Source: Mycobacterium gallinarum (lineage in GTDB: Bacteria; Actinomycetota; Actinomycetes; Mycobacteriales; Mycobacteriaceae). From it: a stretch of DNA of 64,000 nucleotides. The notes beneath the pieces are model-generated. The model did not search any database. It worked only from the letters and a program-made list of their open reading frames with translations, and was not told where the DNA came from. The stretch's first letter is position 1; each line of letters opens with the position of its first letter. Shown here in pieces: positions 1-64,000 of this stretch. Location of the stretch: positions 3,100,001 through 3,164,000 of the forward strand of contig NZ_AP022601.1 in the NCBI RefSeq assembly GCF_010726765.1, read 5' to 3'. The position numbers and the translations under genes were made by a program.

Positions 1-1002
1 TATGCGGATCGTCGTGTGGGTGTAGACGGTGCCCGTGCGCGGCAGCGGTTCGAGCCGATAGTCGCTTGCCAGCGTCCCCGAGTCGTCCACCCGCACCCGG
101 GGCGGGAACTGCGGCGCCGAGTCGATGCCAGGTCGCTCCTCGAAAACGGCTGCTTCCCAACGAATCTTCGGTTCGAACGCACGGCTGTACGCCGGCATCG
201 AGATCGGGATGCCGACGCCCTCGGCGGTCTTGAAGTCGGGAAGTTCGCGCGGCTCGACCTCGTCGCGCGAGATCCGGATATCGCCGGGCGTCACCTCGCC
301 CACGCTCATCACGGCCTGCTCCACTGTGAGCAGCAGACCCGGGGATCCATTGTCGATCGCGGCGGCGAGCGCCCGTATCACTCCGGCGGCTGACGACGTC
401 GGCTCCTCGACAGCGCCGGACGTATTGAAATCGCGGCCGAGTTGACCGGCCGATACCCCGACGACACCCACTACCGTTCCACCGCCGAGATCCAGCTTCG
501 CCAGCGTCGCGCGGACGCCGACCTCACGCTGCAGCCGAGGGTCCGGATAGGTGTGTCTCGAACCGTCGTCGCGACGGGCCAGCAGCGGCAGGCTTCGGCT
601 TGCCCGGCCTCTGGCCGCGACTTCGGCGCCCGCCTTGCCGGTCAGCACCGCGGCGGCCCCGACGGCGTTTTCGCTGTCATCCGCACCGATGACCAGCGTG
701 TCAGGGGCGGCTCCAAGGATCTGGTCCAGCACGGCTGGCGCACCACCGAGCACCTCGGTGACGGCAACGTTGCCCGGCAGTCCGAGGGCGGCCAGCAGGA
801 CGGCGCCGTTTCCGCCCTCGACGAGCGGAAAATTCCGTGACACCAGCACGACGCGCAGCGCCGACGCATCCGGATCGGCGGCCCGGCCCGCCGCGACCGC
901 CATGGTGAGGGCGTCTTCGTCGGGCCCCTTGACGCGCCGGGAGCCCCTACCACGACCGACCCACGGCGGTAGGTACGTCCCGATAGACACGACTGAGGTC
1001 AC
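1..1002 (-). CDS. Thiolase-fold (HMG-CoA-synthase-like) / DUF35 fusion protein, 3' end cut by window edge
   Basis: Reading in from position 1002, a GTG-initiated frame stays open for 334 codons to the window edge. The N-terminal part (VSIGTYLPPW near residue 6) looks like a shortened HMG-CoA-synthase/thiolase fold. The last visible residues (GTVYTHTTI) are the characteristic opening strand of a DUF35 acyl-CoA-binding OB fold, so the missing part is probably most of that domain. No nucleophilic Cys is seen in the thiolase half. In this superfamily, thiolase-DUF35 proteins take part in acyl-CoA chain chemistry; the exact reaction is not inferable. It is divergent from the SDR operon starting at 1114. 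The start is uncertain because no strong ribosome binding site precedes it. Confidence 0.72.
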   Translation of the reverse strand, partial: MTSVVSIGTYLPPWVGRGRGSRRVKGPDEDALTMAVAAGRAADPDASALRVVLVSRNFPLVEGGNGAVLLAALGLPGNVAVTEVLGGAPAVLDQILGAAPDTLVIGADDSENAVGAAAVLTGKAGAEVAARGRASRSLPLLARRDDGSRHTYPDPRLQREVGVRATLAKLDLGGGTVVGVVGVSAGQLGRDFNTSGAVEEPTSSAAGVIRALAAAIDNGSPGLLLTVEQAVMSVGEVTPGDIRISRDEVEPRELPDFKTAEGVGIPISMPAYSRAFEPKIRWEAAVFEERPGIDSAPQFPPRVRVDDSGTLASDYRLEPLPRTGTVYTHTTIRI

Positions 1003-1052
1003 AACATCTCGCTTCACTGGACGGGTGGGACCCGGGCTCGAATTGGTTAATA

Positions 1053-1062
1053 AGCTATATAG
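1053..1062. promoter_or_regulatory. Palindromic AT-rich element in divergent promoter region
   Basis: The 111-bp divergent region 1003-1113 contains AGCTATATAG in an AT-rich patch (1041-1070) that is unusual for this GC-rich sequence. The core CTATATAG is a perfect palindrome. The same AGCTATATAG, in the opposite orientation, occurs at 19491-19500. It could be a promoter/operator for the operon starting at 1114; this is inference. Confidence 0.35.
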
Positions 1063-1113
1063 TTATAGCATTCCGCAGCACGCGATCCAACGCCCGCCCG
1101 AGGAGAAAGCACG

Positions 1114-1983
1114 GTGGTTGAGCCCATGCCCCGCACCCTGCGCGACTGCGTCGTCATCATCACCGGTGCCAGTCGTGGGATCGGACGGGAGATCGCCGTA
1201 CGGGCGGCAGCGGACGGCGCCCGTGTCGGCCTGCTCGCCAAGACCGACACCCCCAATCCCAAGATCACGGGCACGCTGGTCGAGACAGCCGAAGCGGTAC
1301 AAGCAGCGGGCGGTCAGGCTCTGCCCGTCGTGTGCGATATCCGCGACGCCGACGCCGCGGCGGCCGCGGTGGCCGACATCGCCGACGCGTTCGGCGGCAT
1401 CGACGTCGTGATCAACAACGCGGGGGCACTGGACCTACGCCCCACGGCGAAGCTGCCACCCAAGAACTTCCGCCGGCTCCTGGAGATCAACACCGAGGGA
1501 CCCTTCGCGGTGGTGCAGGCCGCGCTGCCGCATCTGCGCCAATCCGACAACGCACACATCGTCAACGTCTCGCCGCCGCTGAACATGGATCCGTCGTGGG
1601 TCGGCGCCCATGTCGGCCACACCGTCGGCAAATATGCGGAAAGCCTTCTGACACTGGGCTGGTCGGCAGAGTTCGCCTCGATACCGATCGCGGTGAACTC
1701 GGTGTGGCCGGCAACCACCGTCGCGAGCACCGGGATGATGCTCGCGATGGGAGAGGACACGGTGCGGGCACAGGCCCGCGATCCGCGCATCATGGCCGAC
1801 GCGGTCGTCGCGCTGATCACCCGTCCGGCGGCCGAGTGCACCGGCCACTTCTACAGCGACGAGGACGTACTGCGCGAGGAGGGCGTCGACGACTTCTCGC
1901 CGTACCGGCTCGCCGCGCACGAGGAGGATCTGACGCCGAACTTCTACCTACCTGCCACGCCGCTGCCCGCGGTCCGGGCGTGA
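1114..1983 (+). CDS. HSDL2-like short-chain dehydrogenase with catalytic Tyr replaced by His
   Basis: This 289-aa SDR has the Rossmann motif TGASRGIG (about residues 20-27), NNAG, and the HSDL2-type block VNVSPPLN. HSDL2-like proteins are peroxisomal or bacterial lipid-associated oxidoreductases of poorly defined substrate. The usual Tyr-x3-Lys pair reads His169-TVG-Lys173 here: CAC at 1618-1620 sits at the same spacing from Ser153 as Tyr does in the family. The protein may therefore be weakly active, mechanistically different, or a structural partner. The GTG start is preceded by AGGAGAAA at good spacing; ATG at 1126 is an alternative. It is the first gene of a plus-strand operon and overlaps the next gene (GTGA). 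Confidence 0.85.
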   Translation: MVEPMPRTLRDCVVIITGASRGIGREIAVRAAADGARVGLLAKTDTPNPKITGTLVETAEAVQAAGGQALPVVCDIRDADAAAAAVADIADAFGGIDVVINNAGALDLRPTAKLPPKNFRRLLEINTEGPFAVVQAALPHLRQSDNAHIVNVSPPLNMDPSWVGAHVGHTVGKYAESLLTLGWSAEFASIPIAVNSVWPATTVASTGMMLAMGEDTVRAQARDPRIMADAVVALITRPAAECTGHFYSDEDVLREEGVDDFSPYRLAAHEEDLTPNFYLPATPLPAVRA

Positions 1984-3134
1984 GCACGGTGACCTCTTTC
2001 GCCGCGCTGAGCGCCAACGAGCCCGAGTTGGCCAAACTGCGGGCGGCGGCACGCGAGTTCCTGTCCGCCGACCGCGCCGAGTACGGCTGGCGACCCGCCG
2101 TCGACTCGTGGCTGGGCCAGTGGGACGAGGGATTCAGCGCCCGCCTCGGCGATGCGGGATTCGTCGGCATGATCATTCCGAAGCGGTACGGCGGCCAGGG
2201 GCTGAGCCACCTCCATCGCTATGTCGTGACCGAAGAGCTGCTCGGCCAGGGTGCCCCGGTGGCCGCCCATTGGGTCGCCGACCGTCAGGTCGCCCCCGGC
2301 CTACTTGCATACGGCAACGATGAGCAGCGCCAGCGGCTGCTGCCGAGGATCGCCGCGGGGCGCTACTTCTCTTCGATCGGCATGAGCGAGCACACCGCGG
2401 GATCGGACCTCGCCGCTGTGCAGACGAAGGCGACGAAGACTGACGGTGGATGGCTGCTCAACGGCACCAAGGTGTGGACGAGTGGCGCACATCTGGCTCA
2501 TCAAGTGGTCGTCCTGGCCCGGACGAGTCCGCCGGACCCCGAGCGGCGGCACGCCGGCTTCAGCCAGTTCATCGTGCCGTGCGATGCCACTGGTGTGCGT
2601 ATCGAACCGATCCGCTTGATGAACGGTGAGCACCACTTCAACGAGGTCATCTTCGACGACGTGCTGGTACCCGACGCCGATGTGCTCGGTGAGATCGGCA
2701 ATGGCTGGCATCAGGTCACCTCCGAGCTGTCGTTCGAGCGCAGCGGTCCCGAACGGCTGCTGTCGACCGCTCCGCTGATCGTCGCGGCGATCCGTGTGAT
2801 GAGCGCCGGGCCGTGCGACGACCGCACCGCCGAGGACGTGGGAGACCTTCTGGCACGGTTGATTTCGCTGCGCCAGTTGTCGGTCTGGGTGGCAAGGATG
2901 CTCACCAGCGCCGGGGACGCCGCCAACCAGGCAGCGCTCGTCAAGGATCTCGGTACCCGGTTCGAGCAGGACTCGATCGAGGCGATCACCGATCTCGTCG
3001 ACAGAGTGCCGATGACACCCGAGTTGAGCGAGCTGTTGACGACCGCCCGCCTACACAAGGCCGTGTTCACTCTGCGCGGTGGCACCAACGAGGTGTTGCG
3101 CGGTGTCGTGGCACGCGGAATGGGGCTGCGATGA
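1980..3134 (+). CDS. Acyl-CoA dehydrogenase (FadE family), subunit 1 of a pair
   Basis: A 384-aa FAD-dependent acyl-CoA dehydrogenase that introduces an alpha,beta double bond into an acyl-CoA. The mid-domain motif SIGMSEHTAGSDLA (about residue 130) and the C-terminal FAD/ETF-side motif LRGGTNEVLRG near the end are both present. The length is normal for the family. The GTG at 1980 overlaps the upstream stop as GTGA; the frame is open further upstream, but that part runs through the SDR gene and is not credible. It overlaps the next gene by ATGA. The tandem of two dissimilar acyl-CoA dehydrogenases resembles the heteromeric FadE pairs of mycobacterial steroid catabolism (inference). Confidence 0.9.
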   Translation: MSTVTSFAALSANEPELAKLRAAAREFLSADRAEYGWRPAVDSWLGQWDEGFSARLGDAGFVGMIIPKRYGGQGLSHLHRYVVTEELLGQGAPVAAHWVADRQVAPGLLAYGNDEQRQRLLPRIAAGRYFSSIGMSEHTAGSDLAAVQTKATKTDGGWLLNGTKVWTSGAHLAHQVVVLARTSPPDPERRHAGFSQFIVPCDATGVRIEPIRLMNGEHHFNEVIFDDVLVPDADVLGEIGNGWHQVTSELSFERSGPERLLSTAPLIVAAIRVMSAGPCDDRTAEDVGDLLARLISLRQLSVWVARMLTSAGDAANQAALVKDLGTRFEQDSIEAITDLVDRVPMTPELSELLTTARLHKAVFTLRGGTNEVLRGVVARGMGLR

Positions 3135-4186
3135 GCGCACTTTCCGGAGGAGTGTTCGATGGCGGGCCCGTCGACGACGACAACGCCGAGCTGCGACAGC
3201 TGGTCGCCGACATCGGAGCGCGATCGTTTGAAGCCCGGCTTGGATCGCGCCGCATACCCGAGATCTTCGACGAGTCGCTGTGGCGCAACCTCGACGAGAC
3301 CGGCTTGGCGCGGCTGACGAGCACGCCGGAACTGGATGCGGGGCCCCAACAGCTCGCGGTCGTCCTGCGTGGAATCGCCCGATACGCCGGCGCGGTCCCG
3401 ATCGCCGAAACCGACGCGCTGGCAGCCTGGTTGGGCAACACGATAGGAATTGAGCTGCCCGTCGGCCCGTTGACCGTCGCGATCGCCGACCGTGACGCCG
3501 CGGCAGCGACCGACGTGCCGTGGACGCGGGCGAGTGTGGCTGTGCTGCTCGTGATGCGTAACGCGGGTGCGGCGCGGGTCGGACTCATCGACCCGGGGCG
3601 GGTGGACATCACCGACGGCCACAACCTCGCCGGCGAACCCCGCGACCGCGTGAGGTTCGATGTCGATGCCGCCGCCCTGACCGAAGTCGACGCCGCGCTC
3701 GTCGACGAGTTGTTGCTGCGCGGCTCGTGGTGCCGATGCATGCAGATCATCGGCGCGCTCGACGCCGCGGCCGCGATGTCGGTGGCCCACACCACCGAAC
3801 GCGTGCAGTTCGGCCGCGCCCTGAGCAAGTTCCAGTCGGTGCAGCACTCACTGGCCGCGATGGCCGGTGAGATCGAACGGGCGAGGGCCGTCGCCACTCT
3901 CGCCGTCGCTGCGGCCGCCGACTACGGCTTCTCCGCGCCGGAGACCGAGTACGCCGTCACCGTGGCGCGGGTCGTCGTCGGCCGCGCCGTCACCCCGGTC
4001 ACCACGATCGCCCATCAGCTGCACGGCGCGATCGGCGTCACCGACGAGCATTCGTTGTGGTCGGTGACCATGCGTGCCCAGAGCTGGACGTCCGACTACG
4101 GGACGACGGTGGGCCACGCCCGCAAGCTCGGTCGAATGGCGCTGACCGCCGCCGAACCGTGGGACCTGGTCATCGGGAACATCTGA
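3131..4186 (+). CDS. Acyl-CoA dehydrogenase (FadE family), divergent partner subunit
   Basis: A 351-aa protein with the C-terminal helical domain of acyl-CoA dehydrogenases (TTERVQFGRALSKFQSVQHS about residue 220; AHQLHGAIGVTDEHSLW near the C terminus). The N-terminal and middle domains are short and degenerate, and no canonical mid-domain G-x-S-E-P-type motif is visible. That pattern is usual for the second, non-canonical subunit of alpha2beta2 FadE complexes, where active-site residues are split between chains. It is translationally coupled to the preceding dehydrogenase (ATGA), which supports a complex. The substrate is unknown. Confidence 0.85.
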   Translation: MSALSGGVFDGGPVDDDNAELRQLVADIGARSFEARLGSRRIPEIFDESLWRNLDETGLARLTSTPELDAGPQQLAVVLRGIARYAGAVPIAETDALAAWLGNTIGIELPVGPLTVAIADRDAAAATDVPWTRASVAVLLVMRNAGAARVGLIDPGRVDITDGHNLAGEPRDRVRFDVDAAALTEVDAALVDELLLRGSWCRCMQIIGALDAAAAMSVAHTTERVQFGRALSKFQSVQHSLAAMAGEIERARAVATLAVAAAADYGFSAPETEYAVTVARVVVGRAVTPVTTIAHQLHGAIGVTDEHSLWSVTMRAQSWTSDYGTTVGHARKLGRMALTAAEPWDLVIGNI

Positions 4187-4211
4187 AAGCAACTGCACCA
4201 GAGGAGAATAC

Positions 4212-4991
4212 GTGGGCAACGAGAAGTTCAGTGGCGCGTCGGCGATCGTCAGCGGCGGAGCGGGTGGTCTCGGCGAAGCGGCTGTTCGACGTCTGCACGC
4301 AGAGGGTCTCGGTGTCGTCATCGCCGACCTCGCCGCCGACAAGGGCAAGGCGCTGGCCGACGAATTGGGTGACCGGGCAGCGTTCGTCAGCACCGACGTG
4401 ACGAGCGAGGACTCCGTCAACGACGCGATCGCGCAGGCCAATACGCTCGGCCGGCTGCGCTACGCCGTTGTGGCGCACGGCGGATTTGGCGTCGCCGAGC
4501 GCATCGTCGGGCGCGACGGGAGCCCGGCCGATTTCGCGGGCTTCACCAAGACCATCGACCTGTACCTCAACGGCACCTACAACGTGACCCGTCTGGTGGC
4601 CGCATCCGTCGCCGCCGCGGACGCGCATGCCGACGGCGAACGCGGCGCACTGGTGTTGACGGCATCCATTGCCGGCTACGAGGGCCAGATCGGACAGTCG
4701 GCGTACGCCGCGGCGAAAGCGGGTGTCATCGGGCTGACCCTCGCGGGAGCCCGCGATCTCAGCTCGCTCGGAATCCGCGTGAACACCATCGCGCCAGGCA
4801 CGATGAAGACGCCGATCATGGAGTCGGTGGGCGAAGAGGCGATCGCCAAGTTCGCCGCCAACGTGCCCTTCCCCAAACGCCTGGGCACGCCCGACGAGTT
4901 TGCCGACGCCGCCGTGTTTCTGCTGGCCAACGGCTATGTGAACGGTGAGGTCATGCGGCTGGACGGCGCCCAGCGGTTCGGACCGAGGTAG
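4212..4991 (+). CDS. SDR oxidoreductase, 3-hydroxyacyl-CoA dehydrogenase type (HSD17B10-like)
   Basis: A 259-aa short-chain dehydrogenase. The nucleotide motif GGAGGLG (about residue 15), the catalytic TASIAG...SAYAAAKAG block (Ser, Tyr-x3-Lys intact) and the C-terminal PKRLGTPDEFADAAVFLL element match the type II 3-hydroxyacyl-CoA dehydrogenase subfamily, which oxidises 3-hydroxyacyl-CoA or hydroxysteroid substrates with NAD. The GTG start follows GAGGAG by a few bases. It lies 25 bp after the second acyl-CoA dehydrogenase in the same operon, which fits a beta-oxidation role. Confidence 0.88.
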   Translation: MGNEKFSGASAIVSGGAGGLGEAAVRRLHAEGLGVVIADLAADKGKALADELGDRAAFVSTDVTSEDSVNDAIAQANTLGRLRYAVVAHGGFGVAERIVGRDGSPADFAGFTKTIDLYLNGTYNVTRLVAASVAAADAHADGERGALVLTASIAGYEGQIGQSAYAAAKAGVIGLTLAGARDLSSLGIRVNTIAPGTMKTPIMESVGEEAIAKFAANVPFPKRLGTPDEFADAAVFLLANGYVNGEVMRLDGAQRFGPR

Positions 4992-5014
4992 CGCACCGCT
5001 AAAGAGGCAAATAG

Positions 5015-5044
5015 TTGAATGATTCGCGCGGCTCGGCGTACGAT
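5015..5044 (+). promoter_or_regulatory. Possible internal promoter before the mycofactocin-type SDR
   Basis: In the 82-bp gap 4992-5073, TTGAAT (5015-5020) and TACGAT (5039-5044, matching the mycobacterial -10 pattern TANNNT) are separated by 18 bp. This could be a secondary sigma-A-type promoter inside the operon. No other signal was seen in the gap. Confidence 0.35.
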
Positions 5045-5073
5045 CGAGCCACGCCGACGAGAGGACATACGCG

Positions 5074-5901
5074 ATGGGCTTGCTTGACGGCCGAGTCGTC
5101 TTCATCACCGGAGCGTCCCGCGGACAGGGCCGGTCTCATGCGGTGATGTTCGCCGAGGAGGGCGCGAACATCGTTGGCGTCGACATCTGCGAAGACCTCG
5201 CTGTCGCGCCCTACAAGCTGGGCACCTTCGAGGAGCTCGAGGAGACCGCTCGGCTGGTCGAGAAGACCGGCCAGGAGATGGCCTTCCAGAAGGCCGACGT
5301 CCGTGACAGGTCCGCGCTTCAGGCGGCATTCGACGCAGGCGTGCAGCAATTCGGCCACATCGACACGGTCATCGCCAACGCGGGCGTCATCCTCACCAAT
5401 CCGGACGAAGCCGATGCCAACGAGGCGTTACGGGTCGGCATCGACATCATGCTGATCGGCGTCTGGAACACCTTCCAGGTCGCCATCCCCCACATCAAGG
5501 AACGCGGTGAAGGCGGCAACCTGATCGCCACGAGTTCGATGGCGGCCCTTCTGAACGTCACCGACGGCCGCGGCGGCTCCGACGCGTACAACATGTCGAA
5601 GCTCGCCATCACCGGATTGGTGCAGTCGTACGCCAATCTTCTTGCGCCGGAACGTATCAGGGTGAATGCAGTGGCCCCGACCAACTGCGTGACACCGATG
5701 GTGACCGAGAATCCCGCGCTGTTCAAGGTCATCGAACAGACACCTCATCTGGTGAACGCGATGCAGACGGCGCTGCCGGATCTGCCCGTCATCGAACCGC
5801 GCGATGTCACCAATGCCATCCTGTTCCTGATCTCGGACCACGGCCGCTCGTTCACCGGCAGCGTGCTCAAGGTCGATGCCGGCATGGACATCCGCCGGTA
5901 G
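5074..5901 (+). CDS. Mycofactocin-coupled SDR family oxidoreductase
   Basis: A 275-aa SDR with the glycine motif TGASRGQGRSHA (residues about 12-23) and the extra segment after beta-strand 2 (DICEDLAVAPYKLGTFEEL) that marks SDRs which hold NAD non-exchangeably and pass electrons to mycofactocin. Catalytic Ser and Tyr-x3-Lys (SSMAALLN...AYNMSKLA) are intact. The family usually oxidises alcohols in actinobacteria carrying mycofactocin; no mycofactocin biosynthesis gene lies in this window. A GAGAGG ribosome binding site precedes the ATG. A second member of the family is at 46851-47669. Confidence 0.88.
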   Translation: MGLLDGRVVFITGASRGQGRSHAVMFAEEGANIVGVDICEDLAVAPYKLGTFEELEETARLVEKTGQEMAFQKADVRDRSALQAAFDAGVQQFGHIDTVIANAGVILTNPDEADANEALRVGIDIMLIGVWNTFQVAIPHIKERGEGGNLIATSSMAALLNVTDGRGGSDAYNMSKLAITGLVQSYANLLAPERIRVNAVAPTNCVTPMVTENPALFKVIEQTPHLVNAMQTALPDLPVIEPRDVTNAILFLISDHGRSFTGSVLKVDAGMDIRR

Positions 5902-5911
5902 CGGCCGCACG

Positions 5912-6709
5912 ATGGACTACGGCATCAGGGACCGGTCGGCTTTGATCGTCGGCGGCAGCAGGGGCATGGGGTTCGAAGTCACCAAAATGCTTGCCGCCGA
6001 GGGCTGCCGGGTAGCGGTGCTCGCCCGGACCAAGGGGGACGTCGACGCCGCCGTGGAGACGTTGCGCGCCGACGGCGCCGAAGCGGTCGGCGTGTGTGCC
6101 GACGTAAGCGACGAACAGCAGATCGCGGATGCCGTCCGGCAGGTCGGCGATGTCATCGGGTCACCGCTGATCGTCATCGGCCAAGCCATCTATCAACGTC
6201 CCGGCGACTTCGCCGACATCAACGATCTCAACGTCTACCGCGAGTCCTTCGAGGCGTTCACAATGAGCCAGATCTTTCTGCTGCGAACGGTGCTGCCGGC
6301 AATGCAGGGAGCCGGTTGGGGCCGCTTCGTGCACATCGGTTCGGGAACAGCCAAGGAACCGGCGGGCAACATCCACCACGCGGTGGCCAACGCGACCCGG
6401 CCGTCGACCGTCGGACTCCTCAAGACAGTGTCCGACGAGTACGCCCGCTACGGCATCACGGTTAACACGGTCGCGCCAGGCTGGATCGAGACCGAGAACG
6501 CGATCGCCTACATCGCGAACAACATGGGCGCGGACACCGACGAGCAGCGCCGCGAGTTCATGCTGGGTCAGGCGCGGGTGCCGGCAGCGAGAATGGGCAA
6601 ACCATACGAGATCGCCTCGCTCATCGCATATCTGTGTTCTGAGGCGGCCGGTTACATCACCGGGGCGTGGATCGAGGTCGACGGTGGAATGCACCGGTCG
6701 GCTTTCTAA
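5912..6709 (+). CDS. SDR-fold protein lacking the Tyr-Lys catalytic pair
   Basis: A 265-aa Rossmann-fold SDR with VGGSRGMG (about residue 12) and the C-terminal GAWIEVDGGM element typical of FabG-like reductases. Where YxxxK is expected, the sequence reads Ala159-NAT-Arg163, a variant seen in a divergent FabG-like group with an xNAxR signature. Redox chemistry by the standard mechanism is therefore doubtful. The ATG at 5912 begins 10 bp after the previous stop; an in-frame start further upstream would lie inside that gene. It is part of the 1114-8506 operon and is followed by the P450 after 15 bp. Confidence 0.82.
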   Translation: MDYGIRDRSALIVGGSRGMGFEVTKMLAAEGCRVAVLARTKGDVDAAVETLRADGAEAVGVCADVSDEQQIADAVRQVGDVIGSPLIVIGQAIYQRPGDFADINDLNVYRESFEAFTMSQIFLLRTVLPAMQGAGWGRFVHIGSGTAKEPAGNIHHAVANATRPSTVGLLKTVSDEYARYGITVNTVAPGWIETENAIAYIANNMGADTDEQRREFMLGQARVPAARMGKPYEIASLIAYLCSEAAGYITGAWIEVDGGMHRSAF

Positions 6710-6712
6710 TAG

Positions 6713-7903
<1,191 letters not shown>

Positions 7904-7909
7904 ACAACG

Positions 7910-8506
7910 ATGGACAACACCGTCGCAGTCCTGTGTGTGGAATGCCAAAACGGCGTGCTCGGCCCCGACTCGGTGCTGCCGAAGCTGGCGGCCGACAGCG
8001 CGGGACTCGTCGCAAACCTGCGTCGGCTGCTCGACGCTGCCCGCGCCGGCGGCGCACGGATCGTGCACGCGACTTTCGAAGGGTCCCTCGGGGGCGCACA
8101 TCCCGGTACCGCTCGACTGTGGCGCACGTTGGGTCCGTTGACCTCATCCTGGTCGCCGGGCGACCCCGAGACTCAAGTTCTACCCGAGCTTTTCGCACCG
8201 ACCGATCTCGTGCTGCCCCGTCACCATGGCCTCTTTCCGACAATGGATTCCGAGCTGCTGCCGGTCCTGCGGGGACTGGGCGTCAGCACGGTCGTCCTTG
8301 CGGGCGTCTCGTTGAACCTCGCGCTCCCGATCACCGCGGGGCACCTCACCCAGGCCGGCTTCCGCCTCATCGTGCCTCGGGACGTCGTCGGCGGCACCCC
8401 GGCCGAGTACGGAGACCAGGTACTGGACAACACGATTGCCGTGCTCGGCAGGATCACCACGGTCGAACAGCTGCTTTCCGAATGGTCCGCCCCGACCTTG
8501 ACATAA
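7910..8506 (+). CDS. Isochorismatase-fold protein with degenerate catalytic triad
   Basis: A 198-aa protein with the overall pattern of cysteine hydrolases of the isochorismatase family: an N-terminal strand AVLCVECQNG, a central strand LVLPRHHGLF, and a C-terminal VVLAGVSLNLAL block. The usual Asp, Lys and Cys are not conserved: position 11 is Glu and the nucleophile position is Ala138 (GCG at 8321-8323). It begins 6 bp after the P450 stop and is clearly co-transcribed. A hydrolase role is doubtful; it may be a binding protein or use another mechanism. Confidence 0.75.
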   Translation: MDNTVAVLCVECQNGVLGPDSVLPKLAADSAGLVANLRRLLDAARAGGARIVHATFEGSLGGAHPGTARLWRTLGPLTSSWSPGDPETQVLPELFAPTDLVLPRHHGLFPTMDSELLPVLRGLGVSTVVLAGVSLNLALPITAGHLTQAGFRLIVPRDVVGGTPAEYGDQVLDNTIAVLGRITTVEQLLSEWSAPTLT

Positions 8507-8528
8507 CAGGTGAAGAGGTAGTTTCCAG

Positions 8529-8954
8529 ATGGCAATCAAATCGCGCGCGCTGATCGCATCGACGATGCTGGCCTTCTTGGCGATCGGTTCTGGCGCCAGC
8601 ACTGACGGTGTCGCATCTGCGTCGCCGGCAGATGGATCTGTGGCTGGCTGCGAATATGCGCTGTCGCGACCGGAACTCGTGATAATCCCGGGAGGAGGAC
8701 GGGGGGTACGGGCGAATATGACGCCCACCACGTGTGCGTCGAATGCCACACCTACGGATGTCACGGTATGTGTTCAGGCTCCGGGCGGCGCCAGCCAATG
8801 CAAGCAGACGCCAGGCTGGAGTCTGGCCGAGATCATTCTTCCTGCACCGAGTTCCGGTGCGTATACGGCCACCGGCACGGGGTGCTGGCTACACATCACC
8901 GAGGAGTTCCGCCCCGATTGCCGAACCGTCGGGCCCGTCGCGCTGACCACCTGA
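8529..8954 (+). CDS. Small secreted protein of unknown function
   Basis: A 141-aa protein with an N-terminal signal peptide: basic start MAIKSR, hydrophobic LIASTMLAFLAIG, and likely cleavage near ASASPAD. The mature part has six cysteines (CEYAL, TTCAS, VCVQ, QCKQ, GCWL, DCRT), suggesting disulfide bonds. No known domain was recognised. It starts 22 bp after the isochorismatase-like gene and ends 9 bp from the convergent end of mceF. Export next to an mce operon is suggestive, but no direct link can be shown. Confidence 0.7.
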   Translation: MAIKSRALIASTMLAFLAIGSGASTDGVASASPADGSVAGCEYALSRPELVIIPGGGRGVRANMTPTTCASNATPTDVTVCVQAPGGASQCKQTPGWSLAEIILPAPSSGAYTATGTGCWLHITEEFRPDCRTVGPVALTT

Positions 8955-8963
8955 CGGTCTAAG

Positions 8964-10424
8964 TCAGCTCCCGGGCGGGATCAACATGTCCTGCCAGCTG
9001 CGCTGCCCGGCACCCGCGGCAAGATCAGACTGTGTGTACAGCTGACCGTCCGGCCCCATGTACTGTCCGGTCGCCGGGTCGTACTCGGCGACCGCGATGG
9101 GCGGCGTCGGTGGCGCGGGCGGAGCGGGCGGACCCGCCCCCGGGGCGGCAGGATCCCTCGGCGCCGGGACGCTCTGGCCGGACAGCGTGGCGTTCGGATC
9201 GCCCTTCCAGTTGTAGCCGTCGTTGAGTGGCAGGTAGTTCTCGTCGCTTTCACAGAGTTTCGCCGTGGGCGCCCGCTTACCCGGGTGTTCGACGCACGGT
9301 GTGTTGCGCGCACCTCGGACATTGAACGGTGAGTCCTGAGGGACCCGGCAGTACAAATCGCCGTCGGGCGGCGACGGGTAATCCTGGAATGCGGCGGCGC
9401 GCTGCTGCTGGGTAGGTAGAAATCCGGTGGTGCAGGCCGGCGGGAGATTGAGGTTCAAGTTGAAGCTGAGGAACGCGCCGGCGTAGTCCTGCTTCGTGTT
9501 TCGATTCGCCACGCCGGTGGCTTGAATTGCGGCCGCACCCTGCGGCAGAAGCACGAGCAACTGTTCCAGGTTGGGACGATAAACCGCCGCGACCTCAGCG
9601 ACCGAAACCAAGTTGGCCATCGCGACTGGCAGCGTTGGCTGCAATTGATCGAAGAGCGCACGCACTTCTCCTGCGGCGGCCGGTCCCTCCTGCAGAAGAG
9701 TCTTGACGCTCTCATCCTGCTCGCGCAGCTCACCCGTTACCGTCGCGAGGTTGGCCGCCCACGCGGAGATAGAGTCAGACGTATTCGTCTGCGAATCCAG
9801 CACAGGTTTCGACTTGTCGATGAGAGCGGTCAACTCGTCGATGTTGGCGCGGGCGTCGAGCGACAGTGCGGTCGCGCCCTTGAGGAACCGTTGGAGTTCA
9901 GGTCCCAGTCCGCCGAAGGCGGTGTAAGCCTCGTCGACCACCGTTTTCAGATTGTCGCGCGGAATCGCCTGCAAACCCTGGTTGGTCGCATCCAACAGCG
10001 AGCTGATGTTCGGCGGCACCGTCGTCTGGTCTTGTGCAATCACGTCGCCGTTCTTTAACGCTGGCGCATCTGCACTGCGCGGAAGGAGATCGACGTATTG
10101 TTCACCGATGGCCGAGACGCTGTGAACCTCGGCTTTGACGTCCGACGGGATCTTGATATCGGAGTTGAGCGAAAGTACGGCCTCGACGCCTGTGTCGGTC
10201 AGACGTACCGACTTCACGCGCCCGACCTGATACCCGCGATACGTGACGTTTCCGCGTTCGTAAAGCCCGCCAGCCTGTGGGAGCTGTGCGGTGACGGAGT
10301 ACTGCCCCACGCCAAACCATTGCGAGGGCAGTTGCAGCACGGGAAAGAACATGATGACTACGCCGGCCAGGGCTATGGTCGCCACCGCGACCAACTGAAT
10401 CCAAACACGCCTCGTCAGGTTCAT
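8964..10424 (-). CDS. mceF: MceF-family lipid transporter subunit
   Basis: The last gene of the mce operon, 486 aa. It has one N-terminal membrane segment (WIQLVAVATIALAGVVIMFF) followed by the MCE/MlaD domain (YSVTAQLPQAGGLYERGNVT... about residues 37-120), then a helical region and a proline-rich tail ending in a YDPATGQYMGPDGQLY motif typical of MceF proteins. Six Mce proteins form a periplasmic tube that carries lipids to the YrbE permease. The ATG at 10424 starts just after the mceE stop, and is preferred over an upstream in-frame ATG inside mceE. Confidence 0.93.
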   Translation of the reverse strand: MNLTRRVWIQLVAVATIALAGVVIMFFPVLQLPSQWFGVGQYSVTAQLPQAGGLYERGNVTYRGYQVGRVKSVRLTDTGVEAVLSLNSDIKIPSDVKAEVHSVSAIGEQYVDLLPRSADAPALKNGDVIAQDQTTVPPNISSLLDATNQGLQAIPRDNLKTVVDEAYTAFGGLGPELQRFLKGATALSLDARANIDELTALIDKSKPVLDSQTNTSDSISAWAANLATVTGELREQDESVKTLLQEGPAAAGEVRALFDQLQPTLPVAMANLVSVAEVAAVYRPNLEQLLVLLPQGAAAIQATGVANRNTKQDYAGAFLSFNLNLNLPPACTTGFLPTQQQRAAAFQDYPSPPDGDLYCRVPQDSPFNVRGARNTPCVEHPGKRAPTAKLCESDENYLPLNDGYNWKGDPNATLSGQSVPAPRDPAAPGAGPPAPPAPPTPPIAVAEYDPATGQYMGPDGQLYTQSDLAAGAGQRSWQDMLIPPGS

Positions 10425-10425
10425 C

Positions 10426-11565
10426 TCATGGCCCCTGGTTGAACTGATAGGGAGCAACAAGTGGGTTTCGGGCCGTGTACGGGCTGGGCATCTGTCCGAT
10501 CGTCCGACCCCATTGCAGCTCCAGTTCGGTCAACTCACCCTCGAAGAAGGTACCGGTGAACAGTCCCGCATCCAGTCGGCTGAGGGTCAGATCAACGACC
10601 GCGGTCAAATTGGCGTAATCACCACGCAGCCACTTGCTCAGCGTGGGCTTTGGAAACGGAAACGTGGAATAGAAGTCCAGCGAACGGGTTAGATCCTGGC
10701 CCGCATTGGCCAGCGATTCGAGCACGGGGCCGAGATCCCTGAGCTCCCTGACCAAATTCTCTTTCGTTTGGTTCACGGAATCGGCTGCCAATGCGCTGAA
10801 CTTGCCGATCTCATCCACCGCGTCGGCGATCGTTTCGCGCTCGTCGCGTAACACCGCGAGTGCGTCAGGTACGGTGCTCAACGCCCTGTCGACCACCGGT
10901 TCCTGTTCCGCGATCTGCCCGACCAGATAGTTGAGACTGTCTGCGGCGGCGATGATGTCGTCTTTCTGGTCATCGAGATACTCGACGAACAGGTCGAGTT
11001 GCGTGATCAGGCTGCGCAGGTCTTCAGCGCGGCCGTCGAAGGCCTTGCTGAGTTCCTTGGTGATCTCTCCAATCCGGCCGATCCCCCCGCCGTTGAGCAA
11101 TAGCGACAGCGCACTGAGCGTCTCCTCCGTGGTCGGATACGCGCCCGCGTTTTGCAGCCGAATGATCGAACCCTGGCCCAGCTTCCCTTGTGCTGGCTCG
11201 TCTGTCGGCGCCGCCAGTTCGATGTGCAGCGATCCCAACAGGCTTGTCTGACCCAGCGTCGCTGTGGAATTAGCGGGCAGGTCCACATCACCGTTCAACA
11301 TCATGGTCACCAGTGCGTGCCAACCCTGGCGCTCGATCCTGATGACGTTGCCCACCGTCACGTCGCCGACGCGGACCCGGGCATTGTTATCGAGGTTGAC
11401 GACCTGAGGCAGCTCCGCCTGGATGGTGTAGGCACCCGCCCCCCTGCCCTCCGTCCCCGGCAGCGGCAGGGAGTTCAACCCACGCCAGTCACCACACCCC
11501 GACACCACGAGCACCACGCAAACGGCAAGGCTTACAACGGCATGTCGACGAATCCTAGATTTCAT
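10426..11565 (-). CDS. mceE: MceE-family lipoprotein subunit (LprK-like)
   Basis: A 379-aa Mce protein with a lipoprotein signal peptide: basic MKSRIRRH, hydrophobic core, and lipobox VVSGC near residues 20-24. That is the hallmark of the E subunit, the only lipidated Mce chain. The MCE domain follows (YTIQAELPQVVNLDNNARVR, about residue 46). The start overlaps the mceD stop by 4 bp (ATGA) and the stop is 2 bp before mceF. Confidence 0.93.
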   Translation of the reverse strand: MKSRIRRHAVVSLAVCVVLVVSGCGDWRGLNSLPLPGTEGRGAGAYTIQAELPQVVNLDNNARVRVGDVTVGNVIRIERQGWHALVTMMLNGDVDLPANSTATLGQTSLLGSLHIELAAPTDEPAQGKLGQGSIIRLQNAGAYPTTEETLSALSLLLNGGGIGRIGEITKELSKAFDGRAEDLRSLITQLDLFVEYLDDQKDDIIAAADSLNYLVGQIAEQEPVVDRALSTVPDALAVLRDERETIADAVDEIGKFSALAADSVNQTKENLVRELRDLGPVLESLANAGQDLTRSLDFYSTFPFPKPTLSKWLRGDYANLTAVVDLTLSRLDAGLFTGTFFEGELTELELQWGRTIGQMPSPYTARNPLVAPYQFNQGP

Positions 11566-13007
11566 TGCCCACCCCCGTGAGGGACCATCAATCCGGGAAG
11601 CCCGGCATCAGGGTCAGTCGCTATCGGCGCCGGAACCACCGGCGCGTCACCAGGATTCCCCGGCACCTGGTCGGCCGGTTTGGCAGGCACGAACGGCGGC
11701 TGACCATGGTAGGGGTTGGCGGGTTCACCGAACCTTGTGAAGACCCCACCCGGTGGCGGCAACGGCCCGGCCGGAGGCGCTCCCGGCTCTGGTGGTGCCG
11801 CCTCCGCGGGCAACGCAGACGAAGATGGCGGAATGTAGTCAGGGCGCATCCAGTCCTCGCTGTAAGTGATCTCATTCGGCCGAGCCGACGCGCCGACGAA
11901 TGGATTCACCCCCAGCGGAAAGAAGTTGTACTGCCTGTTCTTGACGATGGGGGCCAGATACTGCACACACAGCTTGGCGGATTGCTCTGCGTTCAATCGG
12001 GACGCCGCCTGCACTGCCCCACAGAGGAACTGGACGGGATTCGCCAAATTGTTGAAGGCCAACGCCCCGGTCAGTGTGCCTTGCGCTGGCTGATAGATGT
12101 TCAAAAAATTCTGAAATGCGTTGGGAGCCACGTGAACCAACTGTTTGATGTCGTCGAGATTCTCATTCAAGATCTGCGAGACACCAGCCAGCTTCTCAGA
12201 TGTCGTACCCAGCGTATCGCGGTTCTCGGCGACGAAGGTCTTCACGTCGTCCGCGACGTCTGACAGATCACTGACCGCCGCACCGACCTCGTTCTGGTCG
12301 TTGGTGACCAATCTCGTCGTACTGGCCAGATTCTGATTGAGCTCCTGTAGCACCGCGGAACTGTCTTCCAGAGCGGACACCAGAATCGCCAGATTCCGCA
12401 AAGTCCCGAACAGACTCTTGCTGTTGTCACCGAGCGCGGAGAAAGCGTCCGACAACTGGATCAGGGTTTCGCGAATGTTGGCACCCTGACCGCGCAGGTT
12501 TTCGGCGGCAGTGTTGACGAAGGCGCCGAGCGTACTCACGCCTCCGAGCTCAGTTGGCTGAAGTGTGTCGGCAAGCCGTTCCAACTGTTCGCGGAACTGG
12601 TCGAACTCCACCGGCACCGCCGTGCGCTCTCGTGGGATCACCGCTCCATCTCGCATGGTCGGTCCGCCCGTGTATGCGGGTACCAGCTGAATGGATCGCG
12701 CGGTGACCAGTGCTGGCGAAAGGATCACGGCCTTGGCGTCGGCCGGCACGTCGTACTCGTCATCGACTGTGAACGTGATCTTGGTTCGCAATGGTTGCGG
12801 CTCAATCGACTTCACTGTGCCAACGGGCACGCCGAGAATGACAACGTCGTCACCGACGTAGATCCCGTTGCTGTTCTCGAAGTAGCCGACCAGGGTGTAC
12901 GCCCGCGCTGCCTCTCCGAAGCTGGCCACCAAGAACCCCGCCACCAGAAGAAGCGCCAAGGTGGCTGCGAGGGCACCTCTTCCAACTCGGGTTCTCAACG
13001 CGTTCAT
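11562..13007 (-). CDS. mceD: MceD-family lipid transporter subunit
   Basis: A 481-aa Mce protein: N-terminal membrane segment (ALAATLALLLVAGFLVASF), MCE domain (YTLVGYFENSNGIYVGDDVV from about residue 37), long helical region, then a Pro/Ala/Gly-rich C-terminal tail of roughly 90 residues as is common in D subunits. It overlaps mceC and mceE by 4 bp each, so translation is coupled. Confidence 0.93.
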   Translation of the reverse strand: MNALRTRVGRGALAATLALLLVAGFLVASFGEAARAYTLVGYFENSNGIYVGDDVVILGVPVGTVKSIEPQPLRTKITFTVDDEYDVPADAKAVILSPALVTARSIQLVPAYTGGPTMRDGAVIPRERTAVPVEFDQFREQLERLADTLQPTELGGVSTLGAFVNTAAENLRGQGANIRETLIQLSDAFSALGDNSKSLFGTLRNLAILVSALEDSSAVLQELNQNLASTTRLVTNDQNEVGAAVSDLSDVADDVKTFVAENRDTLGTTSEKLAGVSQILNENLDDIKQLVHVAPNAFQNFLNIYQPAQGTLTGALAFNNLANPVQFLCGAVQAASRLNAEQSAKLCVQYLAPIVKNRQYNFFPLGVNPFVGASARPNEITYSEDWMRPDYIPPSSSALPAEAAPPEPGAPPAGPLPPPGGVFTRFGEPANPYHGQPPFVPAKPADQVPGNPGDAPVVPAPIATDPDAGLPGLMVPHGGGQ

Positions 13008-14389
13008 CGACTTCCACCTTGGGATTCGGTCCCTGCTGCGTCCGGCGCCGCGCCGTGGACGGTCGGCACCTGCTCACCAGGGGCTCGATCGAGGATCGGA
13101 GTCGGCGGTGTCGGGGTCGATTCCTGGCCAGGCGCGGGGAGCGCGGGCGGCCCGGGCGGCGGACCGCCCGGCGGTGGCGCAGGCAGCGGCTCACGGTAGG
13201 GATAGCACCCCGGCCCTGGTAGTGCCAGTCCTGGCGGGCCACACTGCTGGTCACCCGGATTTCCGGTGATCGCATCAGGAATCGTCATGCGTGGGTCGCC
13301 TCCCTGGCCGGTACGCGGGAACGGCATGGGCAGCGCAGGTGTGGCGGGCTGACCGACTTGCGGGTCAGAACGCTCAGTGGGCGCCAGGACATTGGGGTCC
13401 AGGCCGAGATCGGAGAAGGCGGCGTCGATGAAGGGCTGGACGAATTGGCCTGGAAGCAGGTTGACGACGTAGGCCTTGAAGAATGGGCCCGAGCCCACCG
13501 ACTCGCCCAGGCCGAGCGCGTACCTGTTGAGGCCCTTGACCGCAAGCTTGACCTGCTCTCGGTGGTTGTCCACGATGGCCAGCACTCCGTTGAGCTTCTC
13601 CAGCGCCGGCTTCAGCTCGGTGCGGTTCTCCGCGATAAACCCTTTGAGCTGCTGACTCACCCCCGAAAGGCTGTTGAAGAACTGGTCTAATGCGCCGCTC
13701 TGACTTTGTAGTGCCGCAAGCAGCTCATTGGTGTCGTGCACGAGCTTGACGATCTTGTCGCTGCGCTCGGCGAGTACGGTGGTCGACTTGTCGGCGTTGG
13801 ATAACAGGCTTCGTAGCTCGGCGTCGCGATCCGCGAGGGTCTTGGAGAAGCGGCCCACTCCTTCGACTGCTGCGCGAACATCCGGCGGAGTGTTGGCAAA
13901 GGTCTCGGACAGCACCTTCAGCGAATTGGAGAGCTGATCGGTGTCGAGGCCGCTGATGGCAGTCGTCAGATCACCAATCGCGTCGGGCAGTTGGTAGGCA
14001 GATGTGGTCCGGGCCAACGGTATCGGCCCCGCCTGCTGCCCTTCGCCCCGTGGCGTTATCTCCAGAACTTTGCTGCCCAACGCGCTGTTCGTCTTTACCG
14101 CCGCCTCAGAGCGATCGCCGAGCCGAATCGCCTCCCGTACCTTGAATGTCACCAGCACCTGCGCACCGTCGAGCTTGATGCTTTCGACCTTGCCGGATCT
14201 CAGGCCGTTCACTCGGACGTCGGCGCCTTGACGCAACCCGCCGGCCTCGGCGAAGTAGGCAGAGTATTCCTTGCCTGTGGACAGGAACGGCAACTTGTCA
14301 TAGTTGATCGCCGCGAGTGACACACCGATGAACAGCGCCAGCCCAATCGCACCGATGATCAATGGATTTCGTTCCTGGAAGGATTTCAC
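13004..14389 (-). CDS. mceC: MceC-family lipid transporter subunit
   Basis: A 461-aa Mce protein. N-terminal membrane segment (PLIIGAIGLALFIGVSLAA), MCE domain (YSAYFAEAGGLRQGADVRVN, about residue 40), helical region, and a very proline-rich tail. The chosen GTG at 14389 overlaps the mceB stop (GTGA) and gives an N terminus VKSFQERNP that matches the MKSF-x-ERNP start of C subunits; ATG at 14401 is the alternative. Confidence 0.92.
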   Translation of the reverse strand: MKSFQERNPLIIGAIGLALFIGVSLAAINYDKLPFLSTGKEYSAYFAEAGGLRQGADVRVNGLRSGKVESIKLDGAQVLVTFKVREAIRLGDRSEAAVKTNSALGSKVLEITPRGEGQQAGPIPLARTTSAYQLPDAIGDLTTAISGLDTDQLSNSLKVLSETFANTPPDVRAAVEGVGRFSKTLADRDAELRSLLSNADKSTTVLAERSDKIVKLVHDTNELLAALQSQSGALDQFFNSLSGVSQQLKGFIAENRTELKPALEKLNGVLAIVDNHREQVKLAVKGLNRYALGLGESVGSGPFFKAYVVNLLPGQFVQPFIDAAFSDLGLDPNVLAPTERSDPQVGQPATPALPMPFPRTGQGGDPRMTIPDAITGNPGDQQCGPPGLALPGPGCYPYREPLPAPPPGGPPPGPPALPAPGQESTPTPPTPILDRAPGEQVPTVHGAAPDAAGTESQGGSR

Positions 14390-15417
14390 CTCGGTGTGCA
14401 CCTTCCAGTGGATTGTCCGGCTAACTTCACATAGACCGGCTGTCCGCCTTTACCGTTGAGCTTGAGCACGATGTCGCACAGATAGAAACTGAAGAAGTCT
14501 CCGTAGATGCCCTGCCGATTCAGGATCCGGTACGCGTCGGGAAGAGTGTCCAGCAGATTGTTCATGTAGTCGGCGTCGGCCACGATATTGCCCGCCACTC
14601 GGTCGGTCTCGTTGACCACTTTGGTCAAAGACGACCGAGTCTGTTGCAACAAATCTGCCACTGATCCGGCGACTTCGTTGACATAGGCCACGCCGTTGGC
14701 GATGTCCTGCTTGCGGTTTCGCAGACCCGACACCAACTCCGAGAGCGAGTCGACGGCCGTGGCGAACTGGTTCTGCTGGTCACCTAGTGAACGGAGGACG
14801 GTGTTCAAGTTGACGATCACCTCACCAACCAGCTCGTCGCGGTCGGCGAGCGTGTTGGTAAGTGAGGCGGTCTGCTCCAGGAAGGAGCTGATCGTCGCAC
14901 CTTGGCCTTGGAACGCCGCAATGAGCGAGCCGGTAAGCGAATTGACCTGATCCGGGCTCAGGGCGTTGAACAGGGGGCGGAAGCCGCCGATCAAAGCGTC
15001 CAGATCCAGGGCCGGCTCAGTCTGAGTAATCGGAATGGTCTGGCCTGGTTGCAATCTGGTGGTTCCACCGGCGCCCTCGTCGAGCGAAAGAAAGCGATCG
15101 CCGAGCAGATTCTCGTACTGGATGACCGCCCTGCTGCCTTCGGTCAGCACCACCGTGTCGTCGGTGGCGAACTCGACGAGCATTGACCCGTCATCCTGGA
15201 CGTCGATGTTCTTGACCTTGCCGACCTCAACCCCGGCGATACGCACGAAGTTGCCGGGCTCCATACCTGAGACATTGGTGAAGATGGCCCGGTACGACGT
15301 TTCGCCGCTGAAGCGAAGTTGACCGAACACGGCCACCATGACGAACCAGCCCAGGGTGCATATCACCAAGAAGATGGCAATGCGCCACAAGGTACCTCGC
15401 AAGCTACTCATGAGCAT
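14386..15417 (-). CDS. mceB: MceB-family lipid transporter subunit
   Basis: A 343-aa Mce protein with an N-terminal membrane helix (IAIFLVICTLGWFVMVAVFG), the MCE domain (YRAIFTNVSGMEPGNFVRIA, about residue 43) and a C-terminal helical part. It lacks the proline-rich tail of its A, C, D and F neighbours, the normal state for B subunits. The gap to mceA is 51 bp. ATG at 15411 is an alternative start. Confidence 0.93.
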   Translation of the reverse strand: MLMSSLRGTLWRIAIFLVICTLGWFVMVAVFGQLRFSGETSYRAIFTNVSGMEPGNFVRIAGVEVGKVKNIDVQDDGSMLVEFATDDTVVLTEGSRAVIQYENLLGDRFLSLDEGAGGTTRLQPGQTIPITQTEPALDLDALIGGFRPLFNALSPDQVNSLTGSLIAAFQGQGATISSFLEQTASLTNTLADRDELVGEVIVNLNTVLRSLGDQQNQFATAVDSLSELVSGLRNRKQDIANGVAYVNEVAGSVADLLQQTRSSLTKVVNETDRVAGNIVADADYMNNLLDTLPDAYRILNRQGIYGDFFSFYLCDIVLKLNGKGGQPVYVKLAGQSTGRCTPR

Positions 15418-15468
15418 CCATCAATCCGGGGCACTTTCATCGAGTGCGCTTCCTCCTACGCTGGTCGG

Positions 15469-16923
15469 TCAGGGTCGTGGCGAAACGGGCCCCGGCGGGA
15501 TCGGCGGCGGCGGAACGGGTTGCATCTGCGCCGGATGGGGAGGCACGAACGGCTCCTGGCCCGGTCGTGGACCCGGATCCTTCGGCGCGCCGGGAGGCGG
15601 CGCGGGCGGCAAGCCCGGGTACAGCGGTGTGCCGTCCGGGGCGTACTGCTGTCCGCCGTACGGCGGGGCGCCCGGGTAAGGGATGGGCCCCGGCGCCGGC
15701 GGGCCGATGCGATTCACCGTCGGCGGCTGGCCATTTGCACGCGTGAAGGGGAAGAAGTTCTCATAGCCCGGGAATCCAATGCCGGGGTTGGGTCGGATAT
15801 CGACACCCGTGCCATAGCCCGTATTGGTTATCAGAGAACGCACCGGCCAGTTCTGCGCGACGTCGGGCAGGGAGCCGCAGCTCGGCTGACCGCCAGGTCC
15901 CCCTCTGGCACCCACGATCGGCAAATGGTCCGGGTACTTGTACTGATCATCGCCCAACAGCAGTGCCACGTCGAGCAACACGGACTTGCCATCCCGGCCG
16001 CCGGCGACGTCGGCGAAGCCGAAGTCGATGACGTTCTTGCCGCCAGTGAACGTACATGTGAGCTGGGGGTTGTACTTCATCAAGAGGCTCGTCGTGCTCT
16101 CTAACGCATTCACCGTGCGCACGAAGTTGTCCTTCGAGGGTGCGATCAGATTGATTCCGCTGTCAGCCAGCCCGATGACGTTGAGCAGCAACGAATCCAG
16201 TTGTTCAGCATGGTCGGTGATGGTCGTGCTGGTGGTGCTGACCGCGTCTAAAACCTTCACGATGTCCCCCGCCGCAGCGCCATATGTGTCACTGAAACCC
16301 TTGAGCGCCCGCCAGTCCTGTCGAATCGTCTCGCTGCGCGGATTTATCTCCGACAACACCTCGTCGCCCGCGGTGATCGCCTCGCCGAGTGCGTCACCCT
16401 GACCGCGTAGACCTTCGGCGAGCGCTGACAACACGGCGTTCAGCTTTGCGGTGTCGATCTGGTTCAGGACGCCCACCAGATTCTCGAACACGGTGTTCAC
16501 CTCGGTCGCGACATTTCGAGCCGTCAACACGGTGCCCTTGCTCAACCGGGCCGGGCTGGGTGCGTCGGGCACGATGAGCTCGACGAACTTGTTGCCGAAG
16601 GCTGTCGTCGCCTTGATCTCGGCTTCGACGTTGGCCGGGATGTACTTGATTTGGTCGGAGTCGATGTCGAGTCGCAAGCTGGCGCCACCGGGTATGACAC
16701 CGTCTACGCGACCGACCGTGACGCCGCGCAGTTTGACGTCATTACCGGGTTCCATGATGAGCCCGGTGCGCTCGGCCTTCAACGTAACCGGCACATAGGA
16801 TTTGTACGACCCGGTGAACAGTGCTACGTCCACCACGATCGCGACAATCGCCACGACGAGGATGATGAGCGTCCACCATCCAGGGTGGATACGACTCTCT
16901 CCTGCCTTCAGCTTCCGCGCCAT
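15469..16923 (-). CDS. mceA: MceA-family lipid transporter subunit
   Basis: A 484-aa Mce protein starting 6 bp after yrbEB. Membrane helix TLIILVVAIVAIVVDVALF, then the MCE domain (YVPVTLKAERTGLIMEPGND, about residue 44), a long alpha-helical channel region and a tail of about 90 residues very rich in Pro and Gly. A subunits confer much of the identity of an Mce system. The number of this operon (Mce1-Mce7 type) cannot be assigned by eye. Confidence 0.93.
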   Translation of the reverse strand: MARKLKAGESRIHPGWWTLIILVVAIVAIVVDVALFTGSYKSYVPVTLKAERTGLIMEPGNDVKLRGVTVGRVDGVIPGGASLRLDIDSDQIKYIPANVEAEIKATTAFGNKFVELIVPDAPSPARLSKGTVLTARNVATEVNTVFENLVGVLNQIDTAKLNAVLSALAEGLRGQGDALGEAITAGDEVLSEINPRSETIRQDWRALKGFSDTYGAAAGDIVKVLDAVSTTSTTITDHAEQLDSLLLNVIGLADSGINLIAPSKDNFVRTVNALESTTSLLMKYNPQLTCTFTGGKNVIDFGFADVAGGRDGKSVLLDVALLLGDDQYKYPDHLPIVGARGGPGGQPSCGSLPDVAQNWPVRSLITNTGYGTGVDIRPNPGIGFPGYENFFPFTRANGQPPTVNRIGPPAPGPIPYPGAPPYGGQQYAPDGTPLYPGLPPAPPPGAPKDPGPRPGQEPFVPPHPAQMQPVPPPPIPPGPVSPRP

Positions 16924-16929
16924 GCGCCG

Positions 16930-17781
16930 CTACCCGGAGATATTCAGTCCGCCACCCTGGCCGTAAATGCCAAGTGCGACAAACAGAAGGACGACGATGA
17001 CTGCGACAAGGGACGCTCGCACGGCGCGACCGACGGCTTCGCCGACACCGGCCGGTCCGCCCGAAGCGGTGTAGCCGTAATAGGTGTGTATCAGCATGAC
17101 GATCGTGGCCATTCCGAGCGCTTGAATGAGCGACAGCACAACGTCCATCGGGTTGAGGAAAGTGTTGAAGTAGTGGTCGTAGACGCCCGTGGACTGTCCG
17201 TAGGAGATGACCGTGCCGAGCCGGGTTGCCAACCAGGCGGCCAGCAATCCCATGCAGTAGAGCGGAATCGAGAGCACGATGCCCGCCACGAGGCGAGTCG
17301 AGCAGAGATAAGGGATGGAGCGCACACTGATGACCTCGAGCGCATCGATCTCCTCATTGATGCGCATGGCCCCCAATTGCGCGGTGGCGCCGGCGCCGAT
17401 CGTGGCTGCCATGGCGATGCCGACGATCACGGGGCCGGCGAGCCTCGTGTTGACGTAGGCCGACGCGAAGCCGGTGAGCGCCTCGATACCGACATTGGCC
17501 AGGGAGCCGTAGACCTGAATCGCGACGAGCGAGCCCACCTGGGTGCTGAGGAAGGCCACGACGACGATGGTGCCGCCGATGAGTGCCATGGCGCCGACGC
17601 CGAGACTCATCTGGGCAATCTGACGCAACAGTTCGACCTTGTAATGGACCCAGACGTCTTTGGTGCCTGCGATGGTCCGGACGAAGAACTGCGCTTGCTC
17701 GCCAACGCGATTCCAGCCGTTGGTCAACGGACGGGCGCGGTACTGCATCCGCGGCAACAACTGCCGCGCGGGGGCACTCAC
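16930..17781 (-). CDS. yrbEB: YrbE-family ABC permease, second subunit
   Basis: A 283-aa multi-spanning MlaE/YrbE permease, the inner-membrane channel component driven by the Mce-associated ATPase (MceG/Mkl), which is encoded elsewhere. Hydrophobic helices are spread through the chain, and the cytoplasmic-loop signature GAMRINEEIDALEVI that contacts the ATPase is present. The GTG at 17781 overlaps the yrbEA stop (GTGA); the frame is open upstream, but that part is antisense-like arginine- and histidine-rich sequence within yrbEA. Confidence 0.93.
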   Translation of the reverse strand: MSAPARQLLPRMQYRARPLTNGWNRVGEQAQFFVRTIAGTKDVWVHYKVELLRQIAQMSLGVGAMALIGGTIVVVAFLSTQVGSLVAIQVYGSLANVGIEALTGFASAYVNTRLAGPVIVGIAMAATIGAGATAQLGAMRINEEIDALEVISVRSIPYLCSTRLVAGIVLSIPLYCMGLLAAWLATRLGTVISYGQSTGVYDHYFNTFLNPMDVVLSLIQALGMATIVMLIHTYYGYTASGGPAGVGEAVGRAVRASLVAVIVVLLFVALGIYGQGGGLNISG

Positions 17782-18551
17782 AGCGTTGCCTTCGCGCCGA
17801 CGATCGTGGTGATGGTGCTGATCAGGAACAGCACGATGAAGACGAAGACGACTGTTTCGTTTACCGCGTTGCCGACGCCCGCTGGTCCGCCTCCAACGGA
17901 AAGGCCCTTGTAGCAAGCGATCAGACCGGCGAAGAACCCGAACATCAGCGCCTTGGATAAGGCGATGACGAGTTCGGGGACGCCGACGAGCAGAGTGAGG
18001 CTCGAGACGAACGCTCCTGGCGTCACGCCCTGGACATAGACCGAAAACAGGAATCCGAAGAACAGACCAACCACGATGACGACCGAAGTCAGCATCGTCG
18101 CGATCAGCGTGGCGGCTAGGACTCGCGGCACGACCAGGCGGTGCACGGGATTGAGCCCGAGTACACGCATCGCATCGATTTCTTCACGGATGGTCCGGGA
18201 GCCGAGGTCGGCGCACATCGCCGTTGCACCGGCACCGGCGATCACCAACACCGTCACGATCGGACCGATGTAGAGGACTGCCCCGAGCGCCGCGCCCGCG
18301 CCTGATGCATCGGCGGCGCCCACCTCGAGCAATAGCAGGTTCAGGATGAAGACCGTCAACATGAGGAACGGGACCGTCATCATGATCGTCGGCAGGATCG
18401 AAACCCGCGCGACGAACCACGTCTGCTCGACGAACTCCCTGAACGCGAAGGGCGGCCTGAACATCTGAACGACGGTGTCCATCGACATCGCGAAGAACTC
18501 GCCCAGAGTGCGTAGTGGCTTGGCGACGTCAGGCGGTTTTCTGCCGCTCAC
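17778..18551 (-). CDS. yrbEA: YrbE-family ABC permease, first subunit of mce operon
   Basis: A 257-aa permease with the conserved loop RTIREEIDAMRVLGLNP (about residues 120-136) and several membrane helices. It is the first gene of the mce operon and starts at GTG. With yrbEB it forms the heterodimeric inner-membrane channel of the lipid importer. No Mce-associated (Mas) genes follow mceF at the other end, so this is a minimal eight-gene operon. Confidence 0.93.
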   Translation of the reverse strand: MSGRKPPDVAKPLRTLGEFFAMSMDTVVQMFRPPFAFREFVEQTWFVARVSILPTIMMTVPFLMLTVFILNLLLLEVGAADASGAGAALGAVLYIGPIVTVLVIAGAGATAMCADLGSRTIREEIDAMRVLGLNPVHRLVVPRVLAATLIATMLTSVVIVVGLFFGFLFSVYVQGVTPGAFVSSLTLLVGVPELVIALSKALMFGFFAGLIACYKGLSVGGGPAGVGNAVNETVVFVFIVLFLISTITTIVGAKATL

Positions 18552-19279
18552 GGCAAGCTCCCGCGATGCATCAGACCCGCGAGGACGCCTGCCCGATCCA
18601 CTCCCACCGGGTCAACAGCGTCGGCGGCGGCAGACTTCATCGTTCGCAAATCCCTCCGTCAAGCTCTGACTTTGACTAACCCCACGTGTGATTAGGCACA
18701 CAACCCGACTGCCGCCAAACCGTACACCACGCTTTTACGCGGTAGCAACAGTTCTCGGCATTTGCGGGTTTCGTGGCGGATTTCGGAACTTTCTCAGGAT
18801 TGGTTTGCTCACCGCGCAACGCCCCGCCGCAACTACCGATGGACCCGTGGCGGTAGCCTCATCGACGTGACATCGAGCCAACGCAGATGAGCACATCTAA
18901 GCGATCCTGCCACCCCTGTTTCGCCATCGTTCTGGCCGCTGAACGGCGGCAACAGGACGGATGGGGCCGTCGACCGTTGCGGCCGGCAACCTCGAACCGG
19001 CGATTCGGACGGGCGGTCGCATGCCATGCCGTGGAGTTTGCTGACTATAGGACCTTTAATTGCACGATGATTATCAATCGCCTCCCACGGCAACAATTAC
19101 TTGATGCAATTCGAGCCATATTCTCGCTCCCGTCAATAAGCAAATTCGAGGCTCACAAAAGGTGCGTAAAGATCTTCGTTCGAAACAATTGCGATTCGCC
19201 GAGACGTAGAAGAAATCGGCCGGTTGCTGCCGCACACCGGATGGCCTCGGGTGCAGCGAGCGTTGAACGGAATCGATCC

Positions 19280-19297
19280 GATGAGACGCGTCTCATC
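19280..19297. promoter_or_regulatory. 18-bp perfect palindrome, probable operator
   Basis: GATGAGACG followed directly by its reverse complement CGTCTCATC, with no spacer. Its size and symmetry suit a TetR- or GntR-family dimer. It lies about 900 bp before a TetR gene reading toward it and about 730 bp from yrbEA. The 9-mer ATGAGACGC recurs at 23263-23271, before the CoA-transferase operon. Confidence 0.5.
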
Positions 19298-19490
19298 AGG
19301 GCCGCCATGCCCGAGCATCGGGCGACGCCCTCCTTGATGTTCGCCCTGTCGGCCGGGGACGGCACGGCCCGCATTCCGGTCTAGGGCGCATCAGCCATTT
19401 TTTGAACCGGCACCGCCCCCGCGATTTAGCGCCCAAGGCCATGCGGTCGCGGTGTCAATCGCGCGTGAGATGAAAGCATTAAACGTCTAT

Positions 19491-19500
19491 CTATATAGCT
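19491..19500. promoter_or_regulatory. CTATATAGCT element, inverse copy of the site at 1053
   Basis: CTATATAGCT here is the reverse complement of AGCTATATAG at 1053-1062, and the flanking bases partly match too. It is 104 bp beyond the 3' end of the TetR gene, in an otherwise empty stretch, so its target is unclear. Confidence 0.3.
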
Positions 19501-19603
19501 AATTGCGATATGCCTATCGGCGAAAATTGTGGCCGGTCGCGATACCGCCTCGACCATTGCGGGCCACCACGTCATTCCGTTGCTCACCACGTCCCTCGCG
19601 CAG

Positions 19604-20185
19604 TCATTCGACCAGCCGATGTATCAGATCCGACGCCGCGGCTTCTACCTCGCCGAACGGCACTTCGGACACCCCGTTGTGATGCACCAGCCAGGACCGC
19701 TCGAGCATGGCCATCAGGATGAGCCCCGTCGCGGCGGCGTCGCCTGACGGCGGCGTCGACGCGATCTTGGCGATGCGCTGACCGAGTGCACGCGCGGCGC
19801 GTCGATGTGAACGTGCGACCGCGGCACGAAACGCACCGTCGGTCGGCATGTCGTCCTCTGAACGGATTACGAACGCGCCATTGCGGTTGAGATAGGTGAA
19901 GTAGCGGGCCACCCACGCTTCGATCGCCGCTCGCGAGGGGGAGTCGGAGAACGTCTCGATCACTTCTATGGCCTCGCGGTAGGTCGCGGTGCCGAGCTCG
20001 ACGAACAGTTCGGTCTTGTCGCTGAAGTAGTAGTAGAAGTTCGCCCGCGTCACGCCGGCCAAGTCGGTGATGTCACGGATCGTCACCCCGGAGAAGCCCT
20101 TGCGGGCGAAGGCCACACGCGCGGCGTCCAGGATTGCCAGGCGAGTGCGGTCCGACTTGCGGATGCCTGGACTGGGCGGGCTCAA
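19604..20185 (-). CDS. TetR-family transcriptional regulator
   Basis: The N-terminal helix-turn-helix is clear: AILDAARVAFARKGFSGVTI...VTRANFYYYFSDKTELF, a standard TetR domain, followed by an all-helical ligand domain. A TTG at 20185 overlaps the Rieske stop (TTGA) and gives a normal 193-aa TetR. Earlier in-frame starts (up to 20302) lie inside the Rieske gene and add about 40 residues without homology. It is translationally coupled to the Rieske oxygenase, so it probably controls this small operon and the divergent monooxygenase; the likely operator is at 21218-21237. Confidence 0.85.
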   Translation of the reverse strand: MSPPSPGIRKSDRTRLAILDAARVAFARKGFSGVTIRDITDLAGVTRANFYYYFSDKTELFVELGTATYREAIEVIETFSDSPSRAAIEAWVARYFTYLNRNGAFVIRSEDDMPTDGAFRAAVARSHRRAARALGQRIAKIASTPPSGDAAATGLILMAMLERSWLVHHNGVSEVPFGEVEAAASDLIHRLVE

Positions 20186-21168
20186 GCCCGGGTTCCGACA
20201 GGCTGCGGATAGAACCCGTTCGCCCACTCCCGGAGGGCGTCGAAGCCGGCCGACTCCGACGGTGCGAGCGCCGGCCGATCCATGTACCGCTGGTGCTCCC
20301 AAATCCGGATGTCGTCCGGCAACGCCAATTTGGCCGCGGCCAGCCGTTCCGCGAAGTCATTCGCCGACTCGTCGCTGATCCAGTATCCGGCGAAGATGTC
20401 CGAAGTCGTGTCGTCGACCGGCGTCGCACAGATCGAGATGACGCGCACTCCGTCACGGGTGTGCTCGCCGTTGAACGAGACGCCGATACCCGACCACCAG
20501 ATCTCAATGGTGTTCATCGTGTCATCCGGCCGATCAGTTCCGTCGACCCATCGCTTGCCGAATCCCACTTTGGCCGACCAGATCACGTCGTCCCGGCTTT
20601 CTCGCAGCACTCCAGGACTGATCGGTGTGCGGTGCACAAAACGAAAATGATGTGGGTCCACCGCGTTCTCGGCGATCACCTGGGGGTGCACCTTGACACC
20701 GGCGAACCGAGTTCGACAGTCCTCGGTGAATTCGTAGTAGTTTCTCGACGAGACATGTTCTCCGAGAACCAATTTCCCGACGGGCACATCCCACCGCGGT
20801 GCACTGCCGGCGACGTCGTGCCAAATGTAGATGGAATCGTTTACCTCGGCAACAGGGTAGGACCTCAGGCGGCGGCCCTTGTTCGGTCGCTTTTCATAGG
20901 GGATGCGGACATTGCGCCCTCGGCCGTCCCACACCCAACCATGGAACGGGCACTGTATGCCGTCCTCAACGACACAGCCGCCGTGCGCCAAGCTGGCGCC
21001 GAGGTGCTGGCAATGCGCGTCCAGCACACTGACCGATCCGTCGCGCTGCCGGAAGGCCACGAGGTCTTGGCCGAAATAGCGCAGGGGCACGACGGCGTTT
21101 CCCGCGATATCGGCGCTCCAGGCAATCTGGAACCAGCCCGTCGGGGCCATGCTCGGCAGCTTGGTCAT
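20182..21168 (-). CDS. Rieske non-heme iron oxygenase, KshA-like
   Basis: A 328-aa oxygenase. The [2Fe-2S] ligands are Cys53-x-His55 and Cys73-x2-His76, and the mononuclear iron motif ENAVDPHHFRFVH is the usual Asp-x2-His-x4-His. It belongs with the one-component alpha-subunit oxygenases such as KshA (3-ketosteroid 9-alpha-hydroxylase), though it is shorter than KshA. It needs a separate reductase, not found nearby. A second copy with identical ligand spacing is at 62736-63770. The substrate is not deducible. Confidence 0.92.
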   Translation of the reverse strand: MTKLPSMAPTGWFQIAWSADIAGNAVVPLRYFGQDLVAFRQRDGSVSVLDAHCQHLGASLAHGGCVVEDGIQCPFHGWVWDGRGRNVRIPYEKRPNKGRRLRSYPVAEVNDSIYIWHDVAGSAPRWDVPVGKLVLGEHVSSRNYYEFTEDCRTRFAGVKVHPQVIAENAVDPHHFRFVHRTPISPGVLRESRDDVIWSAKVGFGKRWVDGTDRPDDTMNTIEIWWSGIGVSFNGEHTRDGVRVISICATPVDDTTSDIFAGYWISDESANDFAERLAAAKLALPDDIRIWEHQRYMDRPALAPSESAGFDALREWANGFYPQPVGTRA

Positions 21169-21217
21169 CGAATTCCTTCCTGCAGAGACACATATCGGTG
21201 CGGTCGAGAATACAGAT

Positions 21218-21237
21218 TTTTGACAAAAGTGTCTAAA
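21218..21237. promoter_or_regulatory. Near-perfect 20-bp inverted repeat in the Rieske/LLM divergent promoter
   Basis: TTTTGACA and TGTCTAAA are separated by AAAG; the arms match at 7 of 8 positions. It lies 50 bp from the Rieske start and 76 bp from the monooxygenase start, so one bound dimer could regulate both. The TetR encoded at 19604-20185 is the natural candidate (inference). Confidence 0.5.
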
Positions 21238-21312
21238 ACGTAGTTGGCGTCCTTCCGCCCGGTATGGTCACCTGTATTACTAGGTAAGCGATCTAGCGGA
21301 TGTGGGTGGGAT

Positions 21313-22308
21313 ATGCAGTGGGGATTGCCGTGGCCGGGCGAAACGGTAGCGACGCAAGCCGAGTCCGCGGGCGCGGGCGCGTTCTGCGCCGGCGAATTCG
21401 CCGATCTGAGTGCCTACGTCACGGCGGCGCAGATGGTGCGTTCGACGGCGACGGCATGGGTGGGCCCAGGAATCGCCTATGCGTTCGCCCGATCTCCCTT
21501 CGTCCATGCCGCGTCGGTTCGACACTTGGCCAAGCAGGCGGCCGGCCGGGTTTTCCTGGGACTGGGCGCCGGGACACCACGAATGAACCGCGACTGGTTC
21601 GGGGTCGACGCCGAACATCCCGCGCTGAGGATGGCCGAACTGGTCGAAGTCGTCCGACTGTTCCTACGGGCGGACAACGGCGAACCGATCCGCTACCAGG
21701 GCGACTTCTACTCCATTGAAGCCGATATTCGCGCACCCGTGCTAGGGCGTCTCGACGTGCCGATTCTCATCGGCGCCTTCAACCGGGTCATGGTGCGGAC
21801 CGCAGGCCGTGTGGCGGACGGAGTGCTGGGCCATGGGTTGTTCACCGACCGCTGGTGGGACGAAGTCGTGGAGCCCGAATTGAGTCGCGGCGCAAGCATC
21901 GCGCATCGCACATCCGAGGAACTCAAGCGCTGGGGTTGGGTCATCACCGCCGTCAACGACACCGATCCGGAACGCGCGGTCGCCGATGCACGCTTGCAGA
22001 TCGCGTTCTACCTGACCGTACGAACCTATGATGCGCTGGTCGAACTGCACGAATGGCAAGACGAGGTGAGTGCGATCCGCGCCGCATTCCACAGTGGTGA
22101 CCCCCGATCGATGGCCCGGCACGTCACCGACGACATGTTGCGCGCGGTCGCCGTGTGCGGCGACAGCGCACAGGCGAAGGACATGATGTCCGATCGGAAG
22201 CGATTGCCCGACATCGCGTTTCTGGCCGCGCCGAGCTTTTTGGTGAGCGCACGTCGGCGGTCGGAGTACGACGTGGCTGCGACGTGCTTGATGCAGGATA
22301 GGTCGTGA
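21313..22308 (+). CDS. Luciferase-like (probably F420-dependent) monooxygenase/oxidoreductase
   Basis: A 331-aa TIM-barrel flavin/F420 protein. Family features include the early strand GLPWPGETVATQAESAGAGAF in short form, the central GRVFLGLGAGTPRMNRDWFG, and PILIGAFNRVMVRTAGRVADG, the LLM cofactor region. ATG at 21313 gives a normal N terminus; an upstream in-frame ATG adds 23 non-conserved residues. It is divergent from the Rieske oxygenase and shares its promoter region. In mycobacteria such proteins oxidise alcohols or reduce enones with F420; the substrate is unknown. Confidence 0.83.
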   Translation: MQWGLPWPGETVATQAESAGAGAFCAGEFADLSAYVTAAQMVRSTATAWVGPGIAYAFARSPFVHAASVRHLAKQAAGRVFLGLGAGTPRMNRDWFGVDAEHPALRMAELVEVVRLFLRADNGEPIRYQGDFYSIEADIRAPVLGRLDVPILIGAFNRVMVRTAGRVADGVLGHGLFTDRWWDEVVEPELSRGASIAHRTSEELKRWGWVITAVNDTDPERAVADARLQIAFYLTVRTYDALVELHEWQDEVSAIRAAFHSGDPRSMARHVTDDMLRAVAVCGDSAQAKDMMSDRKRLPDIAFLAAPSFLVSARRRSEYDVAATCLMQDRS

Positions 22309-22385
22309 CCCGCGAAGTTACGGCCGCGTGCGGCGACGACATGGTTTACTGAGTAGTATAACTGGCACCGAATGAAGGGACCGCA

Positions 22386-23177
22386 GTGTCTCGACCCGAG
22401 TCGCTGGCACCGATGATCTCCGCGGATACGGCGACCGGAGCGGTCCGGTCGCCCAAGACGGCCGAGCTGGTCGCCCGCACGCTCCGGCGCATGGTTGTCG
22501 ACGGCCAGCTCAAAGATGGCGACTTCCTGCCGCACGAGGCCGAGCTGATCTCACACTTCGGTGTCAGCAGGCCGACCCTACGCGAGGCAGTGCGCGTCCT
22601 GGAATCGGAACGACTAGTCGAGGTCCGCCGCGGTTCGCGTACGGGCGCTAGAGTTCGCGTCCCCGGCCCTGAGATCGTCGCCCGGCCCGCTGCGCTGTTA
22701 CTGGCACTGTCCGGCACCACGCTCGCCGACGTCATGACCGCGCGCACCGCCATCGAGCCCCCAGCCGCGAACATGCTTGCCGAGAACGGCACAGCCGAGG
22801 CGCACGACGAGCTCCGACGATTAGTCGACGCGGTTCCCGCCGCGTGGGAAGCCGGCACGTTGGCGGCCGCATCGGCACAGTTGCACCGTCGCATGGTCGA
22901 GTTGTCGGGCAATGCCACCTTGGGGATCATTGCGGGCATGCTGCACGAGATCGGCGAACGTCACACCGCCGCAGCGATTTCGGGCGCTACCGGGGACAAG
23001 AAGATGGCCAAGGCCGAATACATGAGGCTGCACAAGTCGTACGTACGGCTCGCCAATTTGGTCTATGCTCGCAAAGGCGATGCGGCAGAAGCGCACTGGC
23101 GCCGACACATGGAGGCGGCCAGTGCCGCCATGCTTCGCGGCCACGAGAAGACCCGCGTCCGCGACATCATGGACTGA
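22386..23177 (+). CDS. FadR-type GntR-family regulator (FCD domain)
   Basis: A 263-aa regulator. The winged helix-turn-helix is at residues about 25-90 (DGDFLPHEAELISHFGVSRPTLREAVRVLESERL), followed by a C-terminal all-helical FCD ligand domain ending HWRRHMEAASAAM. GTG start. Such proteins usually bind acyl-CoAs or organic acids. It stands alone in front of the CoA-transferase/TetR/P450 operon. A small symmetric stretch TTACTGAGTAGTATAAC lies 25-40 bp upstream and may be autoregulatory. Confidence 0.88.
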   Translation: MSRPESLAPMISADTATGAVRSPKTAELVARTLRRMVVDGQLKDGDFLPHEAELISHFGVSRPTLREAVRVLESERLVEVRRGSRTGARVRVPGPEIVARPAALLLALSGTTLADVMTARTAIEPPAANMLAENGTAEAHDELRRLVDAVPAAWEAGTLAAASAQLHRRMVELSGNATLGIIAGMLHEIGERHTAAAISGATGDKKMAKAEYMRLHKSYVRLANLVYARKGDAAEAHWRRHMEAASAAMLRGHEKTRVRDIMD

Positions 23178-23244
23178 CGACAAAATCCCCTCTTGCACGT
23201 GCTGGGTTGGCCCTCGCGCCTCTGGCGAATCAGTGATACGTTTA

Positions 23245-23271
23245 TCTCATTGCGTCGCACTCATGAGACGC
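23245..23271. promoter_or_regulatory. Inverted repeat before the CoA-transferase operon
   Basis: TCTCAT (23245-23250) and ATGAGA (23263-23268) are separated by 12 bp. The right arm extends to ATGAGACGC, also found in the 18-bp palindrome at 19280-19297. It lies 24-50 bp before the operon start, a position suited to repression. Confidence 0.45.
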
Positions 23272-23294
23272 CGATCGCTGCAAGATCGCAGGAG

Positions 23295-24530
23295 GTGAGT
23301 GGTCTGAAGCCACTTGACGGCGTTCGCATCCTCGAGGTCGCACGATTCACGTTCGTGCCCTCGGCCGGTGCCATCCTCGCCGACTGGGGAGCGGATGTGA
23401 TCAAGGTCGAGCATCCCGTCGCCGGTGACGCCCAGCGCGGACTCGTGCGGGTGCTCGGGAGCGCAGCCTCGGTGCCCGGATCGTCCTTCGCTCCGATCAT
23501 GGAGGCGCCCAACCGGGGTAAGCGCAGTATCGGTCTCGCGCTGGACCACGCCGAAGGGCGCCCGCTGCTCGAGGAACTGATCCGGCGCAGCGACGTATTC
23601 CTCACCAACTACCTGCCTCCGACGCGCACCAAACTGGGGATCGACGTCGAGGATGTCCGCTCTGTCAATCCCGACATCATCTTCGTCGCGGGGAGCGGCT
23701 TCGGCGCCGACGGTCCCGATCGAGACACCGGCGGTTACGACGTCACCGCCTTCTGGGCCCGCGGGGGTAGCGCGGACGGCGTGATGCCGGCCGACGCCGA
23801 CCGCCCGGCGTTCATGCCCGCCGGGGCCTATGGGGACAACATCGGCGGATTGTCGATTGCGGGAGGCGTCGCGGCCGCCATGTACCGCCGACTCGCCACC
23901 GGTGAACCGTCTGTGCTCGACGTGTCCCTGCTCGCCGTGGGTGCCTGGGCGACGCAGTTCAGCGTGAACATGGCGATGCTGTTCGGCGGCCCACTTCCCA
24001 AGCTGGACCGCAGGACTCAAGCGCCGGGCAACCCGCTGACGGGCGGCTACCGGACGCGGGACGGTAGGTACATCCAGCTTTCGATGCTGCAGCCGACGAG
24101 ATACTGGGCGGAGTTCTGCGGGCTGATGGGGCTCGACGCATATGCCGACGACCCGCGATTCACGACGCTCGAGGCGATGCTCGAAAATTGCGACACCGCC
24201 TACGAGGTCGTTCGTGACGCGATTGCGAGGCTGACCTACGCCGACTGTAAGCAACGTCTCAGCCGCGGCACCGGACAGTGGGCTCCGGTGCAGGATGCGT
24301 GGGATCTCGCCAACGACGAGTCGTTGACCGCCAACGGTCGTATCGCCGAAGTCGTAGATGCAGAAGGCAACCCACAGCGGTTGGTGGCCAGCCCCGTGAA
24401 ATTCGATGACAACCCCGAAACTCTCACCCGAGCGCCACAATTCGCTGAACACACTGACGAGGTGGTCAGGGAACTCGGCGTCGACGACAACCGGCTCATC
24501 GAACTGAAAATCGCCGGGGCCATCGCATGA
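23295..24530 (+). CDS. Family III CoA-transferase (CaiB/BaiF)
   Basis: A 411-aa CoA-transferase or CoA-dependent racemase: PLDGVRILEVARF, the nucleotide/CoA-site GADVIKVEHPVAGD, and KRSIGLALDHAEGR are characteristic. The start is unusual. AGGAGG (23290-23295) abuts the GTG at 23295, too close for normal initiation, whereas CTG at 23304 lies 8 bp behind it and yields LKPLDGVR, matching the MKPLDGVR that begins most family members. Either start changes only three residues. It overlaps the TetR gene by ATGA. Confidence 0.9.
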   Translation: MSGLKPLDGVRILEVARFTFVPSAGAILADWGADVIKVEHPVAGDAQRGLVRVLGSAASVPGSSFAPIMEAPNRGKRSIGLALDHAEGRPLLEELIRRSDVFLTNYLPPTRTKLGIDVEDVRSVNPDIIFVAGSGFGADGPDRDTGGYDVTAFWARGGSADGVMPADADRPAFMPAGAYGDNIGGLSIAGGVAAAMYRRLATGEPSVLDVSLLAVGAWATQFSVNMAMLFGGPLPKLDRRTQAPGNPLTGGYRTRDGRYIQLSMLQPTRYWAEFCGLMGLDAYADDPRFTTLEAMLENCDTAYEVVRDAIARLTYADCKQRLSRGTGQWAPVQDAWDLANDESLTANGRIAEVVDAEGNPQRLVASPVKFDDNPETLTRAPQFAEHTDEVVRELGVDDNRLIELKIAGAIA

Positions 24531-25243
24531 CCGTGCTGAAGATCGCGCACAACGACGACGGCACGGTGCGGGATCGATTGATCCGCGCCGCCGACGCTGA
24601 GATCACCGAACGCGGCATCGAAAGCGTCCAGATGGAAGCGGTGGCGATCAGGGCCGGAGTATCACGCGCGACCGCATTCCGCCAACTGGGCAGCGTCTCA
24701 GAGATGCTGGTACAGGTCGCGCTGCTCCGTTCGCGTCGATACGTCGCCGACGTGCAGATGCTGATGGCCGGCAAGCGGGGGGTATTCGCCAAGATCGAAA
24801 CGGCACTGCTCTACACCACACGCGAATTGCCGGGCGATCCGTCCGTCTCCGCACTCATCGCGCAGCGCTCCACGTCCGTGCACCATCCGATGGTGCACCA
24901 GATGGCGATCCAGGCGATGGGCTCTGTGCTGCAGGACGGACAGGCCAACGGAGAGGTGCGCACCGACCTCGACATCGACGAGATGATCGACTTCCTCGTC
25001 GAGCAGACATACCTGGCCGCCGAAGAGCTCGATCGTTCGGATACCGCTGTGCGCAGGCGTTTTCGCCATTTCGTTGTTCCTGCTCTCGCGGCGACCACCG
25101 AATCGCCGGGCGAGCGACTGGCGCTGACCCGAGAGGCCGAGGACGCCGTCGCTGACGCCATCCACGCGCTCACCAATCTCGCAGGGCATCTCAGCAGGGG
25201 GGCCCATGCCTCCGACCACCCTATCTACGAAGGGAAGCCATGA
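24527..25243 (+). CDS. TetR-family transcriptional regulator
   Basis: A 238-aa regulator with the TetR helix-turn-helix at residues about 14-60 (RLIRAADAEITERGIESVQM...GVSRATAFRQLGS) and a helical C-terminal domain. It is sandwiched by 4-bp overlaps between the CoA-transferase and P450 genes, so it is expressed with them and may repress their shared promoter (inverted repeat at 23245-23271). Confidence 0.87.
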   Translation: MTVLKIAHNDDGTVRDRLIRAADAEITERGIESVQMEAVAIRAGVSRATAFRQLGSVSEMLVQVALLRSRRYVADVQMLMAGKRGVFAKIETALLYTTRELPGDPSVSALIAQRSTSVHHPMVHQMAIQAMGSVLQDGQANGEVRTDLDIDEMIDFLVEQTYLAAEELDRSDTAVRRRFRHFVVPALAATTESPGERLALTREAEDAVADAIHALTNLAGHLSRGAHASDHPIYEGKP

Positions 25244-26448
25244 CCGACAACGAGACTGCAATGCCGTGTCCCGTCAGGAACCTCGAGTTCGTCGGAGCGG
25301 GGTCGGGGCCCGCTCTGAACAACTTCCGGATGCTCGACTCTGTTCAGGACGAGATTAGGCCTGCACTGCGCAATACCGAAGCCGACGGTTACTGGATGTT
25401 CACCGACTACGCGACGATTCTGGACGGTTTGCAGCATCCCGAGTTGTGGTCCAGCAGCGTGATCGTGCCGACCGAACCGGACCCGCCCTACAAGTGGATC
25501 CCGGTGATGGTCGACCCACCGGACCATGCCAAGTGGCGTCACGTGCTGGCGGAGTACTTCTCCCCCGGCCGGGTCAAGGGCATGAAGGTGGGTCAGCACG
25601 AGCTCGTCGGCGAGCTGGTCGACAAGCTCAAGCCTGCCGGCGGATGCGAGTTCATCAGCCAAATGGCCCGGGTGTTCCCGTCCATCGTGTTCCTCGACAT
25701 CATGGGCATGCCCGTCAGCCACCTGGACCAATTCCTCGAGTGGGAGGACATGATCCTGCACCAGGAGGGTGTGGGTGAAGAGGTGAATGCCGTTCGCCTG
25801 GAGGGGATGACGCACGTGATGGGATTCTTCGCGAGTCTCATCGAACAGCGGCGCGCCGAACGCAATCCGGACGCCGGCGACATCGTCACTGCGGCACTGG
25901 ACTGGAAGATCGACGGCGAGCCGATCAACGACATGGAGTTGTTGAACTGTCTACTGCTGTTGTTCATGGCGGGCCTGGACACCGTGGCCATGGAGTCGAC
26001 CTACGCCATGCTGCATCTGGCGACGCATCCCGCGGATCGGCGGCGGATCGCCACCGATCCGGAGGTGATCCCACGGGCCGTCGAAGAGCTGCTACGCGCG
26101 TATCCGATGGTACAGACCGCGCGGAAAGCCACTCAGGACATGGACTTTCACGGTTGCCCGGTCAAGGCCGGCGACATGGCGGCTTTTCCGCTGGCGATGG
26201 CGAACCGCGATGACCATATGTTCCCCGACGGGCGCCACGTCGACCTGGACCGCGGCGTCACGCGTCATATCGCTTTCGGGGCAGGACCGCACCGATGCCT
26301 CGGATCACATCTGGCCCGACAGGAGATGGCGATCCTGCTCGAGGAGTGGCACAAGCGCATCCCCGAATACGAACTCGCGGGCAATCCAACCGAGCACGGC
26401 GGCCAGATGTTCGGACTTGACTCGCTGGAATTGCGTTGGGATGCTTAG
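25240..26448 (+). CDS. Cytochrome P450
   Basis: A 402-aa class I P450. I-helix motif MAGLDTV, K-helix EELLRAYP, and heme loop [17 protein letters not shown] with axial Cys353. The start overlaps the TetR stop (ATGA). The 3' end overlaps the convergent ligase gene by 4 bp. Its position with a CoA-transferase suggests oxidation of an acid or CoA-activated substrate, which is inference. Confidence 0.95.
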   Translation: MTDNETAMPCPVRNLEFVGAGSGPALNNFRMLDSVQDEIRPALRNTEADGYWMFTDYATILDGLQHPELWSSSVIVPTEPDPPYKWIPVMVDPPDHAKWRHVLAEYFSPGRVKGMKVGQHELVGELVDKLKPAGGCEFISQMARVFPSIVFLDIMGMPVSHLDQFLEWEDMILHQEGVGEEVNAVRLEGMTHVMGFFASLIEQRRAERNPDAGDIVTAALDWKIDGEPINDMELLNCLLLLFMAGLDTVAMESTYAMLHLATHPADRRRIATDPEVIPRAVEELLRAYPMVQTARKATQDMDFHGCPVKAGDMAAFPLAMANRDDHMFPDGRHVDLDRGVTRHIAFGAGPHRCLGSHLARQEMAILLEEWHKRIPEYELAGNPTEHGGQMFGLDSLELRWDA

Positions 26449-27980
26449 CCTTCAGTTCTCCGTAATTCCCGGCGCAGGATCTTTCCCGTCGTCGTCTTAG
26501 GGATGGCGTCCACGATCTCGACCTGCCGAGGACACTTGTAGGCCGCCAACCGCTCCCGGCAGTACGCCACGAGCTCGTCGGGCTTGACCGTGTGGCCGTC
26601 GCGCAGTGACACGTAGGCCTTGACCGTCTCCCCGCGATAGGCGTCGGGCACTCCGACGACACCCGCCTCGAGAACGGCGTCATGGGTATAGAGCACGTCC
26701 TCGACTTCGCGCGGCCACACTTTGTACCCACCCGCCACGATCATGTCCTTCTTGCGGTCGATGAGGTAGAACCACCCGTCCTCGTCGGTGTAGCCGACGT
26801 CACCGGTCAGCAGCCAGCCGTCGCGGACAGCAGAACGGGTTGCGGCCTCATTGCGCCAGTAACCGGGAACGATCTGCGGGCCTGCGACGGCAAGTTCGCC
26901 GACTTGGCCTGCGCGCAATGGCCTTCCGTCATCGTCGAGCACCGTCACCCGTGCGCTGAGCATTGGTACACCGACAGACAGCGCCTGCGTTTCCGGCTCG
27001 ACCGGGGCGGCGGATCCCATGGGCACGGCCAGCACGGGGGCGGTGGTCTCGGTCATGCCGTAGACGTTGTGTATGTAGGTGCCGAAGCGGTCGCGGAACC
27101 GTTCCGCGGTAGCGGCGGCAACCGGTGCACCGCCGGATGCGACCTTGGTCAGCGACGCCAGGTCGCGCGGATCGACATCCGCATTGCCCAATGCGATGAA
27201 CACCGTGATGGCGCCCACGGTGAACGTCGGGCGGTGCCGACGGATCATGTCGAGTGTCACGTCGATTGTGAAGCGATACGACAGGATCAGCGAGGCGCCC
27301 GCGGCGATGCTGCAGGCAATGTGTCCCGTCAGCCCGGTCACGTGGAAGAGGGGCGCCACTCCGAGCACGACATCGTCGGGGCCGAGCGCGAACCAGTCGC
27401 GGTAGGCGTGCCCTCCCGTCCGGACGTTGCGGTAGGTGTTCATCGCCCCTTTGGGCGTCCCGGTGGTGCCGGATGTATACGTGATGACGGCGACGTCGTG
27501 AGGGTCGACCGAGATCGATGCCGGTGCTTGTCCGTCGTACTCCGCGATGAACGCACGCAGATCGTCGGTTTCCGGGCCGCGCCACGCCGTTGCGCTGGTT
27601 CTGATCACGCGCCGCACGGACGACATGTTCACCACCTCCCGGAGCGCCGGTGTATCCAGTTCGTCGAGCGTGACGAGTACGGCCGGGGCTGCGTCCTCGA
27701 GGAGCTTCGCCACTTCGCGTGGCGTCAACATCGGATTGAGCGCGACGGCGATTCCGCCGAGCTTCCATACCGCGATGAGTGAAACCACGTACTGCGGGAC
27801 GTTCTGCAAGTAGAGGGCCAGGCGGTCGCCACGTCGAAAACCGTTGTCGGCCAGGCCTGCCGCAAAGGCATTCGACAGTCGATCGACATCGCCGTACGTC
27901 AGGACACGGTCGAAGTAGACCAACAAGGGCCGGTTTGGTTGCGAGGCGACCCGCGCAAGGAGATCTTCCAGCACCGTCAC
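26445..27980 (-). CDS. AMP-forming acyl-CoA synthetase
   Basis: A 511-aa ANL-superfamily ligase. P-loop-like motif YTSGTTGTPKGA, A5 motif YGMTETT, hinge region GDVGYTDEDGWFYLIDRKKD, and C-terminal catalytic lysine motif KTTTGKILRRELR. It activates a carboxylic acid with ATP to its CoA ester. Its start overlaps the thiolase-like gene (ATGA). It is the last gene of the amidohydrolase/DUF35/thiolase/ligase operon. Confidence 0.93.
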   Translation of the reverse strand: MTVLEDLLARVASQPNRPLLVYFDRVLTYGDVDRLSNAFAAGLADNGFRRGDRLALYLQNVPQYVVSLIAVWKLGGIAVALNPMLTPREVAKLLEDAAPAVLVTLDELDTPALREVVNMSSVRRVIRTSATAWRGPETDDLRAFIAEYDGQAPASISVDPHDVAVITYTSGTTGTPKGAMNTYRNVRTGGHAYRDWFALGPDDVVLGVAPLFHVTGLTGHIACSIAAGASLILSYRFTIDVTLDMIRRHRPTFTVGAITVFIALGNADVDPRDLASLTKVASGGAPVAAATAERFRDRFGTYIHNVYGMTETTAPVLAVPMGSAAPVEPETQALSVGVPMLSARVTVLDDDGRPLRAGQVGELAVAGPQIVPGYWRNEAATRSAVRDGWLLTGDVGYTDEDGWFYLIDRKKDMIVAGGYKVWPREVEDVLYTHDAVLEAGVVGVPDAYRGETVKAYVSLRDGHTVKPDELVAYCRERLAAYKCPRQVEIVDAIPKTTTGKILRRELRRTEG

Positions 27981-29146
27981 GCCCGGTGCAGTGTGAGACC
28001 TTGGGCGTTGAAGAAGAAGCCGCCTGCGGTGATCAGAGCCCGCCTGGCGTCGACGACCTGCCGTTCACCGGCGACACCCTGCAACTGATGGACGGCCTCG
28101 CGCATGTGGCCGGACGCCTGTGTCGCCCCTTCGCCGAGAGAGCCCCCATGCGGATTGACCGGGATTCGACCGTTGATCATCGCGCGGTTCTCTTCGGTGA
28201 CCCAGTGTTGGCGGAGGAATGCGCCCGCCTCCCCCGGCTTGCACCAGCCGGCATTGTCGATCCAGTTCAGGGTGATCGGCGTGAACCCGTCGTATGGGAA
28301 GTAGACGTCGATGTCGTCGATCCAGAAGTCGCTCTTGGCTTTCAGCGTCTCGATGACGACCTGTTGGCCGTGCTGTCGCAAGCTGACGGTCTGGTCCTCT
28401 TCGTTGCGGCTGACCTGACCGAGCACCGCGGCGTTGATGAGCACCGGCGGTAGCGGCATGTCCTTGGCACGTTCGGCCGTGGTGACGATGAATGCGTCGG
28501 CGCCATCGACGGCGGGATCCATGTCGTAAAGGCACAGCGGTTCGCGGATCATCGGGGCGCGCAGGTAGTCGTCCATCGACAGCGGTTCCCGCATCGCCGC
28601 CGCCGGATTGCGTGCGGCGTTCGATCGAGCATTGATCGCCACCAGCGCGAAGTCTTCTCGGGTCACGCCGTATTCGTACATGTAGCGCGACGCCCAGCCG
28701 GTATACCCGACGGCCGCAGCCATGGTTTCGGGCCCGGGCTGCGGATCCAGGAGGCCAGGTGTGGCGATGCGGCGGAACGGATCTTTGAGAGCTCCTCCGC
28801 TGTTCCACGCCATGCGGTACGCAGCGTGATAGACGAGCACGACCTCACACAGTCCAGCGTGGACCGCTGCCGCAGCGGTCGCGAGATGGTCGACCATCGG
28901 GATGATGGGATTGCCGAACCAGGTGAGGGCTGGGATGCCGAGAGCGGACTGGAGGACATTGGCCTGTGGCCAACTTCCGCACAGGCCGTCGACATCCTCG
29001 CGGTCGATCCCGCATTTGCGGATGACGTCGATGCTCGCCTCGGCGGCCAACGAGACCTGACTGCGGCCGGAGTTCTTCGCAACGAAGCCCGTAGTCGAGG
29101 CCCCCGCGATGGCGACCCTGTCCTTCATCGCGTTTCGCACGATCAC
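27977..29146 (-). CDS. Thiolase-like protein of the Ltp2 (aldolase/lipid-transfer) type
   Basis: A 389-aa thiolase-fold protein. The C-terminal NPHGGSLGEGATQ motif is typical of the SCP-x/Ltp group. The loop where thiolases carry the nucleophilic Cys (around NPIIPMVDHLATAAAAVHAG) has none, and the DVYFPYDGFT segment with Tyr residues resembles Ltp2. Ltp2 is a retro-aldolase that works with a DUF35 partner to release the end of the steroid side chain. The adjacent, translationally coupled DUF35 gene fits that scheme. GTG at 29146 overlaps the DUF35 stop; ATG at 29128 is an alternative. Confidence 0.85.
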   Translation of the reverse strand: MIVRNAMKDRVAIAGASTTGFVAKNSGRSQVSLAAEASIDVIRKCGIDREDVDGLCGSWPQANVLQSALGIPALTWFGNPIIPMVDHLATAAAAVHAGLCEVVLVYHAAYRMAWNSGGALKDPFRRIATPGLLDPQPGPETMAAAVGYTGWASRYMYEYGVTREDFALVAINARSNAARNPAAAMREPLSMDDYLRAPMIREPLCLYDMDPAVDGADAFIVTTAERAKDMPLPPVLINAAVLGQVSRNEEDQTVSLRQHGQQVVIETLKAKSDFWIDDIDVYFPYDGFTPITLNWIDNAGWCKPGEAGAFLRQHWVTEENRAMINGRIPVNPHGGSLGEGATQASGHMREAVHQLQGVAGERQVVDARRALITAGGFFFNAQGLTLHRA

Positions 29147-29586
29147 CGCGCTTGGAGTTCGAAGACCGGCAGGGGCGTGCCAGCACGCTCGACCCATGCG
29201 AGCTGCACCGGCGTTCCGATGCGGATGTCTTCGTTGGCCGCGCCGACGACCGTCGACGTGAATCGCAAACCCTCCTGCTCGTCGAGTTCGACCGTCACCA
29301 CGGGATACGGCGTCGCATAGTCGACCCCGTCAGCGGCTGGGCCACGATGCAGGAAGATCGCCATGAAGATCACGCCATTGCCGCTCACCGGCTCTGCCGA
29401 AACCCGCGCCGACCAACAGTCCGGGCAGATCGGTCTGGCAGGTTCGTGCCAGCGGCCGCAGTCGGCACAGCGGTTGAGCAGCAATGCCCGACGCAGCCGA
29501 CCGCGATAGTGCGCGGCATTGTCGTGGGTGATCGGCTCGCCCGGAAAGCGTTGTACCAGTTCGTCATCGGACACCTCGATGGTCAT
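29143..29586 (-). CDS. DUF35 zinc-ribbon/OB-fold acyl-CoA-binding protein
   Basis: A 147-aa protein with a rubredoxin-like zinc ribbon (CADC...CPDC, about residues 40-62) and an OB fold with the TPYPVVTVELDE strand. DUF35 proteins such as the ChsH2 C-terminal domain associate with Ltp2-like thiolase-fold enzymes. ATG at 29586 is 8 bp after the upstream stop and gives MTIEV; a GTG at 29607 would overlap the upstream gene. It is followed by the thiolase-like gene with a 4-bp overlap. Confidence 0.88.
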   Translation of the reverse strand: MTIEVSDDELVQRFPGEPITHDNAAHYRGRLRRALLLNRCADCGRWHEPARPICPDCWSARVSAEPVSGNGVIFMAIFLHRGPAADGVDYATPYPVVTVELDEQEGLRFTSTVVGAANEDIRIGTPVQLAWVERAGTPLPVFELQAR

Positions 29587-29593
29587 GGACGGC

Positions 29594-30803
29594 TCAACTG
29601 ATCCCACTGGAGAGCTTCATGCCGTTCTCCCGCAGGAAGTTCCGGCGGGTGACCTCATCGAGGGTGTCGACCTTGAGGTAGAAGTCGGCTGGTTCTCGCA
29701 GGCCCTCGGCATGTGGCCAGTCCGACCCCATCAGCAGCGTTTCCGAGGTCTCGAGTCGCTCGATCAGGGAGACGGTGTCGTCCTCGGGATAGGGCACGAC
29801 ACGCACGTGCCGTTTGAAGATCGTGCTCGGCCGTTCCGTGAGCTGGCCGCCCAACCATGGCCCCAGCCTGCCCATTCCGCGACTCTTGTCCATGTGCCGG
29901 ATGAAATGCGGCACCCATTCGGCGCCGAACTCGCTGACGAGGACCTTGATGTTCGGGAATCGGCCGAAGAGATTGTCGAAGATCAACGCGGACAACGTGT
30001 CAGTTATCGGCCGCTCCCCGTACGTGTTTTGCCACTGCCACGCCGAGAACTGGAACGGCGGGCGCAGCCCCCCAACCCCATTGGGAAGCAACGTTGTTCT
30101 GATAGTGAAATTCCGCGATGTGATAGCAGACCACGGCGCGCGCCTCGTTGATGCGGGCCCAGAACGGGTCGAAGTATGGATCCCCGGGAGACCGGCCGTA
30201 GGCCGGACCTGCGGGCAGCACGATGAAGCGGGCGCCGGCGGCCAGCACACGGTCGAGTTCCTCACACGCGCGGTCGAGGTCGCGCATGGAGAGCATCGCC
30301 GGCGCGTAGATCGTGTCTTTGTAGGCGAATCCCCAGTCCTCGCTGATCCACTTGTTGAACGACTCGATGTTGTCGTACAGCGGATCGATTCCCTTGAGGT
30401 ACTCCTCCGCCATTAGGGCCCAGCCGCCTGGATACATGATCGAACGCTCGATCTGCTGCTCCTCCAATTGCTTGAGCCGGGCGTCACGGTCGAGGTACTC
30501 GGGCTGCATCGGTTCGTAGAACCGCTCGGCATCCGACGCATTTCCCGACGACCGCTGCTTGAGCATCTCCACGAGCGAACCGGGAACGTATGCCTGGTCG
30601 AGATCGTTCTCCAGCGCGGTGACGATCCGGTCGTTGGCCAGCAGCACCTTCCGCCCAGAGGGTGCCACGATCGGGCGAACCGCGGTATCCAGCTTGGCTT
30701 TTGGCATAAACCGGGTAAAGCAGTCTTCGGCTTCGTACGAGTGCTGATCGAAGTCGGTCAGCTTGTACGGCAGTTCGCCGACGGTGTTCTCGATGAGCGC
30801 CAT
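29594..30803 (-). pseudogene. Amidohydrolase (ACMSD-like family), broken by a single-base frameshift
   Basis: Two reading frames together make one full amidohydrolase-2 protein of about 402 residues. The N-terminal frame starts at ATG 30803 (good GGAAGG site) with FDQHSYE and stays homologous to ASQWGWG; the C-terminal frame resumes at LRPPFQFSAWQWQNTYGERP and ends with MGSDWPHAEG, the usual metal-site Asp motif. The switch falls in a run of six C on the plus strand (30068-30073); removing one base joins the frames as WGWGLRPP. This is either a real inactivating mutation, a phase-variable tract, or a sequencing error. The gene heads the DUF35/thiolase/ligase operon. Confidence 0.85.
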
Positions 30804-30833
30804 GGCCAGCTTCCTTCCCTCGGGGGCTGGTAT

Positions 30834-30851
30834 TTGACTATACAGTGTCAA
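30834..30851. promoter_or_regulatory. Palindrome in front of the amidohydrolase operon
   Basis: TTGAC (30834-30838) and GTCAA (30847-30851) are perfect arms around TATACAGT. On the minus strand TATAGT could serve as a -10. The interior ATACAGTGTCA resembles the TTACNGTGTA box only partly and in the opposite orientation, so it is listed separately. Confidence 0.45.
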
Positions 30852-30928
30852 GTTAATAGATGGAACCAGGCTGAGCAGCCGGTATTCTGCACTGCGATTG
30901 ATGTGCGGGTAACCCAGGTTCGGCGCGA

Positions 30929-31732
30929 CTAGTGGCCCGTGAATCTCGGCGCACGCTTCTCCAAGAAGGCCGCTTTACCCTCGGCGGCGTCCGCGCTCGG
31001 CCCCACCCAGAGAACCGCCTGTTGCGCGTCACCCAGCGACGACTCCAGTGTCGACTCGAGCGCGCGACGCATCATCATCTTCACGGCCCGCAGCGCCAGT
31101 GGCGCGCCCGCGGCGAGAGAGCGGGCGATCTCGACCGTGCGGCTGTCGAGGTCGTCGTCCGCCACCACCTCGGTGGCCAGTCCCAGCTCCAGCGCGGTCT
31201 GCGCATCATAGGTCTCGGACAGCGCCACCATGCGAAATGCGCGGTCGTAACCCATGGTTCGCGGAAACAGCCAGGCACCGCCCTCGTCAGGCAACAGCCC
31301 TGCCCGCGCGCTGGTGTCGCCGAATCGCGCGGTCTCGGCGGCAATACGCAGATCGCACGCCAGCGCCAGCGCGAGCCCGCCGTTGACGGCGATCCCGTTG
31401 ACCGCGCAGACCACCGGCTTGTCGAGCTTGTGCAGCGCGGTTATCACCGCGTGCGCGTCCTCTCGCAACTCGCGGGCTCGGCCGATCTGGCGGGCGGTGT
31501 GCGCGTCGAAGCCGGCGTCGGGTGAGACGTCGCCGCCGGTGCAAAATCCACGCCCCGTGCCAGTGAGCACGACGACCCGGATGGCGTCGTCGAGGCGGAC
31601 AGCACGCAGCGCATCCAAGATTTCGGTACACATCTGCGGGGTGTAGGCGCCCAGGCGCTCGGGACGGTCGATGGTGATGCGGGCGATACCGCCGTTCAGG
31701 ACGTCGTAGCGCGCGTGCCGGCGCGTACTCAT
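30929..31732 (-). CDS. Enoyl-CoA hydratase/isomerase family protein
   Basis: A 267-aa crotonase-fold protein: TGTGRGFCTGGDVS oxyanion region, AVNGIAVNGGLALALACDLRIA, and GLLPDEGGAWLFPR. It hydrates or isomerises enoyl-CoAs. The ATG at 31732 overlaps the beta-lactamase-fold gene (ATGA); an open frame further upstream lies inside that gene. It is the last gene of a ligase/serine-hydrolase-fold/hydratase operon. Confidence 0.9.
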   Translation of the reverse strand: MSTRRHARYDVLNGGIARITIDRPERLGAYTPQMCTEILDALRAVRLDDAIRVVVLTGTGRGFCTGGDVSPDAGFDAHTARQIGRARELREDAHAVITALHKLDKPVVCAVNGIAVNGGLALALACDLRIAAETARFGDTSARAGLLPDEGGAWLFPRTMGYDRAFRMVALSETYDAQTALELGLATEVVADDDLDSRTVEIARSLAAGAPLALRAVKMMMRRALESTLESSLGDAQQAVLWVGPSADAAEGKAAFLEKRAPRFTGH

Positions 31733-32820
31733 CGGCTGAAGCAATCCGCGGCGAGGTTGCCGATATTGATGATGCGGTTCAAGCCGATCCGCGACTGCTC
31801 GTAGCCGGTGCTCGGGTAGCCGTTGGTCAGGAAAGCGAAGGACAGCCCGGTGTCCGGGTCGGCAAAGCCGATCTGGCATGCGGCCCCGCCGTGGCCGAAT
31901 GTCCGCGGCCCCGTTGCGGTCGGGAGGAAGCCGTGGGACAGGCCGTCGTCGCCCACCACTTGGATGAACAACCCGACATTGCCCGCGACGCTCGGGCTGC
32001 CGCCGCGCTCCCCGGTGACCGGCAGCGTGACCCGGATCCGAGTGGCGTCCTCCACGACGTCGCGCCGCCAGAGATCCGACGTCATCAGCGCTTGGTACCA
32101 ACCTGCGACATCGGAGGCCGTCGCCACCGTCGAGTGGCTGGGCTCACCGGCGGCAAGGATCTCGGGCCGTGCGAGATACCAGGGGCCCCAGGCGTAAACG
32201 TCGTCGCTGCCGCCATCGGTGCGGACGAAGGGCGCCACGTTCTGTTGGTTCTCGACCGAGGGCCCGATCTCGATGCTGTCCAGCCCCAGCGGAGCGGCCA
32301 GCGTCTCGCGGTGGAAGTCGCCGATGGGCCTGCCGGTCAATCGTTCGCACAGCTCACCGATGATCCACGCCGCCGACGTGAGGTGGAACTGCAGTTCGGT
32401 GCCAGGCTCGTAGGTCAACCGCCATTTGGCAAACGCCTTGAGGCGTTCGTCGCGATCGAGCATCGCGGGGTACCCGAGGGGTGCCAGCGGGAATCCGCCG
32501 ACATGGGTGACGACCTGTTCGACGGTGACGAAATCCTTTCCGTTCGTGCCGAATTCGGGAATGTACTCAGCGACGGGTCGGGTGATGTCCAGCAACCCGT
32601 CGGACATGAGCTTCCAGAGCAGACCCGCGACGATGCCACGGCCAACGGACTGCAGCACATAGCGCGTCGACGGCTTTGCCGTGCCGAAAGCTTCGCGAAC
32701 ATATTCCACACCGTCGACGTGCACGGAGAGCTGAACCGACGGCAGGGCACCGTTGTCGACCTCCAGGCGGCAGCGGTCGACGAGGACGTCCAACCGCTTC
32801 TGATCAGGTTTGCGTCGCAT
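31729..32820 (-). CDS. Beta-lactamase-fold (class C/EstB-like) protein with degenerate active site
   Basis: A 363-aa protein of the serine beta-lactamase-like esterase family. No signal peptide is seen, so it is probably cytoplasmic. The SxxK motif reads Ser58-VG-Arg61, with CGT at 32638-32640 (reverse strand) coding Arg, and the YxN motif position reads FHLTSAAW without Tyr or Asn. The C-terminal FGHGGAACQ block is preserved. Loss of the general-base Lys argues against normal hydrolysis. It overlaps the ligase stop by 17 bp and the hydratase start by 4 bp. Confidence 0.82.
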   Translation of the reverse strand: MRRKPDQKRLDVLVDRCRLEVDNGALPSVQLSVHVDGVEYVREAFGTAKPSTRYVLQSVGRGIVAGLLWKLMSDGLLDITRPVAEYIPEFGTNGKDFVTVEQVVTHVGGFPLAPLGYPAMLDRDERLKAFAKWRLTYEPGTELQFHLTSAAWIIGELCERLTGRPIGDFHRETLAAPLGLDSIEIGPSVENQQNVAPFVRTDGGSDDVYAWGPWYLARPEILAAGEPSHSTVATASDVAGWYQALMTSDLWRRDVVEDATRIRVTLPVTGERGGSPSVAGNVGLFIQVVGDDGLSHGFLPTATGPRTFGHGGAACQIGFADPDTGLSFAFLTNGYPSTGYEQSRIGLNRIINIGNLAADCFSR

Positions 32821-34444
32821 TGTTCCCCTCGTGGTGGTGCGCTGCCCACACTGCGCGCAGTTCGGTCTTACGAACCTTGCCCGCGGGCGTCCGCGGAAAG
32901 TCCTCGACGAGGCAGACGACTTCCTCGGGCCACTTGTATTTCGCCAAGCCGAGGATCGAAAGATGTTGTCGCACATCGTCGAGCGTCGGTTGGCCGGAAG
33001 CCGGTTGGACGAAAGCGCAGGCCCGCTCTCCGGTGCGCGCGTCGGGCACCGCGATGACCGCGACGCCAGCGACCTGCGGCATGGACGTCATCGCCGCTTC
33101 GATCTCGGCGGGACTGATGTTCATGCCCGCCCGGATGACGATGTCTTTCTTGCGGTCGACAACCGACAGGTAGCCGGCCTCGTCCAACCACCCGATGTCG
33201 CCGGTGCGATACCACCCCTGGTCGAACGCGTCGGCGTTCAGGCCGGCATCGGTGTAGCCGCTGAACAGATCGGGCCCGCGGCTGAGGATTTCGCCGTGCC
33301 CGCCTGTGGGGACTCGTCTTCCGTCGTCATCGACGATGCGGACCTCGACACCGGCGCAGAGCCTTCCGTCGGTGTGGGCTCGTTTGCGGGTCGGATCGTC
33401 GCGCATACCCAGGGAGATGCTCGGATGCTCGGTGCAACCGTAGCCGCGCATGGCGACGATGCCGCACTGTTGGGCCCGCAACACCAATTCGGCGGGGACT
33501 GCCGCGCCCCCGAGTGAACTCATCTCGATGAGCTCGTGGTGCGCGGGCCTACACGCCGGATGGTCGAGCAGCGAAGCGAGGAACAGCGGCGCGCCAGTGC
33601 CCGCGGACAACGCCTCGGCTGACATCAGATCGAGCACCTCGCCCGCATCCCAATAGTCGAGGAGGTGGATCTGCTGCCCGAGCAGGGGCGGAACCAGGAC
33701 GGATACCAGCATTCCGGTGACGTGCGCGATCGGGGACGTGCTCGCAAGCGGGCGGGACCTGGCGGACATCATCGGCGACATGTGCGCACGCGTTTCGGCA
33801 CACAGGGCGCGGTGACTGAGCAGTACCCCCTTCGGCGCGCCGGTGGTGCCCGATGTCCAGCCGATGACGGCCGGTTGTGCCGGGTCGACAGTGGCGGGCT
33901 CGTCGATCGCCGGGCCATTCACGACGTCGTTGAAATCGATGACGTCGGTCGGCGCAGACGCGTCACCGATTGCAACGACAAGTTCCAGTTTCGGCAGCGC
34001 CGAGCGCGTCAGCGCGTCAAACGCGTACGGCTTCTCGCGCGTGTGCCATACGAGCAGCGCCCGCGCACCTGACTCTCGCAGCGCGTGATCGAGATCGCGT
34101 TGCCCTGCGGTATGGCTGACGGGGACCAGCGTCGCGCCGGCGAGGACCAGGCCGTAGAACACCGCCGCGGCCTGAGCGCTGTTCGGAAGTGTGAACGCCA
34201 CCGTATCGCTCGTCTGGATGCCCCGGCGGGTGAGTCCCGCCGCCAAGCGGCGTCCCAAGTCGGTGACGTCGGCGACGGTGCCGCGCCACGGCCGGTCCTG
34301 CGAATGAACTCGAAAAGTGGCACGACCCGAACGGGCCAGCGCATGGCCCAGCAGCACCGGCAGCGTCTGGCCGTCCCACCACCCCTGCGCGCGGTAGTGC
34401 CCCTGCACGTCCGGTGCAGGCTCGATCGTCGTCCACATCGTCAT
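32804..34444 (-). CDS. AMP-forming acyl-CoA synthetase
   Basis: A 546-aa ligase. GWTSGTTGAPKGV, YGCTEHPS, TGDIGWLDEAGYLSVVDRKK and RTPAGKVRKTELR are the ANL core motifs. It activates an acid to its CoA thioester. ATG 34444 (MTMW) or ATG 34438 begins the protein; a longer frame to 34933 overlaps the divergent hydratase and is rejected. A TTACGGTGTA promoter box lies 7-16 bp before the first ATG, so the mRNA may have almost no leader. Confidence 0.9.
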   Translation of the reverse strand: MTMWTTIEPAPDVQGHYRAQGWWDGQTLPVLLGHALARSGRATFRVHSQDRPWRGTVADVTDLGRRLAAGLTRRGIQTSDTVAFTLPNSAQAAAVFYGLVLAGATLVPVSHTAGQRDLDHALRESGARALLVWHTREKPYAFDALTRSALPKLELVVAIGDASAPTDVIDFNDVVNGPAIDEPATVDPAQPAVIGWTSGTTGAPKGVLLSHRALCAETRAHMSPMMSARSRPLASTSPIAHVTGMLVSVLVPPLLGQQIHLLDYWDAGEVLDLMSAEALSAGTGAPLFLASLLDHPACRPAHHELIEMSSLGGAAVPAELVLRAQQCGIVAMRGYGCTEHPSISLGMRDDPTRKRAHTDGRLCAGVEVRIVDDDGRRVPTGGHGEILSRGPDLFSGYTDAGLNADAFDQGWYRTGDIGWLDEAGYLSVVDRKKDIVIRAGMNISPAEIEAAMTSMPQVAGVAVIAVPDARTGERACAFVQPASGQPTLDDVRQHLSILGLAKYKWPEEVVCLVEDFPRTPAGKVRKTELRAVWAAHHHEGNNATQT

Positions 34445-34450
34445 TTCCAG

Positions 34451-34460
34451 TACACCGTAA
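34451..34460 (-). promoter_or_regulatory. TTACNGTGTA box with embedded -10 (copy 1)
   Basis: Read on the minus strand, TTACGGTGTA precedes the ligase ATG at 34444. TACGGT matches the -10 pattern TANNNT. One of five copies of the same oriented element in the window; this copy has G at the variable position. Confidence 0.45.
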
Positions 34461-34507
34461 AGTACCGTGGGCGGGTGCCGGTACGAGTTGGCGGAAAGAA
34501 GGCGATC

Positions 34508-35290
34508 ATGCAACACACGGTCAGCTTCGGTGTGGGGAATGAGTTGGTGGTCAGCGCCGACGGACCGGTGCGCATCGTGCGGCTCAATCGCCCGGATCAC
34601 CTCAATGGCGCCAACCGGTCGATGCATCAGGCGCTGGCTCGCGTCTGGGACCACCTCGTCGCGGACCCCCAAGCGCGGGCGGTCGTCGTCACAGGGGCGG
34701 GGACTGCGTTCAGTGCCGGCGGCGACTTCGACTACATGCAGGAGAACATCGACGACGAAGCGATGCGGGCGCAGACGATCGCCGAGGGGCGCGCCATCAT
34801 CCGGGGCATGGTGCGGTGCCCGCTGCCGGTGATCGCCGCGGTAAATGGCCCGGCGGTAGGACTGGGCTGCAGCATCGCCGTGCTGTGCGATCTCGTGCTC
34901 ATGTCGGAGGACAGCTTTCTGGCCGACCCTCATCTGCGGATGGGCCTGGTGCCCGGTGACGGCGGAATGGTGTGGCCCGCGCTCGTCGGGTTGTCGCGGG
35001 CGAAGGAGTATCTGTTCCTAGGATCGCGGATCCCGCCGGAGAAAGCGGTCGAATTCGGTCTGGCCAGTCGAGTGGTGGCGCCCGAACAGTTGATGCCCGA
35101 GGCGATGGCGCTTGCCTATCGGCTGGCGCAGGTACCGTCGAAAGCGTTGCAGCGGACGAAGACTGCCCTCAACGAGTACCTGGAGGCGCAGGTCGACGGA
35201 GCCTTCGAGTCGGCGCTGACCGGCGAGCTGGACAGTATGGGGTCCGACGAGCACCGCGAGGCCGTTGCCAAGGCCCGCATCAAGAAGTGA
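34508..35290 (+). CDS. Enoyl-CoA hydratase/isomerase family protein
   Basis: A 260-aa crotonase-fold protein with TGAGTAFSAGGDFDYM, AAVNGPAVGLGCSIAVLCDL and MGLVPGDGGMVWP. It is the only plus-strand gene between 26.4 and 41.8 kb, transcribed alone and divergent from the ligase operon. ATG at 34508 follows GAAAGAAGG. It ends immediately before the convergent acyl-CoA dehydrogenase, with no intergenic space. Confidence 0.9.
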   Translation: MQHTVSFGVGNELVVSADGPVRIVRLNRPDHLNGANRSMHQALARVWDHLVADPQARAVVVTGAGTAFSAGGDFDYMQENIDDEAMRAQTIAEGRAIIRGMVRCPLPVIAAVNGPAVGLGCSIAVLCDLVLMSEDSFLADPHLRMGLVPGDGGMVWPALVGLSRAKEYLFLGSRIPPEKAVEFGLASRVVAPEQLMPEAMALAYRLAQVPSKALQRTKTALNEYLEAQVDGAFESALTGELDSMGSDEHREAVAKARIKK

Positions 35291-36406
35291 CTAGACCAAG
35301 CCGATCAGCTTCGCGATCCGGTCGCGGTGATCGGCGGGCCAACCGAACAGCGCCTCCGAACTCTTCGCGCGTTTGAAGTAGAGGTGTGCGGAGTGCTCCC
35401 AGGTGAACCCGATGCCGCCGTGCATCTGGATGCTCTCGGCCGCAACGTGATAGAACGCCTGTGAGCAATAGACTTTGGCGATCGACGCGGCGACGGAGGC
35501 GTCATCGCTGCTGGCCGCCACCGCGGCACTGGCATACGCGGCCGCCGACCGGGCGGACTCCACCTCCACCAGCAGGTCTGCGCATCGATGCTTGATCGCC
35601 TGAAACGATCCAATGGGCCGTCCGAACTGGTGTCGCACATTGAGGTACTCGACGGTCATCGCCAGCACGGCCTGAGCGCCGCCCACCTGCTCGCACGCCA
35701 GCGCGACCAACGCCCGGTCGTACACCCCGCGCAGCGTCTCCCACCCCGACCCGTCGTCCCCCAACAGGACGGCCGGCGTCATGTCGAAGCCGACGGCGGC
35801 CAGCTGACGGGTCTTGTCCATCGACTCGAGTGGCCCGACCGAAAGACCGTCGGCGCCGGAATCCACCGCGAACAACGACACCCCCGCCACCGTTCGCGCG
35901 GCGACCAGGATGACGTCGGCCTGCGCGCCGTCGAGGACATACGGCTTTGCCCCCGACAAGAGCCACCGACCACCGGACTGCGACGCGGCCGTGGTGATGT
36001 CGTCAGGATCCCAGTGCAACTTTTCCTCCGCGACCGCAACGGTCGCGATCAGGTCGCCGGCGGCGATCCTAGCCAGCAGGCCACCCGCGTGTGAACCACC
36101 GACGGCAAGGAGTGTGCTGGTGGCCAACACCGTGGTCGACAGCAGCGGCGCGGGAAACAGCGTCCGGCCGGCCTCCTCCATGACGATCGCCAATTCGTCG
36201 AATCCGTGACCGCCGCCACCCATCTCCTCGGGAATCGCCAAGCCCTGTACGCCGATCTGCTCGGCGGCGGTACGCCAGGCTTCGGCGTCGTAGCCTGATC
36301 CGCCGTCCATGATGGTGCGGACGTCCGACTCCTTGGAGTACTTCTGCAGGAAGTCGCGCATCACGTCACGTAGCGCTTCCTGCTCGACGGTGGTGATCAG
36401 GGCCAT
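35291..36406 (-). CDS. Acyl-CoA dehydrogenase (FadE family), second of pair
   Basis: A 371-aa acyl-CoA dehydrogenase with LAIPEEMGGGG near residue 55, and RHQFGRPIGSFQAIKHRCAD and MHGGIGFTWEHSAHLYFKRA in the C-terminal domain. Its mid-domain motif is degenerate (EEKLHWDPDD region), as in the non-canonical subunit of heteromeric FadE complexes. ATG at 36406 begins 7 bp after the partner gene. It is the last gene of the 41788-35291 operon. Confidence 0.9.
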   Translation of the reverse strand: MALITTVEQEALRDVMRDFLQKYSKESDVRTIMDGGSGYDAEAWRTAAEQIGVQGLAIPEEMGGGGHGFDELAIVMEEAGRTLFPAPLLSTTVLATSTLLAVGGSHAGGLLARIAAGDLIATVAVAEEKLHWDPDDITTAASQSGGRWLLSGAKPYVLDGAQADVILVAARTVAGVSLFAVDSGADGLSVGPLESMDKTRQLAAVGFDMTPAVLLGDDGSGWETLRGVYDRALVALACEQVGGAQAVLAMTVEYLNVRHQFGRPIGSFQAIKHRCADLLVEVESARSAAAYASAAVAASSDDASVAASIAKVYCSQAFYHVAAESIQMHGGIGFTWEHSAHLYFKRAKSSEALFGWPADHRDRIAKLIGLV

Positions 36407-36413
36407 GTCACTC

Positions 36414-37592
36414 CTAGCGGGGTAGGCCGAGTACGCGTTCGGCAATGATGTTGCGCTGGATCTCCGAGGTGCCGCCGTAGATCGTTTCGGCTCGGCTCAG
36501 CAGGAACAGCTTGCGGGCGTCGTCCGCACGGTAATCATCGGCGAAAACCGCTTGCCCGCCGAAGATTTCGATGGACAGCTCGCCCAGCCGCTGGTGGTGG
36601 GTCGACGCGAACAGCTTGCTCGCGGTGGCCGCCGCGACCGTCGCTGCGCCCGGCGAGCCGGTGTCGAGCAGGTCGCTCACCACCCGCAGGTTGGTAGACC
36701 GCATGATGTGCACACCGATCAGGGCGTCGACAAGGCGCTGTCGCAGCCGTCGGTCACCGAGCGCATCCGAACCTCTTGCCACCTCGATGAGCTCGTCGAC
36801 TTCACGCTCCACCGACAGCTGCATCGGTATCAGGGCGCTGCCCCGCTCACGGCTCAACGTGGACATGACCACTTGCCATCCGTCGCCGACGCCGCCGACC
36901 ACCATGTCTTCCGTCGTCCGCGCATCATTGAAGAAGCACTCGCTGAACTCCGCGGACCGCGCGATGTTCTCGATCGGCCTGATCTCGACACCCGGTTGGT
37001 CGACCGGCACCAGCAGCAGCGTGAGGCCTCGGTGGCGCAGCGACACATCAGGATCGGTTCGGCACAATACATAAAGCCAGTCAGCACGGTCACCGAACGT
37101 CGTCCACACCTTCTGGCCGTCGATGTGCCACTCCCCGGAGTCGACGACTGCCTTGGTCCGCACCGCGGCCAGATCCGATCCCGCGCCGGGCTCCGAGAAA
37201 CCCTGCCCCCACATCTCCTCGACACCAAGGATTCTCGGTAGGAATCGGCGCTTCTGCCCCTCGGATCCGTGCGCCAACAACGTCGGCCCGAGAAGTTCGA
37301 GCGCCTGAGTGTTCACCCTTGCGGGCGCAGCGGCCCGAGCGTACTCGTACTCGAAGACGATCTCCTCGGCCAGGCCCGCACCCCGGCCGCCGTACTCGAC
37401 AGGCCACGTCAGTCCCAGCCAGTTACCCTCGGAGAGTTCACGTTCCCACGCGAGGCGCACCTCCCAGGCGGTGTCGTCGGTAGGGCTACCGACGCCGCGG
37501 TGGTCGTGAAACTCCCCGACCAGATGCTCGCTAAGCCACGTCCGCACTTCCTCGCGGAAGTCCGCGTATTCGTCTCCGACGATCGGGTCCAT
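36414..37592 (-). CDS. Acyl-CoA dehydrogenase (FadE family), first of pair
   Basis: A 392-aa acyl-CoA dehydrogenase of the long FadE26/FadE17-like type, with WGQGFSEPGAGSDLA (about residue 130), KVWTTFGDRADW, and the C-terminal RAETIYGGTSEIQRNIIAERV. The start shares one base with the upstream stop (TGATG). Together with the next gene it probably forms a mixed complex (inference). Confidence 0.93.
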   Translation of the reverse strand: MDPIVGDEYADFREEVRTWLSEHLVGEFHDHRGVGSPTDDTAWEVRLAWERELSEGNWLGLTWPVEYGGRGAGLAEEIVFEYEYARAAAPARVNTQALELLGPTLLAHGSEGQKRRFLPRILGVEEMWGQGFSEPGAGSDLAAVRTKAVVDSGEWHIDGQKVWTTFGDRADWLYVLCRTDPDVSLRHRGLTLLLVPVDQPGVEIRPIENIARSAEFSECFFNDARTTEDMVVGGVGDGWQVVMSTLSRERGSALIPMQLSVEREVDELIEVARGSDALGDRRLRQRLVDALIGVHIMRSTNLRVVSDLLDTGSPGAATVAAATASKLFASTHHQRLGELSIEIFGGQAVFADDYRADDARKLFLLSRAETIYGGTSEIQRNIIAERVLGLPR

Positions 37593-38380
37593 CAGAGATT
37601 CAGCCCCGGATACGGCGGGAAAATCGGCGGACGCCTGTCGGTCAGGCTAGCCGTGCCCTCCGCGAAGTCGGGTTGTTCCTTCGCGAGTTGTAAGAGGTAC
37701 TGGGCGCGGATGCGCGCCGCCTCCATCGTCGCTTCGCTGTCCCGCCACACCTGCGACTTGATCATCGCCATCGCGACTGGCGACACATTGGCTGCCAGGC
37801 CCCGTGCGAAGGTCACCGCGTCGTCAACCACGCTCCCGGGCTCCGAAAGCCGTTGCACCACACCGAGGCGATGCGCCTCATCGGCCTGGAAGACGCGTCC
37901 GCTGGCCAGCAGTTCAAACGCGTGCGACGGCCCGCACAACCTGGTGAGCACCCACGCGGCGGCGTCCTCCGCGGGCAAGCCTCGCTTGGCGAAGGCGGTC
38001 GAGAACTTCACCCCACGCGCCGCGAAGCGGTAGTCGAACATCAACGCCTGGGCAAGTCCGATGCCCGCACATGCGCCGTTGATGGCGCCGATGATCGGCT
38101 TGGGCACGGTGGTGGCGTGCGTCTGAGGACGCCGGTTGTTGGTGTAGGCGACGCCGGAACTGACCGAGGCGAGCACCTCGGGATCGAGGCCCGGCACAAA
38201 CGAGGTTCCGGCACCCGTCACGACGATGACTCGCACGGTGGAGTCCCCCGCCGCACGGTCCAGACAGTCGTAGAACTCGGCCTCCATCGTCGCGGTCCAC
38301 ATGTTGCGGCGGTCGGGCCGACTCAGCGTCAACACCACCACGCCCTGGTCGTCGACGTCGTACAGCACGGTGTCAGTCAT
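37592..38380 (-). CDS. Enoyl-CoA hydratase/isomerase family protein
   Basis: A 262-aa crotonase-like protein. The first oxyanion motif reads TGAGTSFVPGLD and the second GAINGACAGIGLAQALMFDYR. The catalytic region RGLPAEDAAAWVL lacks the usual acidic pair in its normal place, so it may be an isomerase or hydrolase variant. ATG at 38380 overlaps the upstream hydratase by 8 bp. Confidence 0.87.
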   Translation of the reverse strand: MTDTVLYDVDDQGVVVLTLSRPDRRNMWTATMEAEFYDCLDRAAGDSTVRVIVVTGAGTSFVPGLDPEVLASVSSGVAYTNNRRPQTHATTVPKPIIGAINGACAGIGLAQALMFDYRFAARGVKFSTAFAKRGLPAEDAAAWVLTRLCGPSHAFELLASGRVFQADEAHRLGVVQRLSEPGSVVDDAVTFARGLAANVSPVAMAMIKSQVWRDSEATMEAARIRAQYLLQLAKEQPDFAEGTASLTDRRPPIFPPYPGLNL

Positions 38381-39209
38381 CGGGACTCCAGCCACGATCG
38401 GACTCGGGGATCGGAATGTGTTTGGAGAGCGTGAAGTTCGGAGTCCTTCTTTCCAGGAACGATGCGACGCCCTCGGTCGCGTCGTGCTGGCGGCCTGCCC
38501 AGCGGAACGCCTCCCATTCGCGATAGAACGCTGCTTCGCGGTCGGTCTCGCCCAGCAGCTCGTAGGCGAGTTGCTTGGTGATCCCCACCGCGGCGGGGGC
38601 GGTGTGCTGCGCGATTTCATCGGCGATCGCCCGTGCCCGTGGCAGCACCTCGTCGCCGGGCAGAGCCTCCGTCGCCAGCCCATACTCCTTGGCCTCCGCA
38701 CCAGAGAAGATCCGTCCGGTCAGCAGCAGTTCCACCGCCCGCCCGAATCCGACGAGCCGGGGCAGCAGCCACAGCGAGTTCTGCTCCGGTATGAGGCCAC
38801 GCCGGGTGAAGACGAAGCCATATTTGGCCGCTTCGTTGACAATTCGAATGTCCCACTGCATGGGGAACGTGAGGCCGATCCCGACGGCGGAACCATTCAA
38901 CGCGCCGATGACGGGTGTGCGCAGGCGCCACGGTCGCGGTCGTGCACCGAGTTCGGCCCGCGACCGCCGGTGCTGGTCGTCGTCGAACGCGAAGTTCGCG
39001 GCGCCCGGTTCCATGTCGGCGCCGGTGGAGAAGTGGCGGCCTCGGCCGGTGACGACGATGGCCCGCACGGCTTCGGCGGCGTCGAGCAGTTCGAGCTGGC
39101 GGTGCAGTTCGATCTGCATAGCCGTGATGAACGCGTTCCCCCGGTCGGGTCGGTCCAGCCAGACCACCGCAGTGGACCCGGACGGTTCGACGGTGATGCC
39201 GTCAGGCAC
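38373..39209 (-). CDS. Enoyl-CoA hydratase/isomerase family protein
   Basis: A 278-aa crotonase-fold protein with VTGRGRHFSTGADME and GALNGSAVGIGLTFPMQWDIRI, and RRGLIPEQNSLWLLPRLVG in the active-site helix. GTG at 39209 overlaps the SDR stop by 8 bp; the frame extends upstream into the SDR gene but without homology. It is part of the seven-gene operon. Confidence 0.85.
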   Translation of the reverse strand: MPDGITVEPSGSTAVVWLDRPDRGNAFITAMQIELHRQLELLDAAEAVRAIVVTGRGRHFSTGADMEPGAANFAFDDDQHRRSRAELGARPRPWRLRTPVIGALNGSAVGIGLTFPMQWDIRIVNEAAKYGFVFTRRGLIPEQNSLWLLPRLVGFGRAVELLLTGRIFSGAEAKEYGLATEALPGDEVLPRARAIADEIAQHTAPAAVGITKQLAYELLGETDREAAFYREWEAFRWAGRQHDATEGVASFLERRTPNFTLSKHIPIPESDRGWSPDD

Positions 39210-40095
39210 GAGGTCGACCGGACCCGTCGGAGTTCGGCCGCGCCTTCGCGAGGAGGTCCGGGATGACGGAGCCGAGTTCTTCCGGGGCCCAGCGTGCTTC
39301 GATCTCCACGCCGGGGCCTGTCGTCCACGTCTCGGCCACCGAGATCGCACCGCCCTTGACGTTGAAGACGCGTCCGGTGACGTCGGCAGCCTCTTCGGAG
39401 GCCAGCCACACCACCAGCGGGGAGATGTTGGCCGGCGACCCCGCGTCGAATCCCGTCCGCTCCTTGATTTCGTTCATGCGCGCAACGTAGGTTTCCAGCC
39501 CTTCGGTCATCTGTGTCAGTGCGCTCGGCGCAATTGCGTTGACCGTGATCCCCAGGCGGGCGAGTTCGTCGGAGAGGATGACGGTGAACGCGGCGATGGC
39601 GGCCTTGGCTGCGCCGTAATTGGATTGGCCCGGGTTGCCGTACAAGCCGGAGGGCGACGACGTGTTGATCACCCGCGGATGCGACACCGGGTCGTCGGCC
39701 TTGTGCCGTTCACGCCAGTAGGCCACTGCGTGCTTGGTCGGCGCGAAGGTCCCGCGCAAATGCACCCGGATCACCGCGTCCCACATGTCGATGTCCATGT
39801 TCACGAACATCTTGTCGCGCAGGATGCCCGCATTGTTGACCAGCACATGGAGGCCACCGAACGTATCCAAGGCGGTGGCGATCAAACGTCCGGCGCCATC
39901 CCAGTCCGAGATGTCGTCCGTGTTGGCCACCGCATCACCACCGGCGGCGACGATCTCGTCGACGACATCCTGTGCCGGACCGACATCGTTGACGACGACC
40001 TTCGCGCCCTGCCTCGCGAATTCCAGCGCATGTTCGCGACCGATGCCCCCAGCGGCACCGGTGATCACCGCGACGCGGTCATCGTGCAGTCCCAT
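39202..40095 (-). CDS. SDR oxidoreductase, MaoC/MFE-2-type 3-hydroxyacyl-CoA dehydrogenase
   Basis: A 297-aa SDR with TGAAGGIG, NNAG and SNYGAAKAAIAAF (Tyr-x3-Lys intact), and the insertion HKADDPVSHPRVINTSSPSG typical of the dehydrogenase part of multifunctional enzyme 2 and related actinobacterial steroid/acyl dehydrogenases. It oxidises a 3-hydroxyacyl-CoA-like substrate with NAD. ATG at 40095 has a GGAAAGGA site. It lies 20 bp after the amidohydrolase. Confidence 0.9.
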   Translation of the reverse strand: MGLHDDRVAVITGAAGGIGREHALEFARQGAKVVVNDVGPAQDVVDEIVAAGGDAVANTDDISDWDGAGRLIATALDTFGGLHVLVNNAGILRDKMFVNMDIDMWDAVIRVHLRGTFAPTKHAVAYWRERHKADDPVSHPRVINTSSPSGLYGNPGQSNYGAAKAAIAAFTVILSDELARLGITVNAIAPSALTQMTEGLETYVARMNEIKERTGFDAGSPANISPLVVWLASEEAADVTGRVFNVKGGAISVAETWTTGPGVEIEARWAPEELGSVIPDLLAKARPNSDGSGRPRA

Positions 40096-40115
40096 AAGAA
40101 TCCTTTCCCGTCGGC

Positions 40116-40988
40116 TCAGTTCGGGCGGCCAAAGACCGTGATTGCGTTGGCGCCGAGGTATCCGATCCGGCTCTCCCCGGTGAGAGCCAGTGCGCGCCCC
40201 TCGGTCACCGTCCGGTCCATCGGCAGGATCGGGTAATCGGAAGCCCACATCAGCTTGCGCGGGTTGCGCCGCTCGGCGAAGCGCAGGACGTCCTCCGACA
40301 CGTACTTGGGCGCCCAGCCCGCCGTCATCGCGTACACATTGGGGTGCTTGAGCAGCATCGCGATGGTCTCGGCGATCCATGGGTCGCCGAGGTGGCTCAT
40401 CACGATGGCCAATTCTGGGAACGCCAGTGCGACCTCATCGATCAGGATCGTGCGTTGCAACTTGGCGGGTTTCATCGGTCCCGGAACACCTACGTTGATC
40501 GACACGACGGCACCCTCGTCACACGCCGCGGTGTACAGCGGATAGGCGAGCCTGTCGTCGATCGCGATGCCGGTGAACATCGGAATGATGCGAATGCACT
40601 TCATCCCGTACTCGCGCACGGCGATTCGCACATGCTTGGCGGCCTCGTATCCGAGCCGTGGATCGACGCCCACCGAGGTCACGAACCGTCCGGGGTAGTC
40701 GCGTGCGAACCCCGCCAGCCGTTCACACGTCTGGCGCAGCACCGCCTCACCCGTCTTGGTGCCATGCACGAACGGCGGGGTGATGTCGCGCGGCGCCTTA
40801 GACAGCACACCGCCGCCGATGCCGAGCCTGTCCATCTCGGCGACGACGTCGGCCATGGTCTCACCGCCCTCGTAGGCACTGTTGCCGCGCTTGAACCGCG
40901 CGACCACCGACGGGTCGGGTGTCACCTCACCCGGTAGATACGGCAGGTTGATCCACGCATCGAAGACTTCTGCTTCTTGTTCGGTCAC
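40116..40988 (-). CDS. Amidohydrolase-2 family protein with altered N-terminal metal motif
   Basis: A 290-aa TIM-barrel protein. The C-terminal metal motif (MWASDYPI) and the central MSHLGDPW with its His are family features. The N-terminal HxH/DxH motif is replaced by VFDAWINLPYLP, so a metal-dependent hydrolase or decarboxylase role is uncertain. GTG start; it begins 8 bp after the hydratase stop. Two relatives of the same superfamily are at 29594-30803 and 55628-56746. Confidence 0.82.
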   Translation of the reverse strand: MTEQEAEVFDAWINLPYLPGEVTPDPSVVARFKRGNSAYEGGETMADVVAEMDRLGIGGGVLSKAPRDITPPFVHGTKTGEAVLRQTCERLAGFARDYPGRFVTSVGVDPRLGYEAAKHVRIAVREYGMKCIRIIPMFTGIAIDDRLAYPLYTAACDEGAVVSINVGVPGPMKPAKLQRTILIDEVALAFPELAIVMSHLGDPWIAETIAMLLKHPNVYAMTAGWAPKYVSEDVLRFAERRNPRKLMWASDYPILPMDRTVTEGRALALTGESRIGYLGANAITVFGRPN

Positions 40989-40996
40989 GTCCGCCT

Positions 40997-41788
40997 CTAC
41001 CGTCCCTTGTACTGGGGGGTTCGCTTGTCCTTCATCGCCTGCAGTGCCTCCGCGGCGTCCTCGGTGGCCGCGACGACCGCGAAATGCGACGAGATCAGAT
41101 CGAGCGCGGTGCGTAGATCAGTGTTGGCCGACTGGTAGGTGGCCCGCTTTATCATCCGTACGGTGATTGGCGCGTGGTCGGCGATTTGCCTGGCCAATCG
41201 GGTGGTTTCCTCCGCGAGTGCCTCGGGCGCCGCGATGCGGTTGACGAGCCCGATCCGCAACGCCTCCTCGGCGTCGATGAAGTCGCCGGTGAGCAGTAGT
41301 TCCAGCGCCTTCGACGTGCCCACGATGCGGGGCAGGTAGTAGGCACCGCCGTCGCCTGGTGTCAGTCCGACCTTCACGTAACCCTCGGACACCCGCGCCG
41401 ACGTCGACATGATTCGCATGTCGCACATGAGCGCCATGTCGAGCCCAGCGCCCACCGCGACCCCGTTGATGGACGCGATGATCGGCTTGTCGAGATCCTC
41501 TAGCGCCAGCGCGACCCGGTGTATGTCGTCGTGCAGTTGGGCTTTGCGCTGCAGGGGCGTCAGGTTCGGGTTGGCATTCGAGATCGATGACAGATCGACC
41601 CCCGAGCAGAACGCCTTCTCCCCTGCGCCGGTCAGCACGAGCACCCGAACGTCGTCGTCGTTCTTGGCCGAGCGAAGCAGCCGCGCCCACTCACGAATCA
41701 TCGCGAACGTGAACGCGTTCCGGCTCTCCGGCCGACTGAGGACGATCGTGCCCACCCCGTCGCGCACTGACCATTCGAGCTCGTTCAC
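40997..41788 (-). CDS. Enoyl-CoA hydratase
   Basis: A 263-aa crotonase, the most canonical of the window's four: LTGAGEKAFCSGVDLSSI, ASINGVAVGAGLDMALMCDMRI, and VGLTPGDGGAYYLPRIVG. It is the first gene of the minus operon that runs to 35291. GTG start after GAGGGG. The divergent partner starts 45 bp away. Confidence 0.92.
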   Translation of the reverse strand: MNELEWSVRDGVGTIVLSRPESRNAFTFAMIREWARLLRSAKNDDDVRVLVLTGAGEKAFCSGVDLSSISNANPNLTPLQRKAQLHDDIHRVALALEDLDKPIIASINGVAVGAGLDMALMCDMRIMSTSARVSEGYVKVGLTPGDGGAYYLPRIVGTSKALELLLTGDFIDAEEALRIGLVNRIAAPEALAEETTRLARQIADHAPITVRMIKRATYQSANTDLRTALDLISSHFAVVAATEDAAEALQAMKDKRTPQYKGR

Positions 41789-41805
41789 CCGGACCCCTCG
41801 ATCTA

Positions 41806-41828
41806 TATCGTTAACTCATTGTACGATA
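41806..41828. promoter_or_regulatory. Divergent promoter with leaderless start and inverted repeat
   Basis: TATCGT (41806-41811) and ACGATA (41823-41828) form an 11-bp-spaced inverted repeat in the 45-bp divergent region. TACGAT (41822-41827) fits a -10 element whose predicted transcription start is the G of the GTG at 41834, i.e. a leaderless mRNA. Confidence 0.45.
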
Positions 41829-41833
41829 CAGAC

Positions 41834-43057
41834 GTGACGCGGCGACTGGACGGCATCTCCGAGATTCCGCTGTCGACGGCCGACGCGGAGTTCCGCGATG
41901 AGGTTCGAACCTGGTTGGACGAACACCTGACCGGTGAGTTCGCCGGTCAGGCCCATCGCGGCGGTCCGGACGACGACGACAACTGGGCGCTACGGCGGGC
42001 GTGGGAGGCCGAACTGGCCGCGGGCGGCTGGCTCGGCATGAGCTGGCCCCGGGATCACGGCGGCCGCGAGGCGACGCTCACCCAGGAGATCGTGTTCGCG
42101 ATGGAGTACGCACGGGCAGGCTCACCCCCGCGCGCGGCGTTTCACGGTGAGACCCTGATGGCTCCTGCGGTCCTGTCGCACGGCACGACTGAGCAGAAGG
42201 AACGGCTCCTGCCTCCTATGGCCCGTGCCGAAGTGGTGTGGTGTCAGGGATATTCGGAGCCAGGTGCGGGTTCGGACCTGGCGAACGTCGCGTGCCGCGC
42301 GCGCCGCGATGGTGACGAGTGGGTGGTGTCCGGCGAGAAGATCTGGACGACGTTCGCGCATCACGCCGACTGGATCTTCGCGATCGTCCGCACCGAGCCG
42401 GGCTCGGTGCGCCACGCAGGGCTGTCGTATCTGCTGATTCCGCTGGACCAGCCTGGTGTGCAGGTGCGACCGATTCGCACGATGCTCGGTGACAGTGGGT
42501 TCAACAGCGTGTACTTCGACGAGGCCCGCACGTCGGCCGACAACCTGATCGGGGCCGAGGGCGCCGGATGGGCCGCGGCGATGACGACATTGGGACATGA
42601 GCGGGCCACCTCGGTCCTCAATTACCAGTTCTCGTTCGTCCGCGAGATGACCCAGCTCCGCGAACTCGCCATCCGTCGCGGCGCGGTGCACGACGTGATG
42701 CTGCGGGATCGCCTGATCGACACCTACATCGGCCTGGAGATCATGGGCCACAACAACATGCGCTCGCTTGCCCGTGTGCTGGTCGATGGCGAATTCGGAC
42801 CGGAGGCGTCGATCGGCAAGTACTACTGGTCGCACTGGCATCAGTCCTTCACCGAGCTGGCCATGGATGTCCTCGGACCGGATGCGCTCCTGGGCACAGC
42901 GTGGGACGACGGACCCGATGCCGCGTCGGAGGGTATTCGTCGCGCGTTCATCAGGGCGCGTGCCGAGACCATCTACGCCGGCACCAGCGAGATTCAGAAG
43001 AACATCATCAGCGAGCGGGTGCTGGGCATGCCGCGTGAACCGAAGCCGGCCACGTGA
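41834..43057 (+). CDS. Acyl-CoA dehydrogenase (FadE family)
   Basis: A 407-aa dehydrogenase of the same long type as the one at 36414: VWCQGYSEPGAGSDLA, KIWTTFAHHADW, and RAETIYAGTSEIQKNIISERV near the C terminus. I chose GTG 41834 over a TTG at 41819 because the TTG lies inside the promoter/operator and a -10 sits at the right distance for leaderless initiation at the GTG. It overlaps the CoA-transferase (GTGA). Confidence 0.92.
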   Translation: MTRRLDGISEIPLSTADAEFRDEVRTWLDEHLTGEFAGQAHRGGPDDDDNWALRRAWEAELAAGGWLGMSWPRDHGGREATLTQEIVFAMEYARAGSPPRAAFHGETLMAPAVLSHGTTEQKERLLPPMARAEVVWCQGYSEPGAGSDLANVACRARRDGDEWVVSGEKIWTTFAHHADWIFAIVRTEPGSVRHAGLSYLLIPLDQPGVQVRPIRTMLGDSGFNSVYFDEARTSADNLIGAEGAGWAAAMTTLGHERATSVLNYQFSFVREMTQLRELAIRRGAVHDVMLRDRLIDTYIGLEIMGHNNMRSLARVLVDGEFGPEASIGKYYWSHWHQSFTELAMDVLGPDALLGTAWDDGPDAASEGIRRAFIRARAETIYAGTSEIQKNIISERVLGMPREPKPAT

Positions 43058-44259
43058 CGCGGCCATTGGAGGGGGTGCGCGTCCTGGATCTCAGTCGAAT
43101 TCTGGCTGCGCCGTTCGCAACTCAACTCCTCGGCGACCTAGGTGCCGACGTCATCAAAGTGGAGCGGCCGCGAGTCGGCGACGACGCACGCCAGTACGGA
43201 CCGCCGTTCCTCGACGAGCCCGGTGGTAGCGAGTCAGGTTTCTACCTGAGCGCGAACCGCAACAAGCGATCGATCACGATCGATCATTCGTCACCTGCCG
43301 GAGCCGATCTCGTACGAGGACTCGCCGCGGAGTCCGACATCCTGGTGGAGAATTACCGCGCGGGCGTACTCGACAAGTACGGGCTGGGCTTTCAGGCGCT
43401 GCATGCGCTGAATCCTCGGCTGGTGTATTGCTCGGTCACCGGCTTCGGTCAGGACGGTCCGTACGCCGCGCGCGCAGGTTACGACGGCGTGTTCCAGGCG
43501 ATGAGCGGCCTGATGAGCGTGTCGGGCGTTCCCGACGGCCAGCCGGGTGCTGGACCGATGAAGGTCGGCGTCTCGATGGTGGACATCCTGGCGGGCCTGT
43601 ACGCCTCATCCGCCATCCTGGCCGCGCTGCGCGAACGCGACATGATCTCGGGGATCGGGCAATTCATCGACCTGTCGCTGCTCGACTGCGGGGTCGCGGC
43701 GCTGTCACACTATGCGCAGAACTACCTCGTCTCGGGTCAGCCTGCACCGCGGAGAGGCAACGGCGGATTCGGCGGAATCCCGTCGCAGGCCTTTCGCTGC
43801 GCGGACGCAGACATCTTCGTCGTCGCCAGCACCGCGGGGCAGTGGTCGGCGTTGGCCGCGGCACTCGGGCGGCCGGAACTCGCCGACGACCCCCGGTTCG
43901 CCACCGTGTCCGCCCGCATCGCGAACCGCGACCTCGTCCTGGAGACGCTCCAGTCGATCTTCGCCCAGCGGTCGGCCGCACACTGGATCGCCGCACTCGA
44001 AGCCGCCGATGTCCCGGTCAGCCCTGTGAATTCGATGGACGCGGTGTTCGACAATCCGCAGATACGACACCGGGGTATGCGGGTTGCCGTCGAGCACCCC
44101 ACTGCCGGTTCGGTCGACCTCATCGCGAACCCGATCAACCCGACGGCCACCTACACGGCACCCCCGCTGCTCGGTGCACACACCGACGAGATCCTCACCC
44201 AGTTGCTCGGCAAGACACCCGACGAGATAGCCGCGCTCCGCGATGGCGGTGCGATTTGA
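43054..44259 (+). CDS. Family III CoA-transferase (CaiB/BaiF)
   Basis: A 401-aa CoA-transferase: PLEGVRVLDLSRI, GADVIKVERPRVGDDAR, NRNKRSITIDH and KVGVSMVDILAGLYA, the last carrying the catalytic Asp. It transfers CoA between carboxylates or acts as an acyl-CoA racemase. It is coupled to the acyl-CoA dehydrogenase by a GTGA overlap. Confidence 0.93.
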   Translation: MTRPLEGVRVLDLSRILAAPFATQLLGDLGADVIKVERPRVGDDARQYGPPFLDEPGGSESGFYLSANRNKRSITIDHSSPAGADLVRGLAAESDILVENYRAGVLDKYGLGFQALHALNPRLVYCSVTGFGQDGPYAARAGYDGVFQAMSGLMSVSGVPDGQPGAGPMKVGVSMVDILAGLYASSAILAALRERDMISGIGQFIDLSLLDCGVAALSHYAQNYLVSGQPAPRRGNGGFGGIPSQAFRCADADIFVVASTAGQWSALAAALGRPELADDPRFATVSARIANRDLVLETLQSIFAQRSAAHWIAALEAADVPVSPVNSMDAVFDNPQIRHRGMRVAVEHPTAGSVDLIANPINPTATYTAPPLLGAHTDEILTQLLGKTPDEIAALRDGGAI

Positions 44260-44282
44260 CCGACCCGAACAGGAGAAACGCA

Positions 44283-45326
44283 GTGGTGACAACGCAAGGG
44301 GGACCAGCGTTTTCGAACGCGGCCCAACTACCGCCCACCGGCAGCTTCAACTGCGGTGCGCTGGCTTCGGGACGCCGATTCGAGGCGGTCGAACTGTTGT
44401 CGGATGAGCCGATGCTCGGCTTGCAGCGCGAGGCCGGTTACATGTGGGGAACGCTCCGCGACGAGGACGGCGAACTGTATTCGGTGATGCGGCGCATCGC
44501 ACCGCCGGGGGCAGCCCAGGGCACGGGCCTCTCGCTGCCCTCCAAGCTCATCATCGTTTCCACAGGTACCGAGAAGGGTCAGCTCCAGCTGCGGCGCGAA
44601 CCGCGCGGCGCCGCTGACAGCACCGACATCGAGCGGCACCCCCACAACGACAACGCCGTGCGCTTCGCGTCCCGTCCCGATGCACCGGGACGAACGATGG
44701 AGATGGTGCTGTCCGACGGCGAGTTCTCCTACTTCGAGGCCGACGTCATCGATGTGGCAGGCCGCATGGTCGTACCGCCGCTGCAGTGGTATCTGCCCGG
44801 ACCGGAGTCCTCGCTGCTGTACATCAGCCACACCTGGCTGGTGGACGGGCTACTGCTGGGCAAGCAGGCCCGCGGATTCCTGTTCTGGGAGGAGGCGTGG
44901 ATGCCGCCGGGGGGTCAGCTCTACGTATCCAAGGATCCGCTGCACGACGCGGAGTACCTGACCTGGTACTCCTGGGCGAATCTGTTCGGTGACGGACAAT
45001 GCGAGGTCGGCCATTTCCTGTTCGGCCAGAGGGACTTTCACGTCGGCGTCTTCGCGGACAGCAGCGGCAACATCACCTCGGCCCACACGATGGACGCGGT
45101 GGTCACCCGCGCCGACGACGGCTATTGGCACGACGGCATCGACTACACGATCGACGGCGTCGACTGGGTGTGTGAACCCGACCCGCAGGGCCGAATGCAG
45201 GGCCTGGGCAAGATGCCCAACCCGCAGCAGGAGGGTCGCATGCACCGCGTCGACGACACTCGAATTCCCGATGTATGGATGGCGTGGGGCGAGACCGTGC
45301 CCGCCGCCGGGGACCGCAGGCGCTAG
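44283..45326 (+). CDS. Unrecognised protein in CoA-metabolism operon
   Basis: A 347-aa protein starting GTG-GTG after AGGAG. I do not recognise a domain. It is rich in Trp, Tyr and acidic residues, with no signal peptide or membrane segment, and looks like a mostly beta-stranded fold (YMWGTLRDEDGELYSVMRRI; LLYISHTWLVDG; FLFGQRDFHVGVFADSSG). It may belong to the lipocalin-like proteins often found beside steroid genes, but this is a guess. Third gene of the operon; its stop overlaps the convergent GntR stop at a CTAG. Confidence 0.75.
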   Translation: MVTTQGGPAFSNAAQLPPTGSFNCGALASGRRFEAVELLSDEPMLGLQREAGYMWGTLRDEDGELYSVMRRIAPPGAAQGTGLSLPSKLIIVSTGTEKGQLQLRREPRGAADSTDIERHPHNDNAVRFASRPDAPGRTMEMVLSDGEFSYFEADVIDVAGRMVVPPLQWYLPGPESSLLYISHTWLVDGLLLGKQARGFLFWEEAWMPPGGQLYVSKDPLHDAEYLTWYSWANLFGDGQCEVGHFLFGQRDFHVGVFADSSGNITSAHTMDAVVTRADDGYWHDGIDYTIDGVDWVCEPDPQGRMQGLGKMPNPQQEGRMHRVDDTRIPDVWMAWGETVPAAGDRRR

Positions 45327-46072
45327 CTCAGTACCTCGACGAGCGTGGCGTCCGATTTGCCCACCATGAATCTCTCGACAGCCTCGAGATGACGCCGCCA
45401 ATGCCGTTGGGCAGCGGCGCCTTCGCCGTTCCGCAACAACTTGACGAGTTTCCGGTACGCGGCTTGGGCCCTCTTGTTCGCGGCCCGCTCGAACCCCGGT
45501 GGATGGGACGCGATGAATTGCGCATTGTGGGTGTCGAGAATGTCGAACAACATGCGGCCCAACATCGCGAGCGTGGTGCTGCCCCCGCCCTCCACGACGC
45601 CGACGTGAAAGCGCAGGCTGTAGTCGGCGAACGCCCGTTCGTCGTCGACGATTCTGTCGCCCTGACGAACGATATCCTCGAGCGCACGGACCCGCGCCTT
45701 GGCACGGGCACCCGCGATCAGTCCCACCGCAGAGACCTCGAGTTCGGTCCTGGCGCGGTACACGTCGCTCAGCGGTGTGCCCTGGTACTGCAGCAGCGTT
45801 CCGGTGTATCTGGCCGCCATCGATCCATCGGGTTCCAGCACCCTCGCCCCACCGCGGGGTCCGCGGACGATGGTGATGATCGACTCGGCCTCGAGGATCC
45901 GGAACGCCTCGCGCAGCGTCGGCCGCGACACGCCGAACTCCGTCATCAAGGTGGTCTCGCTTGGCAGCATCCGGCCCGGGGCCAATACGCCTGTGACGAC
46001 TTGCTGGCGCAGGTCGGCGGCGATGAGCGCGCTGGCCTTGGGGACCGTCACCACGGACGAGCGACTCGCCAT
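45323..46072 (-). CDS. FadR-type GntR-family regulator (FCD domain)
   Basis: A 249-aa regulator. wHTH at residues about 15-75 (LPSETTLMTEFGVSRPTLREAFRILEAESI) and an FCD ligand-binding domain (FHVGVVEGGGSTTLAMLGRML; C-terminal HWRRHLEAV). A 17-bp palindrome overlaps the start codon, implying autorepression. It lies 26 bp downstream of a related GntR gene in the same direction. Confidence 0.9.
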   Translation of the reverse strand: MASRSSVVTVPKASALIAADLRQQVVTGVLAPGRMLPSETTLMTEFGVSRPTLREAFRILEAESIITIVRGPRGGARVLEPDGSMAARYTGTLLQYQGTPLSDVYRARTELEVSAVGLIAGARAKARVRALEDIVRQGDRIVDDERAFADYSLRFHVGVVEGGGSTTLAMLGRMLFDILDTHNAQFIASHPPGFERAANKRAQAAYRKLVKLLRNGEGAAAQRHWRRHLEAVERFMVGKSDATLVEVLS

Positions 46073-46087
46073 ATCGGTAGACGATAT
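46071..46087. promoter_or_regulatory. Palindrome over the start codon of the GntR gene
   Basis: ATATCG (46071-46076), GTAGA, CGATAT (46082-46087). The arms are perfect, and the left arm covers the ATG of the regulator at 46070-46072. A TATCGT hexamer upstream of the ATG on the minus strand could be its -10. Likely autoregulatory site. Confidence 0.5.
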
Positions 46088-46098
46088 ACCGCGTTAGA

Positions 46099-46827
46099 TC
46101 AGCCGAGGACGTCGAGCACCATCTCCGCGTCCCCGCTGCCGCGGACCTGAGCGGCTGTCGCCCGGATGTGCTTTCGCCAGAGTGCCTCCGCACCGTCGGC
46201 GTCGCCGCGCTCGATGAGGTCGACGACGCGTCGGTGGGTGCGGGCGCCCGCCGCAACCGCCGGTCCGTGCACAGCCGGTCGCGTGACGGACATATACCGC
46301 CTTGTCGCGGCGTCGATGACCACCCGCACCATCTCGCAGAGCACTCGGAGTGTGGCATTGCCCGCGCATTCGATCAGCAGCCGGTGAAAGTCGCTCTCCA
46401 GCAGTACGAGTCGTTGGGAATCATCGACGGCCGCCGCCTCATTCGCGACCGCCGCCCGGAGCTGTCGGATCTGATCAGCGGTGTGCGACCTGGCCAGCAT
46501 CGCCACGCAGGGCCCCTCCAGGGCTGCCGCAGCCTCGAACAGGTCGGCGGTCGTCGTCCGCCGGTATTCGAGCACCGTGGCGGCGTAACCGGCGGCCGTC
46601 TCGATGCGGGGCACGCTGACGTGGATACCGCCCCTGGGCCCCCGGCGCACCGATACCAACGACTCGGACTCCAGGATCCTGATCGCCTGACGCAGCGTGG
46701 GTTTCGACACGCCCAGGTCAACGAGCAGCTCGCCTTCCGGCGGCAGTGTGTCGCCCTCCTGGAGTTCGCCGAGAATGATCCGCCTGCGCAGCGTGGCGGC
46801 AACCACATCGGCCGCCTTCGCGCTCAT
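46099..46827 (-). CDS. FadR-type GntR-family regulator (FCD domain), tandem paralogue
   Basis: A 242-aa regulator with the same layout as the gene at 45323: wHTH (LPPEGELLVDLGVSKPTLRQAIRILESESL), then an FCD domain (FHRLLIECAGNATLRVLCEMV; LWRKHIRATAAQV). ATG at 46827; earlier in-frame starts lie in the SDR gene. TTACTGTGTA sits 4-13 bp before the ATG and contains TACTGT, a -10 at leaderless distance. The regulator may thus control, or be controlled by, the TTACNGTGTA regulon. Confidence 0.9.
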   Translation of the reverse strand: MSAKAADVVAATLRRRIILGELQEGDTLPPEGELLVDLGVSKPTLRQAIRILESESLVSVRRGPRGGIHVSVPRIETAAGYAATVLEYRRTTTADLFEAAAALEGPCVAMLARSHTADQIRQLRAAVANEAAAVDDSQRLVLLESDFHRLLIECAGNATLRVLCEMVRVVIDAATRRYMSVTRPAVHGPAVAAGARTHRRVVDLIERGDADGAEALWRKHIRATAAQVRGSGDAEMVLDVLG

Positions 46828-46830
46828 TGC

Positions 46831-46840
46831 TACACAGTAA
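46831..46840 (-). promoter_or_regulatory. TTACNGTGTA box with embedded -10 (copy 2)
   Basis: TTACTGTGTA on the minus strand. TACTGT ends 6 bp before the ATG at 46827, as expected for a leaderless promoter. Confidence 0.5.
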
Positions 46841-46850
46841 CCAGAGAAAG

Positions 46851-47669
46851 TCAGACCTTGGTGGCACCCATGTCCAGTGTCAGTTGTGTCCCGGTGACGG
46901 TGCGCGACAGGTCGGAGGCCAGCCACACAACCGCGTCGGAGATGTCGTCGGGCTCGGCGAGAGGCACTGCGGGCAATGCGCTGCCGAAGGACATGACGTA
47001 GGACGGGTGCTCGGTGAGCATGGTGGCCGTCATCGGATCCTCGGCCATCGGCGTCAAGACACCCCAAGGATGTATGGAGTTGACCCGGATCCCGTACTCC
47101 CCGAGTTCGAGCGCCGCGCTCTTCGTCAGGCCGACCACGCCATGTTTGGCCGCGCTGTAGTGCGCCTGACCGGGCAGCGACTTGATGCCCGCGACCGAGC
47201 TGATATTGATGATCGATCCGCCATTGCCTGCCGACAGCATGTGCGGCACAGCGGCTTTCATGGTCCGCCAGACGCCGGTCAAGTTGATGTCGATCAGCGT
47301 TTGCCATTGATCGTCGGGCATCTCCCAGAACCGTCCCCAGTTGCAGATGCCTGCGTTGGCCACCACGACGTCCAGCCGGCCGCCGAACTCGGCGACCCCT
47401 TCGGACAGCACGTACTGCAGTGCGTCTTCGTCCCGAACATCGGCGATGTTGGCCAGGATGCGCGCTCCCTCAGCCTCGACGAGCCGCGCCGTCTCGTCCA
47501 ACTCGGCGGCGGTGGCTGCCGGATACGTATTGGCCGTGGCGGCCGGGCCACCGATGTCGATCGCGATGATCGACGCACCCTCGCGCGCCAGCCGAATGGC
47601 GTGACTACGGCCCTGCCCGCGCGCGGCGCCAGTCACGAATGCGACCCGGCCGGCCAGCAGTGACGTCAT
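46851..47669 (-). CDS. Mycofactocin-coupled SDR family oxidoreductase
   Basis: A 272-aa SDR with TGAARGQGRSHA and the insertion after strand 2 (PAATANTYPAATAAELDETA) that identify the mycofactocin-linked family. NAG and the catalytic NISSVAGIKSLPGQAHYSAAKHG block are intact. ATG at 47669 overlaps the thioesterase stop (ATGA). The likely reaction is oxidation of an alcohol to a ketone or aldehyde. Confidence 0.9.
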   Translation of the reverse strand: MTSLLAGRVAFVTGAARGQGRSHAIRLAREGASIIAIDIGGPAATANTYPAATAAELDETARLVEAEGARILANIADVRDEDALQYVLSEGVAEFGGRLDVVVANAGICNWGRFWEMPDDQWQTLIDINLTGVWRTMKAAVPHMLSAGNGGSIINISSVAGIKSLPGQAHYSAAKHGVVGLTKSAALELGEYGIRVNSIHPWGVLTPMAEDPMTATMLTEHPSYVMSFGSALPAVPLAEPDDISDAVVWLASDLSRTVTGTQLTLDMGATKV

Positions 47670-48202
47670 CGGGCTTCCCCGTTCACGCTCTTCAACCATT
47701 CCTCGTGGCGGGCGAAGTGATCCGCAGGGCGGCGCACCATCGTCGCTTCGGCGGAGGCGACGAGGAAGTCGGTGCCCGCCAACACAATGTCGGCCTCGAC
47801 GTACACCCGCCGGCCCCCGCGACCCACTTCACGGGCGCGGCCGATCAATGGCCGCTCGACGGGCGCGGGTTTGACGAATTTCACCTTCAGGGTGCCGGTC
47901 ACGACGAACTCGCCACGCAGAAGCAGTGCATGGCCGACCATCTCGTCGAGAATCCCTGCGGTCCATCCGCCATGTGCGACGTTGGGTCCGCCCTCGTTGT
48001 CGCGTGGGCATTCGACCTCACTGATGACGACGAGGCCGTCCGACTGGAGCGTTTCGCGATGCAGACCAAGACGACATCGGGAGAGGCGTTGGCAGGAGCC
48101 GCAGAGTACGACGCCGGTGGATGACCGCACCGCGCGCAAGCCATCGTCCGGTCCATCGCTGTGGATCCGGCCCAGAGGTTCGGCCGATGTCCCGTCACCC
48201 AT
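47666..48202 (-). CDS. PaaI-type hotdog thioesterase
   Basis: A 178-aa single-hotdog protein. The motif AHGGWTAGILDEMVGHALLL matches the HGG-x-D catalytic helix of PaaI thioesterases. The N terminus (about residues 30-50) contains LCGSCQRLSRCRLG, whose spaced cysteines are unusual and might bind zinc. ATG 48202 is preferred to a TTG at 48211. It is the first gene of the operon that continues with the SDR and two regulators. Confidence 0.85.
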   Translation of the reverse strand: MGDGTSAEPLGRIHSDGPDDGLRAVRSSTGVVLCGSCQRLSRCRLGLHRETLQSDGLVVISEVECPRDNEGGPNVAHGGWTAGILDEMVGHALLLRGEFVVTGTLKVKFVKPAPVERPLIGRAREVGRGGRRVYVEADIVLAGTDFLVASAEATMVRRPADHFARHEEWLKSVNGEAR

Positions 48203-48267
48203 GTCACCCAACTTCCGATTTCCCTGCGCCGCGGCGGCCGACTGTTGTGCTGTGTCGGGGCGTCACG

Positions 48268-48278
48268 TTACAGTGTAA
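48268..48278 (+). promoter_or_regulatory. TTACNGTGTA box with embedded -10 (copy 3)
   Basis: TTACAGTGTAA within ACGTTACAGTGTAA (48265-48278); the 11-mer is a perfect palindrome apart from its centre. TACAGT fits a -10. It lies 30-40 bp before the aldehyde dehydrogenase start. Confidence 0.6.
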
Positions 48279-48307
48279 AGGAAGCTCCCAGTTAAGGAAG
48301 GTCACCC

Positions 48308-49780
48308 ATGACGCGGATCGAATACGAGGGCCGGCTCTTCATCGACGGCGCTTTCCGGGAAGCACGATCCGGTCGACGGTATGACGTCATCAACCCCGCC
48401 GACGAGACGGCGGTCGCCAGCGCCGCCGACGCCGGCGCTGAGGACGTTTACGACGCGGTGACGGCCGCCCGCCGAGCTGCCGACGAGACGACGTGGGGCA
48501 CCGACCACAAGTTCCGGCGGCACTGCCTCGAGCAGCTTCAGGCGGCGCTGCGCAACGATGTCGAGGAATTCCAGAAACTCGTCACCGCAGAGGCGGGTGT
48601 CGCCAGCTCGGTCATCGTCACACACGTCGACAGGATGATCGACGGAATGGACTTCTGGAACGACCTGACGACGTCATTCATGTGGGAGGAAGATCTGGGG
48701 CCCTACGAGCTCCTGGGGATGCAGAGCGATCGGCGGATTCGGTACGAGCCGTACGGCGTGGTCGGTGCGGTCACCCCGTGGAATGCCCCCTTCATGACCG
48801 CGATCTGGAAGGTCAGCCACGCGATGGCGACGGGTAATACCGTGGTGCTGAAGAGCGCTCCGGACACTCCGCTGACGGCGGCCAAGATGGCGCAGGTAAT
48901 CAGCGAATCGACCGACATCCCGGCGGGTGTCGTGAACATGATCAGCTCGCAGGACAAGGCGATCGCCGGCGACGCACTCACCGGTGATCCGCGAGTTGAC
49001 ATGTTCCACTTCACCGGTTCACCGGGCGTGGGCCAGCGCATAATGGAGCGCGCCGCAAATGGAATCCGCCACGTCGTGCTCGAACTCGGTGGAAAATCGG
49101 CGAACGTGCTACTCCCGGATGCCGACCTGGACATGGCGTCCGCGCTCGGGGTCGGGATGTGCATGTCGAGCAGTGGCCAGGGCTGCGCGCTGCCGACCCG
49201 CATGATCGTGCACGCCGACATCTACGACGCGGTGCTCCAGCGGCTCGAGTCGATGGTGAGCTACCTACCGTGGGGGGATCCCACCGATCCGACCAATGTG
49301 GTCGGACCGATCATCCGCGCCGAGCAGTTGGAACGCATCGTCGGACTGGTGGACCGCGCACAAGACGCCGGCGCCCGAGTTCTCTGCGGCGGCAAACGAG
49401 CTGACCGTGACAAGGGCTTCTGGTATGAGCCAACCGTTCTCGCCGACGTAGACGAGAACGCCGAAATCGCACAGTCAGAGGTCTTCGGCCCGGTCCTCAG
49501 CGTCATCCGCTACGACGGCGACGACAATGAGGCCGTCCGTGTCGCAAACAACACCCGCTACGGGTTGTCGGCGTACGTCCAATCCCGCGACGAGGAGCGC
49601 GCGTGGCGGGTGGCGAATCGGTTGAGGGCTGGCACCGTGAATATCAACAACTCGTTCTACCTGTCGCCCGACGCACCGTTCAGCGGCTGGGGCATCAGCG
49701 GCGTAGGTAGCGAGCACGGCCTCGCAGGATTCCGTGATTACCTGCGCATCAAGACCGTCGCCAGCCCAACGAAGGCTTGA
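48308..49780 (+). CDS. NAD(P)-dependent aldehyde dehydrogenase
   Basis: A 490-aa ALDH with the general-base motif LELGGKSAN (Glu259), the nucleophile in GQGCALPTR (Cys293), and the Rossmann region TPWNAPF and HFTGSPGVG. It oxidises an aldehyde to the acid. A strong AAGGAAGG site precedes the ATG. It is driven by a TTACNGTGTA promoter and is followed by a thioesterase and a GMC oxidoreductase, which could supply the aldehyde from an alcohol. Confidence 0.95.
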   Translation: MTRIEYEGRLFIDGAFREARSGRRYDVINPADETAVASAADAGAEDVYDAVTAARRAADETTWGTDHKFRRHCLEQLQAALRNDVEEFQKLVTAEAGVASSVIVTHVDRMIDGMDFWNDLTTSFMWEEDLGPYELLGMQSDRRIRYEPYGVVGAVTPWNAPFMTAIWKVSHAMATGNTVVLKSAPDTPLTAAKMAQVISESTDIPAGVVNMISSQDKAIAGDALTGDPRVDMFHFTGSPGVGQRIMERAANGIRHVVLELGGKSANVLLPDADLDMASALGVGMCMSSSGQGCALPTRMIVHADIYDAVLQRLESMVSYLPWGDPTDPTNVVGPIIRAEQLERIVGLVDRAQDAGARVLCGGKRADRDKGFWYEPTVLADVDENAEIAQSEVFGPVLSVIRYDGDDNEAVRVANNTRYGLSAYVQSRDEERAWRVANRLRAGTVNINNSFYLSPDAPFSGWGISGVGSEHGLAGFRDYLRIKTVASPTKA

Positions 49781-49790
49781 CCGGCCGACG

Positions 49791-50231
49791 GTGAACACAC
49801 ACAACGCGAATGGCGGCAACGGCTCAGCGGTCGGCGCGGTATTGCGGATCGAGCCGCGGTGGACGGATCTGGACCCGTTGGGACACGTGACCAACAGCGT
49901 GTTCCTGGTGTACGCCGAGGAGGCGCGGGCCCGTTATCTTCGCGCGGTCCTGCCTGAAGCGTGGAGTTCGGTCGTGGTGGTACACAACGCCGTTGACTAT
50001 CACGCACCAGTCCATGAAACGGATGTCGTGGAGGTGTCGTCGGTCGTCGACGACGTCGGCACTTCGTCCCTCACCACTGTCAACGTCATGATCACCGCCA
50101 AGGGCCCGTGCGCGACGGTGCGAACCGTCCAGGTAGTACTGCGCGAAGCCGGCTCAGGCACCCGCCCGTGGACCGCTTCCGAGCGGGCAGCTCTGGAGGC
50201 CGCGTCCGAATCACAAGAGGAACGGGTCTAA
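49791..50231 (+). CDS. 4HBT-type hotdog thioesterase (FadM-like)
   Basis: A 146-aa protein. RWTDLDPLGHVTNSVFLVYAEEARARYL is the typical 4-hydroxybenzoyl-CoA thioesterase/FadM signature, with the catalytic Asp and HVxN. GTG at 49791 is 10 bp after the ALDH stop; an earlier in-frame ATG lies inside ALDH. It probably hydrolyses an acyl-CoA in the same pathway. Confidence 0.88.
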   Translation: MNTHNANGGNGSAVGAVLRIEPRWTDLDPLGHVTNSVFLVYAEEARARYLRAVLPEAWSSVVVVHNAVDYHAPVHETDVVEVSSVVDDVGTSSLTTVNVMITAKGPCATVRTVQVVLREAGSGTRPWTASERAALEAASESQEERV

Positions 50232-50236
50232 CCGCC

Positions 50237-51841
50237 ATGTCAGATTTCGACTACATCGTCGTCGGCGCAGGTTCGGCGGGATGCGTATTAGCCAATCGAC
50301 TTTCGAAGGATCCACGCAATCGTGTGCTGCTGATCGAGGCCGGAGGCAGTGGACGCAGTCCTTTAGTCCGGGTACCAAAGGGGTTCGGAAAGATGCTGTC
50401 CAATCCCAAGCTGGCCTGGCAGTATCCCGTGAGGCCGATCGGATCCTCCGGGCGTGTGGAGCAATGGGCACGGGGCCGCATGCTCGGTGGGTCCAGTTCC
50501 ATTAACGGAATGGTCTACAACCGAGGCAGCGCAGCGGATTACGACGCGCTTGTCGAGCTCGGTAATCCGGGGTGGGGATGGGACAAGATCCTGCCGATAT
50601 TCCGAAAAATCGAGAACCACCAACTCGGCGCGAACGAGATGCGCGGTGCCGGTGGGCCACTCGACATCTCCATTGGCACCGAGTTGATGGAGCCCTGCGG
50701 GGATCTCCTACAGTCGGGGTCCAAACTTGGCTGGTCGGTCACCGACGACGCAAACAGCGACGACGGCGAGCGAATAGGCCCGGCGGCAAGGACCATCAAA
50801 GACGGTCGGCGAGTGAGCGCCGCGTGGGCGTTCCTCCGGCCCATTCGGGGGCGACCCAACCTGACGATCGCTGTCAATACCACGGTGAACCGCGTGTTGT
50901 TCGAAGGCGACAAAGCCGTCGGGGTAGAAGCGACGACGCCCAAGAACAGCCGCGTCACCTTCACCGCCCGACGAGAGACCATTCTTTCTCTAGGCAGCCT
51001 GGCGACTCCGAAGCTGTTGCAGCTCTCGGGAATTGGTGAGCGATCACTTCTTCGCGGTCTGGGTATAGATACGATCGTGGACAGCCCTAACGTCGGCTGC
51101 CGCATGCGCGAGCACCACTGCTTCGCGATCCAATTCCGACTCAATCGCAACATCGGCATGAATCGCTACCTGAGCACCCCTGTGCAACAGGCGATCACCA
51201 GCGGCAAATACTTGATGACACATAAGGGCCCGATGGCGACAGGGGCCTACGATGTGATCGGCTTCTTCAAGACCTCGCGCGATCAAACTCGCCCAAACGC
51301 CCAGATCCTGATGGCACCATTTTCTGCCGCACCGTACGAAGCGGGCAAGGAACTCGGTCTGGAGCGGGAGCCAGGCATACAGGCGATCGGATACGTATTG
51401 CGGCCCGACAGCGAAGGCTACCTCGCAATCACATCGGCCGATCCGGCAGCGCCCCTTGACATCGAACCTAATTTCTTTACCACTCAACATGATCGAGATA
51501 CCGGCGTCGCCTTGTTCAGGGCAATGCGCGAGTTGTTCGCTCAAGAACCCATCTCGCAGTATCTCGTTCGTGAACTCGTGCCTGGACCCGACGTCACTAG
51601 CGACGATGACATCATCGATGCCGGGTTGAACGAGGGGTATTGCGGATATCACGCTGTCGGAACGTGCGCGATGGGACCAGCCGACGACGACGTGGTGGAC
51701 CCGACGTTGCGGGTCCGCGGTGTGGACAAGCTGCGGGTCATGGACTGTTCGGTCATGCCGAGGATGGTGTCAGGCAATCTGAATGGTCCCGTCATGGCGA
51801 TGGCTTGGCGGGCCGCAGATCTGATCCTGTCCGGCTACTGA
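50237..51841 (+). CDS. GMC-family flavoprotein oxidoreductase (choline dehydrogenase-like)
   Basis: A 534-aa FAD enzyme. Dinucleotide motif VVGAGSAGCVLANRLS, GMC signature 1 (RMLGGSSSINGMVYNRG), signature 2 (GSLATPKLLQLSGIG), and the C-terminal catalytic region GYHAVGTCAMG...SGNLNGPVMAMAWRAAD with His and Asn. It oxidises a primary or secondary alcohol. The ATG is 5 bp after the thioesterase stop. It is the last gene of the ALDH operon. Confidence 0.94.
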   Translation: MSDFDYIVVGAGSAGCVLANRLSKDPRNRVLLIEAGGSGRSPLVRVPKGFGKMLSNPKLAWQYPVRPIGSSGRVEQWARGRMLGGSSSINGMVYNRGSAADYDALVELGNPGWGWDKILPIFRKIENHQLGANEMRGAGGPLDISIGTELMEPCGDLLQSGSKLGWSVTDDANSDDGERIGPAARTIKDGRRVSAAWAFLRPIRGRPNLTIAVNTTVNRVLFEGDKAVGVEATTPKNSRVTFTARRETILSLGSLATPKLLQLSGIGERSLLRGLGIDTIVDSPNVGCRMREHHCFAIQFRLNRNIGMNRYLSTPVQQAITSGKYLMTHKGPMATGAYDVIGFFKTSRDQTRPNAQILMAPFSAAPYEAGKELGLEREPGIQAIGYVLRPDSEGYLAITSADPAAPLDIEPNFFTTQHDRDTGVALFRAMRELFAQEPISQYLVRELVPGPDVTSDDDIIDAGLNEGYCGYHAVGTCAMGPADDDVVDPTLRVRGVDKLRVMDCSVMPRMVSGNLNGPVMAMAWRAADLILSGY

Positions 51842-51854
51842 AACCCTCAACGAG

Positions 51855-51902
51855 ACTGTAGTTACGCAGCCACATGCGTGACACCTAATGCATAACTACA
51901 GT
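51855..51902. repeat. Inverted repeat between convergent genes, possible bidirectional terminator
   Basis: ACTGTAGTTA (51855-51864) and TAACTACAGT (51893-51902) are perfect 10-bp arms around a 28-base loop, which itself contains ACGCA-6-TGCGT. There is no U-tract. It sits exactly between two convergent genes. Confidence 0.5.
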
Positions 51903-51912
51903 GTCGAGGTCC

Positions 51913-52392
51913 TCAGCTCCACATCGTTAACGCCTCGAGCGGCACGACTCTGCCGCTCAGGCCCTCAGGACGGCCCATCGTCCTGGGCACCAGCATGCGG
52001 CGCGCGAAGCGCCACCCTTCCGGCGTCCGCAGGCACTCGTCCTCGTAGACACCCAGGAACTGGATGGGCCGACCATCGGATGCGCGCCTCGCCCATTCGG
52101 TTATCGGGAAGCGGGCCCGCGCTGTGTCACCGCCGACCTGCACCAGCCCTTGATGAACGGTCTGGAAGACGAACTCCAGTCCGGCTGTCGTCGCCGTGAT
52201 GGTCTTGATGACCGCATCTCGTCCGATCGCTGGTTCTGTTGTCGGCGAGTGCAGTTCGCCGTTTACCACGTATGTCTGACATGCTTCGGCGACATCACCA
52301 CGCGACACTGCGTCGGCGTACGCGGCGGCCAGGTGGTGGATTGCCAGCACGTCACATGCCTCGCCGGCGTCGCGTGGTTGCCGAGGGATCAT
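51913..52392 (-). CDS. SnoaL-like/NTF2-fold protein
   Basis: A 159-aa cone-shaped alpha+beta barrel protein: IHHLAAAYADAVSRGDVAEA at the start and the EDECLRTPEGWRFARRMLVPR C-terminal strands are typical of the SnoaL/steroid-isomerase-like superfamily. Members act as small isomerases, hydrolases or ligand-binding proteins. It is the last gene of the minus operon that begins at the amidohydrolase (56746). Confidence 0.85.
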   Translation of the reverse strand: MIPRQPRDAGEACDVLAIHHLAAAYADAVSRGDVAEACQTYVVNGELHSPTTEPAIGRDAVIKTITATTAGLEFVFQTVHQGLVQVGGDTARARFPITEWARRASDGRPIQFLGVYEDECLRTPEGWRFARRMLVPRTMGRPEGLSGRVVPLEALTMWS

Positions 52393-52402
52393 CGCGGGGC
52401 TC

Positions 52403-54775
52403 TCACGCCGGCGGGATGACGACGTTGAGCTCTTCGAGCTTAGTGATGTCGCCGTCGCTATAGCCCAGCTCGGTGAGAATCAGTCGATTGTGTTCACCGC
52501 GCAAACAGGGCGGCGCAACCCGGCCAGGCGTTTCGGAGAACGACACCGGCGGTGCAGCGCGAACCATTTCCCCGAATATCGGATGGTCGACCGCCACAGT
52601 CAGGCCCGTTTCCTGAAGGACGGGATCGAACACAGTGAAGATCGGCTGACCGAGCACGTTGGCTTCGACACATCCGACTCGTGCAGCAGTCAGCTCCGAT
52701 TCCCATTCTGCCGCCGGTCGTTCGAGGAACTTCGCTGCCAGCAGCGCCGCCAGCTCATCATCGTCGGCGGCTAGGTCGGACAACCCCAGTGTTTCGAGTA
52801 GCGCGATGAACTCGGCGTCCGAACGCACAGCTAGGCATACCCACCCGTCGCCTGCAGCGGGATATACCCGGTCGAGCGCACTGGTGCCGTAATACTCACT
52901 GTCGCACAATGGAATCGGTGGCTTGCCTTCGTACGTGCAGAAGTCGTCGGAATAGGCCCACGCGTTGCCGCCGATCATCGACGTCCGCAGGAATTGGCCG
53001 GTGCCTGTCCGGCGCTGGTGGTAGAGCCCTAGCGACAGCGCAGCCACCAGCGCGAGCGCGGCATTGCTGTCGCCATCGACGAGCATGCTCAGCCGGGGCA
53101 ACACCACCGCCTGCAACTCCATCACCGAGAACCCGTCACTCTGAGCGGGATCCATCCAGTAACCGACCTGTCTACCGAAGCTCCCCGCAACGGTCTGGGC
53201 TGCCTGCGCGTACAGGGCGCGATGGGCATAGGGGCCGTCGGATCCGTAGCCGGCAGCATGAACGTAGAGCAGCCGGGGGTTGAGTTCGGAGAGTTCCTGG
53301 TAACCCAGACCCAGCTTCTCGGCCACACCGGACCGGAAACCGTCGACGAACACATCGGCATTGGCGACCACCTGCTGTGCGATCACACGACCCTCCGGGG
53401 TGCGCAGGTCCACCGAAAGGCTCTGCTTCGCGGCCGTTGTCTTGTTGGTGGCCACCTCCGGTCCGAACGAATTACGGTGCGGATCGCCCTTGCCGTCCTC
53501 AATCTTGATCACTCGCGCTCCGAGCGCCGCGAGCATCGCGGTCCCGTACGGCATCGCGTAGAAGCAGCCAAACTCCACCACAGTGACGCCGGCGAACGGG
53601 TGTTCCGGGGCATCTCCCCCGCCGTGAGGAAACTGTTGAACCGCAAGTGGTCCTGCATTCTCGCCAAGAGCCGGCGCGGATCGCGACGGTCCGATCGGCG
53701 TCTTTTCGAAGTGGCCCACGGGGCCGACCTGACGGATCGGCCCCCACACGGGATCGTCGACGGTCACCACATCGGCGTTGTGCACGACCTGCGGATGGTT
53801 CAGGCCTTCTTCGCTGGTGACCGCAACCTCGAAGGCGACATCGGGACTGGCCTCCAGGAGCGGTAGCCAATGATCGAGATCCTGCGTCCGAAATGCCTCC
53901 TGCATCAGGGTTTCCCATTCCTGGGCGTCGTCGGCATTGGCGAACGTGGGTAGACCTTTGAACCGCGGATCATCGAGCACATGGCCGATACCGGCCACCT
54001 CGCACAGCGCCTTGCCTTGGTGCGGAAGCATTGTAGACGTCTGGATGAACCGGCCGTCGCGGGTCACGAGCAGCACACCGAATCGGCTTGCCGACGTCGC
54101 TGCACGGGCGTCGCCGCTCGGCTTCTCGCCGCGTTTGGCCATGACCTGCACCACTGTGGCAACGAAGTAGTCGATCGGATCCAGACCGGCGAACAAGGTT
54201 GACTGCAGCGCCTGGCCCCGACCGGTCGTCTCGCGAACAAGCAACGCACCCAGAATGCCTGCGGCCGACTGCATACCGGCGCCAAAACTCGCCCAGGGCA
54301 CAGGGAACATGATCGGACCGTCGCGATGCCCGAACGCGCCACGCGCCCACACCCCCGCCTTCGCGGCAATCAGCGAGTCGTACGCCTTCAGTCGCGAGTA
54401 CGGCCCTGTCGTACCGAATCCCGTTATCGCGCAGTGAATCAGCGACGGGTTTGCGGCGCGGAGGTCATCGGCGCCGATCCCCCACCCCGATGTCGTGCCG
54501 GGCGCGAAACCCTCGATGACCACGTCGGCGTGCACGGCCAAGTCGCGAACGACCTGCTGGCCTTCGGCCGTACGCAGGTCGGCGACCAGGCTCTCCTTGC
54601 CTCGATTCCAGACCAGAAACCCACTGGGGTTGTGAGTGCGGAGCCGATCGCCGTCCGGCGGCTCGATCTTGATGACCCTGGCGCCCGCATCGGCGAGCAC
54701 CACACCGGCGATCGACGCGGCGACACTGCCCGAGCCCAGTTCGAGCACATTCAGTCCGGCGCAGATCGACTCCAT
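52403..54775 (-). CDS. Double-domain family III CoA-transferase
   Basis: A 790-aa protein made of two CaiB/BaiF domains in tandem. Domain 1 (about 1-370) has NVLELGSGSVAAS and GARVIKIEPPDGDR; domain 2 (about 395-790) has VTVVEFGCFYAMPYG and GARVIKIEDGKGDP, with VDLRTPEGR in each (VADLRTAEGQ in domain 1). Single-domain members function as interlocked dimers, so this may be a covalent pseudo-dimer. Large double-domain homologues are known in mycobacteria. AAAGGAG precedes ATG 54775. Confidence 0.92.
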   Translation of the reverse strand: MESICAGLNVLELGSGSVAASIAGVVLADAGARVIKIEPPDGDRLRTHNPSGFLVWNRGKESLVADLRTAEGQQVVRDLAVHADVVIEGFAPGTTSGWGIGADDLRAANPSLIHCAITGFGTTGPYSRLKAYDSLIAAKAGVWARGAFGHRDGPIMFPVPWASFGAGMQSAAGILGALLVRETTGRGQALQSTLFAGLDPIDYFVATVVQVMAKRGEKPSGDARAATSASRFGVLLVTRDGRFIQTSTMLPHQGKALCEVAGIGHVLDDPRFKGLPTFANADDAQEWETLMQEAFRTQDLDHWLPLLEASPDVAFEVAVTSEEGLNHPQVVHNADVVTVDDPVWGPIRQVGPVGHFEKTPIGPSRSAPALGENAGPLAVQQFPHGGGDAPEHPFAGVTVVEFGCFYAMPYGTAMLAALGARVIKIEDGKGDPHRNSFGPEVATNKTTAAKQSLSVDLRTPEGRVIAQQVVANADVFVDGFRSGVAEKLGLGYQELSELNPRLLYVHAAGYGSDGPYAHRALYAQAAQTVAGSFGRQVGYWMDPAQSDGFSVMELQAVVLPRLSMLVDGDSNAALALVAALSLGLYHQRRTGTGQFLRTSMIGGNAWAYSDDFCTYEGKPPIPLCDSEYYGTSALDRVYPAAGDGWVCLAVRSDAEFIALLETLGLSDLAADDDELAALLAAKFLERPAAEWESELTAARVGCVEANVLGQPIFTVFDPVLQETGLTVAVDHPIFGEMVRAAPPVSFSETPGRVAPPCLRGEHNRLILTELGYSDGDITKLEELNVVIPPA

Positions 54776-54788
54776 ACCAGCTCCTTTA

Positions 54789-55631
54789 TCAGTCATACAT
54801 CCGCATCCGCACGAAAGTCGCAGCGATGAGGCGGTCTCCACGCCCGGCGTCGCGCAGTTCGACCCGGCACCCCACGGAGTCGCCCTCGATCGCAGTGAAT
54901 ACCGCTGTGGCGATGAACGGCCCCACCCGGCCCGGCGCCACCACGGTCATCGCCAGGTGCTCGACAACGAGTTCGTCGGTGCCGAGCGCCTCGGCGGCGC
55001 TTTCCAGCGCGACCGCCTCGGTCACGACGAGCATCGGTCCATGGTGCAGCCGTTCTTCGCCGACCTCGAGAGGCAGGCGGGGTATCTCCATCGCGCCGTC
55101 AGTCCGTCGGCGGCCCGAGTACGCGTGCCACAGCGGCGGCAATCCGGCCCAGTCCGGCTCCGGCGGCCCAGGCTGCGGAAAGCAGAAGCGGTGCGGCGAC
55201 CAGTTGAGCACCGCCCAGTTCGCGGTGCCGAAACCGATGTGGCGCCCGGCGTCATCGGCGTCGTTGATTCGAGCCTCGGTGAACAGCTGCGATCGCATTT
55301 CCGTTGTGATGCGCCCGGCGAGATGCGCCTGACGGATATCGAGCGCGCAGTCGACGATGTCGATGTCGACCTGAGTCACCGCGAGGACCCTCATCCCCTC
55401 GACGTTGACCGTGGCGGCGTCGAGCATCGCGATGCCCAACGGAGCCGCAAGCACCGCACCGGCAGCGGTCCGCAGGTCGGGTCGCAAGTCGAGCAGATTT
55501 TCAGCGCTGGTCGAGTCGATCGCCTGCGGCCGCGACCCCAGGTAGGCGTAGCTCATCAGCACTCCCCGGGTGGCGGCCCAATCCCCTTGCGGGTCGGGCG
55601 CCGGGCGGCGTGCCGCAGCTGTGTCGGTCAC
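54789..55631 (-). CDS. Double-hotdog acyl-CoA thioesterase-like protein, copy 1
   Basis: A 280-aa protein of uncertain function. Two hotdog-like halves can be seen: residues about 55-140 (AAPLGIAMLDAATVNVEG) and about 190-280 (RLHHGPMLVVTEAVALESAA). A paralogue of the same length is encoded at 60923-61765, with clearly matching blocks such as LHHGPMLVVTEA, VAPGRVGPF and GCRVELRD. Its start overlaps the amidohydrolase stop (ATGA). A thioesterase or hydratase-like CoA function is inferred from the fold only. Confidence 0.72.
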   Translation of the reverse strand: MTDTAAARRPAPDPQGDWAATRGVLMSYAYLGSRPQAIDSTSAENLLDLRPDLRTAAGAVLAAPLGIAMLDAATVNVEGMRVLAVTQVDIDIVDCALDIRQAHLAGRITTEMRSQLFTEARINDADDAGRHIGFGTANWAVLNWSPHRFCFPQPGPPEPDWAGLPPLWHAYSGRRRTDGAMEIPRLPLEVGEERLHHGPMLVVTEAVALESAAEALGTDELVVEHLAMTVVAPGRVGPFIATAVFTAIEGDSVGCRVELRDAGRGDRLIAATFVRMRMYD

Positions 55632-56746
55632 CGGGAGGCGGCGTCGTCGTCCAGATCCGGCACGGTGAACAGTTCCTCGAACGTGCCTCGCAGTACCCGT
55701 TCCTTGATGCGCGGATCGACCGAGTCGAACAACTGGTGCAGCGTCTCCTGGGTGTGGCCGTAGGTGCCTTCCAGGTGTGGGTAGTCATCGCCCCACATCA
55801 CATTGTTGTACTGCGTGTCCTCGATGATCTGCACCGCACTGATGTCGTGCTGGAAGGATGCGTAGACCTGTTGGCGGACGATTTCGCTGGGCAGCCGATT
55901 CAGCCTGGGCCGCACAAACATTCCGTGTTGGCGGTACGCCTCGTCCATCCGGTCACCGATCGCGGGGACCCAGCCGGCACCACCCTCGGCGATCAGCACC
56001 TTCAGGTCGGGGTGGCGGTCGAGCGCGCCGCCGGCGACCAGATGCGACACCACCCGCATCCCGGGATACGTCGTCTCCATGTAGTTGACGACCGCACCGC
56101 CGGGACCGCGGTAGACAACGTTCTCGCCGCCGGTTCCGATGTGGTAGGCCAGCACCATGTTGTTGGCGTCGGCCGCCGACCACAACGGCTCCCAGAGATC
56201 CAGACCCCACTCCTGGTCGGCGGGCATCGTGCACGGCAGGAAAATGGACTGAAAGCCTTGTTCGGCAGCCCATTCCACTTCGGCGGCGGCGTCGGCGGGC
56301 TCGACAAGCGGCACGATTGCCGGCGTGAAGATGCGCTTCTGCCAGGACATGACCTCGTCTCGGGACCACTCGTTCCACGCCCGGGCGGCCGCACGGGACA
56401 GTTCGGCATCCTTGATGTTGACTGTCCAGAAACCGGCGGACGGGAAGGCCAGCTGGCACTGGACGCCTTCCCGGTCCAAGTCCTGCAGCCGGATCGCGAT
56501 GTCTGACGCGCCCGGTGGACGCATAGCGTCCATGAAGTCGTTGAGCTGACGGCTCAATTGCTGACCGTCGACGTAGACGATCTCGTACTTCTCGCCGCGC
56601 TCGGTTCGCGGGGCGCGGTCCGCCAGTCGTTTGGGCAGCCGCGAGGTCCACAGGTCGTCGGGCTCCATTGCATGCGAATCACCCGAATGGGCCCAGATCT
56701 TCTCCCGCTCGTGGACGTCAGCCGACATCTCGGTTACCTGCGTCAT
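55628..56746 (-). CDS. Amidohydrolase-2 family protein (DxHxxEP type)
   Basis: A 372-aa TIM-barrel protein. N-terminal GDSHAMEP is the DxHxxEP variant of the metal motif, the central LAYHIGTGGE and VSHLVAGG supply His residues, and the C-terminal MWGDDYPHLEGTY the metal Asp. Relatives include ACMSD-like decarboxylases and hydrolases abundant in mycobacterial catabolic islands. ATG 56746 has AAAGGAG. It heads the operon with the double-hotdog protein and the double CoA-transferase. Confidence 0.88.
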   Translation of the reverse strand: MTQVTEMSADVHEREKIWAHSGDSHAMEPDDLWTSRLPKRLADRAPRTERGEKYEIVYVDGQQLSRQLNDFMDAMRPPGASDIAIRLQDLDREGVQCQLAFPSAGFWTVNIKDAELSRAAARAWNEWSRDEVMSWQKRIFTPAIVPLVEPADAAAEVEWAAEQGFQSIFLPCTMPADQEWGLDLWEPLWSAADANNMVLAYHIGTGGENVVYRGPGGAVVNYMETTYPGMRVVSHLVAGGALDRHPDLKVLIAEGGAGWVPAIGDRMDEAYRQHGMFVRPRLNRLPSEIVRQQVYASFQHDISAVQIIEDTQYNNVMWGDDYPHLEGTYGHTQETLHQLFDSVDPRIKERVLRGTFEELFTVPDLDDDAASR

Positions 56747-56794
56747 GGTCGAGGGCTCCTTTGGTTGAGCGTCACCACGTGCACGCATCTGACC

Positions 56795-56808
56795 TTACAC
56801 TGTAACGT
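56795..56808. promoter_or_regulatory. TTACNGTGTA box in divergent promoter (copy 4)
   Basis: TTACACTGTAACGT on the plus strand; on the minus strand ACGTTACAGTGTAA with -10 TACAGT reads toward the amidohydrolase. TACACT in the other direction could serve the acyl-CoA dehydrogenase at 56855. Flanking TCTGACC is shared with copy 5. Confidence 0.6.
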
Positions 56809-56854
56809 TAAGGTTGGCCAACGCCTTCGGTAAACGAAAACAGGGAGGCCGCAC

Positions 56855-58159
56855 GTGGGAACTGGCAAAGCAGCACAGGCAGGTTCGATCGTCTCAACTC
56901 ACCCAGACTTTGAGGATGCACTGACGCCGGACACGCTCGCGGCGCTGATGCGCTCGACGTGGACATGGGACGACCGCGCGCTGCGACGCGATCTCAGCGC
57001 ACTGCTGGTGGAGGTCGCCGCGGCGCGCGGCGACGTCGCCGACGCGTCCATTGGTACAGCACTGCGCGCGCGGGCACTCGCTACGGCGGCGCGCTTCGTG
57101 GCCAACGTGCTGGGGCCCCGTCTGGCCGCGGACGTCGGCGGCACTATTCATAGCCAATTATTCTCGGCTGCAGTAGATCCGGCAATATTCGACCGGGCCG
57201 CCAGCAGCACTCGCTCCGAGGTTCGGGCGCGTGCCCGACAGTACTTGCGCGCGCACGCACAGACTGTCAACAACCCCGACGAGTCGTCGTGGCTGACAAT
57301 GGCCACCGCGAATGGAGTCCGCGGACTTGGCGAGGCGATGCGCGAATACGGGTACGCCCTCGCAACGTCACCGCTTCTCGGAAACGTCGCATTGGCCTGG
57401 CAGACGCTTCGAGCGCTTGGAGCCGACGGATCCGAGTACGCGGCGCGGATCGCGCAAGGCGAGATCAGTGCAACGCTGGCGGCCGCCGAGCGGTCCGGGT
57501 CGTGGGACCCCGCCCTCGTCCGCACGAAGGCAAATCCCGTTTTGGAGGGTTGGACGCTGACCGGGGCGAAACATTTCGTTCCCGACGCGGCCGGTGCGGA
57601 TCTCGTCCTCACCATTGCGCGCTCGATAGCGGGCCCGTCACTGTTCGCCGTCGACGCGAAGGCGCCGGGCGTAACGATGACCGAGCTCGCCGGGATCGAC
57701 GCGACCCGGCCACTGTTCAGCATCGAGTTTGATGACACCCCGGCCGAACTGCTCGGCGAGGAAGGGCGTGGCGGGGCGTTGATGCGCCAATCCATCGACC
57801 TGCTGATGACGGCATTGGCCGGCGAACAGGTCGGTATCATCGAGCGAGCCGTCGATGTGCTGTCGCGACATGCGCATGACGGTTCGCTCGAGCAGGAGTT
57901 GGTCCAGGCGACCCTGGACCATGCCGCTGCGATCTCGCTTTGGCGGCAGGCCCTGGACAACGAGGCGGCCGTGGGGTCAGCGGCGGCGGCCCACATCGGT
58001 TGTTCCACCGCATCACTGCGGGTGGCAAGCTTGGCCGCCGAGGTCGCCGGCGGTTCCGAGGAGGCCACCGCGATCCAGCGGCGCGCGCTGTCGTCGAACC
58101 TGCTACTCGGCGGGCCCGCCGTGTTCTACGAGCGACTACTCGACCGTCTCGGAATATGA
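56855..58159 (+). CDS. Divergent acyl-CoA dehydrogenase-like protein
   Basis: A 434-aa protein with a normal acyl-CoA dehydrogenase N-terminal and middle domain (TMATANGVRGLGEAMREYGYALATSPLLGNVA; AAERSGSWDP; GWTLTGAKHFVPDAAGADL) after an N-terminal extension of about 100 Ala-rich residues. The C-terminal domain is degenerate and lacks the usual Gly-Thr-x-Glu FAD loop, so it may be an accessory subunit. GTG start with GGGAGG. It shares the divergent promoter with the amidohydrolase. Confidence 0.82.
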   Translation: MGTGKAAQAGSIVSTHPDFEDALTPDTLAALMRSTWTWDDRALRRDLSALLVEVAAARGDVADASIGTALRARALATAARFVANVLGPRLAADVGGTIHSQLFSAAVDPAIFDRAASSTRSEVRARARQYLRAHAQTVNNPDESSWLTMATANGVRGLGEAMREYGYALATSPLLGNVALAWQTLRALGADGSEYAARIAQGEISATLAAAERSGSWDPALVRTKANPVLEGWTLTGAKHFVPDAAGADLVLTIARSIAGPSLFAVDAKAPGVTMTELAGIDATRPLFSIEFDDTPAELLGEEGRGGALMRQSIDLLMTALAGEQVGIIERAVDVLSRHAHDGSLEQELVQATLDHAAAISLWRQALDNEAAVGSAAAAHIGCSTASLRVASLAAEVAGGSEEATAIQRRALSSNLLLGGPAVFYERLLDRLGI

Positions 58160-58226
58160 CGCCGCCCCATCCGCTGGCCCGTCAACTAGCATCAATGGGT
58201 CATCACGGGCAAGTGAACGGAGCGCG

Positions 58227-58901
58227 CTGATCCCTGCCAAAGAGGCTGCCGCGGATACGGCGTCGGGTACCGCGAAGCGAGGCAAACCACCGACGCTGAC
58301 CGAAGAGCAGATCGTCGATGCGGCGCTGGACATCATCCGCGCCGAAGGCCTCGACGCGTTGTCCATGCGCAGGCTGTCCCGCGAACTCGGCAGATCCGCG
58401 ATGGCGCCGTACTGGTACGTCAGCGACAAACGGGAACTACTCGACCTCGTGGCGCGCAAGTTACTTTCGGAAGTTGTGCTACCCGAACCGGATTCGGGGC
58501 CGTGGGAGGATCGACTGCGCGACGTCTTGTACGGCATCGATGCGCGGCTGCATGATCACCCGGGGATCGCCACGGTCATGCTCGAGCGTATGCGCAGCAC
58601 AGACCAGCGCCTGATGAATGGGATCCTGGAGATTTTGCAGAGCGCTGGATTCGAAGGGCCGACCGTGTTTCTGTCCTACGCGATGATCCACACCTATCTG
58701 TTCGGCCGCTATCAGGTGGTGGAATTGGACACCCCCGATCCCTCCGAGGTGGACCCCGGCGAGCTGGAGGACACCCTGGCCAAGCTGGTGCCCCACCTGA
58801 CCGGCCTGCGCGGGCGGGACTTCTTCAACTACGGCGTCGATACGATCATCGAGGGGCTGCGAGCACAGCTCGCCGCTAAGAAGTCGAAGAAGTCGCGCTA
58901 G
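58227..58901 (+). CDS. TetR-family regulator with a non-standard start
   Basis: A clear TetR domain: TEEQIVDAALDIIRAEGLDALSMRRLSRELGRSAMAPYWYVSDKREL, followed by a TetR_C-like helical domain and a Lys-rich end (KKSKKSR). No ATG, GTG or TTG lies in frame between the upstream stop and the domain; the best candidate is CTG at 58227, four bases after GGAG. Frames reaching further up run inside the upstream gene. A 224-aa product is normal for the family. It is the nearest regulator to boxes 4 and 5 of the TTACNGTGTA series. Confidence 0.78.
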   Translation: MIPAKEAAADTASGTAKRGKPPTLTEEQIVDAALDIIRAEGLDALSMRRLSRELGRSAMAPYWYVSDKRELLDLVARKLLSEVVLPEPDSGPWEDRLRDVLYGIDARLHDHPGIATVMLERMRSTDQRLMNGILEILQSAGFEGPTVFLSYAMIHTYLFGRYQVVELDTPDPSEVDPGELEDTLAKLVPHLTGLRGRDFFNYGVDTIIEGLRAQLAAKKSKKSR

Positions 58902-59150
58902 TCGACCACTGCGGAGACCTCGGCCTCGATGAGAATGCCGGGCTCATACCCGCGAGGTCCTCCGCCACCAGGTGGCCGTCAGCGTCCCACGCCACCTGAC
59001 CCGCGATGTGGACTTGCTTGCTGCCCGACGCGATTGCGACGTCGTGATACAACGGATTTTGAAGATGTCCATCCGGATTGATCAGAAGAACAGGCTTGTG
59101 CGGCTCCTTCTGCGTCTTCTGCAGCAACACGAGCCGGTAGTGTTTTGGGG
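58902..59150 (-). pseudogene. RidA/YjgF-family gene remnant
   Basis: Reading on the minus strand, INPDGHLQNPLYHDVAIASG followed by VHIAGQVAWDADGHLVAEDL is the N-terminal half of a RidA protein. It then jumps, in another frame, to EPGILIEAEVSAVVD-stop, the normal RidA C terminus. About half of the usual 130 residues, including the active-site Arg region, are missing, so it is a deletion relic. It directly follows the TetR stop. Confidence 0.72.
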
Positions 59151-59169
59151 GCGACATCGCGTTCACCCA

Positions 59170-59352
59170 CACCGATGAACACCGGAATGCTCAGCGCGGC
59201 GGCCTCTGCGCTGATGTAACCAGGCGACAGCATCGCCACCACGCACGGCGGAATCGTCTTGCTGCCGAAGGCAGAAGCGTTGTCACGCAACGGATATCCG
59301 CCTGATGTGTCGGCCGCGACGATGTCTACCTTTTGAATCGCCAGGTCATCGG
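59170..59352 (-). pseudogene. Alpha/beta-hydrolase-fold fragment
   Basis: An open stretch reads IQKVDIVAADTSGGYPLRDN, later AAALSIPVFIGVGERDVAP. The strand-loop-Asp motif VFIGVGERDV is the usual acid-residue region of alpha/beta hydrolases, but the N-terminal half, the GxSxG nucleophile elbow and the C-terminal His are absent. It is bounded by the P450 stop at 59353 and the RidA remnant, so it is a second decayed gene. Confidence 0.6.
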
Positions 59353-60549
59353 CTAGCTGGGCGTGAACTTAATCGGCAGGCTGGTGGCCATTCGGACCGA
59401 GACGTTGTCGTAGACCAAGTCCTCCACCGCTGGGATGGTGTAATCCGGTATACGAGTGAGAATCTCGTCCAAGGCGATCCTCAGCTCCATGCGTGCAAGG
59501 TGAGACCCGAGGCAGCGATGCGTTCCGCTGGCGAACACGATATGGCTCTGGCGGCCGCGGTCGAAGTTCACTGTCAGGGGGTCGTCGTAGTGGGTCGGGT
59601 CGACGTTCGCTGCTGCCCAGAAGGCATGAATGGGCTCTCCGGCTTTGATAACCAGGCCGTCGCCCAAATCGATGTCTTCGGTGGGGTGCCGCTGCCCCGA
59701 CGGCACCGGAGATTCGTAGCGCATTATCTCCTCGATGGCTGCGGGGAGAAGCGATCGATCCGCGATCAGGCGGTCCCGCGCCTCGGGGTGTTGGCCCAGC
59801 CATGCGAAGATGCACGACAACGACGACGTCACCGTGTCAAGACCGGCGAACATCAGCAGGAACATGATGTTCAACAGGTCCAACTCGGCGATGGGCTTGC
59901 CGTCAACCTCCGACCGCAAGAGCACGGCGATCACGTCTTCCTTCTGGTCGGTCTCCTCGCGGCGCTTGGCCAGAAAATCGACGAAGTACGCAAGTAGCTT
60001 GCCGCCCGCCTCTGCCATATTGGCTTCGATTTCTTCGACCGTGTCACCTTGGGGGTGGATCACGCCATCCTTGAAAGCGATGAAGAAGTCGAGGTCCTCG
60101 ATCGGCGCCCCGACGAGACGCAGGAACGTGAGTGACGGCAAGGGAACACAGAATTCGTCGTGCAGTTCCGCTTCGCCGCGCGATGCGAATTGGTCGATGA
60201 GCTCTCCCGCGAGCTGCCGGATCTGCGCTTCCAGAGGGAACATCTGCTTGGGGCCGAAGATCGGGTCGAGTAGCTTGCGCCATTTCTTGTGGTCGTCGCC
60301 GTCTATCTCGAGCGGGATCAGGGGGTTGTCGTTTCCGAAGCTGCCGCCCTGACCGCCATTACCGAGTATGGCGGGGTGACGGTTGATCTTGATGATGTCG
60401 TCGTGGCGGTAGAGATTCCAAACCCCGTTCGACTTCTCGGCGCGGACCTTGCCTGCCTTCTCGCTGTAAAGCGCCTGCGGGCTCGCCATCGACTTGACCT
60501 GCTGGGTCAGCGGCGCGAGCCGCGGATCGAACTTCGTAGCTTGGGTCAT
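59353..60549 (-). CDS. Cytochrome P450
   Basis: A 398-aa class I P450: I-helix [11 protein letters not shown]-helix EEIMRYESPVP, heme loop FASGTHRCLGSH with Cys346, and a normal C-terminal hydrophobic end. ATG at 60549 follows GAGGACTG; the frame continues upstream to 60654, but the operator lies inside that part. It is transcribed alone from a TTACNGTGTA promoter. No ferredoxin is nearby. Confidence 0.94.
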   Translation of the reverse strand: MTQATKFDPRLAPLTQQVKSMASPQALYSEKAGKVRAEKSNGVWNLYRHDDIIKINRHPAILGNGGQGGSFGNDNPLIPLEIDGDDHKKWRKLLDPIFGPKQMFPLEAQIRQLAGELIDQFASRGEAELHDEFCVPLPSLTFLRLVGAPIEDLDFFIAFKDGVIHPQGDTVEEIEANMAEAGGKLLAYFVDFLAKRREETDQKEDVIAVLLRSEVDGKPIAELDLLNIMFLLMFAGLDTVTSSLSCIFAWLGQHPEARDRLIADRSLLPAAIEEIMRYESPVPSGQRHPTEDIDLGDGLVIKAGEPIHAFWAAANVDPTHYDDPLTVNFDRGRQSHIVFASGTHRCLGSHLARMELRIALDEILTRIPDYTIPAVEDLVYDNVSVRMATSLPIKFTPS

Positions 60550-60599
60550 CAGTCCTCGTTCTCTTGGGCCGTTGTGAAGCGGGGTCTGCACCTCTGACC

Positions 60600-60610
60600 T
60601 TACACTGTAA
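60600..60610 (-). promoter_or_regulatory. TTACNGTGTA box with embedded -10 (copy 5)
   Basis: TTACACTGTAA on the plus strand, i.e. ACGTTACAGTGTAA on the minus strand, with -10 TACAGT facing the P450 at 60549. The wider context TCTGACCTTACACTGTAACG is identical to copy 4 (56788-56807), suggesting recent duplication or strong constraint. Confidence 0.6.
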
Positions 60611-60647
60611 CGTGACCTGAAGCACACGTGAAGGGCCGGGGGTTCCA

Positions 60648-60740
60648 GTGGCAACGAGCAGGCTGCACGGAAAGGTCGCCCTGGTCACCGGTGGTGGTCA
60701 GGAATCGGCAAGGGTTTCGCAAGGGCACTGGCCGATAACG
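60648..60740 (+). pseudogene. SDR gene remnant (N-terminal fragment)
   Basis: A GTG at about 60648 reads VATSRLHGKVALVTGGGQ, an SDR Rossmann start. A base is missing in CAGGAATC (about 60700); restoring one G gives GIGKGFARALADNGA. Nothing SDR-like follows, so only the first nucleotide-binding repeat remains. The rest of 60740-60922 holds no recognisable gene. It lies divergent to the P450 across the box at 60600-60610. Confidence 0.65.
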
Positions 60741-60922
60741 GCGCCCTGGCCGTCGATGAGCGCGACGTCGGCGCCTGGGTAGACCTGTTCGTGCCCGAGG
60801 TCAGAGCGGGTCGGGACGCTATTGGACGAGATACGCTGCACGACAACATCACTCCGATGTTGCGCTTATCTACCGCTCGATCCACCAGATCGTCGGCCAC
60901 CGGTCGACCACGAGAATCCCGG

Positions 60923-61765
60923 TCAGTTGACCCGGCTAATCCTCAACGTTGTGGCGGCGACCGTCCGGTCGTCACGGCCGTGGTCACGGAGCTCCACGCG
61001 GCAGCCGGCCGCGTCTCCACTGACACCGACCGACACCGGCACCGCGACAAACGGGCCTACCCGACCCGGGGCCATGATCGTCGTGGCGATCTGGTCGACA
61101 CAGAGCGCGTCGGTACCAAGTGCCTCGGCACCCGCTTCCAGCGCCGCCGCCTCGGTGACGACCAGCATCGGTCCGTGATGAAGGCGATCAGCCCCGATTT
61201 CTGGTTTAAGGCCCGAGATCTCGAGCAGACCGTCGGCACGCCGGTTCCCGCTGTAGGCTTGCCACAGCGGCGGGATGTCGGATGATTCGTCGACGCCGTC
61301 CCCCGGTTTGGGATAGGCGAAGCCGTCCGGCGTCGGGCAGATGACCGACCAGTTCGCCGAGCCCAGACCGACGAGCTTCGCCGGGTCTGCCGCGTCAAAG
61401 AACGACGCTTCGGTGAAGATCTGCGACCGGGCCTCGGTGGCGACGCGCCCCGCCACGAGCACATCGTCAACGCCCCTGCCGTGGTCGATGACGGTGATGT
61501 TGACCTGGGTGAGCGCGAGGATGTTGACCGGATCGACGTTGACGCCCGCAGCATCGAGCATCGCTATCGCCAACGGTGCCGTCAGCATCGCATCGGCGGG
61601 CGTGCGAAGGTCGCGCCGGATGTGCAGCAGGTTCTCGGCATGCGTGCGGTCAGTCGGGTACGGCGCTGACGCGAGGTACCGATAACTCATCAAAACGTCT
61701 TTGCTGCTTGCCCATTCGCCGAATGGATCGGCCGCCTCGCGGCGAGTGGTGCTGAGTTCGGTCAT
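60923..61765 (-). CDS. Double-hotdog acyl-CoA thioesterase-like protein, copy 2
   Basis: A 280-aa paralogue of the protein at 54789-55631, equal in length and colinear: TAPLAIAMLDAAGVNV, GSANWSVICPTPDGFAYP, PPLWQAYSG, LHHGPMLVVTEAAALEAGAE, APGRVGPFVAVPVSV, GCRVELRD. It is the downstream gene of the Rieske/luciferase-like operon, with its start overlapping the LLM stop (ATGA). The two copies thus sit in two different operons, each ending or including CoA or oxygenase functions. Confidence 0.75.
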   Translation of the reverse strand: MTELSTTRREAADPFGEWASSKDVLMSYRYLASAPYPTDRTHAENLLHIRRDLRTPADAMLTAPLAIAMLDAAGVNVDPVNILALTQVNITVIDHGRGVDDVLVAGRVATEARSQIFTEASFFDAADPAKLVGLGSANWSVICPTPDGFAYPKPGDGVDESSDIPPLWQAYSGNRRADGLLEISGLKPEIGADRLHHGPMLVVTEAAALEAGAEALGTDALCVDQIATTIMAPGRVGPFVAVPVSVGVSGDAAGCRVELRDHGRDDRTVAATTLRISRVN

Positions 61766-62739
61766 CGGTCCTCCTCGGCGAGCAGTGGCGCCAGCCGCGT
61801 ACAGATCGTCTCGATGTTGCGCGTCACCATGTCTTCGCTCATTCCTCCGACGGATGCCCACAGGAACACGGTGTCCACCGGAGCGCCTGCAGTGCTCGCG
61901 CGAATGTGCTCGGCCACATACTCCGGCGTGCCGTAGGTGAACGACCCGAGCGGGCCATTGCTGTCGGCGTTGACCACGCGGTCGAGGTCGACGGGGATGG
62001 GCGGCGGACGGCCGGTGCCCTCGACCATGTGGCGACGATAGGAGTTCAGTTGATGGGCAAGGTGTTCCGATACCGTCGGCCAGTCGCGTTCGGGATCGTC
62101 GGTGGCCCACGCCTGGACCCCGCCTGCCATCACACCCATCTCACGCGGGCGGCCCGCCTCGGCGAGTCCGTCACTGTATGGGGCCCACAGGCCGGCATCC
62201 GCCGACAAGAGTCGCTCACCCAGGAGTCCGGCGCGTCGGGCGCCCTGCGGACCCTGATAGCCCATCCAGATTGGTAGGCACTCCTGCACCGTGCCGGGCC
62301 GGATGCCGTCATTGCCCCACAGCTGGCGAAGCCGCCGCACAGTGCCATCGGTCTTTGCATACAGCGCGTTCATCGATGCGTCAAACAGCTCGAATTCCGG
62401 GACCCGGTATCCGGTGCCGAGCCCCAGGTCGAGGCGACCGTCGGAGATCAGGTCGACTGCTGCGCTCTGCTCGGCGATCTCCGCCGGATGGTGCAGCGGT
62501 GCGATGACAATCGCCGTTCCGAGCCGAATGCGCTGCGTGCGCGCGGCGACGGCGGCCGCGAATGTCAATGGTGTGCAGAGATAGTCGTCTTCGAATAGAT
62601 GGTGTTCGGAGAACCATGCCGAGCTCGCGCCCAGACGTTCGGCTTCCTCACAGGCTTCGAGTGTGAACCCGTAAAGGCGCGATGGATTCTGCCGCCATTG
62701 CGGCGGGTTTCGCAGATCGAAATAGACGCCGACCTTCAC
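61762..62739 (-). CDS. Luciferase-like monooxygenase
   Basis: A 325-aa TIM-barrel flavin monooxygenase of the bacterial luciferase alkanal-monooxygenase type: KVGVYFDLRNP at the first strand, SSAWFSEHHLFEDDY (His-His), RLDLGLGTGYRVPEFELF. GTG at 62739 overlaps the Rieske stop (GTGA); an upstream frame lies within the Rieske gene. It is coupled with the Rieske oxygenase and the double-hotdog protein, mirroring the Rieske/LLM divergent pair at 20182-22308. Confidence 0.88.
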   Translation of the reverse strand: MKVGVYFDLRNPPQWRQNPSRLYGFTLEACEEAERLGASSAWFSEHHLFEDDYLCTPLTFAAAVAARTQRIRLGTAIVIAPLHHPAEIAEQSAAVDLISDGRLDLGLGTGYRVPEFELFDASMNALYAKTDGTVRRLRQLWGNDGIRPGTVQECLPIWMGYQGPQGARRAGLLGERLLSADAGLWAPYSDGLAEAGRPREMGVMAGGVQAWATDDPERDWPTVSEHLAHQLNSYRRHMVEGTGRPPPIPVDLDRVVNADSNGPLGSFTYGTPEYVAEHIRASTAGAPVDTVFLWASVGGMSEDMVTRNIETICTRLAPLLAEEDR

Positions 62740-63770
62740 GGTCGCCTCTCCATGCGGCTGGCTGTTGCCGATTGCAGGCCAAGGGCACCCGGTAAACCGG
62801 GGTAGAAGCGTCGGGCCCAGAGTCTCAGGTCGGTGAAGGCGCGCCCCTCGGCGGTAGCCAGGGCGGGTGGATCCTCGAAGCGCTGATGACTCCAAATCAA
62901 GATGTCGTTAGGCAGTTGTGCGGTGGCGGCATCGATCCGTGACGTCAGCGCGCCGGGAGCGTCATCGCCGGGCAGCCTCTCCAACCACACCGTCTGGAAC
63001 ATCTCACTGCTGCCGACGTCAACCGGTGTGGTGGACAACAGAATCAGCGTGTTCGATGACCCCGACAGCGACGTGTAGCTCAGGCCGACACCCGCGGCGA
63101 GAATGGACAGGGTGTCGCCGTTGTGACTGTCGGGGTCCATCTCCCGCCACCGCGACCCGAACCCGATCTGGCTGAACCATCGCGAGTCGTCCTCCCACCG
63201 TCGCAGAAAGACCGGATGATGCTTGGTGCCGTGCACGTAGCGAAAATGGATAGGATCGGCGGCGTTTTCGAGCACCACCTGCGGATGCAGCGGAAGAGCG
63301 CCGTATCGGACAAGCCCGCTGGGCGCGGCCGGGTGGTAGTCCAGCACAGCGGTGTGGGCCGCGGTGTCGGTGAAGATGTTCGGCGGCTCCCAGCTCGGCT
63401 CACGACCGTCATGGTCGTGCCAGAGATAAACCACACCGAATTGCTCACGCACGGGCCACACCCGGATCCGTCGGGAGCCGTTGGGACGGTCTGGCTGATA
63501 CGGGATAAAGGTATTGCGGCCGTGCTGGTTCCAGTGCCATCCGTGAAACGGGCACACTACACAGTCGCCTTGCACACTGCCGCCGTAGCCGAGGTGGCCG
63601 CCGAGATGCCTGCAGTGAGCGTCGAGGATGTGCAGCGCCCCGTCGTCATCCCGATAGGCGACCAGTTCCTGACCGAAATATCGAAGCGGCCGCACCGTGC
63701 CCACCGTCACGTCATCGGACCACGCGACCTGGAACCAACCGGTGGGCAGCCAGTGCGGCGTCAACGACAC
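62736..63770 (-). CDS. Rieske non-heme iron oxygenase, KshA-like
   Basis: A 344-aa oxygenase. [2Fe-2S] ligands Cys53-x-His55 and Cys73-x2-His76 and the iron motif ENAADPIHFRYVH. With GTG at 63770 as start, these ligand positions equal those of the Rieske protein at 20182-21168, supporting the start choice and close relationship. The start overlaps the membrane-protein stop by 10 bp. The reductase partner is not in the window. Confidence 0.92.
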   Translation of the reverse strand: MSLTPHWLPTGWFQVAWSDDVTVGTVRPLRYFGQELVAYRDDDGALHILDAHCRHLGGHLGYGGSVQGDCVVCPFHGWHWNQHGRNTFIPYQPDRPNGSRRIRVWPVREQFGVVYLWHDHDGREPSWEPPNIFTDTAAHTAVLDYHPAAPSGLVRYGALPLHPQVVLENAADPIHFRYVHGTKHHPVFLRRWEDDSRWFSQIGFGSRWREMDPDSHNGDTLSILAAGVGLSYTSLSGSSNTLILLSTTPVDVGSSEMFQTVWLERLPGDDAPGALTSRIDAATAQLPNDILIWSHQRFEDPPALATAEGRAFTDLRLWARRFYPGLPGALGLQSATASRMERRP

Positions 63771-64000
63771 CAACGGCTCTTGTCCACGGTGTAAAGGTAT
63801 GGCAGCACGAAGACCGGCGACAGATAGAAGAGATTGAACAGCCACCAGCCCAGACCGAATTCGGATGTGGCTATGCGCTCTTCAAAATCCATGCTCATCG
63901 CCATCGTGTAACCGACCCAGAGGAACAGGTACAACCATGCCGAGATTTTCATGAAATGCAGTCCCCAGGTTCGCATCTGCATGAATGCCCAGGCGCTGAC
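63761..64000 (-). CDS. C-terminal part of a membrane protein, cut by the window edge
   Basis: The frame is open from the window edge to the stop at 63761 (79 residues visible). Two hydrophobic segments (ISAWLYLFLWVGYTMAM; WWLFNLFYLSPVFVLPYLY) suggest the final helices of a membrane protein that starts outside the window. It could also start at ATG 63982 as a 73-aa protein. Function not recognised; it precedes the Rieske operon. Confidence 0.55.
   Translation of the reverse strand, partial: VSAWAFMQMRTWGLHFMKISAWLYLFLWVGYTMAMSMDFEERIATSEFGLGWWLFNLFYLSPVFVLPYLYTVDKSRWCR

What the first reader, a model, noticed from the sequence alone, without database searches (positions are those of the whole stretch)
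34451..60610. Five oriented copies of a TTACNGTGTA promoter-operator element define a candidate regulon
TTACNGTGTA, read in the direction of the gene, lies in front of a ligase (34451-34460), a FadR-type regulator (46831-46840), an aldehyde dehydrogenase (48268-48278), an amidohydrolase (56795-56805) and a P450 (60600-60610). In each, TACNGT can act as a TANNNT -10. Three copies share ACGTTACAGTGTAA, and two share 20 identical flanking bases. By simple base counting the exact 11-mer TTACACTGTAA would be expected about 0.015 times in 64 kb, yet it occurs three times, all in intergenic DNA. The genes would form one oxidation and CoA-activation module.
Basis: partly seen in the sequence, partly recalled or inferred. 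Interest (0 to 1): 0.75.

Follow-up and report, generated by a model that had tools for sequence, protein, structure and literature searches.

The report
TetR repressor sites controlling terpenoid-type catabolism
Three of the five short DNA copies are probably binding sites for a repressor encoded beside them, which likely controls genes for breaking down a polycyclic, terpenoid-like acid; the other two copies look unrelated.

Summary
The five TTACNGTGTA copies are real but are not one element. Three (48268, 56795, 60600) are a palindrome, TTACA-G-TGTAA, extended to about 17 bp (ACG-TTACAGTGTAA-RGT). Exact copies occur only three times in the 6.3-Mb genome, all within 12.3 kb. The best regulator candidate is the TetR protein at 58227-58901, from a sister clade of MftR2. 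In the genus sample all 5 genomes in which it was found carry the palindrome, against 4 of 143 others. In the family sample all 7 with the closest TetR (E<1e-59) carry it, against 25 of 394. Of 25 sites in relatives, none lies in a region homologous to a window protein and 22 lie within 130 bp of one. The 'amidohydrolase' is a close homologue of PtmU3, a diiron oxygenase of CoA-linked diterpenoids, so the module probably degrades a polycyclic terpenoid-like acid. Sites 34451 and 46831 break the palindrome, were not conserved where checked, and look like leaderless -10 boxes. GntR is not supported as the binder. New member of a known kind; a wider TetR helix-operator code is the boldest extension.

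The parts
48265..48281 (+). Operator O1 (core 48268-48278), overlapping the putative -10 of the ALDH operon; divergent TE1 gene on the other side
   Evidence: Exact palindrome; present upstream of ALDH homologues in L029, L042, L044, L131
56792..56808 (-). Operator O2 (core 56795-56805) between divergent AMH1 and the ACADx-tetR genes
   Evidence: present upstream of AMH1 in 13 other loci
60597..60613 (-). Operator O3 (core 60600-60610) upstream of P450
   Evidence: present upstream of P450 in L029, L030, L039
58227..58901 (+). TetR-family repressor (TetR_N + TetR_C_1), sister clade of MftR2; the proposed binder
   Evidence: Pfam, NCBIfam (215.5 bits, cut-off 285), model, Foldseek, co-occurrence
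56855..58159 (+). Acyl-CoA dehydrogenase-like protein (ACADx), upstream of tetR on the same strand
55628..56746 (-). AMH1: PtmU3-like amidohydrolase-fold dinuclear oxygenase homologue
   Evidence: 435.6 bits to PtmU3; candidate metal ligands conserved
54789..55631 (-). Uncharacterised 280-aa protein next to AMH1
   Evidence: No Pfam or NCBIfam hit; next to AMH1 in L029, L030
52403..54820 (-). Fused double type-III CoA-transferase
51913..52392 (-). SnoaL-like protein
59353..60549 (-). Cytochrome P450; best solved match is the entry named CYP125MRCA
48308..49780 (+). Aldehyde dehydrogenase (ALDH), Rv0768-like (531.9 bits, cut-off 775)
49734..50231 (+). Thioesterase-like protein (TE2), start uncertain
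50228..51841 (+). GMC oxidoreductase, MftG-like but below cut-off
   Evidence: 271.6 vs 387.45 bits
47666..48211 (-). Thioesterase-superfamily protein (TE1), divergent from ALDH across O1
   Evidence: OAS707 has a second, one-mismatch site on this side
46851..47699 (-). Mycofactocin-coupled SDR
   Evidence: 365 bits, cut-off 300
46099..46827 (-). GntR/FCD regulator (GntR2); considered and not supported as binder
46831..46840 (-). TTACTGTGTA, non-palindromic, 3 bases before the GntR2 ATG; probable leaderless -10, not an operator
34451..34460 (-). TTACGGTGTA, non-palindromic, 6 bases before the acyl-CoA ligase ATG; probable leaderless -10, not an operator

Best explanation
TTACAGTGTAA at 48268, 56795 and 60600 is the core of a palindromic operator of about 17 bp, read by a dimer of the TetR-family repressor encoded at 58227-58901. 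The core contains a TACAGT -10 hexamer, so the bound repressor would block RNA polymerase at the ALDH-thioesterase-GMC operon, the AMH1-CoA-transferase operon and the P450 gene. Operator O2 lies between AMH1 and ACADx-tetR, so the repressor would also limit its own synthesis. An intermediate of the pathway, probably a fused-ring terpenoid-like acid or its CoA ester, would release it. Shown computationally: the palindrome, its rarity, its conservation and its co-occurrence with this TetR. Inferred: direct binding, repression, overlap with the transcription start, operon structure, the inducer and the substrate.
For: Exact sites: 3 in the genome, all in 12.3 kb; a 17-mer search with up to 3 mismatches found those three plus one weak site, against nine for the reversed control. 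Genus: 5 of 5 TetR-positive genomes carry the motif, 4 of 143 others do (Fisher 2.3e-7). Family: 7 of 7 genomes with TetR E<1e-59 against 25 of 394 others (Fisher 1.1e-8); of the 61 other TetR-matching family genomes 8 have a site, none within 100 kb of the listed TetR match. Five loci from other genera (L034, L124-L127; TetR 53-58% identical) keep the site between AMH1 and ACADx-tetR. Where tetR lies elsewhere (G248, G456, G098), sites stay with AMH1 or ALDH; one-mismatch sites lie about 0.1 kb (G456) and 0.6 kb (G117) upstream of tetR. 0 of 25 sites in relatives lie in a region homologous to a window protein; 22 are within 130 bp of one. Outside the selected core, C at -7 (27 of 29), A at -8 (23), G at +7 (22) and T at +8 (21) extend the palindrome. 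Helix 3 is GRS[AQ]MA in 15 of 16 aligned clade members and DRSAMA in the other (G098); 22 of 23 MftR2-like proteins outside the clade read GVSPMA and one GVSAMA. At ALDH, a TTG element lies 17-18 nt upstream of TACAGT in 4 of 5 loci (read).
Against: No binding or expression data. The E<1e-59 split was chosen after seeing the list, and only 7 candidates per genome were scored in the family search and 20 in the genus search, so some absences may be misses. TetR and its target cluster could be inherited together without binding. No convincing -35 was found for AMH1 or ACADx, nor at the fifth ALDH locus, L131. G098 has tetR about 1.7 Mb from its only exact site. URHB0044 (L031) has only one-mismatch sites. 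At one of four P450 sites the central base is reversed. A site in G239 contig 23 has no convincing target.
Confidence: 0.83

Rival explanations
1. The FCD-type GntR regulator (46099-46827), or its neighbour 45323-46072, binds the sites.
For: GntR2 lies on the side facing O1 and has a TTACTGTGTA at its own start. G067 and G098 have 71% and 60% orthologues and the motif.
Against: The other eight TetR-positive, motif-positive genomes have only 33-50% relatives at best; 74 of 148 genus genomes have a match at E<=1e-30, and only 9 of 148 have the motif. The start-proximal copy is absent upstream of the two closest orthologues. The FCD consensus TNGTNNNACNA (recalled) does not fit TTACASTGTAA. The neighbour 45323-46072 was not searched for on its own.
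Confidence: 0.06
2. The repeats are only strong -10 promoter elements, with no operator function.
For: TACAGT fits TANNNT; the central base is G in the direction of AMH1, ALDH, P450 or LUX in 23 of 24 exact sites with an assigned gene.
Against: A -10 box does not need an 11-17 bp palindrome absent from the rest of the genome or tied to one TetR clade.
Confidence: 0.05
3. All five TTACNGTGTA copies, plus the one at genome position 3052178, are sites of one regulon, the non-palindromic three being weak sites.
For: Three of the four non-palindromic genome copies lie in one 108-kb stretch that includes the cluster, each just before the ATG of a CoA-ligase, regulator or CoA-transferase gene. CoA-ligase genes carry exact sites in G117 and G248 and a one-mismatch site in URHB0044.
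Against: Most of the ten TetR-positive relatives carry a few scattered TTAC[CGT]GTGTA copies, and the reversed control is as common. The GntR2 copy is absent and the ligase copy altered in the orthologues checked.
Confidence: 0.12

Closest known systems
MftR2 (NCBIfam NF038211, mycofactocin system regulator)
   Same: Strongest NCBIfam match; 44-52% identity to MftR2-like proteins (four of them tested pass the cut-off); same TetR domains
   Different: 215.5 bits against a cut-off of 285; different helix 3; the MftR2-like genes do not have TTACASTGTAA nearby
MftR of M. smegmatis and its 27-bp operator (PMC8728441, passages read)
   Same: TetR-family repressor in mycobacteria linked to mycofactocin; inducers are acyl-CoAs
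   Different: Operator T-N2-GGCA-N5-TGCC-N2-A is unrelated to TTACA-S-TGTAA
ActR and TetR(D) (PDB 2opt, 1bjz)
   Same: Among the best sequence and fold matches; solved with fused-ring ligands; recalled: the tet operator is also an odd-length palindrome with one central base
   Different: 19-30% identity in the fold search; recalled: they control drug export, not a CoA-ester pathway
PtmU3 (PDB 6omp), diiron hydroxylase in diterpenoid biosynthesis
   Same: AMH1: 435.6 bits over 351 residues; candidate metal ligands identical
   Different: AMH1 sits in a catabolic-looking cluster; activity untested

Membership tests
TetR family (TetR_N + TetR_C_1) | HTH and C-terminal domains above curated cut-off | tested here: met
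   28.5 vs 24 and 30.7 vs 21 bits
TetR family (TetR_N + TetR_C_1) | TetR fold | tested here: met
   Model mean pLDDT 83; best Foldseek matches ActR and TetR
TetR family (TetR_N + TetR_C_1) | Palindromic operator near its own gene and targets | tested here: met
   By conservation only:
TetR family (TetR_N + TetR_C_1) | Ligand-released DNA binding | not testable with these tools
   Needs protein and ligand
MftR2 (NF038211) | Score above curated cut-off 285 | tested here: not met
   215.5 bits; four clade relatives 214-242; four MftR2-like proteins 328-367
MftR operator | GGCA-N5-TGCC palindrome | tested here: not met
PtmU3-type dinuclear oxygenases (AROs) | Metal-site residues | tested here: met
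   D23, H25, H202, E254, D321, H324, E326 are identical in the PtmU3 alignment. E326 is PtmU3 E313, named in PMC7782822; the other six were matched by motif to the AibH2 ligand set in that paper, an inference
PtmU3-type dinuclear oxygenases (AROs) | O2-dependent hydroxylation | not testable with these tools
   Needs assay
Sigma-70-type promoter overlapping the operator | TANNNT -10 with a TTG-like -35 at 16-19 nt | tested here: inconclusive
   ALDH has TTGTGC at 18 nt and TTG at 17 nt in three of four relatives; P450 4 of 6 at 17 nt; AMH1 and ACADx none convincing
GntR FCD operator | TNGTNNNACNA (recalled) | tested here: not met
   By inspection of TTACASTGTAA; the consensus comes from no call

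The most novel reading that the evidence does not exclude
TTACA-S-TGTAA is the operator of a whole group of TetR_C_1 repressors whose recognition helix reads [AQ]M[AS]xY, across proteins as little as about 28% identical. Of 27 exact sites examined (of 29 found) in genomes where this TetR was not found, 11 lie within 143 bp of the HTH region of another TetR protein, all with AM[SA]LY in the helix. Queries not taken from these loci give the same 11 of 27, and 0 of 30 loci of the reversed control palindrome. The helix would let operators be predicted for many uncharacterised repressors.
Probability: 0.5. Interest if true: 0.55.

Novelty: new member of a known kind. Interest (0 to 1): 0.42.

Why it matters
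It names a probable regulator, operator and target set for an uncharacterised actinobacterial pathway that combines a PtmU3-like dinuclear oxygenase homologue, a P450 and a mycofactocin-coupled dehydrogenase, with relatives in Mycobacterium, Mycolicibacterium and Gordonia. The regulator's inducer would point to the substrate. The wider helix-operator link offers a testable recognition rule for TetR proteins. In the held library the 11-mer turned up only in papers on other subjects (listings), the 9-mers with TetR gave unrelated papers, and MftR2 is not mentioned; most subscription papers are not held.

Tried and rejected
GntR as binder: not supported. MftR operator identity: rejected. MftR2 membership: rejected by score. 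Palindromes near MftR2-like genes: one 13-base palindrome was shared by 13 of 23 loci, was not followed up and is not TTACASTGTAA. Paper searches on diterpenoid degradation: nothing in the listings looked like this cluster; PMC13063091 does not mention DitZ. Three of 25 sites in relatives are not within 130 bp of a window-gene homologue; two lie before CoA-ligase genes, one before a gene with a thiolase C-terminal domain. Counting three of those five by the genes found later adds one G (G248 ligase) and two C (G117 ligase, G507 thiolase-like; both also have an open frame on the other side). Of the 27 other sites, 16 showed no TetR nearby with my queries. The queries came partly from the tested loci; one search repeated the test and control without them.
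Full report
OBSERVATION. TTACNGTGTA occurs at the five stated places; shuffles expect 0.01. Three copies are the exact palindrome TTACA-S-TGTAA. The genome (6,301,681 bases; the window is C1:3100001-3164000) holds seven TTACNGTGTA, against eight of its reversed control, and only three exact TTACASTGTAA, all in the window within 12.3 kb, with one more place at one mismatch against 16 for the control. Base counting expects 0.004 in the window. A 17-mer search (ACSTTACASTGTAASGT, up to three mismatches) found the same three sites and one weak one, the reversed control nine. The sites at 56795 and 60600 share a 21-base block that includes the core.

SPLITTING THE FIVE. The copies at 34451 and 46831 break the palindrome and end 6 and 3 bases before an ATG; centre-to-start is 12 and 9 against 35-56 bases for the true sites. 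This fits leaderless promoters with TACNGT as -10. The GntR2 copy is absent upstream of the two orthologues of 60% identity or more; the G067 ligase homologue (64%) has a related but different sequence. Against a clean split: three of the four non-palindromic copies in the genome lie in one 108-kb stretch with the cluster and all precede catabolic or regulator genes. Most of the TetR-positive relatives also carry a few scattered non-A copies.

THE REGULATOR. The TetR protein at 58227-58901 has TetR_N and TetR_C_1, a TetR fold and scores 215.5 against the MftR2 model with cut-off 285. In 148 genomes of the genus it was found in 5 (E<=1e-30; 20 candidates scored per genome at most) and the motif in 9; all 5 are among the 9 (Fisher 2.3e-7). 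In 401 genomes of the family, 68 have a TetR match (7 candidates scored per genome) and 32 the motif. All 7 with E<1e-59 have the motif, against 25 of 394 others (Fisher 1.1e-8); that threshold was chosen after seeing the list. Of the 61 weaker TetR matches, 8 genomes have a site (G210, G225, G273, G344, G399, G448, G457, G483), none within 100 kb of the match. Helix 3 reads GRS[AQ]MA in 15 of 16 aligned clade members and DRSAMA in the other. Of 23 weaker matches read, 22 have GVSPMA and one GVSAMA; four tested pass the MftR2 cut-off (328-367 bits), four tested clade members do not (214-242).

CONSERVED ANATOMY. Six named records hold relatives of the TetR (Mycobacterium sp. OAS707, M. deserti, sp. 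URHB0044, M. hodleri, a Mycolicibacterium MAG, a Gordonia MAG). Five have an exact site about 1.4-1.5 kb upstream of tetR; URHB0044 has only one-mismatch sites. Further sites precede CoA-ligase genes in G117 and G248 and a gene with a thiolase C-terminal domain in G507. Of 25 exact sites in relatives (L033 and L137 left out), 0 lie inside a region homologous to a window protein and 22 are within 130 bp of one; coding frames without a window homologue were not excluded by that test. OAS707 has two sites 22 bp apart upstream of P450. Over 29 exact sites the flanks extend the palindrome at positions 7 and 8; many of these sites are orthologous, so they are not independent. The central base is G toward the target in 23 of 24 exact sites with an assigned gene (AMH1 14, ALDH 5, P450 3 of 4, LUX 1); most AMH1 sites are also divergent, so this is direction toward AMH1.

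PROMOTER. At ALDH a TTG element lies 17-18 nt upstream of TACAGT in the window and in three of four relatives (read; L131 lacks it). P450 has a 4-of-6 match at 17 nt; AMH1 and ACADx have none convincing. Overlap with -10 is therefore plausible for ALDH and P450 and undecided for AMH1.

PATHWAY. AMH1 is a strong homologue of PtmU3 (435.6 bits), and seven residues that I take for the metal site are identical. PtmU3 is described as a beta-hydroxylase in diterpenoid biosynthesis that accepts CoA-ligated substrates and has a diiron centre, and the group as amidohydrolase-related dinuclear oxygenases (passages of PMC7782822, PMC10811679 and PMC10401708). The P450's best solved match is the entry named CYP125MRCA, the SDR is mycofactocin-coupled, the GMC enzyme is MftG-like below cut-off, and a KshA-like Rieske protein and a luciferase-like enzyme follow. 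The substrate is therefore inferred to be a polycyclic terpenoid-like acid handled as CoA ester. The closest solved relatives of the TetR were solved with fused-ring molecules, in line with such an inducer.

GNTR. Among the ten other TetR-positive genomes, GntR2 orthologues of 60% or more were found only in G067 and G098; the other eight have 33-50% relatives at best.

WIDER CODE. Of the 29 other exact sites found were examined: 11 lie within 143 bp of the HTH region of a different TetR protein, all with AM[SA]LY in helix 3. Some queries came from these very loci; with queries from elsewhere (window TetR, two relatives, ActR, SCO7704) the result is the same 11 of 27, and 0 of 30 loci of the reversed palindrome (one search gave 0 of 30 with the first queries). 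The queries may still favour this subfamily. The five of these proteins tested carry TetR_C_1. The 11 fall into about seven groups by eye. One MftR2-like protein with GVSAMA (G225) has its genome's single site on another contig, so the rule is not sufficient.

LITERATURE. The 11-mer in either form was found only in papers on other subjects (titles and abstract starts seen); the 9-mers with TetR gave unrelated papers; MftR2 gave none. The MftR operator differs (passages).

Noticed in passing
window 55628-56746: Gene that family models call amidohydrolase is a close PtmU3 homologue with the candidate dinuclear metal site intact, in a catabolic-looking cluster.
   Followed up: partly
window 60650-60925: Remnant of a short-chain dehydrogenase reading frame, broken across two frames, beside the P450 operator.
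   Followed up: partly
window 52403-54820: Two type-III CoA-transferase domains fused in one 805-residue protein.
   Followed up: no
L029 11939-11971: OAS707 carries two exact operators 22 bp apart upstream of P450.
   Followed up: no
genome C1:3052178-3052187 (L001): Another TTACGGTGTA sits 3 bases before the ATG of a CoA-transferase III gene, with enoyl-CoA hydratase and acyl-CoA dehydrogenase genes beside it.
   Followed up: partly
window 46070-46088 and L133 upstream of 7259: A 19-base element (TATATCRTCTACCGATATG) is shared by the window and G067 at the start of the first GntR gene, possibly a separate regulatory site.
   Followed up: no
L073-L095: A 13-base palindrome CTCCTGCCAGGAG is shared by 13 of 23 loci around MftR2-like genes; it could be coding or an MftR2 operator.
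   Followed up: no
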